Shown here in pieces: positions 1 to 58,070 of a stretch of 58,070 bases of DNA. The DNA comes from a virus. Positions within the stretch are counted from its first letter, which is position 1. Every line of letters starts with the position of its first letter. The translations under genes and the position numbers were made by a program. The stretch spans positions 1-58,070 of IMG/VR virus record IMGVR_UViG_3300037508_001223, one strand, 5' to 3'. The notes beneath the pieces were generated by a model. It was given only the letters and a program-made list of their open reading frames with translations. It did no database searches and had not been told where the DNA came from.

Positions 1-983
1 CGTTTTCGTTCACTGTGTCGGCTAACGTGACGCAATGGAACGGAGGGGCGTTGCCGACGATTGGCACAAGCACTCTCACCGCTCAACAAGTCTGGGAGTA
101 TGCCACACGCACCCTATCGGCGTTTGGTTTTACGGTTAGCGCGAACGTGACGCAATGGAATGGCGGATCGCTGCCAACCATCGGAACGTCGACACTGACG
201 GCCCAGCAAGTCTGGGAATATGCGACGCGTACGCTGTCCGCGTTTGGCTTTACCGTCGCGGCAAATGTCACGCAATGGAACGGCGGAAGCTTGCCGACAA
301 TTGGCACCAGCACGCTGACAGCGCAACAGGTATGGGAGTACTCGACAAGAACGCTTTCGGCGTTCTCGTTTACCGTGGCCGCGAATGTCACGCAATGGGC
401 AGGCGGATCGCTGCCCACAATCCCGACCGCTGGCGAGAACGCGGATGCTGTGTGGGACGAGGCAATGTCTGGACACACGACGGCCGGTACGTATGGCGGA
501 CGCATCCCGCGAAGCGATAGCAGCAACGTGCAAATAAAGTTGACTGGCTCGAAGCACATTGCGTGCGATGTCCATGAGCTTCAACCGGCGGTGATTGAGG
601 CGCAGCATTTCGCGGCCGGGGCCATCGACGCCAACGCGTTGGCCGCTGATGCGGCGAGCGAAATCGCGACCGCTGTGCGAACCAATTTGGCGACGGAGCT
701 TGCTCGAATCGACGTGACGGTGGGCAGTCGGTTGGCGGATGCGTCCTACACTGCTCCGCCCTCGGCGACGACGGTGGCAGATGCTGTACTTACTAGAAAT
801 GTTTCTAATGTCGAAAGCGTAGCTGGAACAACTACGCTATGCACCTTAGTACTTGCTGGTGTTGGAAAAGCCTTAACAGTAGGTGGTGTGCTAAACATCT
901 ATCGAACCAATGGTACTACTGTTCACGCTACGAAGACATTAACAACTGATCCAAATGCCGATCCTGTAACGGGAATCTCGTAA
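1..983 (+). CDS. Tandem-repeat tail-associated protein, 5' partial
   Basis: The reading frame is open from the left edge, so the true start lies outside the window. The N-terminal part consists of 40-residue units (120 bp) containing ANVTQWNGG, LPTIGTSTLTAQQVWEYATRTLSAF and similar; three full units and a diverged fourth are visible. A linker and a C-terminal domain follow, with ADAVLTRNVSNVE and YRTNGTTVHATKTLTTD, a pattern I associate with phage tail and fibre-type proteins. It ends one base into the next gene. Base use changes abruptly near 785: the repeat part is GC-rich, the last 65 residues are AT-rich like the neighbouring tail genes, suggesting a mosaic gene. The virion role is inferred from sequence style and position beside the head-tail genes. 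Confidence 0.6.
   Translation, partial: FSFTVSANVTQWNGGALPTIGTSTLTAQQVWEYATRTLSAFGFTVSANVTQWNGGSLPTIGTSTLTAQQVWEYATRTLSAFGFTVAANVTQWNGGSLPTIGTSTLTAQQVWEYSTRTLSAFSFTVAANVTQWAGGSLPTIPTAGENADAVWDEAMSGHTTAGTYGGRIPRSDSSNVQIKLTGSKHIACDVHELQPAVIEAQHFAAGAIDANALAADAASEIATAVRTNLATELARIDVTVGSRLADASYTAPPSATTVADAVLTRNVSNVESVAGTTTLCTLVLAGVGKALTVGGVLNIYRTNGTTVHATKTLTTDPNADPVTGIS
15..374 (+). repeat. Three tandem 120-bp coding repeats
   Basis: Units start at 15, 135 and 255, and a diverged fourth starts at 375. Between units 1 and 2 about 27 of 40 codons differ but only one amino acid changes (Ala to Ser), so the protein repeat is kept while the DNA is scrambled at synonymous positions. Confidence 0.9.
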
Positions 984-1168
984 TGTCTGCTGGATTTTTT
1001 GACTTTTTCCGAAAATTGTGGGGATGGTATTCTACAAACACAGAACTAGGCTCTCCGGTAATTACCGATACCGGAGACTTGAATTTCATTCAGGAACTTG
1101 GTAGACCTTGTGGTTTCTACGAGACTTCCGCTAGCGACTGCAATTTCATTCAAGAGATCACCAAATGA
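983..1168 (+). CDS. Small hypothetical protein, 61 aa
   Basis: The start overlaps the previous stop by one base and the end overlaps the next gene by four bases, which indicates translational coupling in the tail operon. The protein has a hydrophobic aromatic N-terminus (FFDFFRKLWGWY) and two similar acidic segments, DLNFIQELGRP and DCNFIQEITK, i.e. a short internal duplication. I do not recognise a family. It is kept as real because of the tight packing. Confidence 0.55.
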   Translation: MSAGFFDFFRKLWGWYSTNTELGSPVITDTGDLNFIQELGRPCGFYETSASDCNFIQEITK

Positions 1169-1491
1169 GCTGCGAAGTCAAATTGAGAAAAGGGGCCTAC
1201 CCGGTTGCGGTGGAGAGGACTCTTCGCGATCAGAATGGCGAACCTGTCAACATCTCAGGATCTTCCAACAATAAAATCCGACTTGTATCTCCTAGTGGCG
1301 TGAAGAAGGAGTTCAATGCTATTTTCACAAACAGCGGAGCAGATGGAAAAATCCGATTTGTGACTTCCGCATCCACCGACTTGGATGAAGTTGGAACATG
1401 GCGTGCTCAATTTCGACTTGGGATTAGCGGTGGGGCGATCCCCAGTGACGACTTTACTTTTCAAGTTGGCATTTCCTTGGAGGCTCCGTAA
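1165..1491 (+). CDS. Ig-like beta-sandwich structural protein, 108 aa
   Basis: A 108-residue protein whose pattern (VERTLRDQNGEPVNISG... IRLVSPSGVKKEF... DEVGTWRAQFRLGI) resembles the N-terminal Ig-like domain of phage baseplate upper proteins (BppU type), where short beta strands surround a conserved GTW turn. It overlaps both neighbours by one to four bases. The likely role is a small tail or baseplate adaptor; the family assignment is by pattern only. Confidence 0.55.
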   Translation: MSCEVKLRKGAYPVAVERTLRDQNGEPVNISGSSNNKIRLVSPSGVKKEFNAIFTNSGADGKIRFVTSASTDLDEVGTWRAQFRLGISGGAIPSDDFTFQVGISLEAP

Positions 1492-1973
1492 TGGCTCAGT
1501 ACACGACCAAAGCGGAAATGTCCAAGTTGTTTTCCGCGTGCGGTGTGGATTACCGAATCGAGGATGAGTCAGACCCGGAAAACTCGTTGGAGTTTTTCAT
1601 TGACGACGCATCTGTAATGATTGATATGTACGCTGGGCAGATTTACAATTCTTCGGATATGGCGAATTCGAAGTGGGTTCGCATTCGAGCGACTTGGATG
1701 GCCTGCTATTTTCTATCCCAGAAAAATGGCAATGCTTCCTTGTTCTTCAATAGGTACGATCAAATCCTTCAAGAGTTGCAAAAAGTCCAACAACAGCAGT
1801 TGCCTATACCTGGGCTTGCGACTTCTGTGGACATGGTTCCTACGTTGTCCAATATTGAACACGATCCTCGATACCGAGAAGCGACATTGCGGGTAGAGCC
1901 TCAAGTATCTACAGGTGCTAGCTCGTCAAAGCAAGATCTATCAAACCAGATCCTGCCAGAATGGCTATGGTAA
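1491..1973 (+). CDS. Head-tail connector (gp6-like), 160 aa
   Basis: The N-terminal half has the look of a phage head-tail connector of the gp6/DUF1320 type: MAQYTTKAEMSKLFSACGVDYRIED followed by an amphipathic helix carrying DDASVMIDMYAGQIY and an aromatic helix WVRIRATWMACYFLS. A Gln-rich helix (QELQKVQQQQLP) and a flexible tail follow. It sits immediately before the gp10-like completion gene, the usual order. A variant of the dispersed phage motif lies inside at 1711-1727. Family assignment is moderate. Confidence 0.6.
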   Translation: MAQYTTKAEMSKLFSACGVDYRIEDESDPENSLEFFIDDASVMIDMYAGQIYNSSDMANSKWVRIRATWMACYFLSQKNGNASLFFNRYDQILQELQKVQQQQLPIPGLATSVDMVPTLSNIEHDPRYREATLRVEPQVSTGASSSKQDLSNQILPEWLW

Positions 1974-1974
1974 C

Positions 1975-2508
1975 ATGGATTATCAATCCGCAAAAAAGCT
2001 ACTAGATGAGCTTCCTAAAATTTTAGGAGGACAGCCTACGGGCAGGTATACATACATTCTAAATGTATACCGAGCACATTTCTTGCATGAAATGTTCCGT
2101 TTGATACACTACTCCTTCATTGTTCGATCGGAGAGGGTGCCGGACCAGTTTGGGAACGAGTGGCAGCCTTTGAGTCCAAGGACGATCGCCAAGAAAAAGA
2201 AGCCCCATAAACGCGGTATGCTGCGTCTTCCGGCTTCCTCGACTCCTGAGTCAATCAACAGGGACACAGGCCGTCTGGCGAGGTCCTACGAGCCAGGAAC
2301 CCTTGCTGGGGCTGCTTACGTGCCGGTGAACATGGATCAGAAGGTGTCTTGGGTTGGGAGGAAGTTGGATGTTGGCACCCGAGTTCCTTACGCCAAAGAG
2401 GTGTCAAAGCTAAGACAGCTACTACCAAAAGACACACAAATCAAAATTACTAGGCTAGCAATTATTGCTGGCGTAAAGGCAATAAAGCCTATAATTGAGA
2501 AATTGTAA
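1975..2508 (+). CDS. HK97 gp10-like head-tail / neck protein
   Basis: A basic protein of 177 residues. The core WQPLSPRTIAKKKKPHKRGMLRLPASSTPESINRDTGRL...VGRKLDVGTRVPYAKEV matches the layout of phage head-tail or tail-completion proteins, in which 'W.pLs..T...K....' is followed by a GTxxPYA segment. The ATG at 1975 directly follows the previous stop, and the end overlaps the next ATG by one base. It probably forms the neck ring joining connector and tail tube. Confidence 0.65.
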   Translation: MDYQSAKKLLDELPKILGGQPTGRYTYILNVYRAHFLHEMFRLIHYSFIVRSERVPDQFGNEWQPLSPRTIAKKKKPHKRGMLRLPASSTPESINRDTGRLARSYEPGTLAGAAYVPVNMDQKVSWVGRKLDVGTRVPYAKEVSKLRQLLPKDTQIKITRLAIIAGVKAIKPIIEKL

Positions 2509-3095
2509 TGCACATTGGATACTTGGTACTAGCAGTTCGGGACGTGCTTAGGGAACGGCTTAGCCGCGATGGCTTGCCTTTCAAGCCGTTCGACCGTGAA
2601 GAGATTGAAGTATCGCCGGATGGAAGACCTCCAGCGTACATGGGATCGCGATTCATTGGAGTGTACGGTTCCCAGTGGTCTCCAGCGGTCGAAGACTCGA
2701 ACGTGGGATTGGATGCGTTGATGGGCGTCTCCTGCACGTACACGGTGCGAAGCCCTGTTTTCCCCCAGAAAAAAACCGGACCTGTCATGTATGCGGAAGT
2801 GTTGTCCGGTATGTGCTCGGTCTGCTGGGAGGTAGCCAAAGCGGTGTCAATGACCGGGGATAGCCTCACCGAAATTCCGCTTTACGAGGCTCTGGCAAAG
2901 TACCCTGATTATATTCCGTATAGCATTTTTGAGTATCTTAGGTGGCAGGGATGTGATCCTTCCCCTTCTCCGGTAACGGACGAGTGGTTCACTGCCCGAA
3001 ACGAGCATTTGATGGACGAGAACGGGCTTTCTATTGTAGGATACACCATGACGGTTCGTTTTGGCGGTGCTCGCGGAGGTTACGCTTACCGATGA
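2508..3095 (+). CDS. Tail completion-type protein, 195 aa
   Basis: A protein of 195 residues with SQWSPAVEDSNVGLDALMGVSCTYTVRSPVFPQKKTG and a C-terminal aromatic/Gly-rich strand region (YTMTVRFGGARGGYAYR). I do not recognise it with certainty; its place between a gp10-like gene and the tube gene fits a tail terminator or completion protein. A full copy of the dispersed motif lies inside at 2761-2777, here encoding FPQKKT. Confidence 0.5.
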   Translation: MHIGYLVLAVRDVLRERLSRDGLPFKPFDREEIEVSPDGRPPAYMGSRFIGVYGSQWSPAVEDSNVGLDALMGVSCTYTVRSPVFPQKKTGPVMYAEVLSGMCSVCWEVAKAVSMTGDSLTEIPLYEALAKYPDYIPYSIFEYLRWQGCDPSPSPVTDEWFTARNEHLMDENGLSIVGYTMTVRFGGARGGYAYR

Positions 3096-3451
3096 TTCCT
3101 GTAAAGTGCGAAAGTCGTGAATGCAAGCTTGTTCTGGAGAATTATCGTAGGACTTACTACGTTGATTCTTTAGAGGCTCCTTGTCCAACTTGCGGCTTAA
3201 AGGGTGGCTTGGTTCCGTGTGAACTTATCCATCTAGTCGTAGAAAGCAAGTATGGACTTATGGAGTCCAAGCTAAACGGAAAAAGGTATAAATTTGCTTG
3301 TAATACAGCAAATAATATGTACCGTAGACCCATCAACACGCCAGGATTTCCAAGATACTATACATCAGAAGTAATTGGCTGTACTTGCCCTGAGTGCTTA
3401 CTCGAATACGGGGCAAAAGAAACCAATGGAGAATTGCTGATTAACAGCTAA
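3092..3451 (+). CDS. Zinc-ribbon protein in the tail operon, 119 aa
   Basis: The start ATG overlaps the previous TGA (ATGA). The protein has three CxxC-type pairs: CESREC near the N-terminus, CPTC at about residue 31, and CTCPEC near the C-terminus, consistent with zinc-ribbon folding. The role is unknown. A short Cys-rich protein between a completion protein and the tube protein is unusual and may be a small tail or assembly factor. Confidence 0.6.
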   Translation: MIPVKCESRECKLVLENYRRTYYVDSLEAPCPTCGLKGGLVPCELIHLVVESKYGLMESKLNGKRYKFACNTANNMYRRPINTPGFPRYYTSEVIGCTCPECLLEYGAKETNGELLINS

Positions 3452-3461
3452 GGAGCTAGCC

Positions 3462-3977
3462 ATGTCTCGTGGATGGGTTGCTGGTCCATACTTGTGGACG
3501 TTCAATGGACGCAATGTTGGAATCACCGAAAACGGTTTCCGATTGTCAATGACTTCTTACGGTGATCCGATCAAAGGAGATAATCTTGGTGATTCTATCC
3601 AAGATTTTGTCTACCGAGGCGGTGACGTTACCGTGGAAGGTACGTTCCAGGAATTCGACGCCGCATTGAACGGGGACGGTCAGGCGGTAAAAGCCAACCC
3701 TAATGTGGGTTCGGTATTTTGGCCTTATGCCTCGCTAGGCGATACAGGGCAAGTAGGACGTTTGGCTAGCTCTGTTTCGGCAGTGCTAACAGGAACGGCT
3801 ATTCCTGGTGTCAATCCTCTTTTGAAGAACATCACCATTACCGCAGCCGTAATCCCCCCAGGCTTTGATGTTGGCTTCCTGTTTGCCGCTCGTTTGAGAA
3901 ACGTGCCAATTAGGCTTCAATCACTGCCGTGGCCTGGACTTGTGCAAGTCGGAAGCAGTAACTGGTTTACTTTGTAA
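3462..3977 (+). CDS. Probable tail tube protein
   Basis: A protein of 171 residues with a ribosome site (AGGAG) before the ATG. It starts MSRGWVAGPYLWTFNGRNVGITENGF and contains GDSIQDFVYRGGDVTVEGTFQEFD, the register seen in phage tail tube proteins, where an N-terminal strand names the frame and a 'G..v.ie......' strand follows. It lies directly before the Gly/Ala-rich tape-measure-like gene, the usual order. Assignment rests on position and beta-rich character. Confidence 0.6.
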   Translation: MSRGWVAGPYLWTFNGRNVGITENGFRLSMTSYGDPIKGDNLGDSIQDFVYRGGDVTVEGTFQEFDAALNGDGQAVKANPNVGSVFWPYASLGDTGQVGRLASSVSAVLTGTAIPGVNPLLKNITITAAVIPPGFDVGFLFAARLRNVPIRLQSLPWPGLVQVGSSNWFTL

Positions 3978-4918
3978 TGTCAAGCATTAGCATAGATGTT
4001 AATGTCAATCAACCTCCCGGAGGTAGCTCTTCGGGAGGTGTTCCGCCATCTCCCGGAGGAACTGCTTCTCCACCGGGCGGGAGTCCTACGCCTCCTGGTC
4101 CTGGTGGCGGTTCTTCATCACCAAGTCTGCCTTCGACTCCAATACCGCCAAAGCCGCCTGGACCTTCTCCAGGGGCTGGGGCAGGTGCTGGCGGTTCGGC
4201 AGGGGCTGGTGGATCTGCTAGTGCGGCTGGAGGAGCGGCTTCTACCGCAGGTGGAACAGCAGCAGGTGGAGGAGGGGCTGCCGCCGCTGCTGGCGGAGCT
4301 GCGGCTATCTTAGGGCCATTAGCTATTGCTGGTGGGGCTGTTATCGCGGCTTTTGCGGGTACTGTTATTGCGGCAAAAGCGGTAGATGATGCTCTTACAG
4401 ACATTGCTAGAACCGCAAGAAAATACAATCCAGAAGTGGCTGTAGCTACTGCGATGGCTAATGTTCAAGCCATGTTTGCGGATATGGAGCAGGCTAATCG
4501 ACTAGGCCCCGAATTGGCTAGCTACGTGACTGAGAGAGCTGAAATAGCAACAATTCTCAAGAAAATAGAGACAGACATTGCGGAAGATATACTTCCTTTA
4601 GCTATCGACTTAGCAAGAGGCGTATCCGCAATTCTGACCTGGATGAAGGAAGTCTACAAGCAATTTATCTCTCCTGTCATTCAATTGTTCAACAAGCAAG
4701 GTGGTTGGAATCAAGCTTTAATTTTGAATATGTTTGGACTTCCAGGGCAGTTAGCTGCTATATTGAAAGCGGCTAACCTGATAGCCGGGAATACAGCCCC
4801 GAAAACTCCAGGAGCCGCCTTCTTTAAGGATTACGAAAAGTTCATTGATCCTTTGCAGCAAGCTTCTCCTCTTGTTCCACAAGGCGCTCCTGGTATACCT
4901 CCGATTGGAAAACCGTAA
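3977..4918 (+). CDS. Short tape-measure-like protein, 313 aa
   Basis: Residues 10-100 are low-complexity Pro/Gly/Ser and then Ala/Gly repeats. A hydrophobic stretch follows (AILGPLAIAGGAVIAAFAGTVIAAKAV, shown in part), then amphipathic helices (DIARTARKYNPEVAVATAMANVQ). Hydrophobic helices after low-complexity sequence are typical of tape-measure proteins, but 313 residues is very short. If it is the tape measure, the tail would be only a few tens of nanometres long by the usual length rule. It overlaps both neighbours by one base. Confidence 0.5.
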   Translation: MSSISIDVNVNQPPGGSSSGGVPPSPGGTASPPGGSPTPPGPGGGSSSPSLPSTPIPPKPPGPSPGAGAGAGGSAGAGGSASAAGGAASTAGGTAAGGGGAAAAAGGAAAILGPLAIAGGAVIAAFAGTVIAAKAVDDALTDIARTARKYNPEVAVATAMANVQAMFADMEQANRLGPELASYVTERAEIATILKKIETDIAEDILPLAIDLARGVSAILTWMKEVYKQFISPVIQLFNKQGGWNQALILNMFGLPGQLAAILKAANLIAGNTAPKTPGAAFFKDYEKFIDPLQQASPLVPQGAPGIPPIGKP

Positions 4919-7077
4919 TGGCTTTTGGCAGTCCCCTTCCAGTACCGGTGCCTTGGCTTCTTAACGAAGCTTTCGATATGTCCGCTTCCGTAAATGGAAA
5001 CGTGACATCTGTGGACACGTTCATTACATACGGAAGCTACGTTTTCAATTCCGCGATAAGTTTCAAATTTCAAGTCGAGCCTGTGTACGGGGACGACAGG
5101 ATCATCCCCAAGTATTACAAGCATACTTTCACGGTCGAGACGGTTCTTACGCCGCATACCAATCCGCAGTATGACGCTACAGGCACTCAGCCTTTGGACT
5201 TGAACGAATCACAAGCCCGTAGGGATTTGTCGATTCCCGGCCTACCTTTTTACATCTGTGCAAAAGGTGTTGGACAGAATCAAAGAATTGATCCCCAGTC
5301 TAAAACTGGGCCAGTATTTGCTGCTCCTGGTAACAATAAAAACCAAGATCCTGTTATTGATGGCGTCTTCGGAACGGCTGATCCGGTAGACGTAGGAACT
5401 CTAGTATTTCGCGTTGAACCAGGAATGGATTTGAATTATGGTCCTCGACCCGTAGTTCAAATTCTTGAGCCAATTGGTGCTTCAAGGGTTTACCGACTTG
5501 TCTGGAGCGTTGAAGTATGCTTGCCGATTTGCTGCGTTAGCTACCAGAACAACGCAGGCCAACCTGTTTACTGCCTCACTCCGTACAACCTTGAAACCCA
5601 AGCCAAGTATGACAACCCCATTACGGAGTTTGTCTACGACATCTCTTGGTCGATTGATGAGCTAGGCTACTCGAACCGAACTATTTCAGGATCTGCTGAG
5701 ATAGCCGGTCGTTTACTGCAAGACATGCAGTACACCAGTCCTACGGTGCAAGCGGTTGGTCCAGTATATCAGGTGAAGGTGGTCAATGACACGTTCGTAA
5801 AAAACATGATAACCACCATGTTTCCTTACCTGAAAGGTTTTAAGAGGACAATTTCTTACGACGTGGGAAGAGACGCCAAGCGGCTTGATTGGCGTATTGT
5901 GGACACGGAATTGAAATCGGAAACTCCGTACTACAAGAACGTCATAGATTGCAATGCCACAGTATCTTTAAGAAGCCAAGGAGATGAACCAGCTTTTACG
6001 GTATGGGACTACGAAATCAAAGGTAGTTTTACGGTAGTGCCGGGAGCTTCCAAATACCAAGCTTACTTGGCGTTCTTGACTATCGTTAAGTCAAAATTAA
6101 CTACAGCCATCAATGTTCAAAATGGTATTCCCATAATGAACAATAAAGGCGTGCTGCTGCCAAAAAGCTCTTCGTATCTTCCGGTAAGCCATTCTTACGA
6201 GGAAGATGTATTTGGAAGAAGCATGTCGTTTGATTTTAGGTACAGACTTGTTTCTAGCTTGGAAAATCATCTAGTATATAGTGAGTTGTTCGTCCCTGTA
6301 CGCCAAGGTAACAATACTTGGGATGCTTGGCTTAGCGGTATTCCCAACAACTTGAAAACGGGACAAGGGGCTGTAAACTTCAATTTGCAAGGCACTAGAA
6401 ATCTAGTCAACACCTGCAACTTTGGTCCGATGGAGCCTAGTTACGGACAGAAGTCTCCAGCAGTGCCTCCCGAAGGCTTCATTAACATCTTCACCCTGAA
6501 CTGTCCTCCTCCAGAAAAAAGCTGGTTGGAGTACAAGAATTGGTACGAGATTATCGACTACAAACCAACAATCCAACACGTTCCTTCTTACAATTACCCA
6601 AATCAGTATTACCAAGACAGTCAATACTACGGCGGGTATCCTAACCATAATTTGGAGTTCCCAACGGGCGGTACTTCGTCACAAGCAAGTGCGGCTTATG
6701 CTATGGGAGCGTCTGACGAGTCAGGCCAACCTACTGTCCAGAAAATGGGTGCGGGTAAAACCTACATTGTAATGAAGGGCTATGCGCTTCGATACTGCTA
6801 TCAAATAAAGCCGCCAATGCTATACGCGGTAAAGATAGCAGGTGTCAATCAAGTAATGCAGCCTATCCAAGTGTCTAGCCGAACTGTACTAGATAAAGTA
6901 GTAGGTCAATCTGGTAAAGTACGTTTGATTTTTTCCTCTTGGGAAATTGTATACACAATTCCTAGACCTCTTAATCCTTCGGTTAATTTCATCAAAGAGC
7001 TATTGACCGATGCCGAAGGTGAGCAGTATATTTCTCAAGCGGACTTCAAGAACATTTACCAACCTCCTGCACTGTAA
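4918..7077 (+). CDS. Large tail protein, 719 aa
   Basis: A 719-residue protein without signal peptide or membrane segment, rich in Tyr, Asn and Pro, with beta-strand-like spacing throughout and a Tyr/Asn/Gln-rich stretch (YNYPNQYYQDSQYYGGYPN) near residues 560-580. It follows the tape-measure-like gene with a one-base overlap, so it is probably a distal tail or hub component. I do not recognise a family. A weak copy of the dispersed motif (CCTCCAGAAAAAAGC) lies at 6505-6521. Confidence 0.5.
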   Translation: MAFGSPLPVPVPWLLNEAFDMSASVNGNVTSVDTFITYGSYVFNSAISFKFQVEPVYGDDRIIPKYYKHTFTVETVLTPHTNPQYDATGTQPLDLNESQARRDLSIPGLPFYICAKGVGQNQRIDPQSKTGPVFAAPGNNKNQDPVIDGVFGTADPVDVGTLVFRVEPGMDLNYGPRPVVQILEPIGASRVYRLVWSVEVCLPICCVSYQNNAGQPVYCLTPYNLETQAKYDNPITEFVYDISWSIDELGYSNRTISGSAEIAGRLLQDMQYTSPTVQAVGPVYQVKVVNDTFVKNMITTMFPYLKGFKRTISYDVGRDAKRLDWRIVDTELKSETPYYKNVIDCNATVSLRSQGDEPAFTVWDYEIKGSFTVVPGASKYQAYLAFLTIVKSKLTTAINVQNGIPIMNNKGVLLPKSSSYLPVSHSYEEDVFGRSMSFDFRYRLVSSLENHLVYSELFVPVRQGNNTWDAWLSGIPNNLKTGQGAVNFNLQGTRNLVNTCNFGPMEPSYGQKSPAVPPEGFINIFTLNCPPPEKSWLEYKNWYEIIDYKPTIQHVPSYNYPNQYYQDSQYYGGYPNHNLEFPTGGTSSQASAAYAMGASDESGQPTVQKMGAGKTYIVMKGYALRYCYQIKPPMLYAVKIAGVNQVMQPIQVSSRTVLDKVVGQSGKVRLIFSSWEIVYTIPRPLNPSVNFIKELLTDAEGEQYISQADFKNIYQPPAL

Positions 7078-7082
7078 AGGCT

Positions 7083-7361
7083 ATGGACACAAAATTCACG
7101 TACGTTCGAGATGGCAAGACGATTTTGTCCGAAGAGCTTGTTGTACTTCACTCTTGGATTGCCCAAAGTCAAAGTGGAGTCGATCTAAGCACGGAGGAGA
7201 AACGTGGTTTAGGGCAAGGCGTTTGGCCTAATCGGTTTGCGGAAAGCCTGAAAGAACGGCTTGGTCAAGAGTTCACAGCAACTGAGGCTTACCTCTTGGC
7301 GTGTGCTATCGTCAAAAAGATGGAGAGCCTTACCCAGGGTTTTATGGCCGGGCTTCAGTAG
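7083..7361 (+). CDS. Small tail-region protein, possible frameshift donor
   Basis: A protein of 92 residues (MDTKFTYVRDGKTILSEELVVLHSWIAQSQS...), mostly helical, just after the 719-residue tail protein. Its last 20 codons overlap an open frame at -1 that continues to 7594. The overlap holds GTCAAAAAGATG, an A-rich stretch that could slip. No recognised domain. It may be a stand-alone product and also the N-terminus of a longer frameshifted protein, as in tail assembly chaperone pairs. Confidence 0.55.
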   Translation: MDTKFTYVRDGKTILSEELVVLHSWIAQSQSGVDLSTEEKRGLGQGVWPNRFAESLKERLGQEFTATEAYLLACAIVKKMESLTQGFMAGLQ

Positions 7362-7594
7362 CGGAGTTTTATGGCTTCGACACTTCTAAGCTTTCAGATT
7401 TGGAAGTTGAGTTGTATCGAAGAAATATGCCGCAATTAGAAGCCCATAGAGAACTCCGGGGCCGCCTACAAAATCGGGATCTTGATCCCAAGGGTTGGTA
7501 TACTCTGTACTTGTTGGCGACCAAAGACAAGAAGATCGCCGAAGAAGCAGAGGCTTACGCCATCCTTGCTCAGGAACCGAGAACCAATGGCTAA
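7301..7594 (+). CDS. -1 frame continuation or overlapping small gene
   Basis: Open in the -1 frame relative to the preceding gene. The segment after 7361 reads EFYGFDTSKLSDLEVELYRRNMPQLEAHRELRG... and is clearly coding in style. No ATG with a ribosome site precedes that part; the only upstream starts are a GTG at 7301 deep in the other gene and an internal ATG near 7427. Expression by frameshifting at about 7312-7320 is therefore plausible. The end overlaps the portal start by eight bases. Function unknown. Confidence 0.5.
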   Translation: MCYRQKDGEPYPGFYGRASVAEFYGFDTSKLSDLEVELYRRNMPQLEAHRELRGRLQNRDLDPKGWYTLYLLATKDKKIAEEAEAYAILAQEPRTNG

Positions 7595-9098
7595 GAAGAA
7601 AAAGTTCGACACGACTAACGCTCCTTCCGAAGACACGATGGCTTACGAGCCATCAGGTTTTGAAGGAGGGGTTGACCCATCGGCAAATTCCAATATGCTG
7701 ATGGACGCCGCACCGCCGAGCGAGCTGGACTACACTCCCCCTAAAGACGCTCCACGCTTTCCGGGTGCGGCCAATCCCGACGTTAAAGTTGATGCGGACG
7801 CCCTTCTTCATTCTACGCCGATCAGCGAAGATTATGTCCCGTGGGGAACCTACGGGATGTGGGGCTACTACGGATTCCTAAATCGTAATAGGCCCCCTTT
7901 CACGTACTACACTGTGCGTGAGATGCTTTGCGACCCTCGGGTGATCTTTGGTCTTTGGCTAATCAAAGGGCCGATCATCTCGAAGAGCAAATTCGAGGTG
8001 GAATGTAGTCGTAGCGACGTTACCGATTACATCAATAAAAACCTGAAAAGGTTCATGCAAGTCGCGGCTGGCCGGGTTCTCAAGGCCCTTGAATGGGGTT
8101 ACTCGGCCTCGGAAGTGGAGTATCGGTACAACTCGGAAGACCATCGAATCTACTTCGATAACGTCCGGGATTTGGAATCTCTCGACTGCCGTCCTGTAAC
8201 CAAGCAGGGATCTATCTGCGGCTTCCTCGTGCGGAACATCAAGCCAGTGCGGACAGCCGATCAGTTTGCGGAATCTCTCGATTACTCGGGCGATTACTTC
8301 AAGCCGAACAAGGGGACTCCACCAGCAAATGATGGACGAAGGTACATCGGCTTCCCGAAGGGGTTGTACCACATCCATCAACGCGACCGGAATCCTTGGT
8401 TTGGGCTTTCCCGATTGTTCGGTGCTCACGTTCCCTGGTGGGAGCAGTGGAGCGAGGATGGCTACCGAGCCATTCGACGGCTTTGGTATCTGAAGAACAG
8501 CTTTGACGGCGGCACCCTTTACCATCCGCCTGGGCAGATCGCCACAACCACGGGTCCGAAGGCTACTCGGGACTACGCCCGCGAGATGCTCGAAAAAAGG
8601 CGTGCTGGAGGCGTCCTGACGCTTCCTAACACGACGGGACCGGATGGTACGGGTAAAGCTTGGGAATACGTCCCACCCTCGGGAAACCCTGTCCCAGCGG
8701 GTTTATTGGAGTACGGCAATCTTCTCAAGGACGAGGTGCTGGAAGCTTTGGGCATTCCTCCAGAGATTATTTCTTCTGGAGGAGAAACGGGATTCGGCTC
8801 TTCTTCGGGTCGGCAAGTTCCTCAGATGGCGTTCTACTCAGTGTTGCTGGAATTGATCCAGTGGCTGGTACTTGACTTTGACAAGCAGGTCATGCGATAT
8901 TTGGTAGGTCTCAACTTTGGAGCAGATGTCCAATATGAGATTACAGCCCAACCGCTCGAAGACGGGTCGAGTGTCCAATCGGACCCCAACGACCCGAACG
9001 CTCCCAACAACCCGCTTGACCCCAACAACCAGTTGGCAGGTCAAGAGATCCCGCCAGACCAAGCAGCGGATCAAAACCAGCCGCCTCCCAACGCCTAG
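7587..9098 (+). CDS. Portal protein
   Basis: A protein of 503 residues with a Lys-rich disordered N-terminus and a core similar to DUF935/Mu gp29-type portals: YTVREMLCDPRVIFGLWLIKGPI, then AAGRVLKALEWGYSASEVEYRY and HQRDRNPWFGLSRLFGAHVPWWEQW. The C-terminus ends in a charged Asn/Pro/Asp/Gln tail (SDPNDPNAPNNPLDPNNQ). I chose the ATG at 7587 because longer upstream extensions read through the previous gene in another style. It is separated from the capsid genes by the window edges and from the terminase by 38 kb here, which a circular map would shorten. It ends one base before a copy of the dispersed motif. Confidence 0.75.
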   Translation: MAKKKKFDTTNAPSEDTMAYEPSGFEGGVDPSANSNMLMDAAPPSELDYTPPKDAPRFPGAANPDVKVDADALLHSTPISEDYVPWGTYGMWGYYGFLNRNRPPFTYYTVREMLCDPRVIFGLWLIKGPIISKSKFEVECSRSDVTDYINKNLKRFMQVAAGRVLKALEWGYSASEVEYRYNSEDHRIYFDNVRDLESLDCRPVTKQGSICGFLVRNIKPVRTADQFAESLDYSGDYFKPNKGTPPANDGRRYIGFPKGLYHIHQRDRNPWFGLSRLFGAHVPWWEQWSEDGYRAIRRLWYLKNSFDGGTLYHPPGQIATTTGPKATRDYAREMLEKRRAGGVLTLPNTTGPDGTGKAWEYVPPSGNPVPAGLLEYGNLLKDEVLEALGIPPEIISSGGETGFGSSSGRQVPQMAFYSVLLELIQWLVLDFDKQVMRYLVGLNFGADVQYEITAQPLEDGSSVQSDPNDPNAPNNPLDPNNQLAGQEIPPDQAADQNQPPPNA

Positions 9099-9118
9099 TT
9101 CTCTCCCAGAAAATAACC
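9099..9118 (+). repeat. Dispersed phage motif copy
   Basis: TTCTCTCCCAGAAAATAACC fills the whole gap between the portal stop and the next ATG at 9120. No Shine-Dalgarno sequence is present there apart from the motif. Confidence 0.85.
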
Positions 9119-9119
9119 A

Positions 9120-11693
9120 ATGCCAGCTCCACTGTTCGTCGATCACGCTATTAGACTAGGTAAGTCTTTTGGCTCGGAAAAACACGCCTGTGATCCTGCC
9201 CAGTTGGCTATGGGCATGACGCAGGCGGAGCTTTCTCCGTACAAGTTCTGGGAAAAAGCCAATAGTTTCACGATGCCTCGGGGCAAGCATCCTAGTGTTG
9301 GCTATCTGCTGATGTTACATCGTGACATTGAAGAGTTGAAGGTAGGGTTGAATGAGTTTGACTACTACATTCAGTTTTACGACAGTTACAAAGGCGGCGT
9401 AACCATAAACAATCTAGCCATAGCTAGAATGGACGCGGTTACAGGGATGAATGTCAAGAACGTCGCGGAAGTGATGTATCTTGTACAGTTGGTGGACGCA
9501 CGAGCCATTGCCCACTATTCAGCAGTGGACAAAGTTTATAATGTCCGTTCCTATCAGTACCTGAATACTTCAGATCAGCCAGATTACTACGGATTCTCTC
9601 TTAACGGAGGTTCCGTTTGGACTTGGCAGCAGATTGTGGAGGATCTTTGGAACGAACTGCCGTCTCCCATGGGTTCTCCAATCTTCGATGTCAGTTGGCC
9701 TACGCACACCCCAGAAAACTACCAGTTTAGGGGTATGAATGCTTGGGACGCTATTAACTACATTTTGGATACAACCGGGCATACGGTTTATCCAAATCTT
9801 TTGGGTCAATACACAATTGCTCCCAAAGGAAAAAACCAAAACATCCAACAGTTTGAGCAAGTTCTTCGTAATGAAGGTTACACGAAGGACATGTCTTGGG
9901 ATTATCCAGACCGTAAGATGGCTTTGGGTATTCCTGAAAAAGTCACTGTGTATTTCCACACTGCGTACCATGCTTTTCAAAACGTAGTTGGAACAGACCC
10001 TAATTTTCGAGTTTTGACCGGAAAAGATGCTTGGCTTAGCAAACCTCTGTACAAAGAAGAATATACTTCGTCTACCTTGTTTACCGATTTGCAGCCGATA
10101 CAAGGTACTAACGTAGCATTACATGATTCCCTTTGTGCTTACTACGATGAGCAGGGTAGCCTTCTAAATGCCGCTGACCTGACACAGCGAGCCACAGACG
10201 TGGCGGAAGGCTACTTGATGAGTAAGAGCTACCGAAACAATCCTGTTCTGCATGGGGTGTACCTAGGCTATCATCCCGAGATACTTCCTGGCCCTGAAGT
10301 CGAGTGTGTTCGTTGGTTTGAGATCGGCAGAGGATCAAGAACGGAGATCCTTTTGTCGCCTCTACATTACACTCCAGAAGACCAGATAATGGGCCTTGGG
10401 CAGCATTACGTCAATTCAATGCTGGCTTGGGAGTCTGTGGCTCCGCCTGATGTTGCCCGTGCCCATGAGCCTACGGACAGGATGATACTTTGCAAGGTGT
10501 ACGGGGGAGACATCCCAAAAGAAGATGTTGGCCAAGCAAAAGTATTGTACGGAACCCATACGGGAAATAGTAAGATTACTTGGGCTGAAACTTCCAAGCT
10601 CATCAATCTTCACAACCCCTGGCCGCAGAAGATTGCCGAAGACACTCGGGTAATGGCTTTTTGGCATTTGCAAACCCGTCGTTGGGTAGTGGCTTACGTT
10701 CCTCGTTCTTTCACGCTGTACACCGGTGAACTACAAGCCGCGATGTGCCCAGCCGACAAGGGGATTCCAAAAAGCTACAAGCTCAAAGATATCACTGCTT
10801 GCAAGGACGTAACTCCCGTTTATGAAGTAGAAAACCCGCTAAAGCTAGCCGCAAAAGCCAACAAAAAATTTGTCGCTTTTCACAATTGCGAATTGAACGA
10901 AGGAAATGGCGGATACCAAATTCTTCAAGTAGAGCATGATGAGTTTCAGATTGTCATAGACCAATTTACTAATGTTCCAGGCTGCGTACCTGAACTTGAC
11001 ACATACGGAAATCCTACAGGACGCAATACGCTAAGCTACGAGTGCAAGGTTAAGTACCGAGCACAGAAGTTTTCATTACAAACCTGTGCCGACTCCCTTG
11101 GCGATTTTACTTTGGTCAATGCGGAAGCTCGTCAGATATTGACCGACTGGTGGGTGGACGGCTTGTACATTAAAGGCCGATACGAGCCTGCTTACGTGCT
11201 TTGCCCGTGCGATCCTTACGATGAGGTTCTTCACATCGGAGCGGACTGCGCAACTGGAAGTGGATCAGGAAGCGGCAGTGGCAGCGGAGAAGACGTTACG
11301 CCTCCGGTTCCTTGCTGTGATCCTATGCCTGAAGGAAATCTTACCGCTACAGTACAAGGTTTTCCAGGCTGTGAGTGCATGAATGGGTTTTTCACATTAG
11401 CAAAGTCAACTGCCCAGGCTCCTGGAGGTTTTACACAGTTCCATCTTTGGTCAGGGACTATGAATGCTTGCGGATTCAATATTTATTTTGAATTTTTGTG
11501 CAAGCAACTTACCACTGAATCCACGTCTACGTTGACTTTTTCATATAGAATCACTGGCACTAGTACAATTGTGGCAGGTGTTTTGGCAAAACGACAATGT
11601 GCAGATACGGGATTTGCTGGAAATCCTGTATGGGTTTATGAATTTGATGATCCAGCACTTTGCGTTGGTGGGTTCAAAATTACTATAACTTAA
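9120..11693 (+). CDS. Large virion protein with GS linker, 857 aa
   Basis: An 857-residue protein. Residues 1-700 hold a long aromatic-rich structural region (KANSFTMPRGKHPSVGYLLMLHRD, WTWQQIVEDLWNELPSPMGSPIFD). A linker of Gly-Ser repeats (GSGSGSGSGSGED) at about residue 720 is followed by a Cys-containing C-terminal domain (CCDPMPEGNLTATVQGFPGCECMNGFFTL). The linker and add-on domain suggest a tail protein with an exchangeable C-terminal module, perhaps for binding. No catalytic motif seen. No normal ribosome site precedes the ATG; the dispersed motif abuts it. Confidence 0.55.
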   Translation: MPAPLFVDHAIRLGKSFGSEKHACDPAQLAMGMTQAELSPYKFWEKANSFTMPRGKHPSVGYLLMLHRDIEELKVGLNEFDYYIQFYDSYKGGVTINNLAIARMDAVTGMNVKNVAEVMYLVQLVDARAIAHYSAVDKVYNVRSYQYLNTSDQPDYYGFSLNGGSVWTWQQIVEDLWNELPSPMGSPIFDVSWPTHTPENYQFRGMNAWDAINYILDTTGHTVYPNLLGQYTIAPKGKNQNIQQFEQVLRNEGYTKDMSWDYPDRKMALGIPEKVTVYFHTAYHAFQNVVGTDPNFRVLTGKDAWLSKPLYKEEYTSSTLFTDLQPIQGTNVALHDSLCAYYDEQGSLLNAADLTQRATDVAEGYLMSKSYRNNPVLHGVYLGYHPEILPGPEVECVRWFEIGRGSRTEILLSPLHYTPEDQIMGLGQHYVNSMLAWESVAPPDVARAHEPTDRMILCKVYGGDIPKEDVGQAKVLYGTHTGNSKITWAETSKLINLHNPWPQKIAEDTRVMAFWHLQTRRWVVAYVPRSFTLYTGELQAAMCPADKGIPKSYKLKDITACKDVTPVYEVENPLKLAAKANKKFVAFHNCELNEGNGGYQILQVEHDEFQIVIDQFTNVPGCVPELDTYGNPTGRNTLSYECKVKYRAQKFSLQTCADSLGDFTLVNAEARQILTDWWVDGLYIKGRYEPAYVLCPCDPYDEVLHIGADCATGSGSGSGSGSGEDVTPPVPCCDPMPEGNLTATVQGFPGCECMNGFFTLAKSTAQAPGGFTQFHLWSGTMNACGFNIYFEFLCKQLTTESTSTLTFSYRITGTSTIVAGVLAKRQCADTGFAGNPVWVYEFDDPALCVGGFKITIT

Positions 11694-11702
11694 AGTAGCA
11701 TT

Positions 11703-12185
11703 ATGCCGATAATGTTCAACAACGGGGTTCTTCTAATAAAGCCTGCTGGTGTGGCTATGGACCCTGCTTGTTGTTGCGGTGCTAAATGCTATTGTATTCA
11801 ACAACTTCCAAATACCCTGTATCTTACCGTTGACTTTTGTGGAACTAACGTAATAGAATTAACGCTCTACGATGAGTTCATAAGCAACGATAAAGGAAGC
11901 TGTATAAAATACTACAGCGGTAGCGGAACATTTGGAGCAGGTCCAGGTATTGGGTTCTTTCGCGTGGCTATAGGTGCAGATTCCGATCCAGCTTCGTTTT
12001 TCTTGAAATATTGTTTTGACGGATGTACTACGGGTGAGTGCGTAGATCCGACCAATACCAGTTTGTGGCCACCTTTCAATAGCATAGATTGCGAACCTTT
12101 GTACGGCGAGATTACATCAGCAGCTCCTCCTAGCGCTTGCGGTGGTAGTTGCATAGATCCTTGGACTTTGGTTATAACAGAATGA
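11703..12185 (+). CDS. Cysteine-rich small virion-type protein
   Basis: A protein of 160 residues with at least 15 cysteines. It begins MPIMFNNGVLLIKPAGVAMDPACCCGAKCYC, an N-terminal pattern of a short hydrophobic strand followed by a CCC cluster, which I associate with small proteins near tail genes of phages and prophages. The remainder has regularly spaced Cys (FDGCTTGECVD, SACGGSCIDPW). It shares Cys-rich character with the C-terminal domain of the preceding protein. Either disulphide or metal binding is possible. It overlaps the next gene by four bases. Confidence 0.5.
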   Translation: MPIMFNNGVLLIKPAGVAMDPACCCGAKCYCIQQLPNTLYLTVDFCGTNVIELTLYDEFISNDKGSCIKYYSGSGTFGAGPGIGFFRVAIGADSDPASFFLKYCFDGCTTGECVDPTNTSLWPPFNSIDCEPLYGEITSAAPPSACGGSCIDPWTLVITE

Positions 12186-13834
12186 ACACTATATCATTCA
12201 AAGATAAGATCCCTGGACATCCTCGTGAGTGTAAAGGAGTTAAAAGCTCGACTTATACACCCGACCAATGTCGGATGTGTTGGCTTGCGACTTATAACCT
12301 ACACTATCGTAGACTTTGGAAAATTAGCCTTCCCAAAGAAATAGAATACTCTGTAGGGCCAGAGGAATACTATGGCTGTATCCATAGGAACCCTGAAAAG
12401 GTGGTGCAACCTGGATGCAGCTCTTGCTCTGGAATTTCTTACGTACACAAGTGTTCTAGTGAAAAAGCAGGACCAGGGTGGTGCTTTGTCGAGCTACTAG
12501 GCAAAGGTAGCTCACTATCCAGAAACAACGGCTACCGGGCTTGTGCCGAGTGTGGGTTTCGAGAGCCTGAGGCCGACTTGGAGATGCCTGTAGTTCAGTT
12601 CATGGAACTGCTCAACAAAGATCCTTCGGTTCTCCCTGATGGCTGGAGAAACTGGAAGGTTACTACCCAAGCTTACAAGACAGCTCTCCTGGAACAATCC
12701 AACGCCTCCTATTCCTATCCCAGAAAAAAATACAACGGCCGAGGGATCGTCATTGGGGCAGGAGGGGAGATCTACTTCAAGTGCGCCTTAGCCTCTGTAG
12801 CGGCCCTACGAGCCTCTGGGTGCTTCTTGCCGGTCCAATTCTGGTATTTGGGCCGGGAAGAGATGGACGCCCGTATGGTCAACTACGCTCGCTCTATTGG
12901 GGTCGAGTGCGTTGACGCCTCATCAGTAGTTCGCACCTTGGAGAAAAAGCCAAGGATTCTGTACGGTTGGGAGTTGAAAGCGTTTGCGATGATACATTGC
13001 CCTTTTGAAGAGGTGATGTATTTAGATGCCGATTGTATTGTAGCTAGAGACCCTAGTTATTTATTTTCAACAGAACAATACTTAGAGCATGGATCTATTT
13101 TTTGGCCGGATCTTTCCAACACGCCCGCTCCAGCTCCGTCAAAGCAGTTTTGGGAATCCCATGGAATGTTTGCCGATCCTGGTCCTGATTTTGAATCAGG
13201 GCAAATGGTTATAAACAAGGGCCGATGCTGGCGTGAGCTTCAAGTATCACAGTGGATTAACGAACACAGTGATTGGTTCTATCAACACATGTACGGTGAC
13301 AAAAGCACCTTTCGCGTAGCTTGGAGAGCTTGTGGTACTTCGTATGCGATGCCTCAAATGCCGGATTGGCGATGGCCTTCTATCGAGCAGTACGACTTTG
13401 AAGGCAATCTTGTGTTTCAACATTGCTGCCAAGGAAAGCCTCATCTTGTAGAAGGTCACGAGCTTTCTGTGTTGAAATACAGTCAAGTCGTATTAGAGGC
13501 CAAAAATGCTTGGTCAAAAAGCTGGCCTGGATCTTTGTACTATCCTAACTACAAAGCAATTGAAGGTTTGTACAAGATAGAGTCTACAGGCGAAGTTTTA
13601 GACTTCAAACCTTGTGGTAAAGTAGAAGTCACTATTACAGGATCTATCTTAGTAGACTCTCTTAGAGCCGACAAATACAGATGGGGCGTAAACGCCGATG
13701 AGCTAGTCTTGATTGGATTAGGAAAACGCTATCCTGGTGAAGGGCGATCTTGGCGAAAAGGGGTGATTGACTTCTTAAAGCGTACGGACAATGGCTGGAA
13801 AGGTTCAAAAATCACTTTAGTTCCAGCGTCTTGA
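12182..13834 (+). CDS. Glycosyltransferase with Cys-rich N-terminal domain
   Basis: A protein of 550 residues from the ATG at 12182 (ATGA overlap). Residues 1-145 hold many CxxC-like pairs (CRMCW, CSSCSG, CAECG). Residues from about 190 form a GT-A-type glycosyltransferase: GIVIGAGGEIYFKCALASVAAL, then VMYLDADCIVARDPSYLF with the metal-binding DxD at residues 282-284, then FESGQMVINKGRCW. This resembles MNN1/alpha-mannosyltransferase-like enzymes. It could modify a virion protein or a host glycan. A motif copy lies inside at 12714-12731. Confidence 0.7.
   Translation: MNTISFKDKIPGHPRECKGVKSSTYTPDQCRMCWLATYNLHYRRLWKISLPKEIEYSVGPEEYYGCIHRNPEKVVQPGCSSCSGISYVHKCSSEKAGPGWCFVELLGKGSSLSRNNGYRACAECGFREPEADLEMPVVQFMELLNKDPSVLPDGWRNWKVTTQAYKTALLEQSNASYSYPRKKYNGRGIVIGAGGEIYFKCALASVAALRASGCFLPVQFWYLGREEMDARMVNYARSIGVECVDASSVVRTLEKKPRILYGWELKAFAMIHCPFEEVMYLDADCIVARDPSYLFSTEQYLEHGSIFWPDLSNTPAPAPSKQFWESHGMFADPGPDFESGQMVINKGRCWRELQVSQWINEHSDWFYQHMYGDKSTFRVAWRACGTSYAMPQMPDWRWPSIEQYDFEGNLVFQHCCQGKPHLVEGHELSVLKYSQVVLEAKNAWSKSWPGSLYYPNYKAIEGLYKIESTGEVLDFKPCGKVEVTITGSILVDSLRADKYRWGVNADELVLIGLGKRYPGEGRSWRKGVIDFLKRTDNGWKGSKITLVPAS
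12714..12731 (+). repeat. Dispersed phage motif copy (intragenic)
   Basis: CCTATCCCAGAAAAAAATAC inside the glycosyltransferase gene, in the frame that reads YPRKK. Confidence 0.7.
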
Positions 13835-13859
13835 CTTAGGCTATCCTCCACGCTAAGGT
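13831..13859 (+). promoter_or_regulatory. Sigma70-like promoter
   Basis: TTGACT at 13831, 17-base spacer, TAAGGT at 13854. It overlaps the stop of the glycosyltransferase gene and faces the recombination module. Confidence 0.55.
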
Positions 13860-13876
13860 AGCGAATGGAGGAAACT

Positions 13877-14392
13877 ATGGACGAAGAAATCAAGAATCCG
13901 TTCGAGATCTATGCTGGAATTGAGCAGTGTCCCGACAACTACCGTAGGCTTTCCAGGGTAGCGGGCAACAAGACGCACGCTGGATTCAATGTTTTCGTTA
14001 GCCAGCTATTCCGTCTCAACGAGCATTCTGATAATCGTTGGAATGACAAAACTCTCCTTCAAGTTCTGAAGAAGGAGTTCAGCCATGAGCCTCGAACCAT
14101 TTCCAGTATCGAGGCGGGCAACACCACCATCGCCAAGCTTCGCAACGAGTACAACCATGCGAAGCTTCAGCCCAAGGGGTATCCGCCAGAGCATCCTGGA
14201 CGGGTTCCTCAAATCTCTTTGCGATACGACGCTCGAAAGCGGCCAGTAGTCTACCAGAGACCCACGCATCTGGCGGACGCTATCTACTTGCAACGTGTAT
14301 TCCTTCAATTCCATGAAACTGTGCATGAGTCTGTGGATCAGTTGATTGTTCGAGCACTAGCCCCAAAAATGCAGCTATCGGAGAACGCATAA
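13877..14392 (+). CDS. Hypothetical protein, 171 aa, first gene of recombination module
   Basis: The ATG at 13877 is chosen because GGAGGAAA lies just upstream, and it begins close to the expected transcript start; an ATG at 13865 would place the ribosome site inside the gene. The protein is helical and basic (NPFEIYAGIEQCPDNYRRLSRVAGNKTHAGFNVFVSQLFRLN) without membrane segments or a motif that I recognise. It overlaps the resolvase-like gene by one base, so it is probably co-translated with the DNA-processing genes. Confidence 0.6.
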   Translation: MDEEIKNPFEIYAGIEQCPDNYRRLSRVAGNKTHAGFNVFVSQLFRLNEHSDNRWNDKTLLQVLKKEFSHEPRTISSIEAGNTTIAKLRNEYNHAKLQPKGYPPEHPGRVPQISLRYDARKRPVVYQRPTHLADAIYLQRVFLQFHETVHESVDQLIVRALAPKMQLSENA

Positions 14393-14856
14393 TGCACAGT
14401 TCCACTTGGAAAGCTTTTGAGCGTCGAGTTGCCGTGGATTTTGGGTCTACCAGGAACGCCTTGTCGGGCGGCAACTCCAAGGTAACTCGATCCGATTCCT
14501 TGCATCCACGACTGTTTATCAGTTGCAAGCATGGTCTTCGCAGCGCCTTCTGGAGTCTCTACCTGGAGGAGTTGCCGAAAGCCAAAAAGGAGGACAAGAC
14601 TGTAGTGCTCTGTCTTGGAAATAAAAACCATGAAGGGTACTTGGTCGCCTGTCACAGCAATGATCTCCAAAGCCTAGTCTGCGAGTATCTAATCTCTAAA
14701 GGCTGTACAGATCTAGCTTTAGAGCTAGCACAACGCGCCGCCTCTTCTCTCCCAGAAAAAATAGTTAGGGGAGTTGACTCAAAGCCTTCCTTGGTCTACT
14801 ATTCAAACTACCAAGGAGGTGGCGGATGTCTAAAAGAAAAGCGTACAAGCCATTGA
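14392..14856 (+). CDS. Holliday-junction resolvase-like nuclease (Hjc-type), altered active site
   Basis: A protein of 154 residues. WKAFERRVAVDFGSTRNALSGGNSKVTRSDSLHPRLFISCKHG matches the PD-(D/E)XK resolvase-like pattern of phages, where an ER..A..fG..R...SGgnS..T..D..hP.l..E.K order is usual. The Asp is present (SDSLHP), and the Lys too, but the position expected to hold Glu two before Lys is Ser (ISCK). The enzyme may be inactive or use a different residue. A copy of the dispersed motif and a promoter for the next gene lie inside its 3' end. Confidence 0.55.
   Translation: MHSSTWKAFERRVAVDFGSTRNALSGGNSKVTRSDSLHPRLFISCKHGLRSAFWSLYLEELPKAKKEDKTVVLCLGNKNHEGYLVACHSNDLQSLVCEYLISKGCTDLALELAQRAASSLPEKIVRGVDSKPSLVYYSNYQGGGGCLKEKRTSH
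14743..14762 (+). repeat. Dispersed phage motif copy (intragenic)
   Basis: CTTCTCTCCCAGAAAAAATA, about 11 bases upstream of the -35 box of the promoter at 14774. In frame it reads SLPEKI. Confidence 0.85.
14774..14802 (+). promoter_or_regulatory. Sigma70-like promoter
   Basis: TTGACT at 14774, 17-base spacer, TACTAT at 14797, inside the end of the resolvase-like gene. It is followed by AAGGAGG and the ATG at 14826, so the leader would be short. Confidence 0.6.
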
Positions 14857-15902
14857 AGCCGGTTAAGAAAAAACCGGCACGGTCATTAGATCCTATGTGG
14901 GATCTGTATCGAGATGGACTGACTTACAGTTTGTTGGCAAAGTTTGTAGTCTGTCCCGAGCGGTTTCGTTTGGCGACGGTGGAAGGCTGGTCCGAGTCGG
15001 GTTTACGGACCTCGATGGAATTCGGCAACGCTTTTCACTACGCCCTGGAGAAGTATCCAGATCCTTACGAGAAATCGCTACGGGATTTTCAGCGTTCAAA
15101 GTTGGAAGGCACGTCGATTCTTCCTAATCAGCGTGAGGATCTGGAAATCCTCATGGCGATGGTGGAAGGCATTCTCCACGGCTACGACAAGGTTTGGCGG
15201 GCTGACGACGCCTCCATGAGGTTCTTGGCCAAGGAGCAAGTGTTCGACATCCTGTACCCTCTGGATATGAAGGATGGAACACTCCGCAATATTCGTCTTC
15301 GAGGGAAGTGGGATGGTGTTTTTCGGGAATCCAAGGACAACGACTCCATCTGGCTTTTTGAGACCAAGACGAAGGATGACATTGACTCTGATGGTCTTCG
15401 GTACACTCTTCCACAAGATCTTCAGACGATGCTGTACTGCTTGTCGATCACCAAGACGTTTAATGAACCGGTCAAAGGTGTTGTTTACAACGTGATTCGC
15501 CGTCCAGCCATTCGACCTCGCAAGGGTGGAAAGACGGGGATGTGCGAGTCGATTCGAGACTTTGGACTACGGCTGAAAGAAGACGTAGTGGTTCGGCCGG
15601 ACTTCTATTATCACAGGTTCATCGTTCGGTTGGAGGCGGACAGTCTCAATAAGTGGCTCGATCAACAATTTGACCCATTGCTTCGACACGTGGTTCTTTG
15701 GTGGGACTCCATCAAGAAGAACCCTTTCGAGCCGTGGGCGAGTCCATACCACTACCGCCGCCCTTTCGGTATCTACGACGGACTGGCTTCTGGCCGACGG
15801 GGTGACTACTTCGACTTGTTGACTACCGGAACATACTCTGGTTTACGCAAGAAAACGTCCATTTTTCCTGAGTTGGAAACTGTTGAGGAGTTGTCTGAAT
15901 GA
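14826..15902 (+). CDS. RecB/Cas4-like PD-(D/E)XK nuclease
   Basis: A protein of 358 residues. After a Lys-rich start, SLLAKFVVCPERFRLATVEGW and FGNAFHYALEKYP give the N-terminal helices of RecB-like nucleases. The catalytic core is GKWDGV (about residues 160-165) and WLFETKTK (about 176-183), followed by the conserved Q motif region LPQDLQTMLYCL. Such nucleases pair with single-strand annealing proteins to process phage DNA ends. It is preceded by AAGGAGG and its own promoter and overlaps the following Sak4-like gene by four bases. Confidence 0.8.
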   Translation: MSKRKAYKPLKPVKKKPARSLDPMWDLYRDGLTYSLLAKFVVCPERFRLATVEGWSESGLRTSMEFGNAFHYALEKYPDPYEKSLRDFQRSKLEGTSILPNQREDLEILMAMVEGILHGYDKVWRADDASMRFLAKEQVFDILYPLDMKDGTLRNIRLRGKWDGVFRESKDNDSIWLFETKTKDDIDSDGLRYTLPQDLQTMLYCLSITKTFNEPVKGVVYNVIRRPAIRPRKGGKTGMCESIRDFGLRLKEDVVVRPDFYYHRFIVRLEADSLNKWLDQQFDPLLRHVVLWWDSIKKNPFEPWASPYHYRRPFGIYDGLASGRRGDYFDLLTTGTYSGLRKKTSIFPELETVEELSE

Positions 15903-16762
15903 AAAAGAAAATGAGAATTCCTGGTCCTGAAGAGCTGAATGAGCCGCCCGAGAAGCTGCTGAGCTATTTCATCTTCATCTTTGGCGAGAAAGGTATCGGC
16001 AAGACCAGTTTGATTTCCCAGTTTCCTGGAGCCGTTGTGGGGATGCTGGAACCGGGACGAAGAAACCTTCGTATTCGGCAGGTTGACATCACTGCTGGCT
16101 GGGAGACTGTGGAAGCGTTTGTCGATGCGGCGATCGAAGATGACACGGTTCAGACGATTGGCCTCGACACGGCCGACCGGTTGTACGAATCGGCTTTGGA
16201 CTACGTGTGCGAATCCAAGGGCATTGACCATCCTGGAACTATCAAGGATTTTGGAGCTACGTGGCGAGAGATCAAGGACACCTTTGAAGGACTTCTAACG
16301 AAGATCCATCACAGTGGAAAAGGACTTGTCCTAACGTCCCATGCCAAGTGGCGTGACCTGGAGCTTCGCAATGGAGCGGTGCAGCCTATCTTAAGCCCCA
16401 CATTGTCAGACTCACCTTTGACAACGATTAAGGCTATGGCGGACTACGCTTTTTATTATGGATACTATGGAGGTGGTCGCCGGGCATTGTTCCTGCGAGG
16501 GCATGAAGACCTCTGGTGTGCTTGCGGCAGCGCTGATCGGTTCTTGGACCCGGAAGGGCACCCGATCAAGACAATGCTGCTGGGTGAGTCGCCAGCGGAA
16601 GCTTTTGAGAGTCTGGACAAGGGGTTCGGCAATCAAATGCTGGATGCGGACGATGCCCTTCGCCAGGAGCTTGGAGACGACGTTGACACCGATGATCTCT
16701 CCCAGAAAAAAACCACGATTCCTTATCGAAAGAAAAAGAAGAAAGATAAGGACGGGAGTTGA
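15899..16762 (+). CDS. Sak4-like RecA-fold ATPase (AAA_24 type)
   Basis: A protein of 287 residues with a Walker A motif GEKGIGKTS at residues 29-37, a Walker B-type strand VQTIGLDTAD, and GKGLVLTSHAKWRDLE, which fits the AAA_24 family that includes Sak4 single-strand annealing proteins. It follows the RecB-like nuclease with overlapping start and precedes an SSB-like gene, the typical phage recombination trio. The C-terminus is Lys-rich (KKTTIPYRKKKKKDKDGS). A dispersed motif copy lies in its 3' end. Confidence 0.75.
   Translation: MKKKMRIPGPEELNEPPEKLLSYFIFIFGEKGIGKTSLISQFPGAVVGMLEPGRRNLRIRQVDITAGWETVEAFVDAAIEDDTVQTIGLDTADRLYESALDYVCESKGIDHPGTIKDFGATWREIKDTFEGLLTKIHHSGKGLVLTSHAKWRDLELRNGAVQPILSPTLSDSPLTTIKAMADYAFYYGYYGGGRRALFLRGHEDLWCACGSADRFLDPEGHPIKTMLLGESPAEAFESLDKGFGNQMLDADDALRQELGDDVDTDDLSQKKTTIPYRKKKKKDKDGS
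16696..16714 (+). repeat. Dispersed phage motif copy (intragenic)
   Basis: TCTCTCCCAGAAAAAAACC in the 3' end of the Sak4-like gene, frame reading LSQKKT, 45 bases upstream of the promoter at 16759. Confidence 0.9.
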
Positions 16763-16787
16763 CACGGGCGGTGTAGTAGGTTAGTAT
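16759..16787 (+). promoter_or_regulatory. Sigma70-like promoter
   Basis: TTGACA at 16759, 17-base spacer, TAGTAT at 16782. It precedes the SSB-like gene at 16823. Confidence 0.7.
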
Positions 16788-16822
16788 TCTGTATCTTCTG
16801 TTTTTGTTTACTTGGAGTAGTC

Positions 16823-17563
16823 ATGGCTGAGCAATCGAAGAATGGCAAGAGCGAGTTTTTGGCAGCCTTCAAGAAGTCGCCTAACTTGGCGAAAGGACTG
16901 AAGCAACTTGCTAATGCCAAAGATCCTAATGCGGTTCCTGACATCCCGGATGGGGTGTACGTAGCACGCATTAACGGTATCAAGTTTGGAGCCTACAATA
17001 GCGTGCCTAACGCTCGTATCGGCTTCAAGATTGACAAGGGTCCACAAAAGGACGTAGTGGTTACAAAGCGGTACGACTTTGGAAAGACTCGTCCTGACTC
17101 CCCGTTGTCTGAGGAAGAGATCTTCAATCAGATTGGTATTGATCTTCAGCGAATGGGGCTTAACAAGGTCAAGCCGGAACCCGAATCCTTGGCTATGGCT
17201 TTTGAGGATCTGGCCTCGAACTCTCCGCTTATTCAGATCAATGTTTCCTCGAAAAAAGCCGGAAATGGGAAGACATACCTCAATGTTTACCCAAACAAGG
17301 TTGTGGAAGCGGCGACCGCTGAAAAGACGGAAGAAGTCGAGTCGAAGGAACCGGAAGAAGAGGTCGATACCGAGGAGGTGCCTGTGGAGAAGGGCGACTG
17401 TGTCCTGTACCAGCCGCCGGGCGGATCTGAGGAATCGTATCAAGTCGTTTTGTCGAACCCGCAAAAACGGGTTTGTAGTATTCGGTTAGCTAGCGACCCC
17501 AAGGCAGGAACCATTGCAAACGTGTCTTGGGATGAAGTTGAAATTGAGATGGAGGAAGAGTAA
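16823..17563 (+). CDS. SSB-like DNA-binding protein (DUF669-like)
   Basis: A protein of 246 residues. The segment PDIPDGVYVARINGIKFGAYNSVPNARIGFKIDKGPQKDVVVTKRYDF has the OB-fold layout of phage DUF669/single-strand binding proteins. A strongly acidic linker (TEKTEEVESKEPEEEVDTEEVPVEKG) separates it from a second small beta domain, and the end is acidic (EIEMEEE), as in many SSBs that recruit partners through the tail. It has its own promoter and follows Sak4. Confidence 0.65.
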   Translation: MAEQSKNGKSEFLAAFKKSPNLAKGLKQLANAKDPNAVPDIPDGVYVARINGIKFGAYNSVPNARIGFKIDKGPQKDVVVTKRYDFGKTRPDSPLSEEEIFNQIGIDLQRMGLNKVKPEPESLAMAFEDLASNSPLIQINVSSKKAGNGKTYLNVYPNKVVEAATAEKTEEVESKEPEEEVDTEEVPVEKGDCVLYQPPGGSEESYQVVLSNPQKRVCSIRLASDPKAGTIANVSWDEVEIEMEEE

Positions 17564-17817
17564 TGGCTGAAGTTTTGGATCAATTGCCGTCCGCGTCCAC
17601 TGGTCGTTCGGTCTCGTATCCGTGGGGCGAATGGATGGACGGCAAGGCCCGAAAGCTGGTTCGGGGCGAGGATTTTGATTGCAGTCCGAAGTCGATGCGG
17701 TGTATGGCTTACGCCAAGTCGAAGAAGGCTGGGAAGCATCTGAAGACGCGAACTAGTCCCGAGGAGCCTACCGCTCTGTGGATTCAGTTTGTGAACAAGG
17801 AGGAGGTTTCGGAATAA
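17563..17817 (+). CDS. Small hypothetical protein, 84 aa
   Basis: It overlaps the SSB-like gene by one base. The protein reads WGEWMDGKARKLVRGEDFDCSPKSMRCMAYAKSKKAGKHLKTRTSPEEPTALWIQFV, a compact basic domain of a type often found next to phage replication genes; I do not assign a function. It is the last gene before the structured RNA locus. Confidence 0.6.
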   Translation: MAEVLDQLPSASTGRSVSYPWGEWMDGKARKLVRGEDFDCSPKSMRCMAYAKSKKAGKHLKTRTSPEEPTALWIQFVNKEEVSE

Positions 17818-17846
17818 CTCGTCCGTCATGCGTGGAATGAAATCAG

Positions 17847-17868
17847 TCGCCGTCCATCTGGGCGGCGA
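17847..17868 (+). terminator. Hairpin, possible terminator of recombination operon
   Basis: TCGCCGTCC and GGGCGGCGA form a 9-bp stem (one G-U) with loop ATCT. Only a short TT follows, so it may be a structural element of the RNA locus instead. Confidence 0.45.
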
Positions 17869-17874
17869 TTGCAT

Positions 17875-17982
17875 GATGCGGCGGTGTGGACAGGGACACA
17901 CGTTACCACGGTTGAAATGGCCTGGGTTACGCGAATAACCGATAGCAGTAACTTATCGCAGGTGCAATTCCTGCCCGCATCT
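17875..17982 (+). ncRNA. tRNA-like element 1, no clear anticodon arm
   Basis: GATGCGG (17875-17881) pairs fully with CCGCATC (17975-17981). A T-arm GCAGG-TGCAATT-CCTGC abuts the 3' strand, and a D-arm-like hairpin GTGTG/CACAC follows the 5' strand. Total 108 bases. The middle holds hairpins GGTTA/TAACC and CGATA/TATCG, and no regular anticodon arm. The same acceptor, hairpin and T-arm order recurs at 18491 and 33451. Confidence 0.6.
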
Positions 17983-18113
17983 CTTTTGAAGTAAGTAGCG
18001 TGCCGAGCTACGGCGAAGGCCAGTGATCGGCCCCTGCGACTTGGGTGAAAGCGGAGCAAAGCATGACGCGAATTCCGACATGCGGCGGATTGCTACCCGC
18101 CTAGACAACGCAC

Positions 18114-18137
18114 GTGACACGCCGGAGAGACGGCGAC
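18114..18137 (+). repeat. 24-bp direct repeat, copy 1
   Basis: Identical to 18274-18297. It contains the hairpin CGCCG-GAGAGA-CGGCG. Confidence 0.85.
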
Positions 18138-18273
18138 AACACAAGAGCGAGTTCCGCACTAGACCGACCGGATGGCCGGTTAGGCAAGCGGATACGTGCA
18201 GGAGGCTAGTGACTGATGCACGTCTGGACCGTGACAGCAACGAGCAGAACCGTACATGCTTAGCACGGAGTCG

Positions 18274-18297
18274 GTGACACGCCGGAGAGACGGCGAC
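18274..18297 (+). repeat. 24-bp direct repeat, copy 2
   Basis: Identical to 18114-18137, ending three bases before the initiator tRNA. It may be a processing or spacer hairpin. Confidence 0.85.
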
Positions 18298-18300
18298 TGA

Positions 18301-18374
18301 TGCGGGGTGGAGCAGTTGGACAGCTCGCCGGGCTCATAACCCGGAGGTCGCCGGTTCGAATCCGGCTCCCGCTA
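18301..18374 (+). tRNA. Initiator tRNA-fMet (CAT)
   Basis: A complete cloverleaf: acceptor TGCGGGG/TCCCGCT with a 1-72 mismatch (T-T), D stem GAGC/GCTC giving an A11-T24 pair, anticodon stem CCGGG/CCCGG with three consecutive G-C pairs next to loop CTCATAA, variable AGGTC, T-arm GCCGG-TTCGAAT-CCGGC. The mismatch at 1-72, A11-T24 and the three G-C pairs are all initiator hallmarks, so this is an initiator and not an elongator tRNA-Met. CCA is not encoded. Confidence 0.93.
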
Positions 18375-18385
18375 CTTTGGAAGTG

Positions 18386-18490
18386 AATGGTCTGGGCAGC
18401 GGTAAAAACACACGTCCCAGCGTTGCGGAAACGCTTCGCTCGAAACTGCCGACGGCTCTTTTTAGAGCGGGTGTGAGAAGACCATTTTTT
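18386..18490 (+). ncRNA. Structured RNA with closing stem and U-run
   Basis: AATGGTCT (18386-18393) pairs with AGACCATT (18479-18486), followed by TTTT. Inside are GCTCT-TTTT-AGAGC, GCGTT/AACGC, and alternative pairings CTGGG/CCCAG and GGCAG/CTGCC, which could form a pseudoknot. It sits between the initiator tRNA and tRNA-like element 2 and may also terminate transcription. Confidence 0.5.
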
Positions 18491-18607
18491 GATGCGGCGG
18501 CGTGGTGGGAACACGCTAGCGAGACGACCGTGGGGCGAGGCAGATGTGCATGACTCCACGTGGGTAGCCAGTCGACTGCCAAGCAGGTTCGAATCCTGCC
18601 CGCATCA
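18491..18607 (+). ncRNA. tRNA-like element 2, no clear anticodon arm
   Basis: GATGCGG (18491-18497) pairs perfectly with CCGCATC (18600-18606). The T-arm GCAGG-TTCGAAT-CCTGC is canonical. A D-arm-like hairpin GCGTG/CACGC covaries with GTGTG/CACAC of element 1. The middle is about 65 bases, with CGTGG and CCACG able to pair at long range and hairpin GGTAG/CTGCC before the T-arm. 117 bases in total, too long for a normal tRNA. Confidence 0.6.
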
Positions 18608-18646
18608 CTGATAATCAATAACCAATAACCGTTGGAGGAGTAGCTA

Positions 18647-20539
18647 ATGGTTGCTGGATGTGCTATCGCTATCGACACAGAATGTACTGGTGTCGATTTT
18701 CACAGGGGAGATCTCCCCTACTGCGTATCTGCCTGTGATTCAAACGGCAATACGTTTGTCTGGAATTTTGAAGTAGACCCGTTTACTCGAAATGTCGAGC
18801 ATTCGGCTACTACGGTTCAAGAGATCCAAGACAAAATAAACTCTTACGACTGGGTTGTGTTTCACAATTCCAAGTTCGACATACACGCCTTGAACGCGAT
18901 TGGCGTCTTTGTTCCTCCAGAAAAAATCCAAGATACACTACTGCTTTCCCATCTTTTCAATAACCGGGAAAGTCACAAGCTTAAAGACTTAGCTTACAAG
19001 TATCTGGACTTCTCAAAAGAAGACGAGGAAGCTCTTCTTGCGTGCATAGCTTCCGCTCGACGGGTAGCCAAGAAACACAACTGGAAAATCATCAAAGCCG
19101 AGAACAAAGACTTGGAAGGCGAGTCTTGGATGAAGGCGGATGGTTGGGTTCCCGCACAGCTTATCAAAGCAGGTTTGGCTGATGACGAGGAATGGGGACA
19201 CGCTCTGTCCCGTTACGCCCTTTGCGACGTTGAACGAACCATGGGGTTGTGGTTTGCATTTTGCCAGGAAGACGATCTGCTGGAGCATTATGGTAGACAG
19301 TTAAAATTGATACCTGTCTTAGTAGGCATGGAAGATCGAGGGGTTTCTCTTAGACTGAAAGTATTGAACGATAGAGTAAACCACTATAAAGAACGAAGTG
19401 ATGAGCTGCTTGGCGTAATGAGAGATATGGTAGCCAACCCGGAGTTCAATCCAGGCTCGCCTAAGCAGCTTCAAGAAGTGTTGTTTAACACGCTAGGTTT
19501 TCCGGTAATAAAAACCGGAAAGACTGGACCTAGTACCGACAAGCATGTTCTTAAACATCTTTACCAAACACGTAAGCATCCATTTTTGGACAAATTGTTG
19601 GCTTTTAGAAAGTGCATGACGACAGCGAACTATCTCGTGTCGTACCAAGAAAAGCAGCACAATGGTCGTCTGCATTCCAGCTTCAACCCAATTGGAACCG
19701 ACACAACCAGACTATCATCTTCAAACCCAAACTTACAAAACGCGGCAAAAGCCGTAGACGTTGATCCTTCCAAGCAAGACATGGAAGTCTCGAAGGACAC
19801 TTACAACATTCGAGAAGTCTTTGGACCTGCGGAAGGTCGGGTGTGGCTTGACGCGGATTACAGTCAGTTACAACTTCGAATATTCGCTTTCGTGTCTGGA
19901 GAGACTAAGCTCATTGATGCTTTCGAGGAAGGCTGGGACGCACACGACTTCGTAGCTTGCCAAGTCTACAAAACAGACAATCCCACAAAGCAGCAAAGAA
20001 CAGTAGCCAAAGGTATCAACTTTGGGTTCATCTTTGGGGCGGGCGAAAACAAGCTTACCGCTCTGTCAGGCGACCCAAGTATCTGGCAAACGGTAAATAG
20101 GCTCTTTCCCAACGCCGTAAACTACTTGGAAAGAACAAGCAAGCAAGTATCACGAGATGGTTATGTAGACGTGGCAGGATACCGACTGCATGTTCCTATT
20201 GACCCAAGAAACGGTATGCCTAAAGGCTACACTGGTGTTTGTTACAAGGTGCAAGGTTTAGAGGGCTTGATAGTTAAACGAGCTATGGTATACTGGGACG
20301 AGTACCTACAAAATCTGTGTAGGCTTACAAAGTCCCACAATCACGCTTTTTTGACTTTGCAGGTACATGATGAGTTGATCGCCGACTTCATATCTCTTCC
20401 CAGAAAAAATTTAGTTCAGCATGGAAACAACTTGAAGCGGTTGATGGAGAGGGCTGGCCGGGATTATGGTGTCGCAACACCGGCCGAGATGTCGTTAGTA
20501 ACCAAGTCTTGGGATTGCTCGGAAGAATTGAGGGAGTAG
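18647..20539 (+). CDS. polA: Family A DNA polymerase with 3'-5' exonuclease
   Basis: A protein of 630 residues. The exonuclease domain has IDTECTG (D10, E12), VFHNSKFDIHAL (about 71-82) and YALCDVE. The polymerase domain has motif A LDADYSQLQLR (D402, D404), motif B R...KGINFGFIFG and motif C VHDE. The residue equivalent to the steric-gate Glu of E. coli Pol I (SQIEL) is Gln here (Q409), and the Tyr of motif B is Phe. There is no 5' nuclease domain. The start has GGAGGAG upstream. It is the replicative polymerase of the phage by inference, with the primase-helicase directly downstream. Two motif variants lie inside. Confidence 0.92.
   Translation: MVAGCAIAIDTECTGVDFHRGDLPYCVSACDSNGNTFVWNFEVDPFTRNVEHSATTVQEIQDKINSYDWVVFHNSKFDIHALNAIGVFVPPEKIQDTLLLSHLFNNRESHKLKDLAYKYLDFSKEDEEALLACIASARRVAKKHNWKIIKAENKDLEGESWMKADGWVPAQLIKAGLADDEEWGHALSRYALCDVERTMGLWFAFCQEDDLLEHYGRQLKLIPVLVGMEDRGVSLRLKVLNDRVNHYKERSDELLGVMRDMVANPEFNPGSPKQLQEVLFNTLGFPVIKTGKTGPSTDKHVLKHLYQTRKHPFLDKLLAFRKCMTTANYLVSYQEKQHNGRLHSSFNPIGTDTTRLSSSNPNLQNAAKAVDVDPSKQDMEVSKDTYNIREVFGPAEGRVWLDADYSQLQLRIFAFVSGETKLIDAFEEGWDAHDFVACQVYKTDNPTKQQRTVAKGINFGFIFGAGENKLTALSGDPSIWQTVNRLFPNAVNYLERTSKQVSRDGYVDVAGYRLHVPIDPRNGMPKGYTGVCYKVQGLEGLIVKRAMVYWDEYLQNLCRLTKSHNHAFLTLQVHDELIADFISLPRKNLVQHGNNLKRLMERAGRDYGVATPAEMSLVTKSWDCSEELRE
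18912..18930 (+). repeat. Dispersed phage motif variant (intragenic)
   Basis: TTCCTCCAGAAAAAATCC in the polymerase gene, frame reading PPEKI. It lacks part of the CTCTCCC block. Confidence 0.45.
20392..20411 (+). repeat. Dispersed phage motif copy (intragenic)
   Basis: ATCTCTTCCCAGAAAAAATT in the 3' end of the polymerase gene, frame reading LPRKN. Confidence 0.75.
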
Positions 20540-22642
20540 ATGAGCACTCGGAACTTTGCTAATTCATTCGCATTTCATGGAGTAAACTTAGAGGTAAACA
20601 ATGAAGGAAACTTAGTAGCTGATTGCCCATTCTGTGGATCGGAGTATCACTTTTCAGTAAAAGCGGAGACTGGCCAGTGGAGGTGTTTCAAGTGCGAAGA
20701 TCTAGGCAATCGAGGAAACCTCTACACGTTCCTTAGAAGGATCTGGGAAAAATGCAGAGCCAGTACAAGTCCTGATTTGTTGCAGCATCTTTCATACTCG
20801 CGAGGAATCTCCGTAAAGACGCTTACCCGTAATGGGGTCTGCAAATCTCCTCATCTAAACAAATGGTTGATACCTGTATGGAAACTGGATACAAGCTCTG
20901 GTAATCCCTCGTTGGTCAACCTCAAGGTATGGGGCAAATGGGATGATGGAAAAAAGCCATTTATCAAGGGAACGCCTAACTGTGCTCAGCACTTATACGG
21001 TAGGTTAGTTCCAGACGATTACGACCCAAGAGTCTTACTAGCCGAAGGAGAATGGGATGCTCTTGTATTGATGGAACAGTTCCCTGAAAGAACTGTTTTA
21101 GGGGTTCCTGGAAGTGCTTCATTCAAGCCTGAATGGGCTAATTACTTTTCAGGAAAAGATGTTATCTTGTTGTACGACAATGATGAGGCCGGTCGAAATG
21201 GAACTAGGCTAGCCACTAACACACTGTACAGCTCACGTGTTCCTCCAAAGCGGATACGAGCTTTGGCATGGCCCGAAGGAACACCAGAGAAGTGGGACAT
21301 TCGAGACCAGTACAAGAAAGATTCAGAAGGATTGGAATCGTTTATCATGGAGAATTTGGTGGAAGTTATCGCCGATGACATCAACGTGGATCGAAACAGT
21401 TGGGATGAGGTTTTGGAAGACTTCCGAAACGTCTACCATGTCGATCGAACCTTTGCGGACGTTTGCACTCTAGTCGCAGCTTCCTGCGTGGCTGCCAGGG
21501 TTCCTGGAGACCCTCTGTGGATGTTTTTGGTAGGTCCGCCTTCCACAAGCAAGACAGCGATCGTAGACGCCTTCTCGTTCGACAAGGAGCACTGCGAGAC
21601 GATCAGCAAGATCACCGCCACGCAGTTAGTCTCTGGGTGGAAAGTACCCGGCTCCGACGAGGATGTCTCGATCTTCCCGCTGCTTCGTTCCCGAACGCTG
21701 CTCATCCAGGATTACACGACGATCATCGCGATGCCTTCGGCCCAGCAGGAAGACCTTTACGGAATGCTTCGGGAGGCTTATGGCGGTCGTGTACGCATCC
21801 GCTACGGCAACGGAAAGATTGTGGACCAGGAGGACGTGTACTTTTCCATGGTTGCCGCTGTTACCGATGTCATTCGCCGGGACAACAAAGCGGACCTAGG
21901 CGAGCGGTTTCTCAAGATCGAAGTTTTGGGCGACGACTACGATCCTATGGCGGTGACGCTTGCGGCCATGAACGGGGTGGTGAAGGACGCCAGCCGCACT
22001 CGTAAACTCCAGATCCTTGGGGAGTCGATCAAGAAGTTTCTGTCCTCGATCCGTGTGGACTACAACAACCTGCCCGAGATCACGGACGAGTACCGGACCC
22101 AGATCGGCAACCTCTCCTTGGTGGTGGGCTACCTGCGTGCTATCGTCCACAAAGACGGCGACGACATCTCGGTGCGTCCCCGCGCGGAGGGCGGTCCTCG
22201 TGTGGCCAAGCAGCTTGTAAAGCTGGCCATTTGCCTGCTTCTACTCCAGAAAAAAACCCGCATGGACGACGAGGTGATGCGTCTCGTCCGCAAAGCCGCA
22301 GTGGATACGGTCTGGGGCTTCTCCATGGAAGTTTGCCAGTTGATTGCCAAGTGCCAGGAGTCTGGCGGACTGACAACTGACGAGATCGCCGCCCGTCTCC
22401 AGGTCCCCAAGACCTCGCTCCGAAGAATCGTGGACGATCTGCAAAAGCTGGGAGTTCTTCATCGAGCCAAAGTGGGCAATGGGCAAGGAGCGGGTCGAGA
22501 CTCCAACCTGTGGCAGTTTAGCCCGACCTTCGGCTCCATCTGGAACTTGGCGGGGTTGACCTCTTCAGACAGGGGAAAGACTCCTCCGGCCCAGATCAAG
22601 AAACTGAAGAAGAAGGCGATCCTTGTGGAGAACGACGAATGA
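20540..22642 (+). CDS. Primase-helicase fusion
   Basis: A protein of 700 residues beginning next to the polymerase stop. A CHC2-like zinc finger uses C29, C32, C49 and C52 (CPFC...CFKC). A Toprim domain follows: VLLAEGEWDALVL (about 167) and VILLYDNDEAGRNG (about 208). The C-terminal NTPase has Walker A VGPPSTSKTA (about 331) and an arginine-finger-like GERFLKIEV. A winged helix (LTTDEIAARLQVPKTSLRRIVDDLQKLG) ends the protein. It should prime and unwind DNA for the family A polymerase. The second half (from about 21.4 kb) is more GC-rich than the first, hinting at a mosaic origin. Confidence 0.85.
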   Translation: MSTRNFANSFAFHGVNLEVNNEGNLVADCPFCGSEYHFSVKAETGQWRCFKCEDLGNRGNLYTFLRRIWEKCRASTSPDLLQHLSYSRGISVKTLTRNGVCKSPHLNKWLIPVWKLDTSSGNPSLVNLKVWGKWDDGKKPFIKGTPNCAQHLYGRLVPDDYDPRVLLAEGEWDALVLMEQFPERTVLGVPGSASFKPEWANYFSGKDVILLYDNDEAGRNGTRLATNTLYSSRVPPKRIRALAWPEGTPEKWDIRDQYKKDSEGLESFIMENLVEVIADDINVDRNSWDEVLEDFRNVYHVDRTFADVCTLVAASCVAARVPGDPLWMFLVGPPSTSKTAIVDAFSFDKEHCETISKITATQLVSGWKVPGSDEDVSIFPLLRSRTLLIQDYTTIIAMPSAQQEDLYGMLREAYGGRVRIRYGNGKIVDQEDVYFSMVAAVTDVIRRDNKADLGERFLKIEVLGDDYDPMAVTLAAMNGVVKDASRTRKLQILGESIKKFLSSIRVDYNNLPEITDEYRTQIGNLSLVVGYLRAIVHKDGDDISVRPRAEGGPRVAKQLVKLAICLLLLQKKTRMDDEVMRLVRKAAVDTVWGFSMEVCQLIAKCQESGGLTTDEIAARLQVPKTSLRRIVDDLQKLGVLHRAKVGNGQGAGRDSNLWQFSPTFGSIWNLAGLTSSDRGKTPPAQIKKLKKKAILVENDE
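22241..22259 (+). repeat. Dispersed phage motif copy (intragenic)
   Basis: CTACTCCAGAAAAAAACCC in the primase-helicase gene, frame reading LQKKT. Confidence 0.7.
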
Positions 22643-23961
22643 GCAAGAAACGAAAAGTGGCCTCCGATGCTCCACCCCAAGGCATCCAGGAACTGGTATG
22701 GGTAGACCCTCGTACTTTGGCGGATAATCCACTCAACTGGAAGATCCATCCTGAAAGCCAACGTAAGGGACTTCGGGCAGCCATCAAGACCGATGGGTGG
22801 GCGGATGCGTTGGTCTATAACCGAGCGACCGGTCGTTTGATTGACGGGCATGGTCGTAAGGAAGAAGCCATCAACGCCGGGTGGGAGACTGTTCCCGTCT
22901 TAGTGGGCGAGTGGTCAGAGGAGGCCGAGCGCCGACTTTTGCACTCCAAAGACGTGCTTGGCTCCATGTACTCCACCCATAGCGAGAAATTCGCCAACCT
23001 GACCACGCTGGTGGCCCAAGGAAGGGACTTCCTCGACAAGGTGGACCATGAGACCAAGAAGACGCTGGAATCGTTTATGGAGCGAACTGCGGCCATTCCT
23101 GACGCCATCGACAGTGGCGACATGTCGGCCAGTCCGCTACCGCTGACCAGTCTTTCTCCCAGAAAAAAACCAGTAACAGCCCAGGATCGTCAGGAGGAAT
23201 TGGACGCCGCTGTTGAAAGATCCGAAGGGGTGGAGCAGACGGTCTTACGGGAAGACATCTTCTTCCCGGCGATCAATCCTTATGGAATTCCCGATCTGCT
23301 TTTTGATATGCTTGCTACTGTGGAAGACGTTCCTGACAGGACGTACTCCAGGACCGAGGAGTCCAGTAGCTCCACTTCCTACTACTGCCATTCGTCCCGT
23401 CCTTTCGATCGGGAGGAGCGTGGCATTACTGGAGGAGTGCTGGGCTTCTACTGTGAAGACTATCGGTTCGAGCAAGCCTATGATTCCATAGGCGACTTCG
23501 CCTTGGCTTTGCGGGATGAGAACTGGAACGCCATTGTGGCTCCAGACTTTTCGATGTACGAGGAGTGGCCTTACGCTGTGCGGCTATGGAATCTTTACCG
23601 TAGTCGTCACGTGGCAAGGTACTGGCAGGAAGTAGGAATCAAGGTAATTCCAAGCCTTTCAAGGCTGATTAGTCTGTCTCCATACACTGAAAGAAAGGCA
23701 GACTTGGGAATTGACACCATTCCCGAGTTGACGCCCGTGGTAGCTACGCAGTGTAGGACTATCCTTCAGAACGGCGGAGACTTCAAAGCTTTTGCCAATT
23801 GGTTGTCGGCCGCTATCGAGAAGATCAAACCCCAGAGAGTTATCATTTATGGCGGAAACGAGCATCAATCGCGGTTTCTCGGGTATTTGCCCAAGCAGCA
23901 TGATGGACTTCGATACATCCTGCTCAACAGCTTTATGGCCGAACGACGAAAGGGCATGTAA
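22639..23961 (+). CDS. ParB-like domain fused to DUF4417
   Basis: A protein of 440 residues overlapping the primase-helicase by four bases. Residues 15-130 form a ParB/sulfiredoxin-like domain: VWVDPRTLADNPLNWKIHPESQ, then LVYNRATGRLIDGHGRKEEA and LLHSKDVL. A linker with a motif copy (SPRKKP) precedes a C-terminal DUF4417-like domain: IVAPDFSMYEEWPYAVRLWNLYRSRHVARYWQEVGIKVIPSLS. Both domains occur in phage and plasmid proteins; the fusion suggests a DNA-modification or template-marking role, but no activity can be shown from sequence. Confidence 0.7.
   Translation: MSKKRKVASDAPPQGIQELVWVDPRTLADNPLNWKIHPESQRKGLRAAIKTDGWADALVYNRATGRLIDGHGRKEEAINAGWETVPVLVGEWSEEAERRLLHSKDVLGSMYSTHSEKFANLTTLVAQGRDFLDKVDHETKKTLESFMERTAAIPDAIDSGDMSASPLPLTSLSPRKKPVTAQDRQEELDAAVERSEGVEQTVLREDIFFPAINPYGIPDLLFDMLATVEDVPDRTYSRTEESSSSTSYYCHSSRPFDREERGITGGVLGFYCEDYRFEQAYDSIGDFALALRDENWNAIVAPDFSMYEEWPYAVRLWNLYRSRHVARYWQEVGIKVIPSLSRLISLSPYTERKADLGIDTIPELTPVVATQCRTILQNGGDFKAFANWLSAAIEKIKPQRVIIYGGNEHQSRFLGYLPKQHDGLRYILLNSFMAERRKGM
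23151..23172 (+). repeat. Dispersed phage motif copy (intragenic)
   Basis: TTTCTCCCAGAAAAAAACCA, frame reading LSPRKKP, in the interdomain linker of the ParB/DUF4417 gene. Confidence 0.85.
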
Positions 23962-24338
23962 TGGCGAGAATGAGCAAGAAGTTCAAGAACAACGCCCAGT
24001 CGCAAACGCCTGCCAATCCACAGGAGCAGTCGGATGCGGAGCGTGTCCGAAAGTCGGGACCAAAGACCAGGAGCACTTCTGCCTCAAGTCCTCCAGGGCT
24101 TCCCGTGAGTCCGACGAACCGAACGCCAAGGAACGTGCCCAAAGAGCCTCTCCAACCACAGAGGCCCGTTCAGCCCCAGCAACCGACACAGAGGCCCAAC
24201 ATTCTTGATGCCTCTTCCAGAAAAAAACCATCTTTTGCTAGGTCAGCTAAGAAACTGGTAGTAAAGGCTGCTAACAAGGCTAAGAAGATCTTTGGCATAC
24301 TGACTGGACGCTCCAAAAAGAAGCGTGCTGGGATTTAG
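23961..24338 (+). CDS. Basic disordered protein, 125 aa
   Basis: It overlaps the previous gene by one base. The sequence is Lys/Arg/Pro/Gln-rich and probably disordered in residues 1-75. The C-terminus, KKLVVKAANKAKKIFGILTGRSKKKRAGI, shares the KAA.KAKKI motif with the protein at 26151, so it belongs to the phage's basic protein set. It may bind DNA, perhaps in the virion. The dispersed motif inside encodes SRKKP. Confidence 0.6.
   Translation: MARMSKKFKNNAQSQTPANPQEQSDAERVRKSGPKTRSTSASSPPGLPVSPTNRTPRNVPKEPLQPQRPVQPQQPTQRPNILDASSRKKPSFARSAKKLVVKAANKAKKIFGILTGRSKKKRAGI
24211..24230 (+). repeat. Dispersed phage motif copy (intragenic)
   Basis: CCTCTTCCAGAAAAAAACCA, frame reading SSRKKP, in the 3' part of the basic protein gene. 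Confidence 0.8.
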
Positions 24339-24355
24339 TCAAAAATCCGCTTTCA

Positions 24356-24466
24356 ACTCTCCCGTCTATGCGTTATGTTGTTGCCAGCCGTCGGTCAACC
24401 CGACTCCGAGAGTACCTCGGTTCCCTCCAGATGGCGACTGGTAACACAAGCATAGAACGGGAGAGT
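24356..24466 (+). promoter_or_regulatory. Structured leader sequestering the ribosome site
   Basis: ACTCTCCCGTCTATGCG (24356-24372) pairs over its full length, with one bulge and one end mismatch, with GCATAGAACGGGAGAGT (24450-24466). A second helix TGTTGCCAG/CTGGTAACA (24379-24387 with 24438-24446) stacks inside, and two hairpins, GTCGG/CCGAC and CCGAG/CTCGG, branch within it. The GGGAGAG ribosome site of the gene at 24472 lies in the 3' strand of the outer helix, so it is paired in the closed form. This looks like a translational switch or a strongly protected leader. Confidence 0.65.
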
Positions 24467-24471
24467 GCGTA

Positions 24472-25101
24472 ATGGACGCTCGTATCTACAAGGGCAGTTT
24501 TGGCGTTGGTTCGGTTACGGCTACGGCGGGGACCGCTTTCACGGCTGTGATCCCTCCGGGTGGTTCTCGGGAGAAGACGCGGATCACCAAGCTGGCTTAC
24601 AATTCCGGCGGTACTGCCCACGCCTTGAACATCTTGAAGTGCCAGCATAAAACTGCGGCTACTTCGAATGCTGCCGCTTCCCAAGCGGACATCGTTCTTG
24701 ACGATGTGGCAACCGTGAACGAGATGGACGGTGGGGCGACCACGGAGACGTTGGCCGGTAGCGATTGGCTTGTCATCAAGCACGCCGATGGCAGCTTTGG
24801 TGCCTACTCCGTCTCTTCGATCTCCGGTTCCACGGTGACGTTGGCCTCGAACTTGGTCAAAGCGGTCGAGGCGGGCGCTCCGGTCTACAAGATGTACGAA
24901 ACGTCCCGTCCGGCTTCGGGCAAGGGTTTCGCGGCCCAGGTGCTTCGTCCCACGGTTTCCGTGACGACCACGTTTGGCTCGGAGAACGTGGAAGCGGCGG
25001 TGGCTGTGAGCAACTTCGGGGAGCCTTTGCTCCTCCACAGCGACAATGCCACGGCTGCTGGTACTTTGCTCTACGCCCAAGGCGTCTACTCGACCATCTA
25101 A
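24472..25101 (+). CDS. Virion-type beta protein, 209 aa
   Basis: A protein of 209 residues, Ala/Thr/Ser/Gly-rich with alternating beta-strand pattern (MDARIYKGSFGVGSVTATAGTAFTAVIPPGG; TAAGTLLYAQGVYSTI). No signal peptide or catalytic motif. This composition fits a decoration, fibre or minor virion protein. Its codon use is GC-rich and optimised-looking, and expression seems controlled by the structured leader directly upstream. It is isolated from the main structural operons. Confidence 0.5.
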   Translation: MDARIYKGSFGVGSVTATAGTAFTAVIPPGGSREKTRITKLAYNSGGTAHALNILKCQHKTAATSNAAASQADIVLDDVATVNEMDGGATTETLAGSDWLVIKHADGSFGAYSVSSISGSTVTLASNLVKAVEAGAPVYKMYETSRPASGKGFAAQVLRPTVSVTTTFGSENVEAAVAVSNFGEPLLLHSDNATAAGTLLYAQGVYSTI

Positions 25102-25111
25102 GGAACTGGGT

Positions 25112-25276
25112 ATGCACTGTCGTAAAAGCAAAGCGGGTCGTCGTCAGCTCATCAAGCATGAAGAGACCCGCTACAACGCGGGGCAAGCCAAGAAGCATCT
25201 GAAGCATCACAAGGGAACCAAGATGCTGAAGAAGCAAATCGAAGCTCAAAAAGAGCGTACCGAAAAGGAAGACTAA
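25112..25276 (+). CDS. Small basic protein, 54 aa
   Basis: It starts with ATG at 25112 after AAGGAACTG and is predicted as a Lys/Arg/His-rich helical peptide (MHCRKSKAGRRQLIKHEETRYNAGQAKKHLKHHKG). First of a run of five small basic proteins that are closely spaced and clearly co-transcribed. Nucleic-acid binding is likely from charge alone. Confidence 0.55.
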   Translation: MHCRKSKAGRRQLIKHEETRYNAGQAKKHLKHHKGTKMLKKQIEAQKERTEKED

Positions 25277-25277
25277 T

Positions 25278-25826
25278 ATGGCTTCTCGAAAAGTACAGGC
25301 AAAGATAGTTAGGATGCTACAAGGAAAAGTCGCTGGTTACTACGATCGAAAAAAATATCCTGCTTTACGGTCTGCACACAACAAACAGGCTAAAGACTAT
25401 CTGCAAACTACGAAAAGCAGAGTTCCCAAAACTAAGTCATTAGCACGACGATTGCTAGACAAAGGTCGAAAAATAATCGGTCTGCCCGATAAAGACACTG
25501 TAATTAAGGAAAATCGTAGCGATACTGCCAGACATATAAAATCGTCTAAAAATTTAGCAAAGTCGGAGGCTAAGTTTAAGAAAACCATGGCTAGGGTGTC
25601 CGCCTGGGAAGCTAGGATAGCTCGACATTCTGAAAAAAGAAATGAAATTTCTTCACAACGGTCAGCTAGAATTGCTAAAGGTTTTGAACCCAGTAAGGCT
25701 TACAAAAGAAAAATGGCAAAAATACTAGGTCGAAAACCTACTGAACCTAGTTCTAAGCCCCTTGAAAGAAAAACTGCGGTAAAAGCTAAGCCTTCTCAAA
25801 AGGCTAAGCGAATGGGTATGAAATAG
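25278..25826 (+). CDS. Basic protein of MASRKVQAKI family, 182 aa
   Basis: A very Lys/Arg-rich protein of 182 residues, likely helical and disordered. It opens with MASRKVQAKIVRMLQGK, almost identical to the protein at 25844 (MASRKVQAKIARLLQDK). The DNA around both starts is also nearly identical, which points to a recent duplication or gene conversion of the 5' ends. A DNA-condensing or virion-packaged role is inferred from charge, gene clustering and duplication. Confidence 0.6.
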   Translation: MASRKVQAKIVRMLQGKVAGYYDRKKYPALRSAHNKQAKDYLQTTKSRVPKTKSLARRLLDKGRKIIGLPDKDTVIKENRSDTARHIKSSKNLAKSEAKFKKTMARVSAWEARIARHSEKRNEISSQRSARIAKGFEPSKAYKRKMAKILGRKPTEPSSKPLERKTAVKAKPSQKAKRMGMK

Positions 25827-25843
25827 CAAAAAAGAAGGCTAAT

Positions 25844-26146
25844 ATGGCTTCTCGAAAAGTACAGGCAAAGATTGCCAGACTCTTGCAAGACAAGACTCTA
25901 GGCGCTCGTTATCGAAAGACTAACGAGATGGGTTATCGAACCCGTCAAAATAAAGCCGCCAAGAACTACTTGAAGGCTACCAAGACCAGTCCTGTAATGG
26001 CGGCTACTGAAAAAGGCGGTAACATCCGCAAAAAAGCCGCCCAAGACATTAAGAGTATGCGATACGCCCACGCTAGGAACCGTGCGCATCAAAAGGCTGG
26101 TGTTGGCTTTGGGGCTGGCGAATACAAGTCTCCCATGCGAGGGTAG
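25844..26146 (+). CDS. Basic protein of MASRKVQAKI family, 100 aa
   Basis: Paralogue of the protein at 25278 in its first 17 residues and diverged after that (TRQNKAAKNYLKATKTSPVMAA). It is Lys/Arg-rich and lacks hydrophobic segments. The shared N-terminus with different bodies could be a targeting or capsid-entry signal, though that is inference. Confidence 0.6.
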   Translation: MASRKVQAKIARLLQDKTLGARYRKTNEMGYRTRQNKAAKNYLKATKTSPVMAATEKGGNIRKKAAQDIKSMRYAHARNRAHQKAGVGFGAGEYKSPMRG

Positions 26147-26150
26147 TTAA

Positions 26151-26789
26151 ATGGATCGAAAAGTAGCCCTAAACGCTCATCTTGATAGGTTGAATCGAGG
26201 TGAAGCTCGGAAAGTTCAAGCTGCTAAAAAAGCAGGCGGAAGCTACACCCCAAAGAAGTTCAAAATCACCTCCGCCAAAGAAGCCAAAAAGAACCCGGAA
26301 CATGTTGTTCTAAACTTAGGGTCTAAAACCAAGACAGGTTACAAAACCCAGTTAGGTAAAGGCGCTAAGCTACTGCGAGGGCAAAAAGTAGCTCCAAATA
26401 TCAAAACTTCTGGTCAAACACAAAGAAAAATCAAAGCCATTCAGAAGCACAAAGAAAAAGGGCTTACTTACACTTCTCGGGACAGTGGCCATGCCCATAT
26501 TGATAGACATCTTACCTTAAAAAATATGGGTAAGAAAGTATCGTACAAAAAAACACTTCACGAAGCTACTAGGCACTTGAAAAGCGGATTAAAGTATAAC
26601 TATCGAGGCAAAGATAGCTTGAAGAGCACTCAAAAAGCTAGACTTCGCAGAAAAAACTTCGTCGCCAAAGCTGCTGGAAAAGCGAAAAAAATACCTAATA
26701 GTATTTTTGGGGACATTAAACGATTTACCAATAATCTTAGACGCGATGTAGGGCTTGATAGCTATGACCCAAAAAGATACTATGAATGA
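26151..26789 (+). CDS. Basic protein, 212 aa
   Basis: A Lys/Arg-rich protein of 212 residues (MDRKVALNAHLDRLNRGEARKVQAAKKAGG). The region FVAKAAGKAKKIPNSIFGDIKRF repeats the KAA.KAKKI motif of the protein at 23961. It is spaced four bases from the previous gene. Its likely role is nucleic-acid binding; no family recognised. Confidence 0.6.
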   Translation: MDRKVALNAHLDRLNRGEARKVQAAKKAGGSYTPKKFKITSAKEAKKNPEHVVLNLGSKTKTGYKTQLGKGAKLLRGQKVAPNIKTSGQTQRKIKAIQKHKEKGLTYTSRDSGHAHIDRHLTLKNMGKKVSYKKTLHEATRHLKSGLKYNYRGKDSLKSTQKARLRRKNFVAKAAGKAKKIPNSIFGDIKRFTNNLRRDVGLDSYDPKRYYE

Positions 26790-26835
26790 CGCTATCCTCC
26801 AGGGTATTAATAATAAACTTAAATAGGTACAAGCC

Positions 26836-27108
26836 ATGAGTAGAGGATCTTCCTATCTTCGCCGTCTCAACGCCCAAGCAAAGAAGTCCAAGGGCGGTGC
26901 GGGCAAGAACCCACATGCTGTGGCTTTAGGCAGCAAGGGTGGTCGCCTTGGCGGACCTGCCCGTGCCAGAGCCTTGTCCAAGAAGCGACGTACCGAGATT
27001 GCGGTAATGGGCGGCAAGGCACGGCAAGGGGCTTACGAAGGCAACGTCCGAGGCTCCTCGGAGCGTAAAGCCGCCCGCAAACGATTCAAGCAGACAGGGA
27101 AGCAGTAG
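26836..27108 (+). CDS. KGG-type basic protein, 90 aa
   Basis: A 90-residue basic protein with ALGSKGGRLGGPARARALSKKRRTEIAVMGGKARQ, a pattern known from widespread small bacterial and phage proteins containing SKGGR.GG...A..LS..RR.EIA. It was probably captured as a histone-like or nucleic-acid-binding protein. RBS (AGGTAC...AAGCC) is weak. Confidence 0.6.
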   Translation: MSRGSSYLRRLNAQAKKSKGGAGKNPHAVALGSKGGRLGGPARARALSKKRRTEIAVMGGKARQGAYEGNVRGSSERKAARKRFKQTGKQ

Positions 27109-27110
27109 CC

Positions 27111-27392
27111 ATGGACCGCAAGCCTTACAAGGGATTCAACCCACGCAAGAATCATCCTGAAGGCGGGCTAAAGCCTAGCTACGCCAAGAAGCTTGGAATT
27201 CATGCGGGAGTTGAAACCAAAAGGGAAGCGGAGCGTAAGGGAGGAGTCAAGAATCTCTCCCCCAAGACAGCGGCCAGGAGGAAGTCATTCTGTGCTCGTA
27301 TGAAGGGGATGAAAGCCAAGAACACCTCGGCCAAGACAGCCAACGACCCCAACAGCAAGATCAACGCATCCTTACGGGTGTGGAAGTGCTAG
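27111..27392 (+). CDS. DUF6321-like viral basic protein, 93 aa
   Basis: The C-terminus, RRKSFCARMKGMKAKN...NDPNSKINASLRVWKC, matches a family found in phages and large viruses (DUF6321), with the signature RRKSFCARM and a terminal LR.W.C. The preceding GGVKNLSPKTAA also fits. It closes the basic gene run, which is followed by repeats and a strong terminator. A virion or DNA-binding role has been suggested for such proteins only by context. Confidence 0.7.
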   Translation: MDRKPYKGFNPRKNHPEGGLKPSYAKKLGIHAGVETKREAERKGGVKNLSPKTAARRKSFCARMKGMKAKNTSAKTANDPNSKINASLRVWKC

Positions 27393-27435
27393 CTTGAGCG
27401 GTCAAGCTCGGATCACCTTGAGCGGTCAAGCTCGG
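27393..27435. repeat. Tandem palindromic 19-bp repeats
   Basis: CTTGAGCGGTCAAGCTCGG occurs at 27393-27411 and 27417-27435 (24-bp period). The core CTTGA-GCGG-TCAAG is an inverted repeat. A perfect palindromic relative lies at 37666-37685, 10 kb away. Confidence 0.85.
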
Positions 27436-27458
27436 TAGCCATCCCGCCCGCCCTCATA

Positions 27459-27490
27459 CAGCCTTGGACTTTCCAGGGCTGTTTCTATTT
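27459..27490 (+). terminator. Intrinsic terminator after basic protein operon
   Basis: CAGCCTTGGA pairs with TCCAGGGCTG over 10 bp (one G-U) with a 3-base loop, followed by TTTCTATTT. Confidence 0.8.
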
Positions 27491-27613
27491 GCATAGGTAT
27501 GCGTATTCCCATACATACCTATTCCAGTATGTTCTCTCTTTCTTCTTCCTTTTCCCTCGTCATACACACAATTATACAGATCCGATTTTCGAGGTCAAGG
27601 CCACGTCGCCTTT

Positions 27614-27630
27614 TTCTCCCAGAAAATAAT
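27614..27630 (+). repeat. Dispersed phage motif copy
   Basis: TTCTCCCAGAAAATAAT, intergenic, 15 bases upstream of the -35 box at 27646. Confidence 0.8.
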
Positions 27631-27645
27631 TTTCTTAGTCTATAG

Positions 27646-27673
27646 TTGACAGCAACAAGACTCCGAATAGAAT
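27646..27673 (+). promoter_or_regulatory. Sigma70-like promoter
   Basis: TTGACA at 27646, 16-base spacer, TAGAAT at 27668, driving the helicase gene at 27710. Confidence 0.7.
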
Positions 27674-27709
27674 TTGGACATCGCAACCAATTCTACCTAG
27701 GAGCTTAAC

Positions 27710-29230
27710 ATGCCACACTTGTCCATTCGAGCCGCTGCCGGTACTGGGAAGACCACGACGATCGTGGAAGGAAGTAAAGTAGCTTTGGGTCTTGGATCGT
27801 CCTTGGTCCCGAGCACGCAGCAGGCGGCTGTCTGGGACGCTATGCGAGAGATTATCCGCCCTGGCAGCAGCGTTCGGTTCATGGCCTTCAACGCCTCAAT
27901 CGCCAAAGAACTGGGACATCGTCTTCCTTCGGGAATGCAGTCTTCCACGTTCCATTCGTTTGGCTTTTCGGTACTCCGCCAAGCTAAGCGTAGCGTGAAA
28001 CTGCAAGAGGATCGTGTTGGTATCCTGCTCAATAAGGTATTCCGCATCGACTTCGTGAAACAACCCGAGTTGTTCTACGGTCTCCGGGATCTGGTGTCCT
28101 TGGTAAAGGTCAGCCTAGCCGACTGGCATGACACGGAAACCTTGCTCGACCTAATCGAGTGGCATTCCATCGCCCTTAATGGTAGCACCCAGACAGCTCT
28201 CAAACTTCTGCCCGAAGTGATGGAGCATTGCTACGATTGCCCGGACAATCTCATCGACTTCGATGATATGGTCTGGCTACCGGTGGTTCGGCAGATGACG
28301 ATTCCTCAAACGGACGTTCTCCTGGTGGACGAACGCCAAGACTTGAACCGAGTACAGCAGGAATTGTGCTTCCGTGCGGGCGGAACATTGATCGGTGTGG
28401 GCGATCCACGCCAAGCGATTTACGGATTTGCTGGTGCGGACGCGGGAGCCTTCCAGAACTTGTCCGATCGTCTCGCCGCCACTTCCCAAGGGTTGGTCGA
28501 ACTCCCCCTTATGCAAACTCGTCGTTGTCCCAAGAAGGTAGTCGCCAGCGTGAAGCATATCGTGCCCGACTTCGAGGCCCTTCCCGAAGCCCCGGAAGGG
28601 GTGTACGAATCTGGAATCTCCCACAACACCCTTCTGGGAGACAAGCCGCATCCAACGCTCGGCTCTCCACAAGCTGGGGACATGATCCTGTGCCGAACCA
28701 ACGCTCCACTAATCTCGCTGTGCTACGGACTGCTGGCACGCGACATTCCAGCCGCGATCCAAGGACGTAAGATCGGCACTGGCCTACAAGCCCTAGTGAA
28801 GAAAAGCAAAGCCACAACGATTCCCGAATTCGTCACTTGGATCGACCGGTACGAGCAAACCGAGATGGACCGTCTACTGGCCCGCAAGAACCCCAGCGCT
28901 TCGAGCCAGCAAGCCTTGGAAGACAAGGTTGCCTGTCTCCACGCTATGACCAGCGGACAGCGTTCCATCAGTGAACTAATGGCCCGAATCGACCGTCTGT
29001 TCTCCGACAACGCCAAGTCCAACCAGATCCGCCTGTCGAGCGTCCACAAAGCGAAGGGGCTGGAGGCTGACCGAGTGTGGATTGCCTGTAGCGACAAAGT
29101 ACCCACTTGGGCTAAGCAGTCCTGGGAAAAGGAGCAGGAAGCCAACCTAATCTACGTTGCCCGCACTCGTGCCAAGCAGCAACTGGCCCTCTGCCTCAGT
29201 CCCGCCGAAAAGGGGCTAGAAACCGCCTAG
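27710..29230 (+). CDS. UvrD/PcrA-like superfamily 1 helicase
   Basis: A protein of 506 residues. Motif I RAAAGTGKTTTI lies at about residues 7-16, motif II LLVDERQDLN at about 204-213 (DERQ, where DEAQ or DEXQ is usual), motif III GDPRQAIYGFAGA, motif V SSVHKAKGLEADRVW and motif VI YVARTRAKQQLAL. It is compact for the family and lacks the extended 1B/2B insertions, as in phage versions. It likely unwinds DNA 3'-5' in replication or repair. AGGAG precedes the ATG. It ends at a dispersed motif copy. Confidence 0.88.
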   Translation: MPHLSIRAAAGTGKTTTIVEGSKVALGLGSSLVPSTQQAAVWDAMREIIRPGSSVRFMAFNASIAKELGHRLPSGMQSSTFHSFGFSVLRQAKRSVKLQEDRVGILLNKVFRIDFVKQPELFYGLRDLVSLVKVSLADWHDTETLLDLIEWHSIALNGSTQTALKLLPEVMEHCYDCPDNLIDFDDMVWLPVVRQMTIPQTDVLLVDERQDLNRVQQELCFRAGGTLIGVGDPRQAIYGFAGADAGAFQNLSDRLAATSQGLVELPLMQTRRCPKKVVASVKHIVPDFEALPEAPEGVYESGISHNTLLGDKPHPTLGSPQAGDMILCRTNAPLISLCYGLLARDIPAAIQGRKIGTGLQALVKKSKATTIPEFVTWIDRYEQTEMDRLLARKNPSASSQQALEDKVACLHAMTSGQRSISELMARIDRLFSDNAKSNQIRLSSVHKAKGLEADRVWIACSDKVPTWAKQSWEKEQEANLIYVARTRAKQQLALCLSPAEKGLETA

Positions 29231-29250
29231 TCTCTCCCAGAAAAAAATTC
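29231..29250 (+). repeat. Dispersed phage motif copy
   Basis: TCTCTCCCAGAAAAAAATTC begins on the first base after the helicase stop codon. Confidence 0.9.
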
Positions 29251-29278
29251 ACTATCGGGGCTAGACAGTCCCGATAGT
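29251..29278. promoter_or_regulatory. Inverted repeat over a -35 box
   Basis: ACTATCGGG and CCCGATAGT (9 bp) flank GCTAGACAGT, which carries the putative -35 box of the promoter at 29262. It may be an operator or a terminator stem. Confidence 0.55.
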
Positions 29279-29290
29279 CCTTGGTAGATT
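29262..29290 (+). promoter_or_regulatory. Sigma70-like promoter
   Basis: TAGACA at 29262, 17-base spacer, TAGATT at 29285, upstream of the gene at 29340. Confidence 0.45.
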
Positions 29291-29339
29291 TCTTCCATCG
29301 TCAGTGTGACTTCCACTTTTACTGTTAGGAGCATTTTCC

Positions 29340-30497
29340 ATGTCAAATTCAGGTATTATCTTTGTTGACATTCCAGGCTCGAAGAGTCCTCGGCTGTCGG
29401 CGGCTATTGTCCACTTCGACGCGGAGCTGGCCCATGAGTGGCTTTCGTCGAAGAACAAGCGAAATCGGCCATTGTCCCGTGCCCAAGCGAAGAAGTACGC
29501 TGTGGCCATGCTAGGCGAAGAGTGGCAACTTAACGGGGAAGCGATCATCCTCGATGAGAACGAAAATCTGGTCAATGGCCAGCATCGACTCGATGCGGTC
29601 ATTCAAGCCGCCGCTGCTTTGGAACTCGATGGAGGCTCTGGAGACGCTATTAGCGTGCCGATGCTGGTGATCCGAGGTGTGAAGCCAACAGCCTTCGACA
29701 CGTTCGACCAGGGCCGTCCTAGGACGCTTGCTGACGTGTTGGCTGTCAACGAGGAAGATCTGGCTGTGGATCTTGCCGGTGCCTTGCGACTCCTGTGGCT
29801 GCGTCTCCAGGGTGGGAAGATCGCGGGCGGAAAAGCGTTTCGTCACCTGCCCGCCGTCAAGCTTCTTGATGAGCATCCTGGCTTGTCGGAATCGGTGGGA
29901 TTCTTCCGTGGCAACGGCAAGGACCGGCAGGGGCTGGAGAAGGAAACCCGTGAGAATCCCGACTGTGACGCTCGTCTGAGTCGTATTGTGGGGTCTTTGG
30001 CCCATGCCGCCTGTCTCCACTATCTGATGTCGAACGCCAGTCCCGAGGATACGGAATTGCCTACCAAGGTGACTTCGTTCTGGTACGGTCTGGCCTTCGG
30101 CGTGGACGACGATGGAAAGACTCCCCTGCCTGCGGACGATCCCCGTAAGCGGTGCCGTACGGTGCTGCTCAAGAGCGCCAACAGCGAATCGAAGCTGACT
30201 CGGGACGCCAAGATCGGTGTCATTGTGAAAGCATGGAACGCCTTCTACGCCGAGGAAACGCTGAGCCGTTTGTCGGTAGCCAAGGGCGAGTATCCGCGAA
30301 TTGGAGGCATCGACACGAGCGTGGAAGAGGATGCTGCGACCGAGGTCGAGCCGGTTGCACCACCCGCCCCGAAGAAGAAAGCGACCAAACCCCGCAAGTC
30401 CAAAAAAGCCGCCCCTGCCAAAGAAGAGGAAGTGGGAGACGCTTTCGAGAATGAAGACATGGAAGAAAACATGGAAGAAGAACTTGACGTAGTCTAA
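29340..30497 (+). CDS. ParB-like domain protein with charged tail, 385 aa
   Basis: A protein of 385 residues. The N-terminal half has the ParB-like pattern AKKYAVAMLGEEWQLNGEAIILDENENLVNGQHRLDAVIQAAA, where NGQHR is the usual nuclease/CTPase-type signature of phage relatives. A helical domain follows. The C-terminus has an alternating Lys/Ala/Pro tract (PAPKKKATKPRKSKKAAPAK) and a strongly acidic end (EDMEENMEEELDVV). It may bind DNA and modulate transcription or replication; the phage has a second ParB-like protein at 22639. Confidence 0.65.
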   Translation: MSNSGIIFVDIPGSKSPRLSAAIVHFDAELAHEWLSSKNKRNRPLSRAQAKKYAVAMLGEEWQLNGEAIILDENENLVNGQHRLDAVIQAAAALELDGGSGDAISVPMLVIRGVKPTAFDTFDQGRPRTLADVLAVNEEDLAVDLAGALRLLWLRLQGGKIAGGKAFRHLPAVKLLDEHPGLSESVGFFRGNGKDRQGLEKETRENPDCDARLSRIVGSLAHAACLHYLMSNASPEDTELPTKVTSFWYGLAFGVDDDGKTPLPADDPRKRCRTVLLKSANSESKLTRDAKIGVIVKAWNAFYAEETLSRLSVAKGEYPRIGGIDTSVEEDAATEVEPVAPPAPKKKATKPRKSKKAAPAKEEEVGDAFENEDMEENMEEELDVV

Positions 30498-30513
30498 AAC
30501 TATGTCATACTAT
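30484..30513 (+). promoter_or_regulatory. Sigma70-like promoter
   Basis: TTGACG at 30484, 18-base spacer, TACTAT at 30508, overlapping the 3' end of the previous gene. Confidence 0.45.
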
Positions 30514-30520
30514 AGTACAA

Positions 30521-30543
30521 GCCTACCACACTTCGTGGTAGGC
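30521..30543 (+). terminator. Hairpin in leader or terminator
   Basis: GCCTACCAC and GTGGTAGGC form a 9-bp stem with loop ACTTC. No U-run follows, so it may be a leader element just downstream of the promoter at 30484. Confidence 0.45.
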
Positions 30544-30565
30544 ACATCAACCAGGAACCCCTCCC

Positions 30566-31063
30566 GTGAAAGAAGATCTTATGTGGCTGCTTGAAAACTC
30601 GGAAATCATCTTGGGCGTCTTTGGCTTTACGATCGTAGCCCAGTTCATCCTGCACATCCTGCTCAAGAATCTTGTGGCATGGTTTCGAAAGGCGGCGGAA
30701 CCCGATCCCGTTCCCGACCAGGAGGAAGATCCTTGGGGAGACGCCAAGGAACCGGAAGAACCCTCAGACGACCAGGACTTCCCGCCTCTGACCGAGGAGG
30801 ACTTCCCGCCCGAGGATGTCATCGCTCTCCAGGACAAGCCTACTTCAGAAGAAGGTCCACGATTCGTCCCAGTCCTTAACATGGTATGGGACAAACAGAC
30901 AAACATGTACGCGGGCTTTCCTTCTGATGAGTACGTAAAAAAAGCCTGTGACGCACTGAACCAAGATAGAAATTATGCAGAAGACTTTTATTGGAGACCG
31001 GCTACTGACAACTACGTGGTTACTCAACTGAAAGACCAAGTACGCTTGGAAGTTACCAAGTAA
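30566..31063 (+). CDS. Membrane-anchored acidic protein, 165 aa
   Basis: It begins with GTG after AGGAACCCC. Residues 8-33 form one membrane helix (SEIILGVFGFTIVAQFILHILLKN), followed by an acidic Pro/Glu/Asp-rich segment (EEDPWGDAKEPEEPSDDQDFPPL) and a soluble C-terminal domain (VWDKQTNMYAGFPSDEYVKKACDALN). Likely an inner-membrane protein with a cytoplasmic domain; no function recognised. Confidence 0.6.
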   Translation: MKEDLMWLLENSEIILGVFGFTIVAQFILHILLKNLVAWFRKAAEPDPVPDQEEDPWGDAKEPEEPSDDQDFPPLTEEDFPPEDVIALQDKPTSEEGPRFVPVLNMVWDKQTNMYAGFPSDEYVKKACDALNQDRNYAEDFYWRPATDNYVVTQLKDQVRLEVTK

Positions 31064-31076
31064 CCGTATCTACACT

Positions 31077-31163
31077 GCGGTGGGAGGTGGGCAGGGCTTA
31101 ACCTCCCCGTAAGACCGATCGGGCAAGTTGTCATCGTTCTTGCCTGAGCCTCCCGCCGCTTTT
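31077..31163 (+). ncRNA. Structured leader or terminator with U-run
   Basis: GCGGTGGGAGG (31077-31087) pairs with CCTCCCGCCGC (31149-31159) over 11 bp (one G-U), followed by TTTT. Inside, GGCAAG/CTTGCC forms a hairpin. It lies between two genes and could be a terminator, an attenuator or a small RNA end. Confidence 0.5.
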
Positions 31164-31179
31164 CCTTTGGAGCCACATC

Positions 31180-31479
31180 ATGCCTATTGACGTTATGCGT
31201 AACTACGACCGCCTGTTCGTTCACGGGCGGTTGAAACCCGAATCCACAGAGTTACTGCAACTCATCGAGTCTATGCCGTACGACCGGTGCTGGTCGGCTA
31301 GGGAGTTCGTCCAATACGTCCAAGACTCTCGCACTGGCGAGAATCCGGCCCTATGGAACTTTGTCTGCGTGTTGGAGCACGCCTGGATGACGGGCATGAT
31401 CTGGTCGGTATCCTCGGACGATTGTCCAGCGATGAACCGGCTGTGGTCGAGAAACCCGGATCTAAAAATTGAAGACTAG
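31180..31479 (+). CDS. Hypothetical protein, 99 aa
   Basis: A 99-residue soluble protein (MPIDVMRNYDRLFVHGRLKPESTELLQLIESMPYDRCWSAREFVQYV). TTTGGAGCC precedes the ATG. I do not recognise a family. It is first downstream of the structured leader at 31077. Confidence 0.55.
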   Translation: MPIDVMRNYDRLFVHGRLKPESTELLQLIESMPYDRCWSAREFVQYVQDSRTGENPALWNFVCVLEHAWMTGMIWSVSSDDCPAMNRLWSRNPDLKIED

Positions 31480-31490
31480 AAAATTCTAGT
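31475..31490. promoter_or_regulatory. Inverted repeat upstream of promoter
   Basis: ACTAGAA-AA-TTCTAGT, eight bases upstream of the -35 box at 31499. An operator-like site. Confidence 0.5.
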
Positions 31491-31498
31491 AGTAGCTG

Positions 31499-31527
31499 TT
31501 GACAACCGATACTACTCCCTGTAAGAT
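31499..31527 (+). promoter_or_regulatory. Strong sigma70-like promoter
   Basis: TTGACA at 31499, 17-base spacer, TAAGAT at 31522. Confidence 0.75.
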
Positions 31528-31567
31528 ACCTCCATCGCAACCAACTACCGCTTACCAGGAGCCAGCC

Positions 31568-31759
31568 ATGTCGAACGGCAAAATTGTCAAAGTCGAAGTC
31601 AAGACCCCTGACTTGATGGTGCGTGAGATCCAGAGTTTCATCGACAATACCCGCAAGCTGTATCGGGGCAAAGCGGAGAGTGCTTACATGGCTGGCTATG
31701 AGTACGCCGCGAACAGCATCAGCGACTTGATGGAAGAGATCATTGCCCGCCACACGTAA
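31568..31759 (+). CDS. Small hypothetical protein, 63 aa
   Basis: The ATG at 31568 follows CAGGAGCCAGCC, and a longer form would start before the promoter's transcript start. Helical protein (IVKVEVKTPDLMVREIQSFIDNTRKLYRGKAESAYMAGYEYAANS). Function unknown. Confidence 0.6.
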   Translation: MSNGKIVKVEVKTPDLMVREIQSFIDNTRKLYRGKAESAYMAGYEYAANSISDLMEEIIARHT

Positions 31760-31777
31760 TTTTTTTCTGGGAGAGAA
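31758..31777 (-). repeat. Dispersed phage motif copy, reversed
   Basis: AATTTTTTTCTGGGAGAGAA on + is the motif on the - strand. In this orientation GGGAG acts as the ribosome site of the GTG start at 31780. Confidence 0.85.
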
Positions 31778-31779
31778 CC

Positions 31780-31917
31780 GTGAGCCAAAAGCCGTACTAC
31801 TACAAGATCATCCTCAAGGATGGTACTTATGAGACAGTAGAACACGCTTGGGAAATTGACCTATACATTGGCCCTTGTCCTGATTTAATTGACCGCATCG
31901 AAGTCGTAACCCGTTGA
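31780..31917 (+). CDS. Small hypothetical protein, 45 aa
   Basis: A GTG start six to eight bases after GGGAG of the reversed motif. The protein VSQKPYYYKIILKDGTYETVEHAWEIDLY is 45 residues with beta-strand character. Unknown function, supported by tight spacing and a good ribosome site. Confidence 0.5.
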   Translation: MSQKPYYYKIILKDGTYETVEHAWEIDLYIGPCPDLIDRIEVVTR

Positions 31918-31937
31918 TCCTTATATGGAGCCTTGCC

Positions 31938-32288
31938 ATGTCAGAAACTCAATTTGTGCCTTACCCCACTTCAAAGATTGTACAGTTTAACGTCGCTCCT
32001 TTTTGTACTGCCCATGTTTTGTGTGAAGACGGCAGTATATGGGAATTCCACAATGGTAAGGGTTATTGGCTATTGTCCGCACCTTCAAGCCAGCCTACCG
32101 AATACGACTTGGATCAAGCTTTGGCAGACTTTATTAACGTAGATGTCTTAAAAAAGAACATTGCGGAACTGGTGGTTGCTCTTTACGGATTATACGAAAG
32201 TCATAAATCAATAGCTAAGCCAAGTGAAATACAAGAGCGTTTGATCTACGCTATCAAGATTCTGAAGAAACACGGGAGAATTAAATAG
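31938..32288 (+). CDS. Hypothetical protein, 116 aa
   Basis: The ATG at 31938 follows GGAGCC. N-terminal half has beta strands (VQFNVAPFCTAHVLCEDGSIWEFHNGKGYWLL), the C-terminal half is helical. No recognised domain. Confidence 0.55.
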   Translation: MSETQFVPYPTSKIVQFNVAPFCTAHVLCEDGSIWEFHNGKGYWLLSAPSSQPTEYDLDQALADFINVDVLKKNIAELVVALYGLYESHKSIAKPSEIQERLIYAIKILKKHGRIK

Positions 32289-32290
32289 CC

Positions 32291-32644
32291 ATGCCCAAAT
32301 ACACCAAATTCCAAGAAGCATTGGGTTTGATCGCGAGTCTTGCTGGCCGATTAGACCCTGTAACAGAGTCGGATTACGAAGAATTGAAAGCAGCCGAAAA
32401 ATTCCTTTCCAAACACGACCCCACTATGAACATCGACAAAGCCGTCAGACTTCTCGACAAAGCTAGGAACGACCAGGATTCCACCTTTTTTCTTCGTATC
32501 ACCATCGTGGATCATGTAGGCACCTGGGCCGCCGGTCAGAAGTCTTCCCCACAGATTTCCAAGCTACTGTCCGATTGCCACCATCTCCACCAGCGGTTTT
32601 CTTCTCTCCCAGAAAAAATCCACTTCGTAGTTGACAAGCAGTAG
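32291..32644 (+). CDS. Hypothetical helical protein, 117 aa
   Basis: Two bases after the previous stop. A helical protein (KFQEALGLIASLAGRLDPVTESDYEELKAAEKFLSK). The 3' end holds a dispersed motif copy encoding SLPEKI, so the last residues may reflect DNA-level constraint. Confidence 0.55.
   Translation: MPKYTKFQEALGLIASLAGRLDPVTESDYEELKAAEKFLSKHDPTMNIDKAVRLLDKARNDQDSTFFLRITIVDHVGTWAAGQKSSPQISKLLSDCHHLHQRFSSLPEKIHFVVDKQ
32601..32621 (+). repeat. Dispersed phage motif copy (intragenic)
   Basis: CTTCTCTCCCAGAAAAAATC, nine bases upstream of the -35 box at 32631. Confidence 0.9.
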
Positions 32645-32659
32645 AGCCCAGTATACACT
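32631..32659 (+). promoter_or_regulatory. Sigma70-like promoter
   Basis: TTGACA at 32631 and TATACACT at 32652-32659, within the end of the previous gene. Confidence 0.6.
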
Positions 32660-32701
32660 TCTCTAGTCGTCAGTCGCAGTACCAATCACAAGGAGCCTAG
32701 A

Positions 32702-33145
32702 ATGTCCACTATCCAAGCTGTTTCCCATTCCGAGTTGGTTGCCGCCGCTTTGATTGCCGCCGCTAAGAGCGCTGAGCAGCGGTTCATCCGGTCGGATCTT
32801 CCTGCTGGATCAAAGCATCGTGTCAAGGTTCTCATCAACGCGGACGTGGATGGCCACCCGTTCTCCGACTTGTGGGAGACGCAGCTTGAAGTGGGCCACG
32901 ACAGTGTGCGTGCCCATTCGGTCGGTGTCACTCCTGGCGAGTTGCTCGCTTACCTCTTGTCCAAGGTCAACGAGACGACCCGCCAAGCCACCCTGCGTGA
33001 CTTGTCCGAGGTCTTCGCCAAGCATGGCAAGCTTCCGGTCGATGACCTCGAAGTGGAAGCGGCAGATGCGGCCCTACAGCGTCTCCGCCAGAAAAAAGAC
33101 CAGAAGGTCAAGGGCACTGTCCGGGTGACTCCAATCACCGGTTAG
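32702..33145 (+). CDS. Hypothetical protein, 147 aa
   Basis: A protein of 147 residues after AAGGAGCCTAG. It has an Ala-rich N-terminal helix, a beta region (KHRVKVLINADVDGHPFSDLWETQLEVGHDS) and a Lys-rich end (RQKKDQKVKGTVRVTPITG) containing a motif variant. Function unknown; possibly a small DNA-binding regulator. Confidence 0.55.
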   Translation: MSTIQAVSHSELVAAALIAAAKSAEQRFIRSDLPAGSKHRVKVLINADVDGHPFSDLWETQLEVGHDSVRAHSVGVTPGELLAYLLSKVNETTRQATLRDLSEVFAKHGKLPVDDLEVEAADAALQRLRQKKDQKVKGTVRVTPITG

Positions 33146-33205
33146 GCCATACCCATCTACCATCTTTCCCCGGTTTTCTAACGAAAGCCGGGCACTGGAG
33201 GGAAC

Positions 33206-33403
33206 ATGATCGTGCGTGAAGTGATTAAACGACCGGACTTGATCGACAAGCTCGACTATTTCAACGACGGCAAGGATACGCTGGAATGGCTCAAGGATCT
33301 TGGGCAATTCGACCTAGCCGATCGGCTTCAACAGCAATTCGATCTATGGGCACGTAGAAAATTTTCCCATACTTCTAACGAAAGCCGGGTTGACAGTCGA
33401 TAG
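33206..33403 (+). CDS. Hypothetical protein, 65 aa
   Basis: A 65-residue acidic helical protein (MIVREVIKRPDLIDKLDYFNDGKDTLEWLKDLGQFDLADRLQ) after GGAGGGAAC. Its stop overlaps the promoter of tRNA-like element 3. Confidence 0.55.
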   Translation: MIVREVIKRPDLIDKLDYFNDGKDTLEWLKDLGQFDLADRLQQQFDLWARRKFSHTSNESRVDSR

Positions 33404-33417
33404 AACTCTGGTATGAT
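33390..33417 (+). promoter_or_regulatory. Strong promoter of tRNA-like element 3
   Basis: TTGACA at 33390, 16-base spacer, TATGAT at 33412. The expected transcript start is about 27 bases before the tRNA-like element. Confidence 0.75.
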
Positions 33418-33450
33418 ACTTACAGACAGCCTGGAAAGACAGGCACTTAC

Positions 33451-33555
33451 GGTGCGGCGGCGTGGTTGGGGTTAGCGACCCGGAAAACTGATCGAGCGCA
33501 CTCGATTGGATGCCACGTGTTTGGACGGTTGGAGGTTCGAATCCTCCCCGCATCT
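33451..33555 (+). ncRNA. tRNA-like element 3, no clear anticodon arm
   Basis: GGTGCGG (33451-33457) pairs with CCGCATC (33548-33554) with one G-U. The T-arm GGAGG-TTCGAAT-CCTCC is canonical. CGTGG (33461-33465) can pair with CCACG (33513-33517), enclosing a 9-bp hairpin with loop CGCA (33488-33509). 105 bases, sharing GGCGTGG...CCACGTG with element 2 at 18491. It is preceded by its own promoter, which suggests it is expressed. Confidence 0.65.
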
Positions 33556-33598
33556 CTGCTACCTTCATCAGACACTTTACTACTACAAGGGGTTAGCC

Positions 33599-33922
33599 AT
33601 GAAACGTCAGTTTGAAATCGAGTCGGTACTGCTGTCGCATGGTCCGATGTTTTACGGGAGCCGGGAAGAGGCTTATTACGTCGCAAAATCTTGGGCTGAA
33701 CTAGGGTTTAATGCCGAGAGTGTGGATGCTTGGTGCAAGGTGGGATGCTGGAACCCTCGGATCGCCAAGAAGTTTCGCACGTCATACATGGGTGCGGATC
33801 AAGCCAAGCGAGCCTGTGACGATTACGGTGTGGATTACGGCGGAGACGTGATGTACGTGCTCTGCGCCGGTGCGGAGAGTTTTACGATCAACGACGTGAT
33901 TGAAGCCTACAAAAACAGCTAA
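33599..33922 (+). CDS. Hypothetical protein, 107 aa
   Basis: A 107-residue protein after AAGGGG. Its sequence (GSREEAYYVAKSWAELGFNAESVDAWCKVGCWNPRIAKKFRTSYM) is typical of small phage accessory proteins; no family recognised. It directly follows tRNA-like element 3 and may be on the same transcript. Confidence 0.6.
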   Translation: MKRQFEIESVLLSHGPMFYGSREEAYYVAKSWAELGFNAESVDAWCKVGCWNPRIAKKFRTSYMGADQAKRACDDYGVDYGGDVMYVLCAGAESFTINDVIEAYKNS

Positions 33923-33929
33923 GCCAGTA

Positions 33930-33957
33930 TTGACTCTAAACTAGAACCAGGTATACT
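33930..33957 (+). promoter_or_regulatory. Sigma70-like promoter
   Basis: TTGACT at 33930, 16-base spacer, TATACT at 33952. Confidence 0.6.
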
Positions 33958-34003
33958 ACCGATATCTGGTTCAGCCGTACTTTTTCCTTCTAGGAGCCTT
34001 ACG

Positions 34004-34225
34004 ATGAATTTACCAGCAATGCCGGGCCGCTCGATGACCTGGCGCGAGTGGCTCGACGAATACGATCCATTTGAACTTAACGTGGGCCGTGCTTATGAAA
34101 AAAACAAGACGCAGATTTTGGTTTATTTGAGTCGCAGGTGCAATCAAGTCGGAATCTCAATCGGCGACGAATGGCGAGCGGACGACGGATGGTGGTCGAT
34201 GCGTGGAAAGGCGGTGCAACGATGA
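34004..34225 (+). CDS. MTWREW family small protein 1, 73 aa
   Basis: The ATG follows TAGGAGCC. The protein begins MNLPAMPGRSMTWREWLDEYDPFEL and ends DEWRADDGWWSMRGK. Related proteins lie at 34222 and, on the other strand, at 41485. All share MTW.E....YDP near the N-terminus; 34004 and 41485 also share EWR..DG.W.MRG near the C-terminus. No known family comes to mind. Confidence 0.65.
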   Translation: MNLPAMPGRSMTWREWLDEYDPFELNVGRAYEKNKTQILVYLSRRCNQVGISIGDEWRADDGWWSMRGKAVQR

Positions 34226-34476
34226 ATTCCCCCGATATGCCTTCCCTTCCAGGAACCCGAATGACTTGGCAAGAGTACCTCGAAACGTATGATCCAGAAG
34301 TCTACTGGTTCTACACTCCATTGGGCACCTATTGCGAGCAAAAGAACGAGGACATGTTCTGGAGCCTTCGTCACACCGACAACTGTGATGGGGTGATGGA
34401 CGACGATACGCTCGACTGGTCTTCCTTGGATGGCCGCTGGGGCATCAAGGGGTATCTCAAGGAAGAATTCACGTGA
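34222..34476 (+). CDS. MTWREW family small protein 2, 84 aa
   Basis: It overlaps the previous gene by four bases (ATGA). It starts MNSPDMPSLPGTRMTWQEYLETYDPE and has DWSSLDGRWGIKGYL near the end, a diverged form of the DG.W.MRG segment of its neighbour. A tandem paralogue by clear resemblance of the N-terminal motif. The charge is strongly negative. Confidence 0.6.
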   Translation: MNSPDMPSLPGTRMTWQEYLETYDPEVYWFYTPLGTYCEQKNEDMFWSLRHTDNCDGVMDDDTLDWSSLDGRWGIKGYLKEEFT

Positions 34477-34658
34477 CTCTCAACGAGCTAATCGAGTCTC
34501 TGGAGAGTCTACGCCGGTCCAATCCAGCCCTCGGGGAGGCCCCTGTGCTAGTCCCCGAAGGCTATCGTCACCAAACCTTGGTCTTGCCTGACATCGCCAC
34601 GGAGGCGGTCAGGATTCGCGTCTACGGCGACCAGGACGCAGTTCTCATCCACTCCTAG
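34473..34658 (+). CDS. Small hypothetical protein, 61 aa
   Basis: GTG start overlapping the previous stop (GTGA). The protein MTLNELIESLESLRRSNPALGEAPVLVPEG...VRIRVYGDQDAVLIHS resembles small phage proteins in which a helix is followed by beta strands. Unknown role. Confidence 0.55.
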   Translation: MTLNELIESLESLRRSNPALGEAPVLVPEGYRHQTLVLPDIATEAVRIRVYGDQDAVLIHS

Positions 34659-34661
34659 CCT

Positions 34662-35024
34662 ATGTTGGGTAGTCCCATGAAATCCAAATTAGATTTACGT
34701 CCCTTTAATCCAATTTGGGAACTGGCGGTTATTTTAGTTGTAATGACCTTAATGTTTATATGCGTCTACTACGGAAAAAAGCCTATGTCCAAACCCACAA
34801 GTTATCCCACGTTTTGGGTAGCCGAATTGAGTCCCGATCAAGGACAGCATCCTGGGACTGCTGTAGTCCCTAAGATCACCCACGTGGTTAAGGTCACTCA
34901 TCGGGAAGGCAAGAGCCACTTCCTGGCTGCTTGTGAGAACATTGTGGATGCTTACAAGATCCGTGATGCTCTTTCCGCTACGTACTCCACAGAAGAATCC
35001 GACAAGCCACTAGACAGCCAGTAA
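34662..35024 (+). CDS. Membrane-anchored protein, 120 aa
   Basis: One membrane helix (WELAVILVVMTLMFICVYYG) at about residues 19-38 is followed by a soluble domain of beta character (VVPKITHVVKVTHREGKSHFLAACENIVDAYKIRDAL). An alternative ATG at 34677 would keep the membrane segment. Function unknown. Confidence 0.55.
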   Translation: MLGSPMKSKLDLRPFNPIWELAVILVVMTLMFICVYYGKKPMSKPTSYPTFWVAELSPDQGQHPGTAVVPKITHVVKVTHREGKSHFLAACENIVDAYKIRDALSATYSTEESDKPLDSQ

Positions 35025-35056
35025 CACTTCTGATACACTTCAACTACAGGTGAACG

Positions 35057-35134
35057 ATGACATTCACCCAAATATTAGTGATCGTAAGCGTAATCCTGTC
35101 GATCTACGCTGTGGCAATTAACTCAAAGCAATAG
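35057..35134 (+). CDS. Membrane micropeptide, 25 aa
   Basis: ATG at 35057 after AGGTGA. MTFTQILVIVSVILSIYAVAINSKQ is almost wholly one hydrophobic helix with a polar end. Small phage membrane peptides of this form are common, but coding is supported only by the ribosome site and hydrophobic pattern. Confidence 0.4.
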   Translation: MTFTQILVIVSVILSIYAVAINSKQ

Positions 35135-35142
35135 AGGGTCAA

Positions 35143-35451
35143 ATGAGCACAATTGAAAAATGGAAAACCGCTAAGCTAGAACATGAACAACTCGTAAAAA
35201 ACATAAGGAATTGGCTGAGAGACCCATACGATACCGGTCCTTATTTCGCATCAACCGGAAGTTCGCAATATGCTCTCTGGTGCGCGATGACGGTCCTCAA
35301 AGCCAGTCGACAGCATTTGTTTGAGTGCATGCTTGAAGTATCGCGTGAGCGTGTTGTGAATGCCGCACGCGAAGCGTTGGCCGATGCGGAGCAGCTTAAA
35401 GCTGACGCTACCATGGATATCGAGTCGATAGAGAATTCTGACCAAAACTGA
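35143..35451 (+). CDS. Hypothetical helical protein, 102 aa
   Basis: A 102-residue protein, ATG preceded by AGAGGGTC. Predominantly helical (STIEKWKTAKLEHEQLVKNIRNWL; ERVVNAAREALADAEQLKADATMDIESIEN), suggesting a coiled coil. No assigned function. Confidence 0.55.
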   Translation: MSTIEKWKTAKLEHEQLVKNIRNWLRDPYDTGPYFASTGSSQYALWCAMTVLKASRQHLFECMLEVSRERVVNAAREALADAEQLKADATMDIESIENSDQN

Positions 35452-35496
35452 TACACTTCCACCTAGTCCACTATCCAATCCATTCCAGGAGCTACC

Positions 35497-36597
35497 ATGA
35501 CCACCATCAACACAGATCTGGCTCGTAAGTTTTCGAAGCTACTCAAGGATTTTCAACAGCGAAATGGTCTTTCGTTCTCCGACTTGGCTTTTGGCCTTCT
35601 AGTGAAAGAAGAGGATCTTCGCAAGTGGATGGGAACCGATAAGGAGGTTCCTGTCGAGCCACCGGTTAGGGAGTACGACAGGCTTTTATCGCTCTTGACA
35701 TCTTTCAATCTTATGTTCTCTTCCAGAAAAAAACCCGAACCCAAGGTATGGCTGGACTTCGTAGAGATTCCTGGCTATGCGAAGGAAGGCTCGGAGCTAG
35801 TCATTGAGCCTTTCCTCATGTCCACTACGCCGATCACCAACGAAGTCTACGGGGTGTTCCTGGAAGCTACCAATCACCGTAAGCCTACATACTGGCACAA
35901 AGCTGAGTACAATCGCCCCAAGCAGCCTGTGGTAGGCGTTAGCTGGGACGACGCTATGGCCTTCTGTGATTGGGCGGGTGTTTCGCTACCCTCTGAGGCT
36001 CAGTGGGAGTACGCCTGTCGAGCCGGTTCCACTACCAAGTACCACTTTGGGGACGATCAAAAGCAGCTTGGCGAGTATGCTTGGTACTATGATAACTCGA
36101 AGGGCAAGCTACAGGATGTTGCCCAGAAAAAGCCGAATGCCTGGGGTCTCTACGACATGCACGGCAATGTCTGGGAATGGACTGCGAATCATTGCGATAT
36201 TCAAGGCCGGGTACTAAGTAAGGTAAGTGGCGGAGGCTGGGACTTCTCCGCCGGGTTCTGCCGGTCGTCGTACCGCCTCTGGTACGATACGTCAAAACAG
36301 CTCGATGACCTAGGCTTCCGAGTCCTCAAGGGTGGTAGTTGGACAGATTTCTACAATGGTGTCAATTCCCAAGAGCGTGCCCCTATTTGGTCCGACCACC
36401 AGAGCGGAATTGTAGGATTCCGAGTCCTCAAGGGTGGTAGTTGGTGCGGCGACGGGGACAACTGCCGGTCGGCGGCCCGCGACAGTCTCGATCCGTCGAG
36501 ACGGAACAATGGTCTAAGTTTCCGTGTCGCCCAGCAGATCGACCAACGAATCTCCTACGTTGCCTGCCAGTCGGTAGACCCACAGAATCCCCAATAG
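35497..36597 (+). CDS. FGE-sulfatase (SUMF1) domain protein with HTH-like N-terminus
   Basis: A protein of 366 residues. Residues 1-65 resemble a small helix-turn-helix ([28 protein letters not shown]). From about residue 85 there is a formylglycine-generating-enzyme-type domain: [68 protein letters not shown]. The C-terminal half is a tandem duplication of the [10 protein letters not shown] unit, with the DNA identical over 27 bp at 36316 and 36418. The last unit has [14 protein letters not shown], a Cys pair of the sort used in true FGEs but with five residues between. This fold also serves as the variable lectin of diversity-generating retroelements; no reverse transcriptase is visible here. 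Confidence 0.75.
35716..35735 (+). repeat. Dispersed phage motif copy (intragenic)
   Basis: TTCTCTTCCAGAAAAAAACC, frame reading SSRKKP, in the linker between the HTH-like and FGE domains. Confidence 0.85.
36311..36444 (+). repeat. Direct repeat within the FGE-domain gene
   Basis: A 32-bp segment at 36311-36342 recurs at 36413-36444 with one mismatch, 102 bp apart. It encodes [10 protein letters not shown]. Confidence 0.85.
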
Positions 36598-36695
36598 GCT
36601 CACCAGGGCCTTATTAGACGCATCCAAGGCGTGCCTTTGGCTCTTCAGTCAGGGGACACGCCTTGGAGCGTTTACGGGCCAATCTGGAGCGTTCC

Positions 36696-36725
36696 TTGAC
36701 TTATCCTTCCCTTGCCCACTATGCT
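36696..36725 (+). promoter_or_regulatory. Sigma70-like promoter
   Basis: TTGACT at 36696, 18-base spacer, TATGCT at 36720, upstream of the terminase small subunit gene. Confidence 0.5.
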
Positions 36726-36744
36726 CGTGTCAAAGGAGACTTGT

Positions 36745-37563
36745 ATGGACGAATCATTGCCCGATAACATCTTCATGGACGCCGTTCACCCGGACGGTAG
36801 CCGCTTGCCCAAGGACCGGATGACGATTACCCGCCTTCGGGAGTTGGAGAAGATCTCTCCCCAGAGAATATCCCAGTTCCTGGGCGCTCTTCGTGCGGGT
36901 GCCAGTTTCAAGACTGCTGCTGGCATTCTCAACATCAGCCCGATCACAGTAAGCCGCTGGATGGAGCGTGGCAGGGCCTCGAAGAGCGGTCCTTACAAGC
37001 AGTTCCACGATCGTGTCATTGGGGCGATCCAGGTGGCCGCCACAGTCGCCGAGGCCGAGGTAAAGGCCAAGAACCCCTTGGCATGGCTCAAGAATGGACC
37101 AGGACGCCACGTAACGGATGATTGGCAAGACTCGCCTAAGGAAGTGGATGTCGATGTCAATGTCCAGGTCGATGGACAGATCACCACTAACGGGCGTGTG
37201 CAGATCGAACACGTGGATGTGGTCGAAGCATTGAAGCATCTAAAGAACGCTGGTGTATCGCTCGACAGTCTCACCCTTGAAGCGGTGAAGATCAACGCCA
37301 AGACCGAGTTGGACGAGGATGACGAGAACGAAAGCCTAGACGACGAGGCTACCAAGCAAGGCACGAACTACATTGGGCATGGCAAGCACTTCAGCCACAA
37401 TCCGAGCCTTCCAGTGGCCATGCGGGAGCGTGTCCAAGCCATCGAACACAACCCAAAAGCTGCCTCTGCGGCGAATAAAATCCAGGATTCTCTGGAGGCT
37501 GTGGACATCGTTGTTCCCCAGAGAACAATCCTTGAAAGGCTGAAAGCTATCGGCAATAGATAG
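36745..37563 (+). CDS. terS: Probable terminase small subunit
   Basis: The ATG at 36745 follows AAAGGAGACTTGT. A helix-turn-helix (ASFKTAAGILNISPITVSRWMERG) is followed by a helical segment (YKQFHDRVIGAIQVAATVAEAEVKAKNPLAWLKNGPGRHVTDDW), the order seen in phage terminase small subunits or terminase-like DNA-binding proteins. An acidic C-terminal part follows (LDEDDENESLDDEATK). The large subunit lies 8 kb downstream at 45695, not adjacent, so function is inferred. Two variant motifs (CCCCAGAGAA) occur inside. Confidence 0.6.
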   Translation: MDESLPDNIFMDAVHPDGSRLPKDRMTITRLRELEKISPQRISQFLGALRAGASFKTAAGILNISPITVSRWMERGRASKSGPYKQFHDRVIGAIQVAATVAEAEVKAKNPLAWLKNGPGRHVTDDWQDSPKEVDVDVNVQVDGQITTNGRVQIEHVDVVEALKHLKNAGVSLDSLTLEAVKINAKTELDEDDENESLDDEATKQGTNYIGHGKHFSHNPSLPVAMRERVQAIEHNPKAASAANKIQDSLEAVDIVVPQRTILERLKAIGNR

Positions 37564-37665
37564 TGCAAATATCCTGCTAAGACATAGCTTACCGCTAATT
37601 ACGATAGCTTTGGATATAGCTAACATATTGCCTACCTAAGCCTAAGTCTTAGTGTAGCACCCCCT

Positions 37666-37685
37666 GAGCTTGAGCGCTCAAGCTC
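37666..37685. promoter_or_regulatory. 20-bp perfect palindrome
   Basis: GAGCTTGAGCGCTCAAGCTC. It is closely related to the repeats at 27393-27435, where the centre is GCGG rather than GCGC. Candidate operator or a paired-site protein target. Confidence 0.6.
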
Positions 37686-37819
37686 GGGTGGGCGTGTAGC
37701 TATTAATCGGGGGATATGAGGGCGGCTAATTTTTTTGGGGCTTCGTCCTCCCCCCCGGTTCCGGGGAGCCCAAGGGACCCCTAGTAGGGGGGTATATTCT
37801 CTACATTTCCCATATCCCA

Positions 37820-37886
37820 TATAGGCTATTCCCTACGTAGCCTATAATTCCCATTCCCTACGTAGCCTATAGTTCGCATAGGCTAC
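37820..37886. repeat. Iteron-like TAGCCTAT cluster
   Basis: ATTCCCTACGTAGCCTATA occurs at 37828-37846 and 37853-37871 (25-bp period). Inverted ATAGGCTA copies flank them at 37821 and 37878. Four sites in 65 bp resemble replication-initiator binding sites. Confidence 0.65.
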
Positions 37887-38063
37887 ATTTTCCATCAGCT
37901 AACTAGGTTATATCTCCACTTGTGGGGGGATAGCATATCCCTAGAAAGATACCTAGAAAATCTAGGATTCCCTACTGTTCGACACTAGCCAAGTCGATAG
38001 AATTCTTCGTGCGGGGCGAGTGACCCCGCGATGAAATCCAGTTTCAACCAGAGGGGAAAGATA

Positions 38064-38420
38064 ATGAATGATCCGATCAAAGAAACCGTTGATATCGTTG
38101 ATAGTTGGGAAGTGGCTGGATTCACTCCGCAAGAGTCTCGATACTATCGACGCAACGGAATAGGTATTCAAACCGCGTTGAGAATAAAAGCTTTGCCTAC
38201 CGATAAGGCTGACCTATTCCTAACCGTTGTCGGCGCTAAGCTTTCGCCTAGTTGGGAAACCGTCGAAAACCTTATCGAGCAGGTTATCGACGATACTGGC
38301 AAGCTTACACGCATCTCGCGTCTTGACAACGGCGTAGACTATCGTTCAACCGGTGTTTACGATCTCACTTTCCTATCGTCAGAGGGTGTTTTCTACCGCG
38401 TTTCCTTAACCGTTCTCTAG
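38064..38420 (+). CDS. Hypothetical protein, 118 aa
   Basis: The ATG at 38064 follows GAGGGGAAAG. The protein reads MNDPIKETVDIVDSWEVAGFTPQESRYYRRNGIGIQTALRIKALPTDKAD, mainly helical then beta-stranded. It opens a module whose genes use many CGA/GAA and GGG codons and lack the dispersed motif. Unknown function. Confidence 0.55.
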   Translation: MNDPIKETVDIVDSWEVAGFTPQESRYYRRNGIGIQTALRIKALPTDKADLFLTVVGAKLSPSWETVENLIEQVIDDTGKLTRISRLDNGVDYRSTGVYDLTFLSSEGVFYRVSLTVL

Positions 38421-38474
38421 TCTCAATTCAGCCTGTTTCCCGTTCTCTAATTCTCTCAATTCAAGGTTTCCATT

Positions 38475-38942
38475 ATGTCGATGAAAATTACCGAAAACTA
38501 TCGTTCTCTCTCGCCTGCCTATGGGCGTGATTTCAAATCGGCAAAAGACGCAAAAGATTCGTTTTTGTCTGGAAAAGATTGGATAGACTCCGCTAGCGGT
38601 TCTTATTGTTCCGTTTCCGACTTCGCAGCTGGTGTAACGGTTAACTTGCGATACAAAAAGCTACACTCGGTTGCTGTGGTCAAGGTGCCGAAAGCATCTT
38701 CAATTCAGTCGGTGAAAGCGATGTTTCGTGAAGTGATACGTGAGGAAAAACCTAAGTTTTTCCGTGTTGTCGCAATTCAACCGGTTACATTTTTCCACTC
38801 AGTGCCCAAGGTTATGGAAACCCTAGGAATCGACGAATCAAAACGCATTACGCTTGCGGTAGGGGAATCGTTTGATTGCCGATATCATTCCGAACAAGAA
38901 CAGTTGCTTGAAATGTTTCCCGAACAACTAGTAAAGGGTTGA
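38475..38942 (+). CDS. Hypothetical protein, 155 aa
   Basis: A protein of 155 residues (ITENYRSLSPAYGRDFKSAKDAKDSFLSGKDW...) with an N-terminal stretch of a kind seen in plasmid and phage accessory proteins that read 'G.DYKS...v...f..gkDw'. The rest is basic and beta-rich. Unknown function; likely transcribed with its neighbours. Confidence 0.55.
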   Translation: MSMKITENYRSLSPAYGRDFKSAKDAKDSFLSGKDWIDSASGSYCSVSDFAAGVTVNLRYKKLHSVAVVKVPKASSIQSVKAMFREVIREEKPKFFRVVAIQPVTFFHSVPKVMETLGIDESKRITLAVGESFDCRYHSEQEQLLEMFPEQLVKG

Positions 38943-38946
38943 AACC

Positions 38947-39177
38947 ATGAACGGGTGGAAAAACTTCCAAACATGGAATGTAAGCTTGTGGATAGATAAC
39001 GATGAAGGTTTGAATCAACTAGCTACGGAAACGAAAAGTTACGCTGAATTCATTCAACGGATTCGCGAATCAAACCCGGATTCTGCTATCGGCTATGAAA
39101 CACCCGATGGGGTGTCATGGAATGATTCCGGAATCGACATTGAAACGATTAACCGAACTATTTTTCAAGGGGAATAA
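38947..39177 (+). CDS. NGWKN-type small phage protein, 76 aa
   Basis: MNGWKNFQTWNVSLWIDNDEGL is the hallmark of a small protein family very common in phages and plasmids (NGWKNYETWNV.LW..N). The remainder is acidic. Function of this family is not established to my knowledge. Spacing from the previous stop is short and the start overlaps no gene. Confidence 0.75.
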   Translation: MNGWKNFQTWNVSLWIDNDEGLNQLATETKSYAEFIQRIRESNPDSAIGYETPDGVSWNDSGIDIETINRTIFQGE

Positions 39178-39178
39178 C

Positions 39179-39934
39179 ATGACGACTAAGACGGTTGAGA
39201 AGTATTCGCGAACTGACAAGCGGTTACTGGCAACAGTGCCGGGTTTTAGTGGGGGGGAAGTATATTGTTTATTGACCACTAATTCCTATAACCGGAAGTT
39301 GGGGGATATGTTTCAGGTATGGATAATCCCAACAACAGGCCCTTTTCCGGAAAATCAAATCGCTAATTGTTGGGATTGCCCGCTAACCCCTAAAGCTAGT
39401 GGGGGTAATGGGGGATGTTACGTCCCGCGAATTCCATTATATGGATTGTGGAGACAGCTAGAAAACAAGGAAATTCCTAGTTGGCAAGGGGATACCGAAT
39501 TGTTTAGGGGTCGCAAGGTACGTTTTGGGGCATGGGGTGACCCGGTTCTGGTGCCGCTTGCGATAGTTGAACGAATCGTTGGGGCATCTAGTGGCCACAC
39601 TGGCTATACGCATTTCTGGAGATTGCCACAATTCCAGCCTTATCGCAAGTATTTCATGGCGAGCGTGCATTCCGCCCAAGAGGCGCAATTAGCGCATTCT
39701 ATGGGATGGCGATTCTATCTTGTCTCTCGCAAACCAGTTCTACAGGCTGAATTGCCCATGAAAACCATCACGTGCCCAAACGAAAAGACCGGCGTAACTT
39801 GCGAGCGATGCCCCGTCCCTTGCGATGGCGCGGGGGGGAAAATGCGTCTCGTTTCAATCTCCGCAAGTCCCCATGGGAACACTGCCGTTACTAGGTCAAA
39901 AGCTTGGCAAGGGGGGGAACACGATGCCCGCTAG
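39179..39934 (+). CDS. Cys-motif plasmid/phage-type protein (DUF7227-like), 251 aa
   Basis: The ATG at 39179 follows AAGGGGAAT. The core has CWDCPLTPKASGGNGGCYV and a second set CPNEKTGVTCERCPVPCDG near residue 205, two clusters of cysteines that may bind an iron-sulfur centre or zinc. GFRFYLVSRKP-like and HTGYTHFWRLPQFQPYRKYFMASVHS blocks fit a family of proteins carried by plasmids and phages. The gene is notable for runs of five to seven G. Function unknown. Confidence 0.6.
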   Translation: MTTKTVEKYSRTDKRLLATVPGFSGGEVYCLLTTNSYNRKLGDMFQVWIIPTTGPFPENQIANCWDCPLTPKASGGNGGCYVPRIPLYGLWRQLENKEIPSWQGDTELFRGRKVRFGAWGDPVLVPLAIVERIVGASSGHTGYTHFWRLPQFQPYRKYFMASVHSAQEAQLAHSMGWRFYLVSRKPVLQAELPMKTITCPNEKTGVTCERCPVPCDGAGGKMRLVSISASPHGNTAVTRSKAWQGGEHDAR

Positions 39935-40181
39935 ACCAGAGTATTCCCCCGAATTCGTGCGCCACCATCTACGGCAGAGACTAGGCTACAGGGGACGAGT
40001 GGTAATCGCGTTTAGGGCGTCTGGAAAGCTTACAGTGGGCCCCCCAGACGCTAAGACGGCCGTAAGTCTACCCGACGAACCACAATCGGAATGGCGATTG
40101 TGGAAACGATCCTTAGGGGTTGGCGCATTGTTGGCCATCGTTGGGGACTACCCACCTAGGGAGTGGTCGAAAAAATCCTAG
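39924..40181 (+). CDS. Small basic hypothetical protein, 85 aa
   Basis: The ATG at 39924 overlaps the preceding gene by 11 bases and follows a G-run (GGGGGGG) that can serve as the ribosome site. The protein MPARPEYSPEFVRHHLRQRLGYRGRVVIAFRASGK is basic with a short hydrophobic stretch (VGALLAIVG). Unknown function. Confidence 0.5.
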   Translation: MPARPEYSPEFVRHHLRQRLGYRGRVVIAFRASGKLTVGPPDAKTAVSLPDEPQSEWRLWKRSLGVGALLAIVGDYPPREWSKKS

Positions 40182-40297
40182 AAAAGTTTTCAGATAGTGG
40201 GCTTGTCAGTCCGATATCACTTGATAGAATCATGGCATGCGGGGGAAATTGTTTCCCCCGCGATAGTCCAAGAGTTAGCTTAACAGAGGGTCAAACG

Positions 40298-40504
40298 ATG
40301 GCATTAGGCAAGATTGTAACGGAATTGGAAAAGATGGAAGACCGGCTAGATAAGGTAGCAGATAACTATCTAAATCGAGGGGTAGAAGGGAAGGCGGATA
40401 GGTTGTATAACCTGTCAGAACGCATCCGCAAAGCTAGGCAGGAATTGGAATACGTAGTCGACACCTTGGAACGCCAGTTTCCCGGACATAATACATTAGG
40501 CTAG
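40298..40504 (+). CDS. Small coiled-coil protein, 68 aa
   Basis: The ATG at 40298 follows GAGGGTC. The sequence ALGKIVTELEKMEDRLDKVADNYLNRGVEGKADRLYNLSERIRKARQELEYVVDTLERQF has clear heptad spacing. A longer frame reaches 40163, but has no ribosome site. Last + gene before the minus-strand block. Confidence 0.55.
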   Translation: MALGKIVTELEKMEDRLDKVADNYLNRGVEGKADRLYNLSERIRKARQELEYVVDTLERQFPGHNTLG

Positions 40505-40636
40505 TTCCCCACTAGGCTAGTCGACAACTAGGAATTCCCCCTTCCCCCTCTGTGGGAGGGGCGGGAGCTTCCCCCCAGCTTGAAGGGAGGCATCCCCCCC
40601 GCCTCGGAGGGGTTGAGTGCGGCCTGGACCCGGCGG

Positions 40637-40714
40637 CCTCTATACGCTATAAGGTGCTCCCCAAAAAGATCTCCCTCCAAAAATGACCTCTCTATACGCT
40701 ATAAGGTACTCCCC
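40637..40714. repeat. Two 25-bp direct repeats
   Basis: CTCTATACGCTATAAGGT plus a C-run at 40638 and at 40690. Core TATACGCTATA is a near-palindrome, operator-like. Confidence 0.75.
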
Positions 40715-40742
40715 TTTCTTCTCTTCCCCCTCTCTCCCCTTA

Positions 40743-40766
40743 CCGCTTAGGGTCCCATCTAAGCGG
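40743..40766. terminator. Hairpin between convergent operons
   Basis: CCGCTTAG and CTAAGCGG form an 8-bp stem around GGTCCCAT. CTTT follows on +. It could terminate from either side. Confidence 0.45.
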
Positions 40767-40785
40767 CTTTAGGTTTCTCTGTGGA

Positions 40786-41331
40786 TCAGCTAGGTTCTTG
40801 GATAGGAAGTACTTTACAGCCTCCTAGCGGAAAAATAGCCCCGTTTGGCTGCCACCTGCTACCGTCCCAATGAGAGCTTATGTTAGTGTCTTTAGCTAGC
40901 CACTTGCCATTAACTCCCCGATAGACCAACATAGGGTTTGGCTCTGTTTCAATTCCTGTTTTAACCCAGTACCACTTGGCGGACCCATCCTTGGGGTGGT
41001 TGGGCTCGTCTAGCCACTGTGGGTCCCCTTTGGGTCCCATCTGGGACTCCTCTGTAGGTTTCTCCGCCAGAGTCCTGGCTTCGTAGCCATGGACCAGGAG
41101 GTTCATCATCTCCGAGGTATGGACGATGGATTCGATGGAGTGCCTTTTGAGGTACTCCCCTATTTCCATGTTCCCTTTTCGCTCGTAGTTGTCATGGTAG
41201 TAGGCAGTGTATACCACCTTGGCTAGAGGACTGGACATGAACTCTTTCCACACTTTGGCTTTTTCTTCGGGTCCCATCTGTGACTCCCTTTTAGGTTTCT
41301 CTGTTAGTAGCCGTTGTCTTTGAGTAGGCAA
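40786..41331 (-). CDS. Hypothetical protein with EKP..ESQMGP repeats, 181 aa
   Basis: A protein of 181 residues in two parts, each headed by a near-copy: LLTEKPKRESQMGPEEK at the N-terminus and TLAEKPTEESQMGPKGD in the middle. The DNA of a third copy continues past the stop codon at 40745-40785. The second part has WYWVKTGIETEPNPMLVYRGVNGKWLAKDT, a beta domain. The peptide may be a hinge or recombination-made linker. Last gene of the minus operon. Confidence 0.55.
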   Translation of the reverse strand: MPTQRQRLLTEKPKRESQMGPEEKAKVWKEFMSSPLAKVVYTAYYHDNYERKGNMEIGEYLKRHSIESIVHTSEMMNLLVHGYEARTLAEKPTEESQMGPKGDPQWLDEPNHPKDGSAKWYWVKTGIETEPNPMLVYRGVNGKWLAKDTNISSHWDGSRWQPNGAIFPLGGCKVLPIQEPS

Positions 41332-41495
41332 AATTTTCTATACAAGTAATCAATTTCACCTTCCAACATTTGATCTTGTGCTTTTCGACACCAAACTTCC
41401 TCTTTCAGTTTTTCTTTTAGATCCCGTAGATCTGACTCCAAATCCTCAACCCTGTACTTCAAATTTCGGATCTGCGTTTCTTGCTCACTTTCCAT
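41304..41495 (-). CDS. Coiled-coil protein, 63 aa
   Basis: The start ATG at 41495 is chosen because GGGGAGAACC precedes it. The protein (MESEQETQIRNLKYRVEDLESDLRDLKEKLKEEVW) is a heptad-repeat coiled coil. The end overlaps the following gene by 28 bases. Structural or regulatory dimer; unknown. Confidence 0.5.
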   Translation of the reverse strand: MESEQETQIRNLKYRVEDLESDLRDLKEKLKEEVWCRKAQDQMLEGEIDYLYRKFCLLKDNGY

Positions 41496-41703
41496 TGATA
41501 GGTTCTCCCCGCATGTACCATCGACCGTCTTTGGATCTCCATTCATTGCCGCTAGCCACTCCAGTCATATTGGCAACAGGAGTTTTCCACTGAAGGACTA
41601 CGCTTTGAATACTTAGTGGGTTGTAGCCGCTAAATTCAATGACAATCTCAACAGGATCGTACTGGTTGATCCATTCCCTCCAGGTCATTGTTGTTTCTGT
41701 CAT
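41485..41703 (-). CDS. MTWREW family small protein 3, 72 aa
   Basis: MTETTMTWREWINQYDPVEI and NEWRSKDGRWYMRGEPI show that it is a paralogue of the small proteins at 34004 and 34222 but on the opposite strand and 7 kb away. It overlaps both neighbours. Function unknown; its conservation in three loci suggests a real and useful domain. Confidence 0.65.
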   Translation of the reverse strand: MTETTMTWREWINQYDPVEIVIEFSGYNPLSIQSVVLQWKTPVANMTGVASGNEWRSKDGRWYMRGEPINGK

Positions 41704-42020
41704 TATGCAGATTCTCCTAGCACCTTTTCAATTTCAACATACAACTCTTGGACTTGTTTGCCATCCACGTGTTCCCTACCGGAAGATAAGTGGTACAGCT
41801 TTCTTAGAAGCCCTTTAAGCTCACTGATGTACCTGTCATCAGCATCCAGTATTCCTTGTAGGTACTTAAAGTTGTTCTCAAATCGGCCTACCTCCCTTTC
41901 GAGGTCTCTATACCGCTGTTTCTCAAAAGCCAAGACATCCTTGACGTACTGGAAGTTCCTCTCCAGAACTTCCACCTTGTCTTGGAGTTCTTGGACTTTA
42001 TCTACAGTACGCTCATCCAT
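41703..42020 (-). CDS. Coiled-coil protein, 105 aa
   Basis: The ATG at 42020 follows AAGGGATAAG. MDERTVDKVQELQDKVEVLERNFQYVKDVLAFEKQRYRDLEREVGRFENNFKYLQGILD is a long coiled coil with an internal repeat (VERNFQYVKDVL, FENNFKYLQGIL). A longer frame would start nine residues earlier. Function unknown. Confidence 0.5.
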   Translation of the reverse strand: MDERTVDKVQELQDKVEVLERNFQYVKDVLAFEKQRYRDLEREVGRFENNFKYLQGILDADDRYISELKGLLRKLYHLSSGREHVDGKQVQELYVEIEKVLGESA

Positions 42021-42201
42021 TCTTATCCCTTTCAGGTAGCTTGCCAAACACAGATACGTAGTAGGCTTGGTCTAAGGAGTCCAATATCAACTCCAGTATT
42101 TTCATGCTCGGGTTCTGCATTTGTAGAAGCTCCGCAGAAGTTAAGACTTCGGCTATTTGCTTCCTCAAAGGCAGGATCTTGCTACGTTCTTCCTCGTTCA
42201 T
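42013..42201 (-). CDS. Small helical protein, 62 aa
   Basis: ATG at 42201 with GGGAGAG from the adjacent dispersed motif (42204-42221, opposite orientation) as ribosome site. Helical acidic/basic sequence (MNEEERSKILPLRKQIAEVLTSAELLQMQ). Unknown function. Confidence 0.5.
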   Translation of the reverse strand: MNEEERSKILPLRKQIAEVLTSAELLQMQNPSMKILELILDSLDQAYYVSVFGKLPERDKNG

Positions 42202-42203
42202 AG

Positions 42204-42221
42204 TCTCTCCCAGAAAAAAAC
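42204..42221 (+). repeat. Dispersed phage motif copy
   Basis: TCTCTCCCAGAAAAAAAC, intergenic, opposite to local transcription. On the - strand it supplies the ribosome site of the gene at 42201. Confidence 0.9.
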
Positions 42222-42242
42222 ATCACTTCCCGTAGATCAAAG

Positions 42243-42458
42243 CTATTCAGCCTCCCACTTCGCGATCGTCTTAAGAATTACCTCAGCATCAAAAATTGTA
42301 AGATCCACGAATGACAAGCCTGTAACAAGAGGATCGCACTTTGAGCCTTCTCCTTGTTCTTGCCGAAGTTGTTTTAGGTTGATATCAAGTACCAACCTAG
42401 CACTTCCCACGATGCCTTGGAGCTTATAGACAAGTTGCCGTCTTTTTTCCGGTATCAT
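42243..42458 (-). CDS. Small helical protein, 71 aa
   Basis: A 71-residue protein (MIPEKRRQLVYKLQGIVGSARLVLDINLKQLRQEQGEG) with no recognised domain. Start overlaps the end of the DUF3310 gene by one base. Confidence 0.55.
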   Translation of the reverse strand: MIPEKRRQLVYKLQGIVGSARLVLDINLKQLRQEQGEGSKCDPLVTGLSFVDLTIFDAEVILKTIAKWEAE

Positions 42459-42901
42459 TACGTTTCATGCTCCTGACTAATAGTCTTAATTGCACGTTCC
42501 AGATACCATACTGCTTTTTGTAGGTCTTGTACAGTGGTATCCTTACCTTTTAGGGACTTTTTCTTGGATCTCTTGCTGTTGCTCTTTCGACCAGCCCTGT
42601 AGATGTACTTCATAGCCGTACCTCGACAGTGGTCTATGAATCCATCAATTCCAAGGGCACCCTCAATAGCGTCAATACACTCCACCTTGCCTTGGTAATG
42701 GTCAGGATGATTGACCAGATCACTTTCCAGCTTGTCGTCATCCCATTCGTCAAGCGGCTTAAAATGCAATCCATGTTTTTCAAACTTCGATATAAAATCT
42801 CTAACTTGTGTTGCGTATTCTTCATGTGGAAGCAGCCTGCTGTACATATCCGTTTCGCTATCCCAAATTCGCCGTCCTTTAACCTGATACCTATCAATCA
42901 T
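42458..42901 (-). CDS. DUF3310-family protein
   Basis: A protein of 147 residues. The C-terminal 90 residues, VNHPDHYQGKVECIDAIEGALGIDGFIDHCRGTAMKYIYRAGRK...DLQKAVWYLERAI, match the DUF3310 phage family (sometimes called nucleotide kinase or SaV-like), with its NHP.HY, ecID.ie and KY..R...K.....DL.KA.WYL blocks. ATG follows TAGGAGC. A dispersed motif copy lies upstream at 42916, oriented with transcription. Confidence 0.85.
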   Translation of the reverse strand: MIDRYQVKGRRIWDSETDMYSRLLPHEEYATQVRDFISKFEKHGLHFKPLDEWDDDKLESDLVNHPDHYQGKVECIDAIEGALGIDGFIDHCRGTAMKYIYRAGRKSNSKRSKKKSLKGKDTTVQDLQKAVWYLERAIKTISQEHET

Positions 42902-42915
42902 TATATAGCTCCTAT

Positions 42916-42934
42916 GGTTATTTTCTGGGAGAAG
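42916..42934 (-). repeat. Dispersed phage motif copy
   Basis: On the - strand CTTCTCCCAGAAAATAACC, upstream of and oriented with the DUF3310 gene. Confidence 0.8.
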
Positions 42935-42941
42935 AAGAGTC

Positions 42942-43142
42942 CTAGCCTACCTTATCTACTTCACTTTCCCTCTTCGCTTTGATCTCCGCCCACCTGTCGA
43001 CAAGCGTAGTCAGTTCGTATTTAATCAATTCGACATGCTCTGGAACATGCTTCCAACTTGCGATTTCCAATCGAGTAGCCAGTTGGCTAGCCAATCCGCG
43101 AACATAATCCAATCGAGCTTCAAACGATTGTTCAAGGTTCAC
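42942..43142 (-). CDS. Small helical protein, 66 aa
   Basis: A 66-residue helical protein (MNLEQSFEARLDYVRGLASQLATRLEIASWKHVPEHVELIKYELTTLVDRW). Overlaps the gene before it by four bases. Unknown. Confidence 0.55.
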   Translation of the reverse strand: MNLEQSFEARLDYVRGLASQLATRLEIASWKHVPEHVELIKYELTTLVDRWAEIKAKRESEVDKVG

Positions 43143-43411
43143 GTCTCACCTTCCTTCCCTTCCATGTCCTGAGTTGCTCTCAACATCACCTCTTCCATTG
43201 TCAAGGCCACGTAGGCCATCCCCAATTTGGCTAGATTTCCTATGACCTCGTTTGTTGAACCTTTATCATCCGTCATTTCTTTGATCTTACCTGTAGCGTT
43301 TGTCATGTGCTTCTCTTGCCATTCCTTATCGAAGAAGTTGTGCAGCATCTTCGATAGCATCTTCCTAAAATCTATCTCTATAATCACTCGGTCTTTCAAC
43401 AATTTGTCCAT
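43139..43411 (-). CDS. Hypothetical helical protein, 90 aa
   Basis: A 90-residue protein (MDKLLKDRVIIEIDFRKMLSKMLHNFFDKEW). Amphipathic helices, no membrane segment. AAGGAGT precedes the ATG. Unknown function. Confidence 0.55.
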   Translation of the reverse strand: MDKLLKDRVIIEIDFRKMLSKMLHNFFDKEWQEKHMTNATGKIKEMTDDKGSTNEVIGNLAKLGMAYVALTMEEVMLRATQDMEGKEGET

Positions 43412-43421
43412 TGTCTACTCC

Positions 43422-43676
43422 TTAATCCTCTGATCCTTTTTCAACATCCCCGCCAGCTTCTTCCACACTGTTCAAATAGTCACTAAGGCACACAGGACAG
43501 CAGAAGTGCAAGTCGTACACTTTCTCCTCCCCATCCTTGACGCAAGTGGTTTTTACTAAGCTCCACCCCAGGTTCCTCCTAAGCACGTTCTCGGCTTCCT
43601 CTGGCCCAAGAGCAATGAACGTGGTCTTTTCCCCACACGCATCACACAAGGCTTGGTAGCATTCCCGCAAAGTCAT
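43422..43676 (-). CDS. Zinc-binding protein, 84 aa
   Basis: The ATG at 43676 follows AAAGGAATACC. CDACGEKT near residue 12 and CCPVC near residue 59 make two CxxC pairs of a zinc ribbon. The acidic C-terminus ends EEAGGDVEKGSED. Probable small DNA/RNA- or protein-binding ribbon; unknown. Confidence 0.55.
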   Translation of the reverse strand: MTLRECYQALCDACGEKTTFIALGPEEAENVLRRNLGWSLVKTTCVKDGEEKVYDLHFCCPVCLSDYLNSVEEAGGDVEKGSED

Positions 43677-44047
43677 AGGTATTCCTTTGAAATAAGAGCC
43701 GGAAGCACAGCTTGTGGAGGAGCCTCTATCCGCTTGTGATCTGACCAAAACCACCAGTTGTTCGGATCATGCAACGCTATCGGAGGAAATGTTTCGCTGC
43801 TTGTAACTTGCATCTTACCTTCAATCCAACGCATTTCTGGCTTAGATGTCCACCCATAGATATCACCATTTACCTCAAAATGAAGGTGTTTAATCTCTGG
43901 GCGAAGATTCTTAGGCCAGGAGTAAGAGAATCCTACGATCTCAGCAGGCTTCAATCTTTTCTCCAGATCAGCTACTTTCTCCTCCAGCTTTTCTACCCTG
44001 GCTAGGACTTTGCTGATATCTACACTGTATGACAAGTTAGGCTTCAT
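43673..44047 (-). CDS. Hypothetical protein with N-terminal coiled coil, 124 aa
   Basis: Residues 10-33 (ISKVLARVEKLEEKVADLEKRLKP) form a short coiled coil. A beta/aromatic domain follows (HLHFEVNGDIYGWTSKPEMRWIEGKMQV; DPNNWWFWSDHKR). It overlaps the next gene by four bases. Unknown. Confidence 0.55.
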   Translation of the reverse strand: MKPNLSYSVDISKVLARVEKLEEKVADLEKRLKPAEIVGFSYSWPKNLRPEIKHLHFEVNGDIYGWTSKPEMRWIEGKMQVTSSETFPPIALHDPNNWWFWSDHKRIEAPPQAVLPALISKEYL

Positions 44048-44088
44048 GTCAATTGCTCCTAAAAAATTGTTCTAGCTTTGAGCGGTTT

Positions 44089-44340
44089 TCAGGCTTCCAC
44101 TTCCTGACGCTCTATACGCCTCGCTAACGCATCGACAGCGTTTTGGCCATAATCACCCAACCGAGCTTCCCCGACGCAATAGTGAGGGTCGTAGGTGCTT
44201 AGATTCTCATTTTTGAGCATTCGCACCGCCAAAGCCCGAATTCGGATCTGTTCCTGGCACCTTGGGCACCCTTCAAAGCCAAATTCTAGGTCTCGTTTAT
44301 CGCATTCCTTACACAAAAACTTACCTGGGATAGTCTTCAC
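44089..44340 (-). CDS. Zinc-ribbon protein, GTG start, 83 aa
   Basis: GTG at 44340 chosen because GGAGGACTAACA precedes it; longer frames overlap the upstream gene. CKECDKRDLEFGFEGCPRC is a clear zinc ribbon, followed by a helical and charged tail (VDALARRIERQEVEA). Function unknown. Confidence 0.55.
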   Translation of the reverse strand: MKTIPGKFLCKECDKRDLEFGFEGCPRCQEQIRIRALAVRMLKNENLSTYDPHYCVGEARLGDYGQNAVDALARRIERQEVEA

Positions 44341-44342
44341 TG

Positions 44343-44585
44343 TTAGTCCTCCGACTGCCAGATAGCTAAGCGTACTACTGGGTAAATCATTTTTCCTGGA
44401 AAAGACCATCCGTGGCGTCTAATTGACTCTGCTTGAAGCCATCCTACAATAGTTTCTATGTTATCGCTGCACCATTTCTTGCCTTTTTGGTTCATTTCCT
44501 TGATATGAGCTAGACAAGGACATCCTTCTTCGATTTTTTGGCCTAATTTTGCTAGAATTTGGTGTAGTTTGTCTCCTGGTTTCAT
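44343..44585 (-). CDS. Phage small conserved-type protein, 80 aa
   Basis: MKPGDKLHQILAKLGQKIEEGCPCLAHIKEMNQKGKKWCSDNIETIVGWLQAESIRR has a CxC..H...MN..G..WC..N...I..WL pattern that I have seen repeatedly in short phage proteins near early genes; function not known. It may bind a metal through CPC, H and C. Co-directional and one base from the next gene. Confidence 0.6.
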   Translation of the reverse strand: MKPGDKLHQILAKLGQKIEEGCPCLAHIKEMNQKGKKWCSDNIETIVGWLQAESIRRHGWSFPGKMIYPVVRLAIWQSED

Positions 44586-44586
44586 T

Positions 44587-44841
44587 CTAAGGCTCCTGGA
44601 TAGGTGAAGTGGGGTAGGGGCGAGCAGTATCCGCCTCTTCGGCAGTCAGCAGGTAGATCTGCTTGGTGTGCTGCTCCTGGAAAAGTGTGAAATGCCTGCC
44701 AAAAGGTGTAGGCAATTCCAGATCAGGGTTGGAAAACGCCTGTGAGAAGAGGTTTCCTAAGAGCCATTGAGGCCCCTGTCCAATGTCCGCTTGGATTTGG
44801 ACTGTATCGGAAACCAGTGTGTCGAAAATCTTACGTGCCAT
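44587..44841 (-). CDS. First gene of the minus-strand operon, 84 aa
   Basis: An 84-residue soluble protein (MARKIFDTLVSDTVQIQADIGQGPQWLLGNLFSQAF). TAGGAGTAG precedes the ATG and a promoter lies 40 bases upstream. No family recognised. Confidence 0.55.
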   Translation of the reverse strand: MARKIFDTLVSDTVQIQADIGQGPQWLLGNLFSQAFSNPDLELPTPFGRHFTLFQEQHTKQIYLLTAEEADTARPYPTSPIQEP

Positions 44842-44881
44842 TGACTACTCCTAGGCTTGGTTACGTGATTCAGACTAGGGA

Positions 44882-44909
44882 ATCTTACCACAAGCCCTAA
44901 TAGAGTCAA
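44882..44909 (-). promoter_or_regulatory. Sigma70-like promoter (minus strand)
   Basis: On the - strand TTGACT, 16-base spacer, TAAGAT. It drives the gene at 44841 and the whole minus block. Confidence 0.7.
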
Positions 44910-44945
44910 TGGGAGTGGGAAAATTTCTTGGGAAATCCCAAAAAT

Positions 44946-44966
44946 GGTTTTTTTCTGGGAGAGAAG
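44946..44966 (-). repeat. Dispersed phage motif copy
   Basis: On the - strand it reads TTCTCTCCCAGAAAAAAACC, upstream of the minus promoter and oriented with it. Confidence 0.9.
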
Positions 44967-45048
44967 AGGTTTAGGTACTTGACTCCCCTTTCCCCTTAAG
45001 CTAGCCTAGGAGCGCAGCGACGACGGCTAGCGCTACTCTTCTCCTTCT

Positions 45049-45062
45049 CCCTATATATAGGG
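45049..45062. promoter_or_regulatory. 14-bp perfect palindrome
   Basis: CCCTATATATAGGG, operator-like, between the two divergent promoters. Confidence 0.55.
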
Positions 45063-45080
45063 GGAAATCCCAATAGATTA

Positions 45081-45099
45081 TCTCTCCCAGAAAATAACC
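45081..45099 (+). repeat. Dispersed phage motif copy
   Basis: TCTCTCCCAGAAAATAACC, + orientation, in the divergent control region. Confidence 0.9.
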
Positions 45100-45137
45100 T
45101 CTTTAGAGTAGATTATCCCATAGGGGATAAGCCCATC

Positions 45138-45157
45138 TTCTCTCCCAGAAAAAAACC
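45138..45157 (+). repeat. Dispersed phage motif copy
   Basis: TTCTCTCCCAGAAAAAAACC, exact consensus, 17 bases upstream of the probable -35 box at 45174. Confidence 0.95.
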
Positions 45158-45173
45158 ATTTTTCAGTAAGGGG

Positions 45174-45202
45174 TAGACTTGAGCTTTCTCTTGGAGTAGA
45201 CT
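45174..45202 (+). promoter_or_regulatory. Weak sigma70-like promoter
   Basis: TAGACT at 45174, 17-base spacer, TAGACT at 45197, upstream of the gene at 45234. Confidence 0.4.
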
Positions 45203-45233
45203 CCTAGAGTCAACCACTATCCAGGAGAACCAA

Positions 45234-45692
45234 ATGCCAGTCGTCGAAGAAAAAATTCCGTCGCCCAAAGCTGTTCCTACCAAGGTTTCTACACAACCTT
45301 CTGAACCGGATCAGGACGAGGCTTTGTCGGTTGTTGTCGAAAAGCTAGAGCTTCACGATAAGCGATTGAATTCACTTCGAGAGCCTTTTGATGCTCTTCT
45401 CAATCGTTGCAACAACCTCGATGAGCGTCTTCACGAGGTTGAAGGCGTTGTCACCCAAATCGAGACTGGCAAGGCACCGGCGGTGACGGAAATCCACTAC
45501 GACGGTCTCATGCCGAAGGATATCTTCATCGCGGTGCTTGTTGGGGTTGTTCAAGGGTCTATTGCCCAGTACCCGCAGGTTATGAACTCCAAGCCTGCTT
45601 TGCGATCTGCTCACATTGCCAACGCTGTTGATATCGCCAGTGAGTGTGTTGCTGCTGCTGTTCAACGATTGCCAAAATTGAATAAGCGATAA
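45234..45692 (+). CDS. Coiled-coil protein preceding the terminase, 152 aa
   Basis: A protein of 152 residues with a disordered Pro/Glu-rich N-terminus, a coiled coil (LSVVVEKLELHDKRLNSLREPFDALLNRCNNLDERLHEVEGVVTQIE) and a helical C-terminal domain. It sits two bases before the large terminase and after CAGGAGAACC. It could be a terminase accessory or small-subunit-like factor, but lacks a visible HTH. Confidence 0.55.
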   Translation: MPVVEEKIPSPKAVPTKVSTQPSEPDQDEALSVVVEKLELHDKRLNSLREPFDALLNRCNNLDERLHEVEGVVTQIETGKAPAVTEIHYDGLMPKDIFIAVLVGVVQGSIAQYPQVMNSKPALRSAHIANAVDIASECVAAAVQRLPKLNKR

Positions 45693-45694
45693 CC

Positions 45695-47269
45695 ATGTCG
45701 TTCGATCAATTTGAATCACTTGGTCTTAAGTGGTCCGAATACATTCCACAGTTGCCTACTCCAAAGCAACTGGCGTTTCTGCTACTGCCTCACCAAGAAG
45801 CGTTATTTGGTGGGGCTGCTGGTGGCGGTAAGAGTTCCGCTTTGCTGATGGGTGCTCTTCAGTGCGTAGACGTTCCAGGCTACGCCGCGTTGATTTTGCG
45901 TAAGACGCTTACGGATTTGAAGCAACCTGGGGCACTTCTTGATCGTGCCAATTCTTGGCTAAACGGGACTTCAGCTCGTTACGAAGGAGCTACGCATACT
46001 TGGTGGTTTCCGACGCAGTACGCTGATGGTACTCCAGGTCCACCTTCCAAGATAGCGTTTGGTTTCATTGGAGAATCTCAGGCTCACTTACGCTACCAAG
46101 GTATCGAGATTCAATACTGTGCTTTTGATGAAACTACCCAGCATCAAGAGGACGATTATCGGTATTTGTTTTCCCGTCTTCGTAAGCTAGCTTGCCCTAT
46201 CCATAAAACGATAAATGGCAAGCCTTATTACGTTGATGACTGTGAATTGTGTCAGCAGCAAAAAAGCCTACCGCTTCGGATGCGAGGGGCTACCAATCCA
46301 GGCGGTCCTGGTGGTGCTTGGGTTAAGAAGCGGTTCAAGATTGGTCCGCACATTGACCGGAAGGTAGCTGCTCTTACGGGTGAAAAAATCCGATACATCG
46401 GACACGATCCTCGTAGGCCGTTCATCCCGAGCTTCGCTACCGACAATCCGCATTTGGATCTGGAGAGTTATGCGAACTCGCTCGATGAACTCGATCCTGT
46501 AACCCGTGAACAGCTCAAAGAAGGCCGCTGGGACGTTTCCCAAGATGCTCGATTCAAGAGGCATTGGGCTAGGTACTACTCGCAAAGGAATGAATACTTC
46601 TGCTTGGGAATGGACGGTTCTGGCCCGATGCACCATGTCGATTCCCTAATTCGGGTATTTGTCACAGTCGATCCTGCGGCTAGCAGCAAGCATGGTCCTG
46701 GCGATACGCAGGTGTGGCGAAAAGAAGCCAGCTACACTGTGATCTCGGTTTGGGGTGTTACTCGGGATTACCACCTTTTGTGGTTAGACATGCTGCGATT
46801 CAGGAAAGAGATACCTGATGTCATCATGGCTATGAAACGTGTAAACCGCACATGGCGTCCCGAGTGCTTTTTCGTGGAAGCCAATGGTCTTGGGCAAGGC
46901 GTGTATCAAGGGGCTATTCGTGAGGGATTGTCGGTCAACCCAATACACACTAGGGTGGATAAGGTTGTAAACGCCGCCGAAGCCATGATCCGCATGTCGC
47001 AGGGTCGTATTTGGTTTCCACAGACGGCTTCCTGGCTCACCACTGCTGAAGATGAAATTTTCTTTTGGACTGGCGATCCTATCCGAACAGATGATATAGT
47101 GGATTCGTTGTCCAATGCCGCAAAGCAAGTGGCTTGGGACGACCCCATGGTGATACCGGACGATCCAGAACGTGGTACTTTCGATTTTGCGGTAACTGGG
47201 GATATGCCGGACATCCTGTACTCGGATGATTACTCCCGAGGAAATGACAATCCTTTTTTGGAGTCCTGA
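45695..47269 (+). CDS. terL: Terminase large subunit
   Basis: A protein of 524 residues. Walker A GGAAGGGKSS is at residues 39-48, coupling region ALILRKTLTDLKQPGALLDRA, Walker B-type IQYCAFDETTQ near 146-156. The nuclease domain shows FVTVDPAAS (first Asp), FFVEANGLGQG, and DDIVDSLSNAAKQVAW (late Asp). A Cys-containing insert CPIH...CELCQQ near residues 168-188 could bind zinc. It packages DNA with the small subunit (possibly the protein at 36745) through the portal. Confidence 0.9.
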   Translation: MSFDQFESLGLKWSEYIPQLPTPKQLAFLLLPHQEALFGGAAGGGKSSALLMGALQCVDVPGYAALILRKTLTDLKQPGALLDRANSWLNGTSARYEGATHTWWFPTQYADGTPGPPSKIAFGFIGESQAHLRYQGIEIQYCAFDETTQHQEDDYRYLFSRLRKLACPIHKTINGKPYYVDDCELCQQQKSLPLRMRGATNPGGPGGAWVKKRFKIGPHIDRKVAALTGEKIRYIGHDPRRPFIPSFATDNPHLDLESYANSLDELDPVTREQLKEGRWDVSQDARFKRHWARYYSQRNEYFCLGMDGSGPMHHVDSLIRVFVTVDPAASSKHGPGDTQVWRKEASYTVISVWGVTRDYHLLWLDMLRFRKEIPDVIMAMKRVNRTWRPECFFVEANGLGQGVYQGAIREGLSVNPIHTRVDKVVNAAEAMIRMSQGRIWFPQTASWLTTAEDEIFFWTGDPIRTDDIVDSLSNAAKQVAWDDPMVIPDDPERGTFDFAVTGDMPDILYSDDYSRGNDNPFLES

Positions 47270-47271
47270 AG

Positions 47272-47901
47272 ATGGATCGTATCATCTGCGGCTACAAGCC
47301 AGCACCCCTCGGCGCGAATCCAGCCCGCTGGCCGCGTGGGACCACGATACGCTATCGCGTGGCTTTGACGGGATTGCCTGGGATTGATCGTGATTTGTTC
47401 CGCCGCGTGTTCCGGGCCGCGTGCGACTCATGGCAATCCGTCTGCGGTATCGAGTTCGCGGAGGTTGAATCCCGCGAATCGCTGACGGTTACGACGATGA
47501 GCCAGCAACCGGGCGGCGTCTTGGCGGATGCCGAGTTGCCGTATTTGCAAGGCAGGACGACACCGCTGCAAATGCGATTTGATGCCCGCGAACCGTGGGC
47601 CGTTGGCAGTCCAATACCCGCCAATCGTATCGGGCTGCAAGTTGTCGCGGAACATGAGCTAGGGCATGTGCTTGGTCTCGACCATGGCGGAACCGACCTG
47701 ATGAAACCGGTTTACGATCCGCGCATGACCATCGGGCCATGGGAACGCGGGCTGACGGTTGAGGCATACGGGCTGCCAAAACCCAAGACGCCATCGCCGG
47801 TTGATCCTGTGGCGGATGCGGAGTTGTTCCGGCTGGTCACACGGGCTGGCGGGTTGGTGTTGTTGGTGCGTGAGGGGCTTAGCGTGGAGCGGATGAAATG
47901 A
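47272..47901 (+). CDS. Matrixin-like zinc metalloprotease
   Basis: A protein of 209 residues. RGTTIRYRVALTGLPGIDRDLFRRVFRAACDSWQSVCGIEFAEVES has the matrixin N-terminal pattern, and EHELGHVLGLDHGGTDLMKP (about residues 126-145) gives HExxHxxGxxH with a downstream Met-turn. There is no signal peptide. Codon use is GC-rich and quite unlike the terminase two bases upstream, so it appears to be the first gene of an imported cassette. Its C-terminal VREGLSVERMK is echoed in a small duplicate at 48107-48160. It could act in virion maturation, lysis or host interaction. Confidence 0.75.
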   Translation: MDRIICGYKPAPLGANPARWPRGTTIRYRVALTGLPGIDRDLFRRVFRAACDSWQSVCGIEFAEVESRESLTVTTMSQQPGGVLADAELPYLQGRTTPLQMRFDAREPWAVGSPIPANRIGLQVVAEHELGHVLGLDHGGTDLMKPVYDPRMTIGPWERGLTVEAYGLPKPKTPSPVDPVADAELFRLVTRAGGLVLLVREGLSVERMK

Positions 47902-48080
47902 TTGACAGGCTGGCGGTGTTTAGTTTTTGGCTCGCGTCGATGGCCGTCGTCGTCGGCATTGTCGCAACGCATGCCCAGTGCGACGAGGTAGCTGTGCGAT
48001 GCGCGTATATAGGCGGCGTGGGCTACACGCTCGCAGCAGCGTGCGTCTGGCGCGTCGTCGTGCGAGACAGGAGCAGTTAG
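47898..48080 (+). CDS. Small membrane protein, 60 aa
   Basis: Two hydrophobic stretches (LAVFSFWLASMAVVVGIVATH and YIGGVGYTLAAACVWRVVVRD) suggest two membrane helices with short ends. It overlaps the protease gene by four bases. It could be a holin-like or membrane-anchoring protein in the cassette; unproven. Confidence 0.55.
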   Translation: MIDRLAVFSFWLASMAVVVGIVATHAQCDEVAVRCAYIGGVGYTLAAACVWRVVVRDRSS

Positions 48081-48106
48081 CGTTACGCATCACAGACCAG
48101 CGCTAT

Positions 48107-48160
48107 GGGCGCTGTTCGGCTCGTGCGTGAAGGATTAAGCGTGGAGAGGATGAAATGAGC
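48107..48160 (+). pseudogene. Duplicated remnant of protease gene end
   Basis: A short frame encoding LVREGLSVERMK lies before the gene at 48155 and copies the last 11 codons of the protease (47868-47901) with synonymous differences. A duplication remnant, or the ribosome-binding leader of the next gene. Confidence 0.5.
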
Positions 48161-48292
48161 GTTGAAACCCGTGAATGGTTGTATTGGATTGAGGATTGGT
48201 CGATCACGATGGCTGGGGTCCTTGGTGTCTTGTCGGCGCTGTCGTTTGGCGTGCATCTGCTGGCGTGTGCATCGTGGCGGTATATACGATGA
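48155..48292 (+). CDS. Small membrane protein, 45 aa
   Basis: MSVETREWLYWIEDWSITMAGVLGVLSALSFGVHLLACASWRYIR; one membrane helix. ATG overlaps the duplicated remnant and the end overlaps the next ATG (ATGA). Its place before a secreted cytochrome-like protein suggests a membrane partner. Confidence 0.5.
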   Translation: MSVETREWLYWIEDWSITMAGVLGVLSALSFGVHLLACASWRYIR

Positions 48293-49785
48293 TCGCCGCA
48301 TTGTTGGCCGTTGTGCTCTGTGCCGATCCACCAGCACGGCAACCAATTCCGCCCGATTGGGTCGGCTGGGCGCTTACAGATCTTGTCCAGCAACCGGAAG
48401 TTGATCGGCCGTTTCTTCGCTACTTGGCCATTCCGCCATGGGGCGACGAAAAGTGGGTGCCGCTGGTCAATTTCGCGTTGAATAGCTCGGTGTCGCAAGC
48501 CAGCACAATTCAGCGGGCAGACGTGATCGCGAACGGCTGGATGATGCGGATTGACCTGCGGAGATTCAGTCCGCGAAAGAACACGATTGCCAAGACGCTG
48601 GCGACTTGGGATTCACTGGCCAAGCTAGACCCGTATTTACACGTCCCGAAAACCAATAGCGGAGTCGATATCGCTGTCATCGCACCGACGGTGCCGCAAG
48701 ATCAGGCCGTCCTGCTGGCGCAGCTAACGCTGTCGGCTGGGGCTGTTTACAGAGCGGATTGGTGGCTAAGCAAGGCGCTCGATACGCTGGATGGCGGTGT
48801 GTACTACGAGTTCCGCCAACTTCCGACCGACACCGACGCGGACTCAAAAGGGTTAACCGAATTCGATCGCTACTTGCGGGGCCGTGGCGTTTTCCTTCGA
48901 GCTACCCAAGACGCGGGCGGCGAACGTCGAGCCGCACTAACTGCGAGCGATGTCACCGCCAAGCCAAGACGGGCGGACTTCGGACTAGGTTTGAGCGGTG
49001 GGCTGTGGAGCGTTACGCGCGACATCGCCGACGGCGGGCAGAAGGCTGAACGGCATCCGCTCCGCAATCTGTTGGACTTCCGGGATCAAGGCCGCGAAGT
49101 GTTCGTTACGCTGCCCAACGGCATGATCGAATACACGCTGTTCGACGGCAACGGAAAGCTGGTGCGTGAAGCACCGCCGGAATTGGTAAGAGACCATAAC
49201 GTACCTCCGCCGAACACGGCACGATTGCGGCCTGCAAGGTCGTGCATCATCTGCCACAACATACCCTCGGCGGATGGATGGCGAGAGTTTCCGAATGACG
49301 TGCGGACAGTGTTGGATTCGGGCCGCTTCGATGTCGTGTCTGATCTTGCAAATCTAGGCATTACCCGCGAAGAAGCGATCAACAAACTGGCCGAACTGTA
49401 CGCGCTCGAAGTTGATTCGGCCGACGGCTTGTTGAGCCGCGCACGTCGAGATTACTCGGCGTCAATTGCTCGATGCGTTCCTACTGGGATAAATTTTGAG
49501 CCTGACAAATCGCTTGTCGCTCAAATTGGTCAGTTGACTCGGGATGTTATTTACCGCTATGATTACGAGCGAATTGACGCAAAACAGGCGGCTTTGGAAT
49601 TGGGATACGTTGTCCCCAAAGACTTCAAAGGGAATCCTCTCGATTTTGCTTTAAAACCAGATAATCCGATACGCGAGATTGATGGTGTGGCTGCGTATCT
49701 AAGAGCTGGTTTGAAAATCAATAGAGCAGACTTTGAAGTTATCTATCAAGATTTGCTACAACAAAGCTTAGAGGTGGCGAAGTGA
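48289..49785 (+). CDS. Secreted c-type cytochrome-like protein
   Basis: The ATG at 48289 (ATGA overlap) gives a clean signal peptide, MIAALLAVVLCADPPARQP. A longer upstream frame lacks this signal and reads through another gene, so I reject it. The 498-residue protein has one heme c attachment motif CIICH at residues 319-323 (RSCIICHNIPSADGWREF). The rest has no second CXXCH. Base use changes sharply near 49470: the last 105 codons are AT-rich while the front is GC-rich, so the gene is mosaic. A periplasmic electron-transfer or heme-binding role is implied but unproven. Confidence 0.65.
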   Translation: MIAALLAVVLCADPPARQPIPPDWVGWALTDLVQQPEVDRPFLRYLAIPPWGDEKWVPLVNFALNSSVSQASTIQRADVIANGWMMRIDLRRFSPRKNTIAKTLATWDSLAKLDPYLHVPKTNSGVDIAVIAPTVPQDQAVLLAQLTLSAGAVYRADWWLSKALDTLDGGVYYEFRQLPTDTDADSKGLTEFDRYLRGRGVFLRATQDAGGERRAALTASDVTAKPRRADFGLGLSGGLWSVTRDIADGGQKAERHPLRNLLDFRDQGREVFVTLPNGMIEYTLFDGNGKLVREAPPELVRDHNVPPPNTARLRPARSCIICHNIPSADGWREFPNDVRTVLDSGRFDVVSDLANLGITREEAINKLAELYALEVDSADGLLSRARRDYSASIARCVPTGINFEPDKSLVAQIGQLTRDVIYRYDYERIDAKQAALELGYVVPKDFKGNPLDFALKPDNPIREIDGVAAYLRAGLKINRADFEVIYQDLLQQSLEVAK

Positions 49786-50555
49786 TTCGAGCAATAGTTT
49801 TCAGCTTGGTGGTGATAGTCGCTAGTGACTGTTGGGCGTGTTCGCGTTGTGGCTTGTTCGGCAACCGATGCCGATTCGTGAGCCAGCATCACGAGGTAGC
49901 GGCCGCTGTCGTGGCTGCGCCTATCATCCAGCAACCGCCTATCTCGATCATCAACAACTACGCACCCGGAAACGGGGCCGCAGCTACGCTGATTGCTCCG
50001 CAGGGCGGGAGTGTCTACGGGCTAGCCACTGCTGTTCAAGCGTATTCGCTCGATCCGGCGGCCGTTCTTCGGCAGGCTGCCGAGCTAACGAAGGGAGCCC
50101 AACAACTAGCCGACCAAGGACTCAAGGGATACGGCCAAACTGCCGCGTTAGCGTTGACTCTGCAAGCATCGCAGCCAGCCATTCAAGCGGCCGTAGTACA
50201 GCCGATCGCCAGCCCGCCGCAGACGCTCCAGATCGAGCTACGCGACGGCAAATGGCAAGTCGTTCAGCCGCAAGCATCCACGCCCCCCGCGCCGGCAGCA
50301 GATCCTCCGCAACGTCCCGCCAGCGTTGCGTCGCCGGCGCGGGGTTTTCCACTCGTCAACAAGCATTGCGGCAAGTGTCATGGTGTTGACATCGCAGCGC
50401 CCAAAGGCGGCGTGTATCTTGGCGGTGAGGAGGTCGATTGCAAGATCAACCTGTCGGCGATCGGTGCTGTGATTAGTGAGCGTATGCCGCCGGGTTCGCA
50501 GTTGTCGGCGGAAGATCGTCAGGGGATTGTGTTGGAACTGTCAGAGGCGAAATAA
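49782..50555 (+). CDS. Secreted cytochrome c-domain protein
   Basis: A protein of 257 residues with an N-terminal signal-like segment (MIRAIVFSLVVIVASDCWA), a Cys pair (CSRCGLFGNRC), an Ala/Gln/Pro-rich middle, and a C-terminal cytochrome c domain: VNKHCGKCHGVDIAAPKGG (CGKCH at 196-200) and an axial-ligand candidate Met in VISERMPPGSQLS. It overlaps the previous cytochrome-like gene by four bases. The domain resembles planctomycete-type cytochromes in layout. Such genes are unusual in a phage genome. Confidence 0.65.
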   Translation: MIRAIVFSLVVIVASDCWACSRCGLFGNRCRFVSQHHEVAAAVVAAPIIQQPPISIINNYAPGNGAAATLIAPQGGSVYGLATAVQAYSLDPAAVLRQAAELTKGAQQLADQGLKGYGQTAALALTLQASQPAIQAAVVQPIASPPQTLQIELRDGKWQVVQPQASTPPAPAADPPQRPASVASPARGFPLVNKHCGKCHGVDIAAPKGGVYLGGEEVDCKINLSAIGAVISERMPPGSQLSAEDRQGIVLELSEAK

Positions 50556-50566
50556 GGGGATCGAGC

Positions 50567-50788
50567 GTGGATAAAAAAACAGCTTCGGCGGTGTATACTG
50601 AGCGATTTCGACAACAAGCAGAAATGGAATCAGTCCATAGTTGGGTCAGAGCATCGTTGTTGCGTGCGGCAGATCAGATTGAGCGTTTGCAAGCTGTAAT
50701 CGAGCAAGTCCAAGGAGAAACAGCGTGTCTTGGATTGCCCGAATCGCTGCAAGAAGAGATTGATGATATCTGCAAAAAAGGAGCGTAG
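50567..50788 (+). CDS. Small helical protein, 73 aa
   Basis: GTG start after AAGGGGATCGAGC. Helical sequence (KKTASAVYTERFRQQAEMESVHSWVRASLLRAADQIERLQAVIEQV). Codon use of the cassette continues. Unknown function. Confidence 0.5.
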   Translation: MDKKTASAVYTERFRQQAEMESVHSWVRASLLRAADQIERLQAVIEQVQGETACLGLPESLQEEIDDICKKGA

Positions 50789-50790
50789 GC

Positions 50791-51129
50791 ATGGCGAAAA
50801 AAGCAATGGCTGGTGAGCGTAGGCGTAGGCGTCGTGAGTGGGTGGCGGTTGCGGTTGACGCGGTTCAACAAGCTGGCGAAGAGGGTTTGTTGGACGATCA
50901 GCAAGCTCGACAAATTAGCCGTGGATTACGTAGGCCACGAATTAGCCAACAGATTCGTGCTGCGTTTACACAACACCTGGAATCGCAGCAGTTGGAATCG
51001 GCAATCAACGAAAATGGTCAAGTCGACTTTGATTCGATCATCGACTTGCTGATGATGTTTTTCCCGAAGTTGGCCAAACTGCGTAAGTTTGCAGCGTTGT
51101 GGGACGAATTGAAGGGTTTGCGTTTTTAA
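50791..51129 (+). CDS. Basic helical protein, 112 aa
   Basis: MAKKAMAGERRRRRREWVAVAVDAVQQAGEEGLLDDQQARQISRGLRRPRISQQIRAAF: an Arg-rich N-terminus and two helices. Two bases after the previous stop, AAGGAG upstream. No family recognised; possible nucleic-acid binding. Confidence 0.5.
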   Translation: MAKKAMAGERRRRRREWVAVAVDAVQQAGEEGLLDDQQARQISRGLRRPRISQQIRAAFTQHLESQQLESAINENGQVDFDSIIDLLMMFFPKLAKLRKFAALWDELKGLRF

Positions 51130-51149
51130 CCCAAGAAAGGCAGGTGATC

Positions 51150-51365
51150 GTGTCTAAGGTTTTCCTGATTGCGGCTATTCTTTTTGGTGCCGCAGTTGCT
51201 GATGCTGGTGAGGTGGTACGCAAGCAAGTTGTTCGTGGCCCGCTTGGGCGACGGCGACAAGTGACTGTTGAGCGGATTCAGGCTCCGCGTCGTGTGGAGT
51301 CGATTCAATTGCCTCGACAGTCGGCAATCTTTCTGCATCCACAACCACTCATTATTCTTCGTTAA
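51150..51365 (+). CDS. Secreted basic small protein, 71 aa
   Basis: GTG start at 51150 (or 51144). Signal peptide VSKVFLIAAILFGAAVADA, then a basic mature peptide (GEVVRKQVVRGPLGRRRQVTVERIQAPRRV). A periplasmic or surface-acting peptide is implied. Last gene of the GC-rich cassette. Confidence 0.5.
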   Translation: MSKVFLIAAILFGAAVADAGEVVRKQVVRGPLGRRRQVTVERIQAPRRVESIQLPRQSAIFLHPQPLIILR

Positions 51366-51369
51366 TCGC

Positions 51370-51397
51370 TTGACTAGCTTCCGGTATCTGCTATGAT
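51370..51397 (+). promoter_or_regulatory. Sigma70-like promoter of a small RNA
   Basis: TTGACT at 51370, 16-base spacer, TATGAT at 51392. It faces a strong hairpin 50 bases downstream and no gene. Confidence 0.55.
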
Positions 51398-51403
51398 ACT
51401 GGA

Positions 51404-51480
51404 GCAAGGTTCCTGCGATTGGTTTGCGATGCGACGAGGGTGTGCCCCGGAGAACTACTCCTCTCCGGGGCAGCCCTTGT
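51404..51480 (+). ncRNA. Candidate small RNA
   Basis: Bounded by the promoter at 51370 and the hairpin at 51443-51472. No open frame. The predicted transcript of about 75-80 bases lies between convergent genes and overlaps the 3' end region of the minus gene at 51485. Confidence 0.4.
51443..51472. terminator. Strong hairpin between convergent genes
   Basis: TGCCCCGGAGA and TCTCCGGGGCA form an 11-bp perfect stem with an 8-base loop. U-runs are weak on both sides. Probable bidirectional terminator. Confidence 0.65.
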
Positions 51481-51484
51481 TTCA

Positions 51485-52825
51485 TTAGGTAGCCAAGCTA
51501 TCTGCAATGCTTGGACTGTTGTTAGTAGGCATTTGATATCCGAATGCCTTTCGGAACCAAGTTTGAAACACACCAGCATCGTCATTGCTGATAGTGAACA
51601 CAAATTTATCTCCTGCAAGGAACTTGCTAGTTCCTGCCACGATGGCGACATTCACGCCATTCACGTAGGTTACTGGACCCATTACCAGTCCGTCGATATA
51701 AACCGACTTTCCTGAGGTAAGAGTTCCCGTAACCTTGATGACTAGTTTCAAGTCGTCAGGAATTTCAAGTGGCAAGTTCACGTAGAATTTCTTCAACGTG
51801 TAGCTAGTAGCCGCACTTAGGGCGGTAGCGTCCATCTCGATCTTCTCAGTCGCTCCTGCCGTGTAACCAGTTCCTTCAAACTGGATCGTCAAAGTGCCTG
51901 CCGAAGTAGCTGTAGTTCCACGAACCCAAACGGCTACCACGTAGCGTTTCAGTGCGGTTAGCCCAGATTGGTTTACAGCTTGGCTAATGCTGATGGTTCC
52001 TTGTGCTCCATCACCGGTGTAACGCAAAGCGGAGGAACCTCGTTTTACGACCGAGGTTTCTTTGACGATATGCGTTCCAGTAGTTCCAGAGACAATAGTC
52101 CAACTGGCTGGAGTATTTGTCGAGAACAGTTCAAATTCGCCGTTGGCGATAAAACTGTAGCTGTTCAACGGCTGAATAGTAGTGTTTGTTCCACTACCCG
52201 GAGACAAGTAATGGTACAACCCAGGACTTGTAGGTTTACCTAGCCATTGGAAGCTTTCTCGGCCTTCCTGGACTAGCCCATTCTCGCTGTCTGTAGAACA
52301 TACAACATTGATGCTGTCATCTTCAGCAAGTTGGCTAGTCAAACCATTGTAGCCTTTGTAGGCAGGCATACTAGTGCCTGGAGGGGTGACACCATCCAAA
52401 ACAGCATCCACTAAAAGCTCACCAACAGAAGCATTAGTGGAAGTCGTGGTTACAGATCCCAATGTCACCACGCTCTTGGTCACATGTTGGCTGTTTGCCA
52501 CCATGTCCGCGATCAGAAGAGGCATCACCTCGTTCAACGAACTTCCAGAGCCGATGGGAAGTTCCTTCAGGATCAACTCTCGATCGGTGAGCAACTTTGT
52601 AGCTACTTGGTTGTTGATTTGGCCAATCCAAGAGAACACGTTGTTCTTGAAACCAACCCAAGTATCGGGGATGGACTGTAGAAGGGCAAACTGGCTGTTA
52701 GAGCTGTAAACACTCTGAACTGCGGAAAGATCAGTATCCAATTCTCCGTAGTACGCTTTGACGTTATTCACACCTTTGACGAGCTTACCAAGCATCGTGA
52801 AAAGATTCGTATAATTGATTGCCAT
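51485..52825 (-). CDS. Fibre-like virion protein with carbohydrate-binding-type domain
   Basis: The ATG at 52825 follows GGAGGACAAGT. The 446-residue protein has a helical N-terminal part (NYTNLFTMLGKLVKGVNNVKAYYGELDTDL), a linker, then a jelly-roll-like region from about 240 (SYSFIANGEFELFSTNTPASWTIVSGT...GSSALRYTGDGAQGTISISQAV) of the type found in carbohydrate-binding modules. It is on the opposite strand within the structural region, so it has its own promoter and may be an exchangeable fibre or decoration gene. Virion location is inferred. Confidence 0.55.
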   Translation of the reverse strand: MAINYTNLFTMLGKLVKGVNNVKAYYGELDTDLSAVQSVYSSNSQFALLQSIPDTWVGFKNNVFSWIGQINNQVATKLLTDRELILKELPIGSGSSLNEVMPLLIADMVANSQHVTKSVVTLGSVTTTSTNASVGELLVDAVLDGVTPPGTSMPAYKGYNGLTSQLAEDDSINVVCSTDSENGLVQEGRESFQWLGKPTSPGLYHYLSPGSGTNTTIQPLNSYSFIANGEFELFSTNTPASWTIVSGTTGTHIVKETSVVKRGSSALRYTGDGAQGTISISQAVNQSGLTALKRYVVAVWVRGTTATSAGTLTIQFEGTGYTAGATEKIEMDATALSAATSYTLKKFYVNLPLEIPDDLKLVIKVTGTLTSGKSVYIDGLVMGPVTYVNGVNVAIVAGTSKFLAGDKFVFTISNDDAGVFQTWFRKAFGYQMPTNNSPSIADSLAT

Positions 52826-52911
52826 ACTTGTCCTCCGGTTTTCGTTTGTGGAAAAAATCGATTTTTGATATCGTAGCCGAATCAGCGAAAAAACCAAACA
52901 AGAAAGCCGTC

Positions 52912-53577
52912 ATGGCTAAGCAAAATCCAAGAACTGGAAGCTCGTTGGTGCGATTGGCCCGCACCAATCCGCAGCAATTTGCTAAGCGAATGTCGGAGAT
53001 GCGTTCGGAAGCGATTCAAAAGGGAATTAGAACCCCGCAGTCCTATCAACCTAAAGCTCCGGGTCGCCAATTGGGGTTTGCCGCTGGTCCTAGAACCAAA
53101 AAGTTAGCTAAGTCAAAAAGACCGATAAAGATATTCAGATCCACAGTAGACGCTTCGGAACTGAAAAAAGCCAAAGTAAATCGGTTACTAGCAAAAGGAA
53201 TTCTTCGTAGGGCAAAAAAGCAAGGAAAACTCGATAAGTTTGCCACTATAACTAAACTGCCAAAAGACCAAGGTGGTGGAGTTGTAAAGAAGCTGAATCT
53301 TCAAGCTGTCAAAAACGAACAAGAACGCTTTAGAAGAATCGCAGCTAAGGGTAAGGAAAAGCTTACCAAAGTACATCAAAAAACGGCTGAAAAACAAGCA
53401 AAACAAGCTGAAAAGCAGGCGAAACAAGCTCAAAAACAAGCAAGTTCCAGTGCTCAAAAGTATGGAATGAAGACAGGTGCTCAAGTAGCTACAGGTGCGT
53501 ACATAGCAGGCAAGGCTATAAGAGCTTTGAGTTCTGTTCCAGGAATGCTTCGTAGAGGCGGGAACTACAGGTTCTAA
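52912..53577 (+). CDS. Basic Lys/Gln-rich protein, 221 aa
   Basis: The ATG at 52912 is chosen over an ATG at 52819 since the upstream part lies in the leader of the divergent gene. The protein is Lys/Arg-rich, with a repeated EKQAKQAEKQAKQAQKQA helix near residue 165 and a Gly/Ala-rich end (VATGAYIAGKAIRALSSVPG). It is the largest member of the basic protein set and is placed directly before the protease/scaffold gene, supporting a capsid-internal or DNA-binding role. Confidence 0.6.
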   Translation: MAKQNPRTGSSLVRLARTNPQQFAKRMSEMRSEAIQKGIRTPQSYQPKAPGRQLGFAAGPRTKKLAKSKRPIKIFRSTVDASELKKAKVNRLLAKGILRRAKKQGKLDKFATITKLPKDQGGGVVKKLNLQAVKNEQERFRRIAAKGKEKLTKVHQKTAEKQAKQAEKQAKQAQKQASSSAQKYGMKTGAQVATGAYIAGKAIRALSSVPGMLRRGGNYRF

Positions 53578-53578
53578 C

Positions 53579-54943
53579 ATGCCAAAATTCGTCAAAGACA
53601 TTGTAACCGCCGGAAAGTACGTCTTGCCTGATGGTAAAGGCGGATCTCGTGAAATCGCGATCACGACGGAGCGGTTGCAAAGATGGGCCGAAAACTTTGA
53701 AAAGCAGCGTAACAGCGGCTTGCATATTCCGGCTCCGGCTTTGCACGACTTTGAAAAGGGCATTCCTGTCCGAATGGGGCAGGACGGCACTCTGCGAAGC
53801 TCTGCGGACAACCTAGGCTTCTGGGACTACGTTTGGGTCGATCCCGAGACCAAGACGCTTAAAGGCGTTCTGGACGCTCCTGGGAGCTTTGACGACCCGA
53901 ATACGCCTGCTGGCAAGGTCGGCAAGACGATTCGGGAGACCTCGATCTACGTGGCTCCCAAGTGGAAGGACGGTTCTGGTACGGAGTGGGACGAGGCTGT
54001 GATGCACATTGCGTGCGTTACCCACCCTATTGAAAAGAGCCAAGCCAATTTCCAGCCTGCGGATGATGGGCTAGCGATTGCGATGTCCTTCAAACAAGCG
54101 GATTCTTCTAATGCTTCTTCGCCTTCTGGCGAACCTGTAGACCCCAACAAAGTCTTGGGGAGCAAAAGCACTGAATACGCCACTTCGGTGGATAACGGCC
54201 GAATTGCCGAGGTCATTACGCTACTTCGAGATGTGGCCAAGATTTCTCTCCCAGAGAATACCACTCAAGACAATATCGTCGAACGCCTTTTGATTGCTCT
54301 CTCCCAAAAGGCTATCGAGAACGAAGAAGAGGATGAGGGCGGAGTCAGTCAACCACCGGAGGGGGCGCAACTAAGAAATGCCCCGTTTGTGATGAGTTTT
54401 TCCCAAAAGCAAATCGAGGCGTTACTGAAGGTGCAGAACCCGGAGACCGGCAAGCCGTTTACTCCAGCCGAGCTTAAGGCTGTTGGTGAACCTGCCGCTG
54501 ACGTGGTGATGAGCCATCCGAAGGTCAAGGAACTGGAGAAGAGTTCGCTCATTCTCTTGAACACTGTGACCGAGCAGGCCAAGGCCAATTATCGCAGCCG
54601 TGCAGCCGCTCTTGTGGCTAGCGGACGAGCGAACAAAGCCTACGTGGACAGCAAGATCCTTCCCATGGTGGAAGCGGTTGTCATGTCGTTTGGCGAGGAC
54701 GGCAAGCCTGCTGTCCAACCGATCGACACGGTTCTGGACGCTCTGGAAGCCGCTCCGGCGATTGCCGCTCCTCCGAGCGTTCCGAACTACGCGGACTTCC
54801 TGGCGATGTCCCATGGAGGCTACCAAGTCCATGGATCGCTTCCGCACCCGGTTGAAGATCCTGGCAACGGCGAGGCTCCGATTACCGCTGATGCGGCGAC
54901 CGCTGTGTTTGGTCGGTTGAAGCAGGCAGGGCTTCTGGCCTAA
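53579..54943 (+). CDS. Prohead protease/scaffold (Mu I-like)
   Basis: A protein of 454 residues. The N-terminal 160 residues (TAGKYVLPDGKGGSREIAITTERLQRWAENFEKQRNSGLHIPAPALHDF...DNLGFWDYVWVDPETKTLKGVLDAPG...IRETSIYVAPKWKDG) follow the Mu protein I-type phage peptidase layout. The C-terminal half is helical and rich in charged residues, as expected for a fused scaffold domain. Position before the decoration and capsid genes fits. A motif variant (CTCTCCCAGAGAATACC) lies at 54243-54261. Confidence 0.7.
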   Translation: MPKFVKDIVTAGKYVLPDGKGGSREIAITTERLQRWAENFEKQRNSGLHIPAPALHDFEKGIPVRMGQDGTLRSSADNLGFWDYVWVDPETKTLKGVLDAPGSFDDPNTPAGKVGKTIRETSIYVAPKWKDGSGTEWDEAVMHIACVTHPIEKSQANFQPADDGLAIAMSFKQADSSNASSPSGEPVDPNKVLGSKSTEYATSVDNGRIAEVITLLRDVAKISLPENTTQDNIVERLLIALSQKAIENEEEDEGGVSQPPEGAQLRNAPFVMSFSQKQIEALLKVQNPETGKPFTPAELKAVGEPAADVVMSHPKVKELEKSSLILLNTVTEQAKANYRSRAAALVASGRANKAYVDSKILPMVEAVVMSFGEDGKPAVQPIDTVLDALEAAPAIAAPPSVPNYADFLAMSHGGYQVHGSLPHPVEDPGNGEAPITADAATAVFGRLKQAGLLA

Positions 54944-54947
54944 GCCG

Positions 54948-54969
54948 TTTCTCTCCCAGAAAAAAACCA
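54948..54969 (+). repeat. Dispersed phage motif copy
   Basis: TTTCTCTCCCAGAAAAAAAC, five bases after the protease/scaffold stop. Confidence 0.9.
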
Positions 54970-54989
54970 TATTCCGATAGGAGACAATA

Positions 54990-55865
54990 ATGAGTTCGAT
55001 TTCTTACGAGCAATTTCAACGTGGCCCGTTCATTGGAAATCTCGTTGAGACTTCCGAGAACAGCTTTTACTTTGGCACGCATCCGCTGAACGTCTACGTT
55101 GGCGGTCGTGTTGATGGGGCTACCCGAGACGCTGGCAACACGGCGACGGATGTCATCCGGCCGGGTTTGCTGCTTGGCATGGTGGCCTCCACCAGCAAGT
55201 TGAAGCAGTGGAGTGCTACGGCTACCGATGGCAGCCAGTTCATCTTTGGCATCCTCGATAATCCGGGTGTCAAGATGCAAGCGGGCGGTGCCGACCAGGA
55301 TCGTTTCCGAGGCACGATTATGATTCGTGGCCTCATTCGTCCTGATCGCCTCTTGATCGGCGGTAATGCTTCTTATGGCATCTCCGGTAATGCTTACGAG
55401 TATATGATCCGTAAGCAGCTCAACGATCTGGGTTTCATGGTTCAGGAAGACTCGGCGATTACGGGTCTCTTGGGTTATGGAACGCCGTTTGGTGGTGGGT
55501 TCCGTTTGATGCAAGCCAAGACGGCGGATTACACCGTGAAGGCTTGGGAATCCGGGACTCTGTTCACCACGCGAGGTGCCGCAGGTGCTGTGAATTTCAC
55601 GCTGCCTGCAACTCCTTCGCAAGGTTTGTACTTCGGCTTCTACAGCGCTGCTAACCAAAACCTGAAGGTTACGGCGGGTACTGCGGATACTATGGTCGCT
55701 ATCAATGATCTTGCGGCGGATTCGATTAGTTTTGAAACCGCTTCGTTGAAGATTGGTGGAATGATCGAAGTTTACGGCGATGGTACCGGATGGTTGACCC
55801 GAGTCAGCCCTGGTCAGACATCGGACGGTACGGCTTCTGGCCAAATCGTGACGGTGGCATCGTAA
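54990..55865 (+). CDS. Head decoration protein (lambda D-like)
   Basis: A protein of 291 residues after ATAGGAGACAATA. N-terminal GPFIGNLVETSENSFYFGTHPLNVYVGGR and VIRPGLLLGMVASTSKLKQWSATATDGSQFIFGILDNPG resemble head decoration proteins (HDPD), where 'rpG.vLg....g.......gs..p.gvl' is the signature. The C-terminal part adds a small beta domain (NFTLPATPSQGLYFGFYSAANQNLKVTAG). Adjacent to the capsid gene, as in lambda-like operons. Confidence 0.7.
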   Translation: MSSISYEQFQRGPFIGNLVETSENSFYFGTHPLNVYVGGRVDGATRDAGNTATDVIRPGLLLGMVASTSKLKQWSATATDGSQFIFGILDNPGVKMQAGGADQDRFRGTIMIRGLIRPDRLLIGGNASYGISGNAYEYMIRKQLNDLGFMVQEDSAITGLLGYGTPFGGGFRLMQAKTADYTVKAWESGTLFTTRGAAGAVNFTLPATPSQGLYFGFYSAANQNLKVTAGTADTMVAINDLAADSISFETASLKIGGMIEVYGDGTGWLTRVSPGQTSDGTASGQIVTVAS

Positions 55866-55911
55866 TCTGTAGTGCTAACTAGAAGAAAACACACAACGAA
55901 AGGCAAGTATA

Positions 55912-57096
55912 ATGGCTGACACGAGTGCGATTACGATTCAGCAGGCTTTCCAAACTCCCTTTGTCAAGGGTGTGGTTAGCCAGTTTCCTACGCCGGACAA
56001 TGCGTTCCAACGGTTTTATGGGTCGATGACGAATCGTACCTTTACGCCGGTTCGCGTATTCGGTTGGGATCAGTTCAACAAAACCCGTACCATCGCTACG
56101 ATGGCGGCTCCGATGACGGATGCGAACGTCATTCGTCGTCAGAAAATCGGTACGAAGACTGGGGCTTTGCTCCGCATGGCGGAAAAGCTTCAGATCTTCG
56201 ACGAGGAGATCGCCAACCTTCGCCCGCCGGGTGCTCCTATTGGCACTTTGGATGCTCGTGGCGAACAATGGGCTGTTCGTCAGATTGATTTTATGACGCA
56301 ACGCCATCGTAACTTGATGGAGTTTGCGTTGGTAAAGACGTTCTTGGGTGGTTTTGGTTTGGCTCAAACGGGGCAGCAGTTCCGTATGACCGAGCTTAAC
56401 GCCTCGGGCAACTCTTTCGACATCGACCAGGGAATTCCCGCATCTCACAAGGATCAGTTGGCCTTGGACGATGATGGAAGCAACCTGATCGACAAGTCGT
56501 GGGAAGATCCTTCGGCGGATCTTGTCAGCTTCTTCTTCGGGTTGAAGCGGGCGGCCATTCGAGAGACGGGCTTTGATCCGAAGCACGTCTGGATCAGTGG
56601 AAAGACTGCTGGGTACTTGATGCAGAATATTGGCCTCCAGTCGATTGGGGGCTCGGCTAATCGAGTCTGGAACACGGTTACGGGTCAACCTGCCCAGGTC
56701 GATCCTGCGAGCCGTAATCTGGGCGGCTACAGCATCAAGTTCAACGCGGTGCCGTGGCTTGACTTCCACGTCAATGACGCGGTTGTTTCTCTGGGAGATG
56801 GCTCCGATCCGCAAGGAACGGATGCTACGACCGTTGCTGGAACGACTCGAATTCTTCCCATCAACCGAGCCATCATTACTCCTGATCCGAGTCCTGAATG
56901 GTTCACGGTCTACGAGGGGCAAGAACCGGTACAAGAGCAAGTCAATTCGAGTCCTACGGTGGCTCGTGGCTTCCATTCCTGGAGTCGTCGAATGCTGAAC
57001 GCCCTGGCTCCTAGCCGGGAAGCGTACATGCTCGACAACTTCCTGCCGGTGCTCGTGATTCCTAACGCGATCTACTGTCCTACAGTCGTGTTCTAG
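55912..57096 (+). CDS. Major capsid protein (lambda gpE-like)
   Basis: A protein of 394 residues. TNRTFTPVRVFGWDQFNKTRTIATMAAPMTDANVIRRQKIGTKTGALLRMAEKLQIFDEEI has the HK97-fold capsid E-type pattern (arginines and a GtkTG segment before 'kl.i.D.ei'). DPKHVWISGKTAGYLMQNIGLQ and SIKFNAVPWLDFHVND complete the fold-like spacing. It follows the decoration protein and is closed by an intrinsic terminator. GAAAGGCAAG precedes the ATG. Confidence 0.82.
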   Translation: MADTSAITIQQAFQTPFVKGVVSQFPTPDNAFQRFYGSMTNRTFTPVRVFGWDQFNKTRTIATMAAPMTDANVIRRQKIGTKTGALLRMAEKLQIFDEEIANLRPPGAPIGTLDARGEQWAVRQIDFMTQRHRNLMEFALVKTFLGGFGLAQTGQQFRMTELNASGNSFDIDQGIPASHKDQLALDDDGSNLIDKSWEDPSADLVSFFFGLKRAAIRETGFDPKHVWISGKTAGYLMQNIGLQSIGGSANRVWNTVTGQPAQVDPASRNLGGYSIKFNAVPWLDFHVNDAVVSLGDGSDPQGTDATTVAGTTRILPINRAIITPDPSPEWFTVYEGQEPVQEQVNSSPTVARGFHSWSRRMLNALAPSREAYMLDNFLPVLVIPNAIYCPTVVF

Positions 57097-57122
57097 GACG
57101 GGATTACGTGGATAACAAGACG

Positions 57123-57155
57123 CTCCCGTCGTTGACAACAGCGATGGGAGTTTCT
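57123..57155 (+). terminator. Intrinsic terminator after the capsid gene
   Basis: CTCCCGTCG and CGATGGGAG form a 9-bp stem (one G-U) with a 10-base loop, followed by TTTCTGTTTC. Confidence 0.75.
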
Positions 57156-57191
57156 GTTTCAGGCCCTAGAATAAGGTAAGGGGCGTGATGA

Positions 57192-57530
57192 GTGTCGGAC
57201 CAAGAAAAAACCTTGCTCCTTCTTCAGTCGGCGACAGTAGCGACAACATTCCTGGCGTCGGCTGTACTAGGGGGAATCGGATGGGTTCAGAGATCCAGCA
57301 ATCGGACAAAGCTTGGCTGCGTAGTGGCATCAGCGAACTGTGGTGCTGTAGGCTTTCTTTTTGCAGGAGTGCTCTTGGTGTACTCGCAAGAAGCTTACCT
57401 ACAAGCTTTTATGAGTGGTGCATCGACGGGGTGGATCACGGGAAGATATGGTCTGAAGAAACTACCCGAAATCCTGGGTCTCTTGATGCGTGTTCTAAAA
57501 GTGTTGAGAGACGAATCAATGAAGAGATAG
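57192..57530 (+). CDS. Membrane protein, possible holin, 112 aa
   Basis: GTG start after AAGGGGCGTGATG. Two or three hydrophobic stretches: TVATTFLASAVLGGIGWV, GCVVASANCGAVGFLFAGVLLVYS and a short third. A short basic end follows (LMRVLKVLRDESMKR). Length and topology fit a holin, but no lysin lies next to it, so the role is open. Confidence 0.55.
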   Translation: MSDQEKTLLLLQSATVATTFLASAVLGGIGWVQRSSNRTKLGCVVASANCGAVGFLFAGVLLVYSQEAYLQAFMSGASTGWITGRYGLKKLPEILGLLMRVLKVLRDESMKR

Positions 57531-57559
57531 GCTTAAAGATTCTAGGAGCGATTGCTCCA

Positions 57560-57733
57560 ATGGCCTTTGTGGTTATCTGTATGTTTGGGATGTTCTTCGG
57601 CCTGCTTAACCTCCAGAAAATAAACGCTTACGCCAATGTACCAAAGTCCATTGAAGTGGCTCCAAAGCCTGTCAACACTTCCACAAGCGGTGTTGGGTTG
57701 GTTTCGTTCGACTCCACCGCCCGAAACTGGTAG
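57560..57733 (+). CDS. Single-membrane-span small protein, 57 aa
   Basis: MAFVVICMFGMFFGLLNLQKINAY: one hydrophobic helix then a polar tail ending FDSTARNW. GGAG is 14 bases upstream. A motif variant lies at 57609-57624. Longer upstream frames overlap the previous gene in another frame and are less likely. Confidence 0.45.
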   Translation: MAFVVICMFGMFFGLLNLQKINAYANVPKSIEVAPKPVNTSTSGVGLVSFDSTARNW

Positions 57734-57890
57734 TCTATTGCCTCCTGGCCCCGAGGAATCGGCCACACCGCCTTGCGTGTCTTGCGGCCATTCTTCTCCA
57801 GAAACATGCCCTTTTTGCGGTGGTCTCAAAGGCTATGCGTCAGTGCCTCCATGTCGGGCTTGCATTAATCGTGGACCGGTTCCAGTATAA
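57636..57890 (+). CDS. Zinc-ribbon protein, 84 aa
   Basis: The C-terminal half CVSCGHSSPETCPFCGG...PCRACINRG has three CxxC-type pairs, a small zinc-ribbon pattern. The N-terminal half overlaps the preceding gene in another frame by about 100 bases, so the true start may be downstream or the overlap real. Unknown role. Confidence 0.5.
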   Translation: MYQSPLKWLQSLSTLPQAVLGWFRSTPPPETGSLLPPGPEESATPPCVSCGHSSPETCPFCGGLKGYASVPPCRACINRGPVPV

Positions 57891-57931
57891 AAACCAAATT
57901 CGATAAGCAGCGGATATATGGGGAGCTAAAT

Positions 57932-58070
57932 ATGAATGTGATTGATCCGCTTGTTGCCGAGCTTGCTAGGCCCGAATACGCTGGCCTATCCGATGAGGAC
58001 TGCGCGACGATCATCAACGCCAAAACCGTAAGCTACCGCAAGCCGGTTGAGACAGCGGCGGTAAAAGCTT
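57932..58070 (+). CDS. Phage tail-region protein, 3' partial
   Basis: It begins MNVIDPLVAELARPEYAGLSDEDCATIINAKTVSYRKPVE after GGGGAGC and continues past the window edge. This opening (PL..EL..PEYAGL.D...A..INAKTV) belongs to a small phage protein family located beside tail genes. The frame is in register with the repeat gene that begins the window if the two ends were joined directly, though missing sequence is more likely. Confidence 0.6.
   Translation, partial: MNVIDPLVAELARPEYAGLSDEDCATIINAKTVSYRKPVETAAVKA

Follow-up and report, generated by a model that had tools for sequence, protein, structure and literature searches.

A dispersed asymmetric motif under nucleotide-level selection in a family of uncultivated tailed phages

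An asymmetric motif of about 20 bp recurs some 30 times in the virus record IMGVR_UViG_3300037508_001223, the whole 58,070 nucleotides of which were analysed (the window). On comparative grounds, it is a multi-copy cis-acting nucleic-acid site, held by nucleotide-level selection both within and between genes across a family of uncultivated tailed phages. Since the lysogeny genes that we searched for were all absent, the motif seems to be some control or processing site not yet described, and not an immunity system of the standard kind. We tentatively favour, while rating it somewhat short of probable, a reading in which the copies would be recognised by a conserved DNA-binding protein of the phage, which would gate transcription in a stoperator-like manner, for the timing of expression and not for immunity.

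Motif sequence and enrichment

The consensus is a pyrimidine tract followed by CCAGARAA. The form TTCTCTCCCAGAAAAAAACC has 17 matches with at most three mismatches in the window against a mean of 0.02 expected from dinucleotide shuffles, and an iterated weight matrix finds 25 sites of at least 20 bits and approximately 34 of at least 15 bits, the top score in the reversed window sequence (used as a control) being 13.2 bits. All 20 strong copies listed in a first-pass annotation were present, at positions within a few bases, and its proposal that the motif is read in all three frames, with selection acting on the nucleic acid, held: in-gene copies of at least 20 bits use the frames 5/5/5 and number 15, and the enrichment is present under a codon-preserving null (mean 0.69, maximum 3, in 200 synonymous-codon shuffles). 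Chance or a codon artefact as the origin of the motif is ruled out by these shuffles together with the third-position conservation and outgroup contrast described below. At one copy (1711..1730, +, 21.3 bits, within gene 1491-1973), the matching spot in the relative G398 is a conserved peptide, and protein constraint may therefore contribute there. Exact 16- and 17-mers gave only single matches in hosts and other viruses, at about chance level, and we reject the idea that the motif is common to either. The stoperator of cluster A mycobacteriophages is a 13-bp GGTGGMTGTCAAG-like sequence, to which the motif is unrelated, as the annotation had stated.

Conservation among relatives

Absence of the motif from related phages, which the annotation had named as evidence against it, was looked for and did not occur; the motif is present family-wide. 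Relatives were located by terminase alignment (single-protein peptides found no close relatives), and YYYCCAGARA occurs 123 times in 28 family loci against 13 for the mirror pattern, the corresponding counts in 58 outgroup phages being 11 and 15, that is, background level. For a pair of relatives at 79% nucleotide identity, the identity of third codon positions is 97% within the core and 64% outside it (P 1e-9), and nearly every alignable site is kept between G405 and G408. The pyrimidine state is kept without a strong preference for T or C, and the spelling of the core varies little over much of the family, divergent relatives included. Contigs that have the head module in common (G405/G408, G403 and G409) show the same architecture with lineage-specific spellings, which together with that of the window provide a natural comparison for finding a co-evolving binding protein. 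High-GC Planctomycetota contigs whose head genes are distantly related lacked the motif; the distant resemblance of head genes in a few Planctomycetota genomes is a weak hint at the host. No sequenced isolate of this phage family was found, and one further record (G001), 100% identical to the window, adds 584 bp at the left end and is otherwise uninformative.

Placement and promoters

The annotation had placed most copies at gene ends, just after stops or upstream of promoters, which is right in part: intergenic copies are enriched (10 of 25 sites of at least 20 bits, against 2.5 expected; P 9e-5), many copies directly follow stop codons and seven adjoin promoters, yet 15 of the 25 lie in genes, without a strong 3' bias. 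Intergenic enrichment is seen in six relatives as well, where it is weaker than in the window.

Copies lie within genes at 2758..2777 (+, 30.0 bits, gene 2508-3095), 6504..6523 (+, 24.8 bits, gene 4918-7077), 12713..12732 (+, 24.5 bits), 22239..22258 (+, 28.3 bits, primase gene), 23152..23171 (+, 27.6 bits, ParB-like/DUF4417 gene), 24210..24229 (+, 27.9 bits, gene 23961-24338), 35716..35735 (+, 31.7 bits, FGE-sulfatase-domain gene) and 54244..54263 (+, 22.0 bits, gene 53579-54943), and in antisense inside the portal-like gene (8767..8786, -, 20.5 bits). One copy is close to the 5' end of the DNA polymerase gene (18910..18929, +, 24.0 bits), another is close to a gene end (33081..33100, +, 21.8 bits), and a third precedes the start of gene 42458-42901(-) by 14 nt (42916..42935, -, 27.2 bits). 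Similar gene junctions carry sites across lineages. The copy at 9099..9118 (+, 30.8 bits) occupies the gap between the stop of the portal-like gene (9098) and the next ATG (9120), with a site at or near the equivalent place in G409 and G403; that at 20393..20412 (+, 18.0 bits) is directly 3' of the HDEL codons of the DNA polymerase gene, with sites nearby in G405, G408 and G403; and a perfect copy at 54949..54968 (+) lies 5 nt past the stop of 53579-54943 and 21 nt before the ATG at 54990, a junction that carries sites in G403 and G401.

Seven window sites are followed on the same strand by a sigma70-like promoter, the -35 element starting 9-44 bp downstream: 14745..14764 (+, 25.9 bits; TTGACT-17-TACTAT, 9 bp), 16695..16714 (+, 29.9 bits; TTGACA-17-TAGTAT, 44 bp), the intergenic 27612..27631 (+, 25.2 bits; TTGACA-16-TAGAAT, 14 bp), 29230..29249 (+, 26.9 bits, directly after the stop of a UvrD-like gene; TAGACA-17-TAGATT, 12 bp), 32602..32621 (+, 31.1 bits; TTGACA-17-TACACT, 9 bp), and the perfect copies 44946..44965 (-; TTGACT-16-TAAGAT, 36 bp) and 45138..45157 (+; TAGACT-17-TAGACT, 16 bp). 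Promoter scores exceed the random 95th percentile at 7 of 26 window sites against 1.3 expected, and at 4 of 19 sites against 1.0 in G409. Gating at the DNA level is supported by this promoter adjacency and the intergenic enrichment, together with motif enrichment, frame-independence, family-wide presence and purifying selection; the absence of promoter adjacency in G403, G405 and G408 and the in-gene location of 15 of 25 window copies count against it.

The last two promoter-adjacent copies belong to a divergent control region (44842..45233) between a minus-strand block and the terminase operon, which holds three outward-pointing copies (the third at 45080..45099, +, 28.0 bits) upstream of both predicted divergent promoters, 44946(-) and 45138(+) forming a 28-bp perfect inverted pair. 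This arrangement makes action at the RNA level awkward, that is, the alternative in which the transcribed motif (C-rich and G-poor, then purines) would be bound or cut in nascent RNA, leading to pausing, Rho-type termination, antitermination or processing. The main-strand orientation of most copies, the retention of pyrimidines irrespective of T or C and the frequent position directly past stops are in keeping with such a site, yet two of the three perfect copies lie upstream of both predicted divergent promoters, where there is perhaps no sense transcript, and most copies are antisense in the plus-gene block of G405. In five genomes the folding energies were no better than with permuted halves, by which an RNA hairpin was rejected; the motif halves did not covary, and Rfam returned no match at the sites and only a tRNA. 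We therefore consider an RNA-level site unlikely; shared gene junctions across lineages and the lack of a hairpin signal favour the DNA-binding reading.

Orientation and spacing

Within the window, 22 of 25 copies point with the local genes (a hand count; the exceptions are 8767(-), 31758(-) and 42203(+)), as annotated, but family-wide there is no clear tracking of local transcription: the split is 83:32 in main-strand genes and 6:5 in opposite-strand genes (Fisher P 0.30). Across the family, approximately 70-85% of copies are on the main strand and 15-30% on the other, and an orientation of about 70% that does not clearly follow local transcription counts against gating. The main rival to the DNA-binding reading is single-strand sites linked to replication or packaging (strand-specific nicking, priming or processing), as in T5, phiKMV and tf, whose virion DNA is cut at a strand-biased motif; a replication-linked site was among the alternatives named in the annotation. 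The bias among top sites (20:3 in the window, 4:19 in G405 and 4:18 in G408) is kept in the oppositely transcribed block of G405 (4 minus to 2 plus), many copies are in genes, the mean spacing of copies is 1.7-2 kb, and the core, near-constant and conserved in divergent relatives, is closer in this to a site for replication or packaging than to an operator that evolves fast, which counts against gating. The tf-type motif is alike in being dispersed, mostly in genes and conserved, in its case in 61 relatives (PMC11780129; PMC3517423). Nick sites would, however, leave intergenic enrichment and promoter adjacency unexpected; the outward copies of the divergent region point with transcription, the spacing cannot be told from random, the sequence is unrelated to known nick motifs, and 15-30% of copies are on the second strand whereas tf-type motifs are reported on one. 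On balance we regard nick or replication sites as possible but rather doubtful.

The spacing test rejected regular placement. The annotation had described two foreign-looking modules as free of the motif, which is nearly right, one weaker site lying in the first (38560..38579, -, 19.3 bits); other weaker copies are at 44387..44406 (-, 17.2 bits) and 57606..57625 (+, 19.1 bits). A bare stretch runs from the terminase onward (45.2-54.2 kb; P 0.2 for the gap alone, not significant), and a similar one, from terminase into head genes, is present in G405. These stretches, the dispersal through genes and gaps and the A-tract might point to sites bound by an architectural protein for condensation, segregation or control of DNA entry; the spacing is irregular, the gaps are not significant in either genome, and polarity and promoter adjacency would be left unexplained, which makes genome organisation an improbable function.

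Some reverse copies invite reading as ribosome-binding sites: that at 31758..31777 (-, 28.9 bits), which is opposed to the genes around it and placed between a stop (31759) and the GTG at 31780, has GGGAG at ribosome-binding distance from that GTG, and that at 42203..42222 (+, 28.7 bits), again opposing local genes, lies between a minus-strand stop (42243) and the ATG at 42201. The impression, striking by eye here and in G403 and G405, fails the count test, the result being 12 of 144 against approximately 10 expected, which is not significant.

Lysogeny genes and candidate binders

Searches for Phage_integrase, Resolvase and HTH_3 (PF00589, PF00239 and PF01381) found none in the window and 12 relatives, three of these 13 records having terminal repeats, which suggests complete genomes; the search covered these three domain families. 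The scanned window ORFs contained no repressor family. These absences bear on stoperators proper, at which a prophage repressor blocks elongation. In the cluster A mycobacteriophages L5, Bxb1 and TipsytheTRex, 20-30 asymmetric sites point mostly in one direction, with some in promoters and gaps, and their spelling differs among related phages (PMC6550527, PMC9283540). The motif matches in its number of dispersed asymmetric sites and prevailing direction, but its intergenic copies are an enriched minority and the searched prophage genes are missing. The annotated stoperator-like pattern thus survives as a layout, because asymmetry, some 30 copies, main-strand bias, gap enrichment and promoter adjacency were confirmed, while the immunity reading did not pass the tests possible on these genomes, and we judge it very improbable.

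On the possibility that the copies are promoters for an RNA polymerase or sigma factor of the phage itself, no Sigma70_r2 domain was found, and a search for a single-subunit RNA polymerase, which had no match in any control genome, is a weak test. No binder stands out among the conserved genes, which counts against gating, the only candidates being the putative ParB-like/DUF4417 protein and a putative TerS-like HTH protein.

Proposed function and comparison with known systems

The dispersed polar sites known so far are, for the most part, immunity stoperators or nick motifs that lack an explanation. We suggest that a conserved phage-encoded protein may recognise the motif as double-stranded DNA and that bound copies would be polar control points for RNA polymerase: those upstream of promoters or at gene junctions might insulate or gate transcription units, and those in genes might pause or stop elongation. 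The array would therefore act like stoperators, but its role would be the timing of expression in a phage in which no lysogeny genes were detected. More speculatively, and as a possibility that we hold with less confidence, the sites could form a dispersed polar address system on the DNA, through which one phage protein at some 30 sites coordinates transcription (possibly replication or packaging) in lytic growth. In this family, with no lysogeny genes detected, such sites are under strong selection at the nucleotide level, which bears on the role of dispersed, strand-biased motifs in lytic phages.

Among known systems, the repeated element of SPbeta (SPBRE), bound by MrpR, is likewise associated with promoters (PMC10516654), but there the prophage is temperate and the element is a 15-bp site for a repressor, located in promoter regions, and no protein of the Phage_integrase type was found here. 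The SAS/ESAS and other repeats of cluster K, EC, EF, EG and EI phages occupy short gaps near starts, in some phages without an identified repressor or integrase (PMC7302621); they are intergenic and number 5-12, unlike the approximately 30 mostly in-gene copies here, whose reverse members have no significant association with starts. The T5, phiKMV and tf/Rembedalsseter nick motifs are similarly dispersed, strand-biased, mostly in genes and conserved in divergent relatives, whereas the present motif is longer, has a pyrimidine tract, occurs on both strands, is enriched in gaps and is unrelated in sequence. Cluster A stoperators differ in being 13 bp and not about 20 bp, and here more than half of the copies are in genes, orientation is less strict, no repressor or integrase was detected and the core changes little over wide divergence; the two systems nevertheless have in common many asymmetric sites spread genome-wide, pointing mostly in one direction, with spellings that vary among relatives.

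Enrichment of the motif in the window

The 20-mer TTCTCTCCCAGAAAAAAACC occurs 17 times in the window with at most three mismatches (0.02 expected from dinucleotide shuffles), and a weight matrix derived from these 17 copies identifies 34 sites at ≥15 bits and 25 at ≥20 bits; the top score in the reversed window sequence is only 13.2 bits. The first-pass annotation held that the motif is read in all three frames within genes; this is borne out, and the motif is enriched over codon-matched shuffles: 15 sites of ≥20 bits lie in genes, against 0.69 (maximum 3) across 200 synonymous-codon shuffles, with five in each reading frame. Spacing between sites did not depart from random.

Conservation across the family

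Single-protein searches for relatives of the window phage found none, a head gene of the family (window 53579-54943) and the major head protein had no match in 50,697 annotated phage records, and exact motif matches outside the window were isolated only. Aligning the terminase with distant Planctomycetota and archaeal-phage homologues did recover relatives; they have 45–57% terminase identity to the window and many virion and replication genes in common with it. The degenerate core YYYCCAGARAA occurs 4–7 times per genome in each of several relatives (near zero in the mirror control). Two relatives, G405 (IMGVR_UViG_3300042444_000372) and G408 (IMGVR_UViG_3300043395_001804), together hold 73 sites (≥12 bits) comprising a pyrimidine tract and then CTCCAGAAA, versus 4 in the reversed control, whereas G403 (IMGVR_UViG_3300005683_000005) has TTTTCTTCCAAAGAG 33 times and G409 (IMGVR_UViG_3300043184_000041) has CTTTCTTTTCAGAGAAAT 17 times, each against a control of zero; a common-start motif search recovered this architecture from most of the other relatives. 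Across 28 family loci (449 kb), YYYCCAGARA occurs 123 times versus 13 for its mirror and 8–19 for single-base changes, and in 58 outgroup loci (579 kb) 11 times versus 15 for the mirror. Rather than being missing from related phages, an outcome that the first-pass annotation had set against it, the motif is a trait of the family. Other repeats were also seen: G409 carries a GAATACTTTTCAG variant of the motif and has GTATCCGTATC as a further over-represented repeat, in 8 copies, and G405 and G408 have in common the over-represented 10-mer TAATAAATTC (6 and 9 copies, respectively, versus approximately 0.1 expected), some copies of which precede gene starts and are followed by CATTGCAT-like sequence.

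Between G405 and G408 (79% identical overall), almost all alignable sites are kept, with no difference in the core CCAG columns. Identity at third codon positions is 96.7% within the core and 63.8% elsewhere (P = 1e-9), a difference unlikely to stem from the modest ascertainment bias that is possible with a matrix derived from both genomes, and in the tract a pyrimidine is kept at 98% of third positions versus 84%. Lineages with differing spellings also carry the motif near the same gene junctions. It follows the stop of the 53579 gene in the window, G403 and the relative G401; the window, G409 and G403 have it at or close to the portal-like/9120 junction; and in the window, G405, G408 and G403 it comes directly after the HDEL codons of the DNA polymerase gene. 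At a few in-gene sites, such as 1711, peptide conservation may be the cause instead.

Location, orientation and possible function

Ten of the 25 window sites are intergenic (2.5 expected). As first proposed, copies do lie shortly upstream of sigma70-like promoters: at 7 window sites, the −35 element of such a promoter begins 9–44 bp downstream on the same strand, and an independent promoter score places 7 of 26 sites above the 95th percentile for random positions (1.3 expected). The divergent-operon gap at 44842-45233 holds three outward-pointing copies, directed toward each predicted promoter. Two of these copies are perfect and make up a perfect inverted pair of 28 bp; a GGGGAAATCCCA-like palindrome is present three times beside the motif copies (44925-45135). 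An apparent pattern of reverse copies as ribosome-binding sites was not significant overall.

As the halves of the motif show neither covariation nor extra folding energy in five genomes, an RNA hairpin is ruled out. Given this lack of RNA structure, the copies upstream of promoters (which are probably outside transcribed leaders) and the conservation of silent positions in genes, the best-supported reading is that a conserved phage protein, as yet putative, would recognise the motif as double-stranded DNA. We suggest that polar gating of transcription by bound copies is the likeliest job of the motif, given its enrichment at gaps, post-stop junctions and, in the window and G409, promoters; support for a role in transcription is moderate, because three relatives have no such promoter adjacency.

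The claim that copies point with transcription stands in the window (22 of 25 point with local genes). Family-wide, copies favour the main gene strand (main-strand versus other orientation, 83:32 in main-strand genes and 33:15 in gaps) but number 6:5 in opposite-strand genes; a plus-gene block of G405 holds four minus and two plus copies. Because these counts do not discriminate between transcription direction and genome strand, orientation is no proof of a transcriptional function. The main rival is that the motif might be a strand-linked DNA-processing site similar to tf-type nick motifs, which are cut in the virion DNA of some phages and are likewise strand-biased; minority-strand copies and gap enrichment speak against this.

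Gene content

The window, a virus record of 58,070 bases, belongs to a tailed phage with recognised portal, head and terminase genes, one tRNA, and genes for a family A DNA polymerase, primase, Sak4-type annealing protein, exonuclease and UvrD-like helicase, as well as an FGE-sulfatase domain protein (35497-36597) and a mannosyltransferase-like protein (12149-13834). It is incomplete at its left end, because the sole other record with its sequence, an identical 28-kb contig, continues 584 bases further; this end (1-983; L011 13042-13625) is inside a repetitive gene with imperfect repeats of approximately 120 bp. Five successive small lysine/arginine-rich ORFs, two beginning with near-identical MASRKVQAKI, occupy 25278-27392, where local AT skew is strong (0.285). 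A TerS-like HTH protein gene (36712-37563, plus strand) is approximately 8 kb, including a minus-strand block, from the terminase large-subunit gene (45695), which it adjoins in the relative G406. Between the terminase and 53579 genes, and opposite in strand to the former, lies a gene conserved in the window and nine relatives (51485-52897, minus strand), with no family match and no motif copy in the genomes checked.

Among the window ORFs scanned, none was recognised as a repressor, integrase or RNA polymerase; a search for single-subunit RNA polymerase matched no control genome and so carries no weight. Phage_integrase, Resolvase and HTH_3 domains were absent from 13 family records (controls were positive), and terminal repeats that point to complete genomes are present in three of these relatives (G403, G405 and G409). 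The missing domains argue against an immunity system; the family may possess a repressor of an unfamiliar type.

Comparison with known systems

The proposed likeness to the stoperators of cluster A mycobacteriophages (that is, many asymmetric repressor sites) holds for the dispersed layout; however, stoperators lie mainly in gaps and promoters and are expected alongside repressor and integration genes, and as neither defining feature was found in the sites and records examined, we do not class the motif as a stoperator. Tf-type nick motifs resemble it in being dispersed, strand-biased, mostly in genes and kept across a divergent group, but the family motif differs in its minority-strand copies and gap enrichment. 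It is a new family-wide dispersed motif, the nearest known kinds being stoperators and nick motifs.
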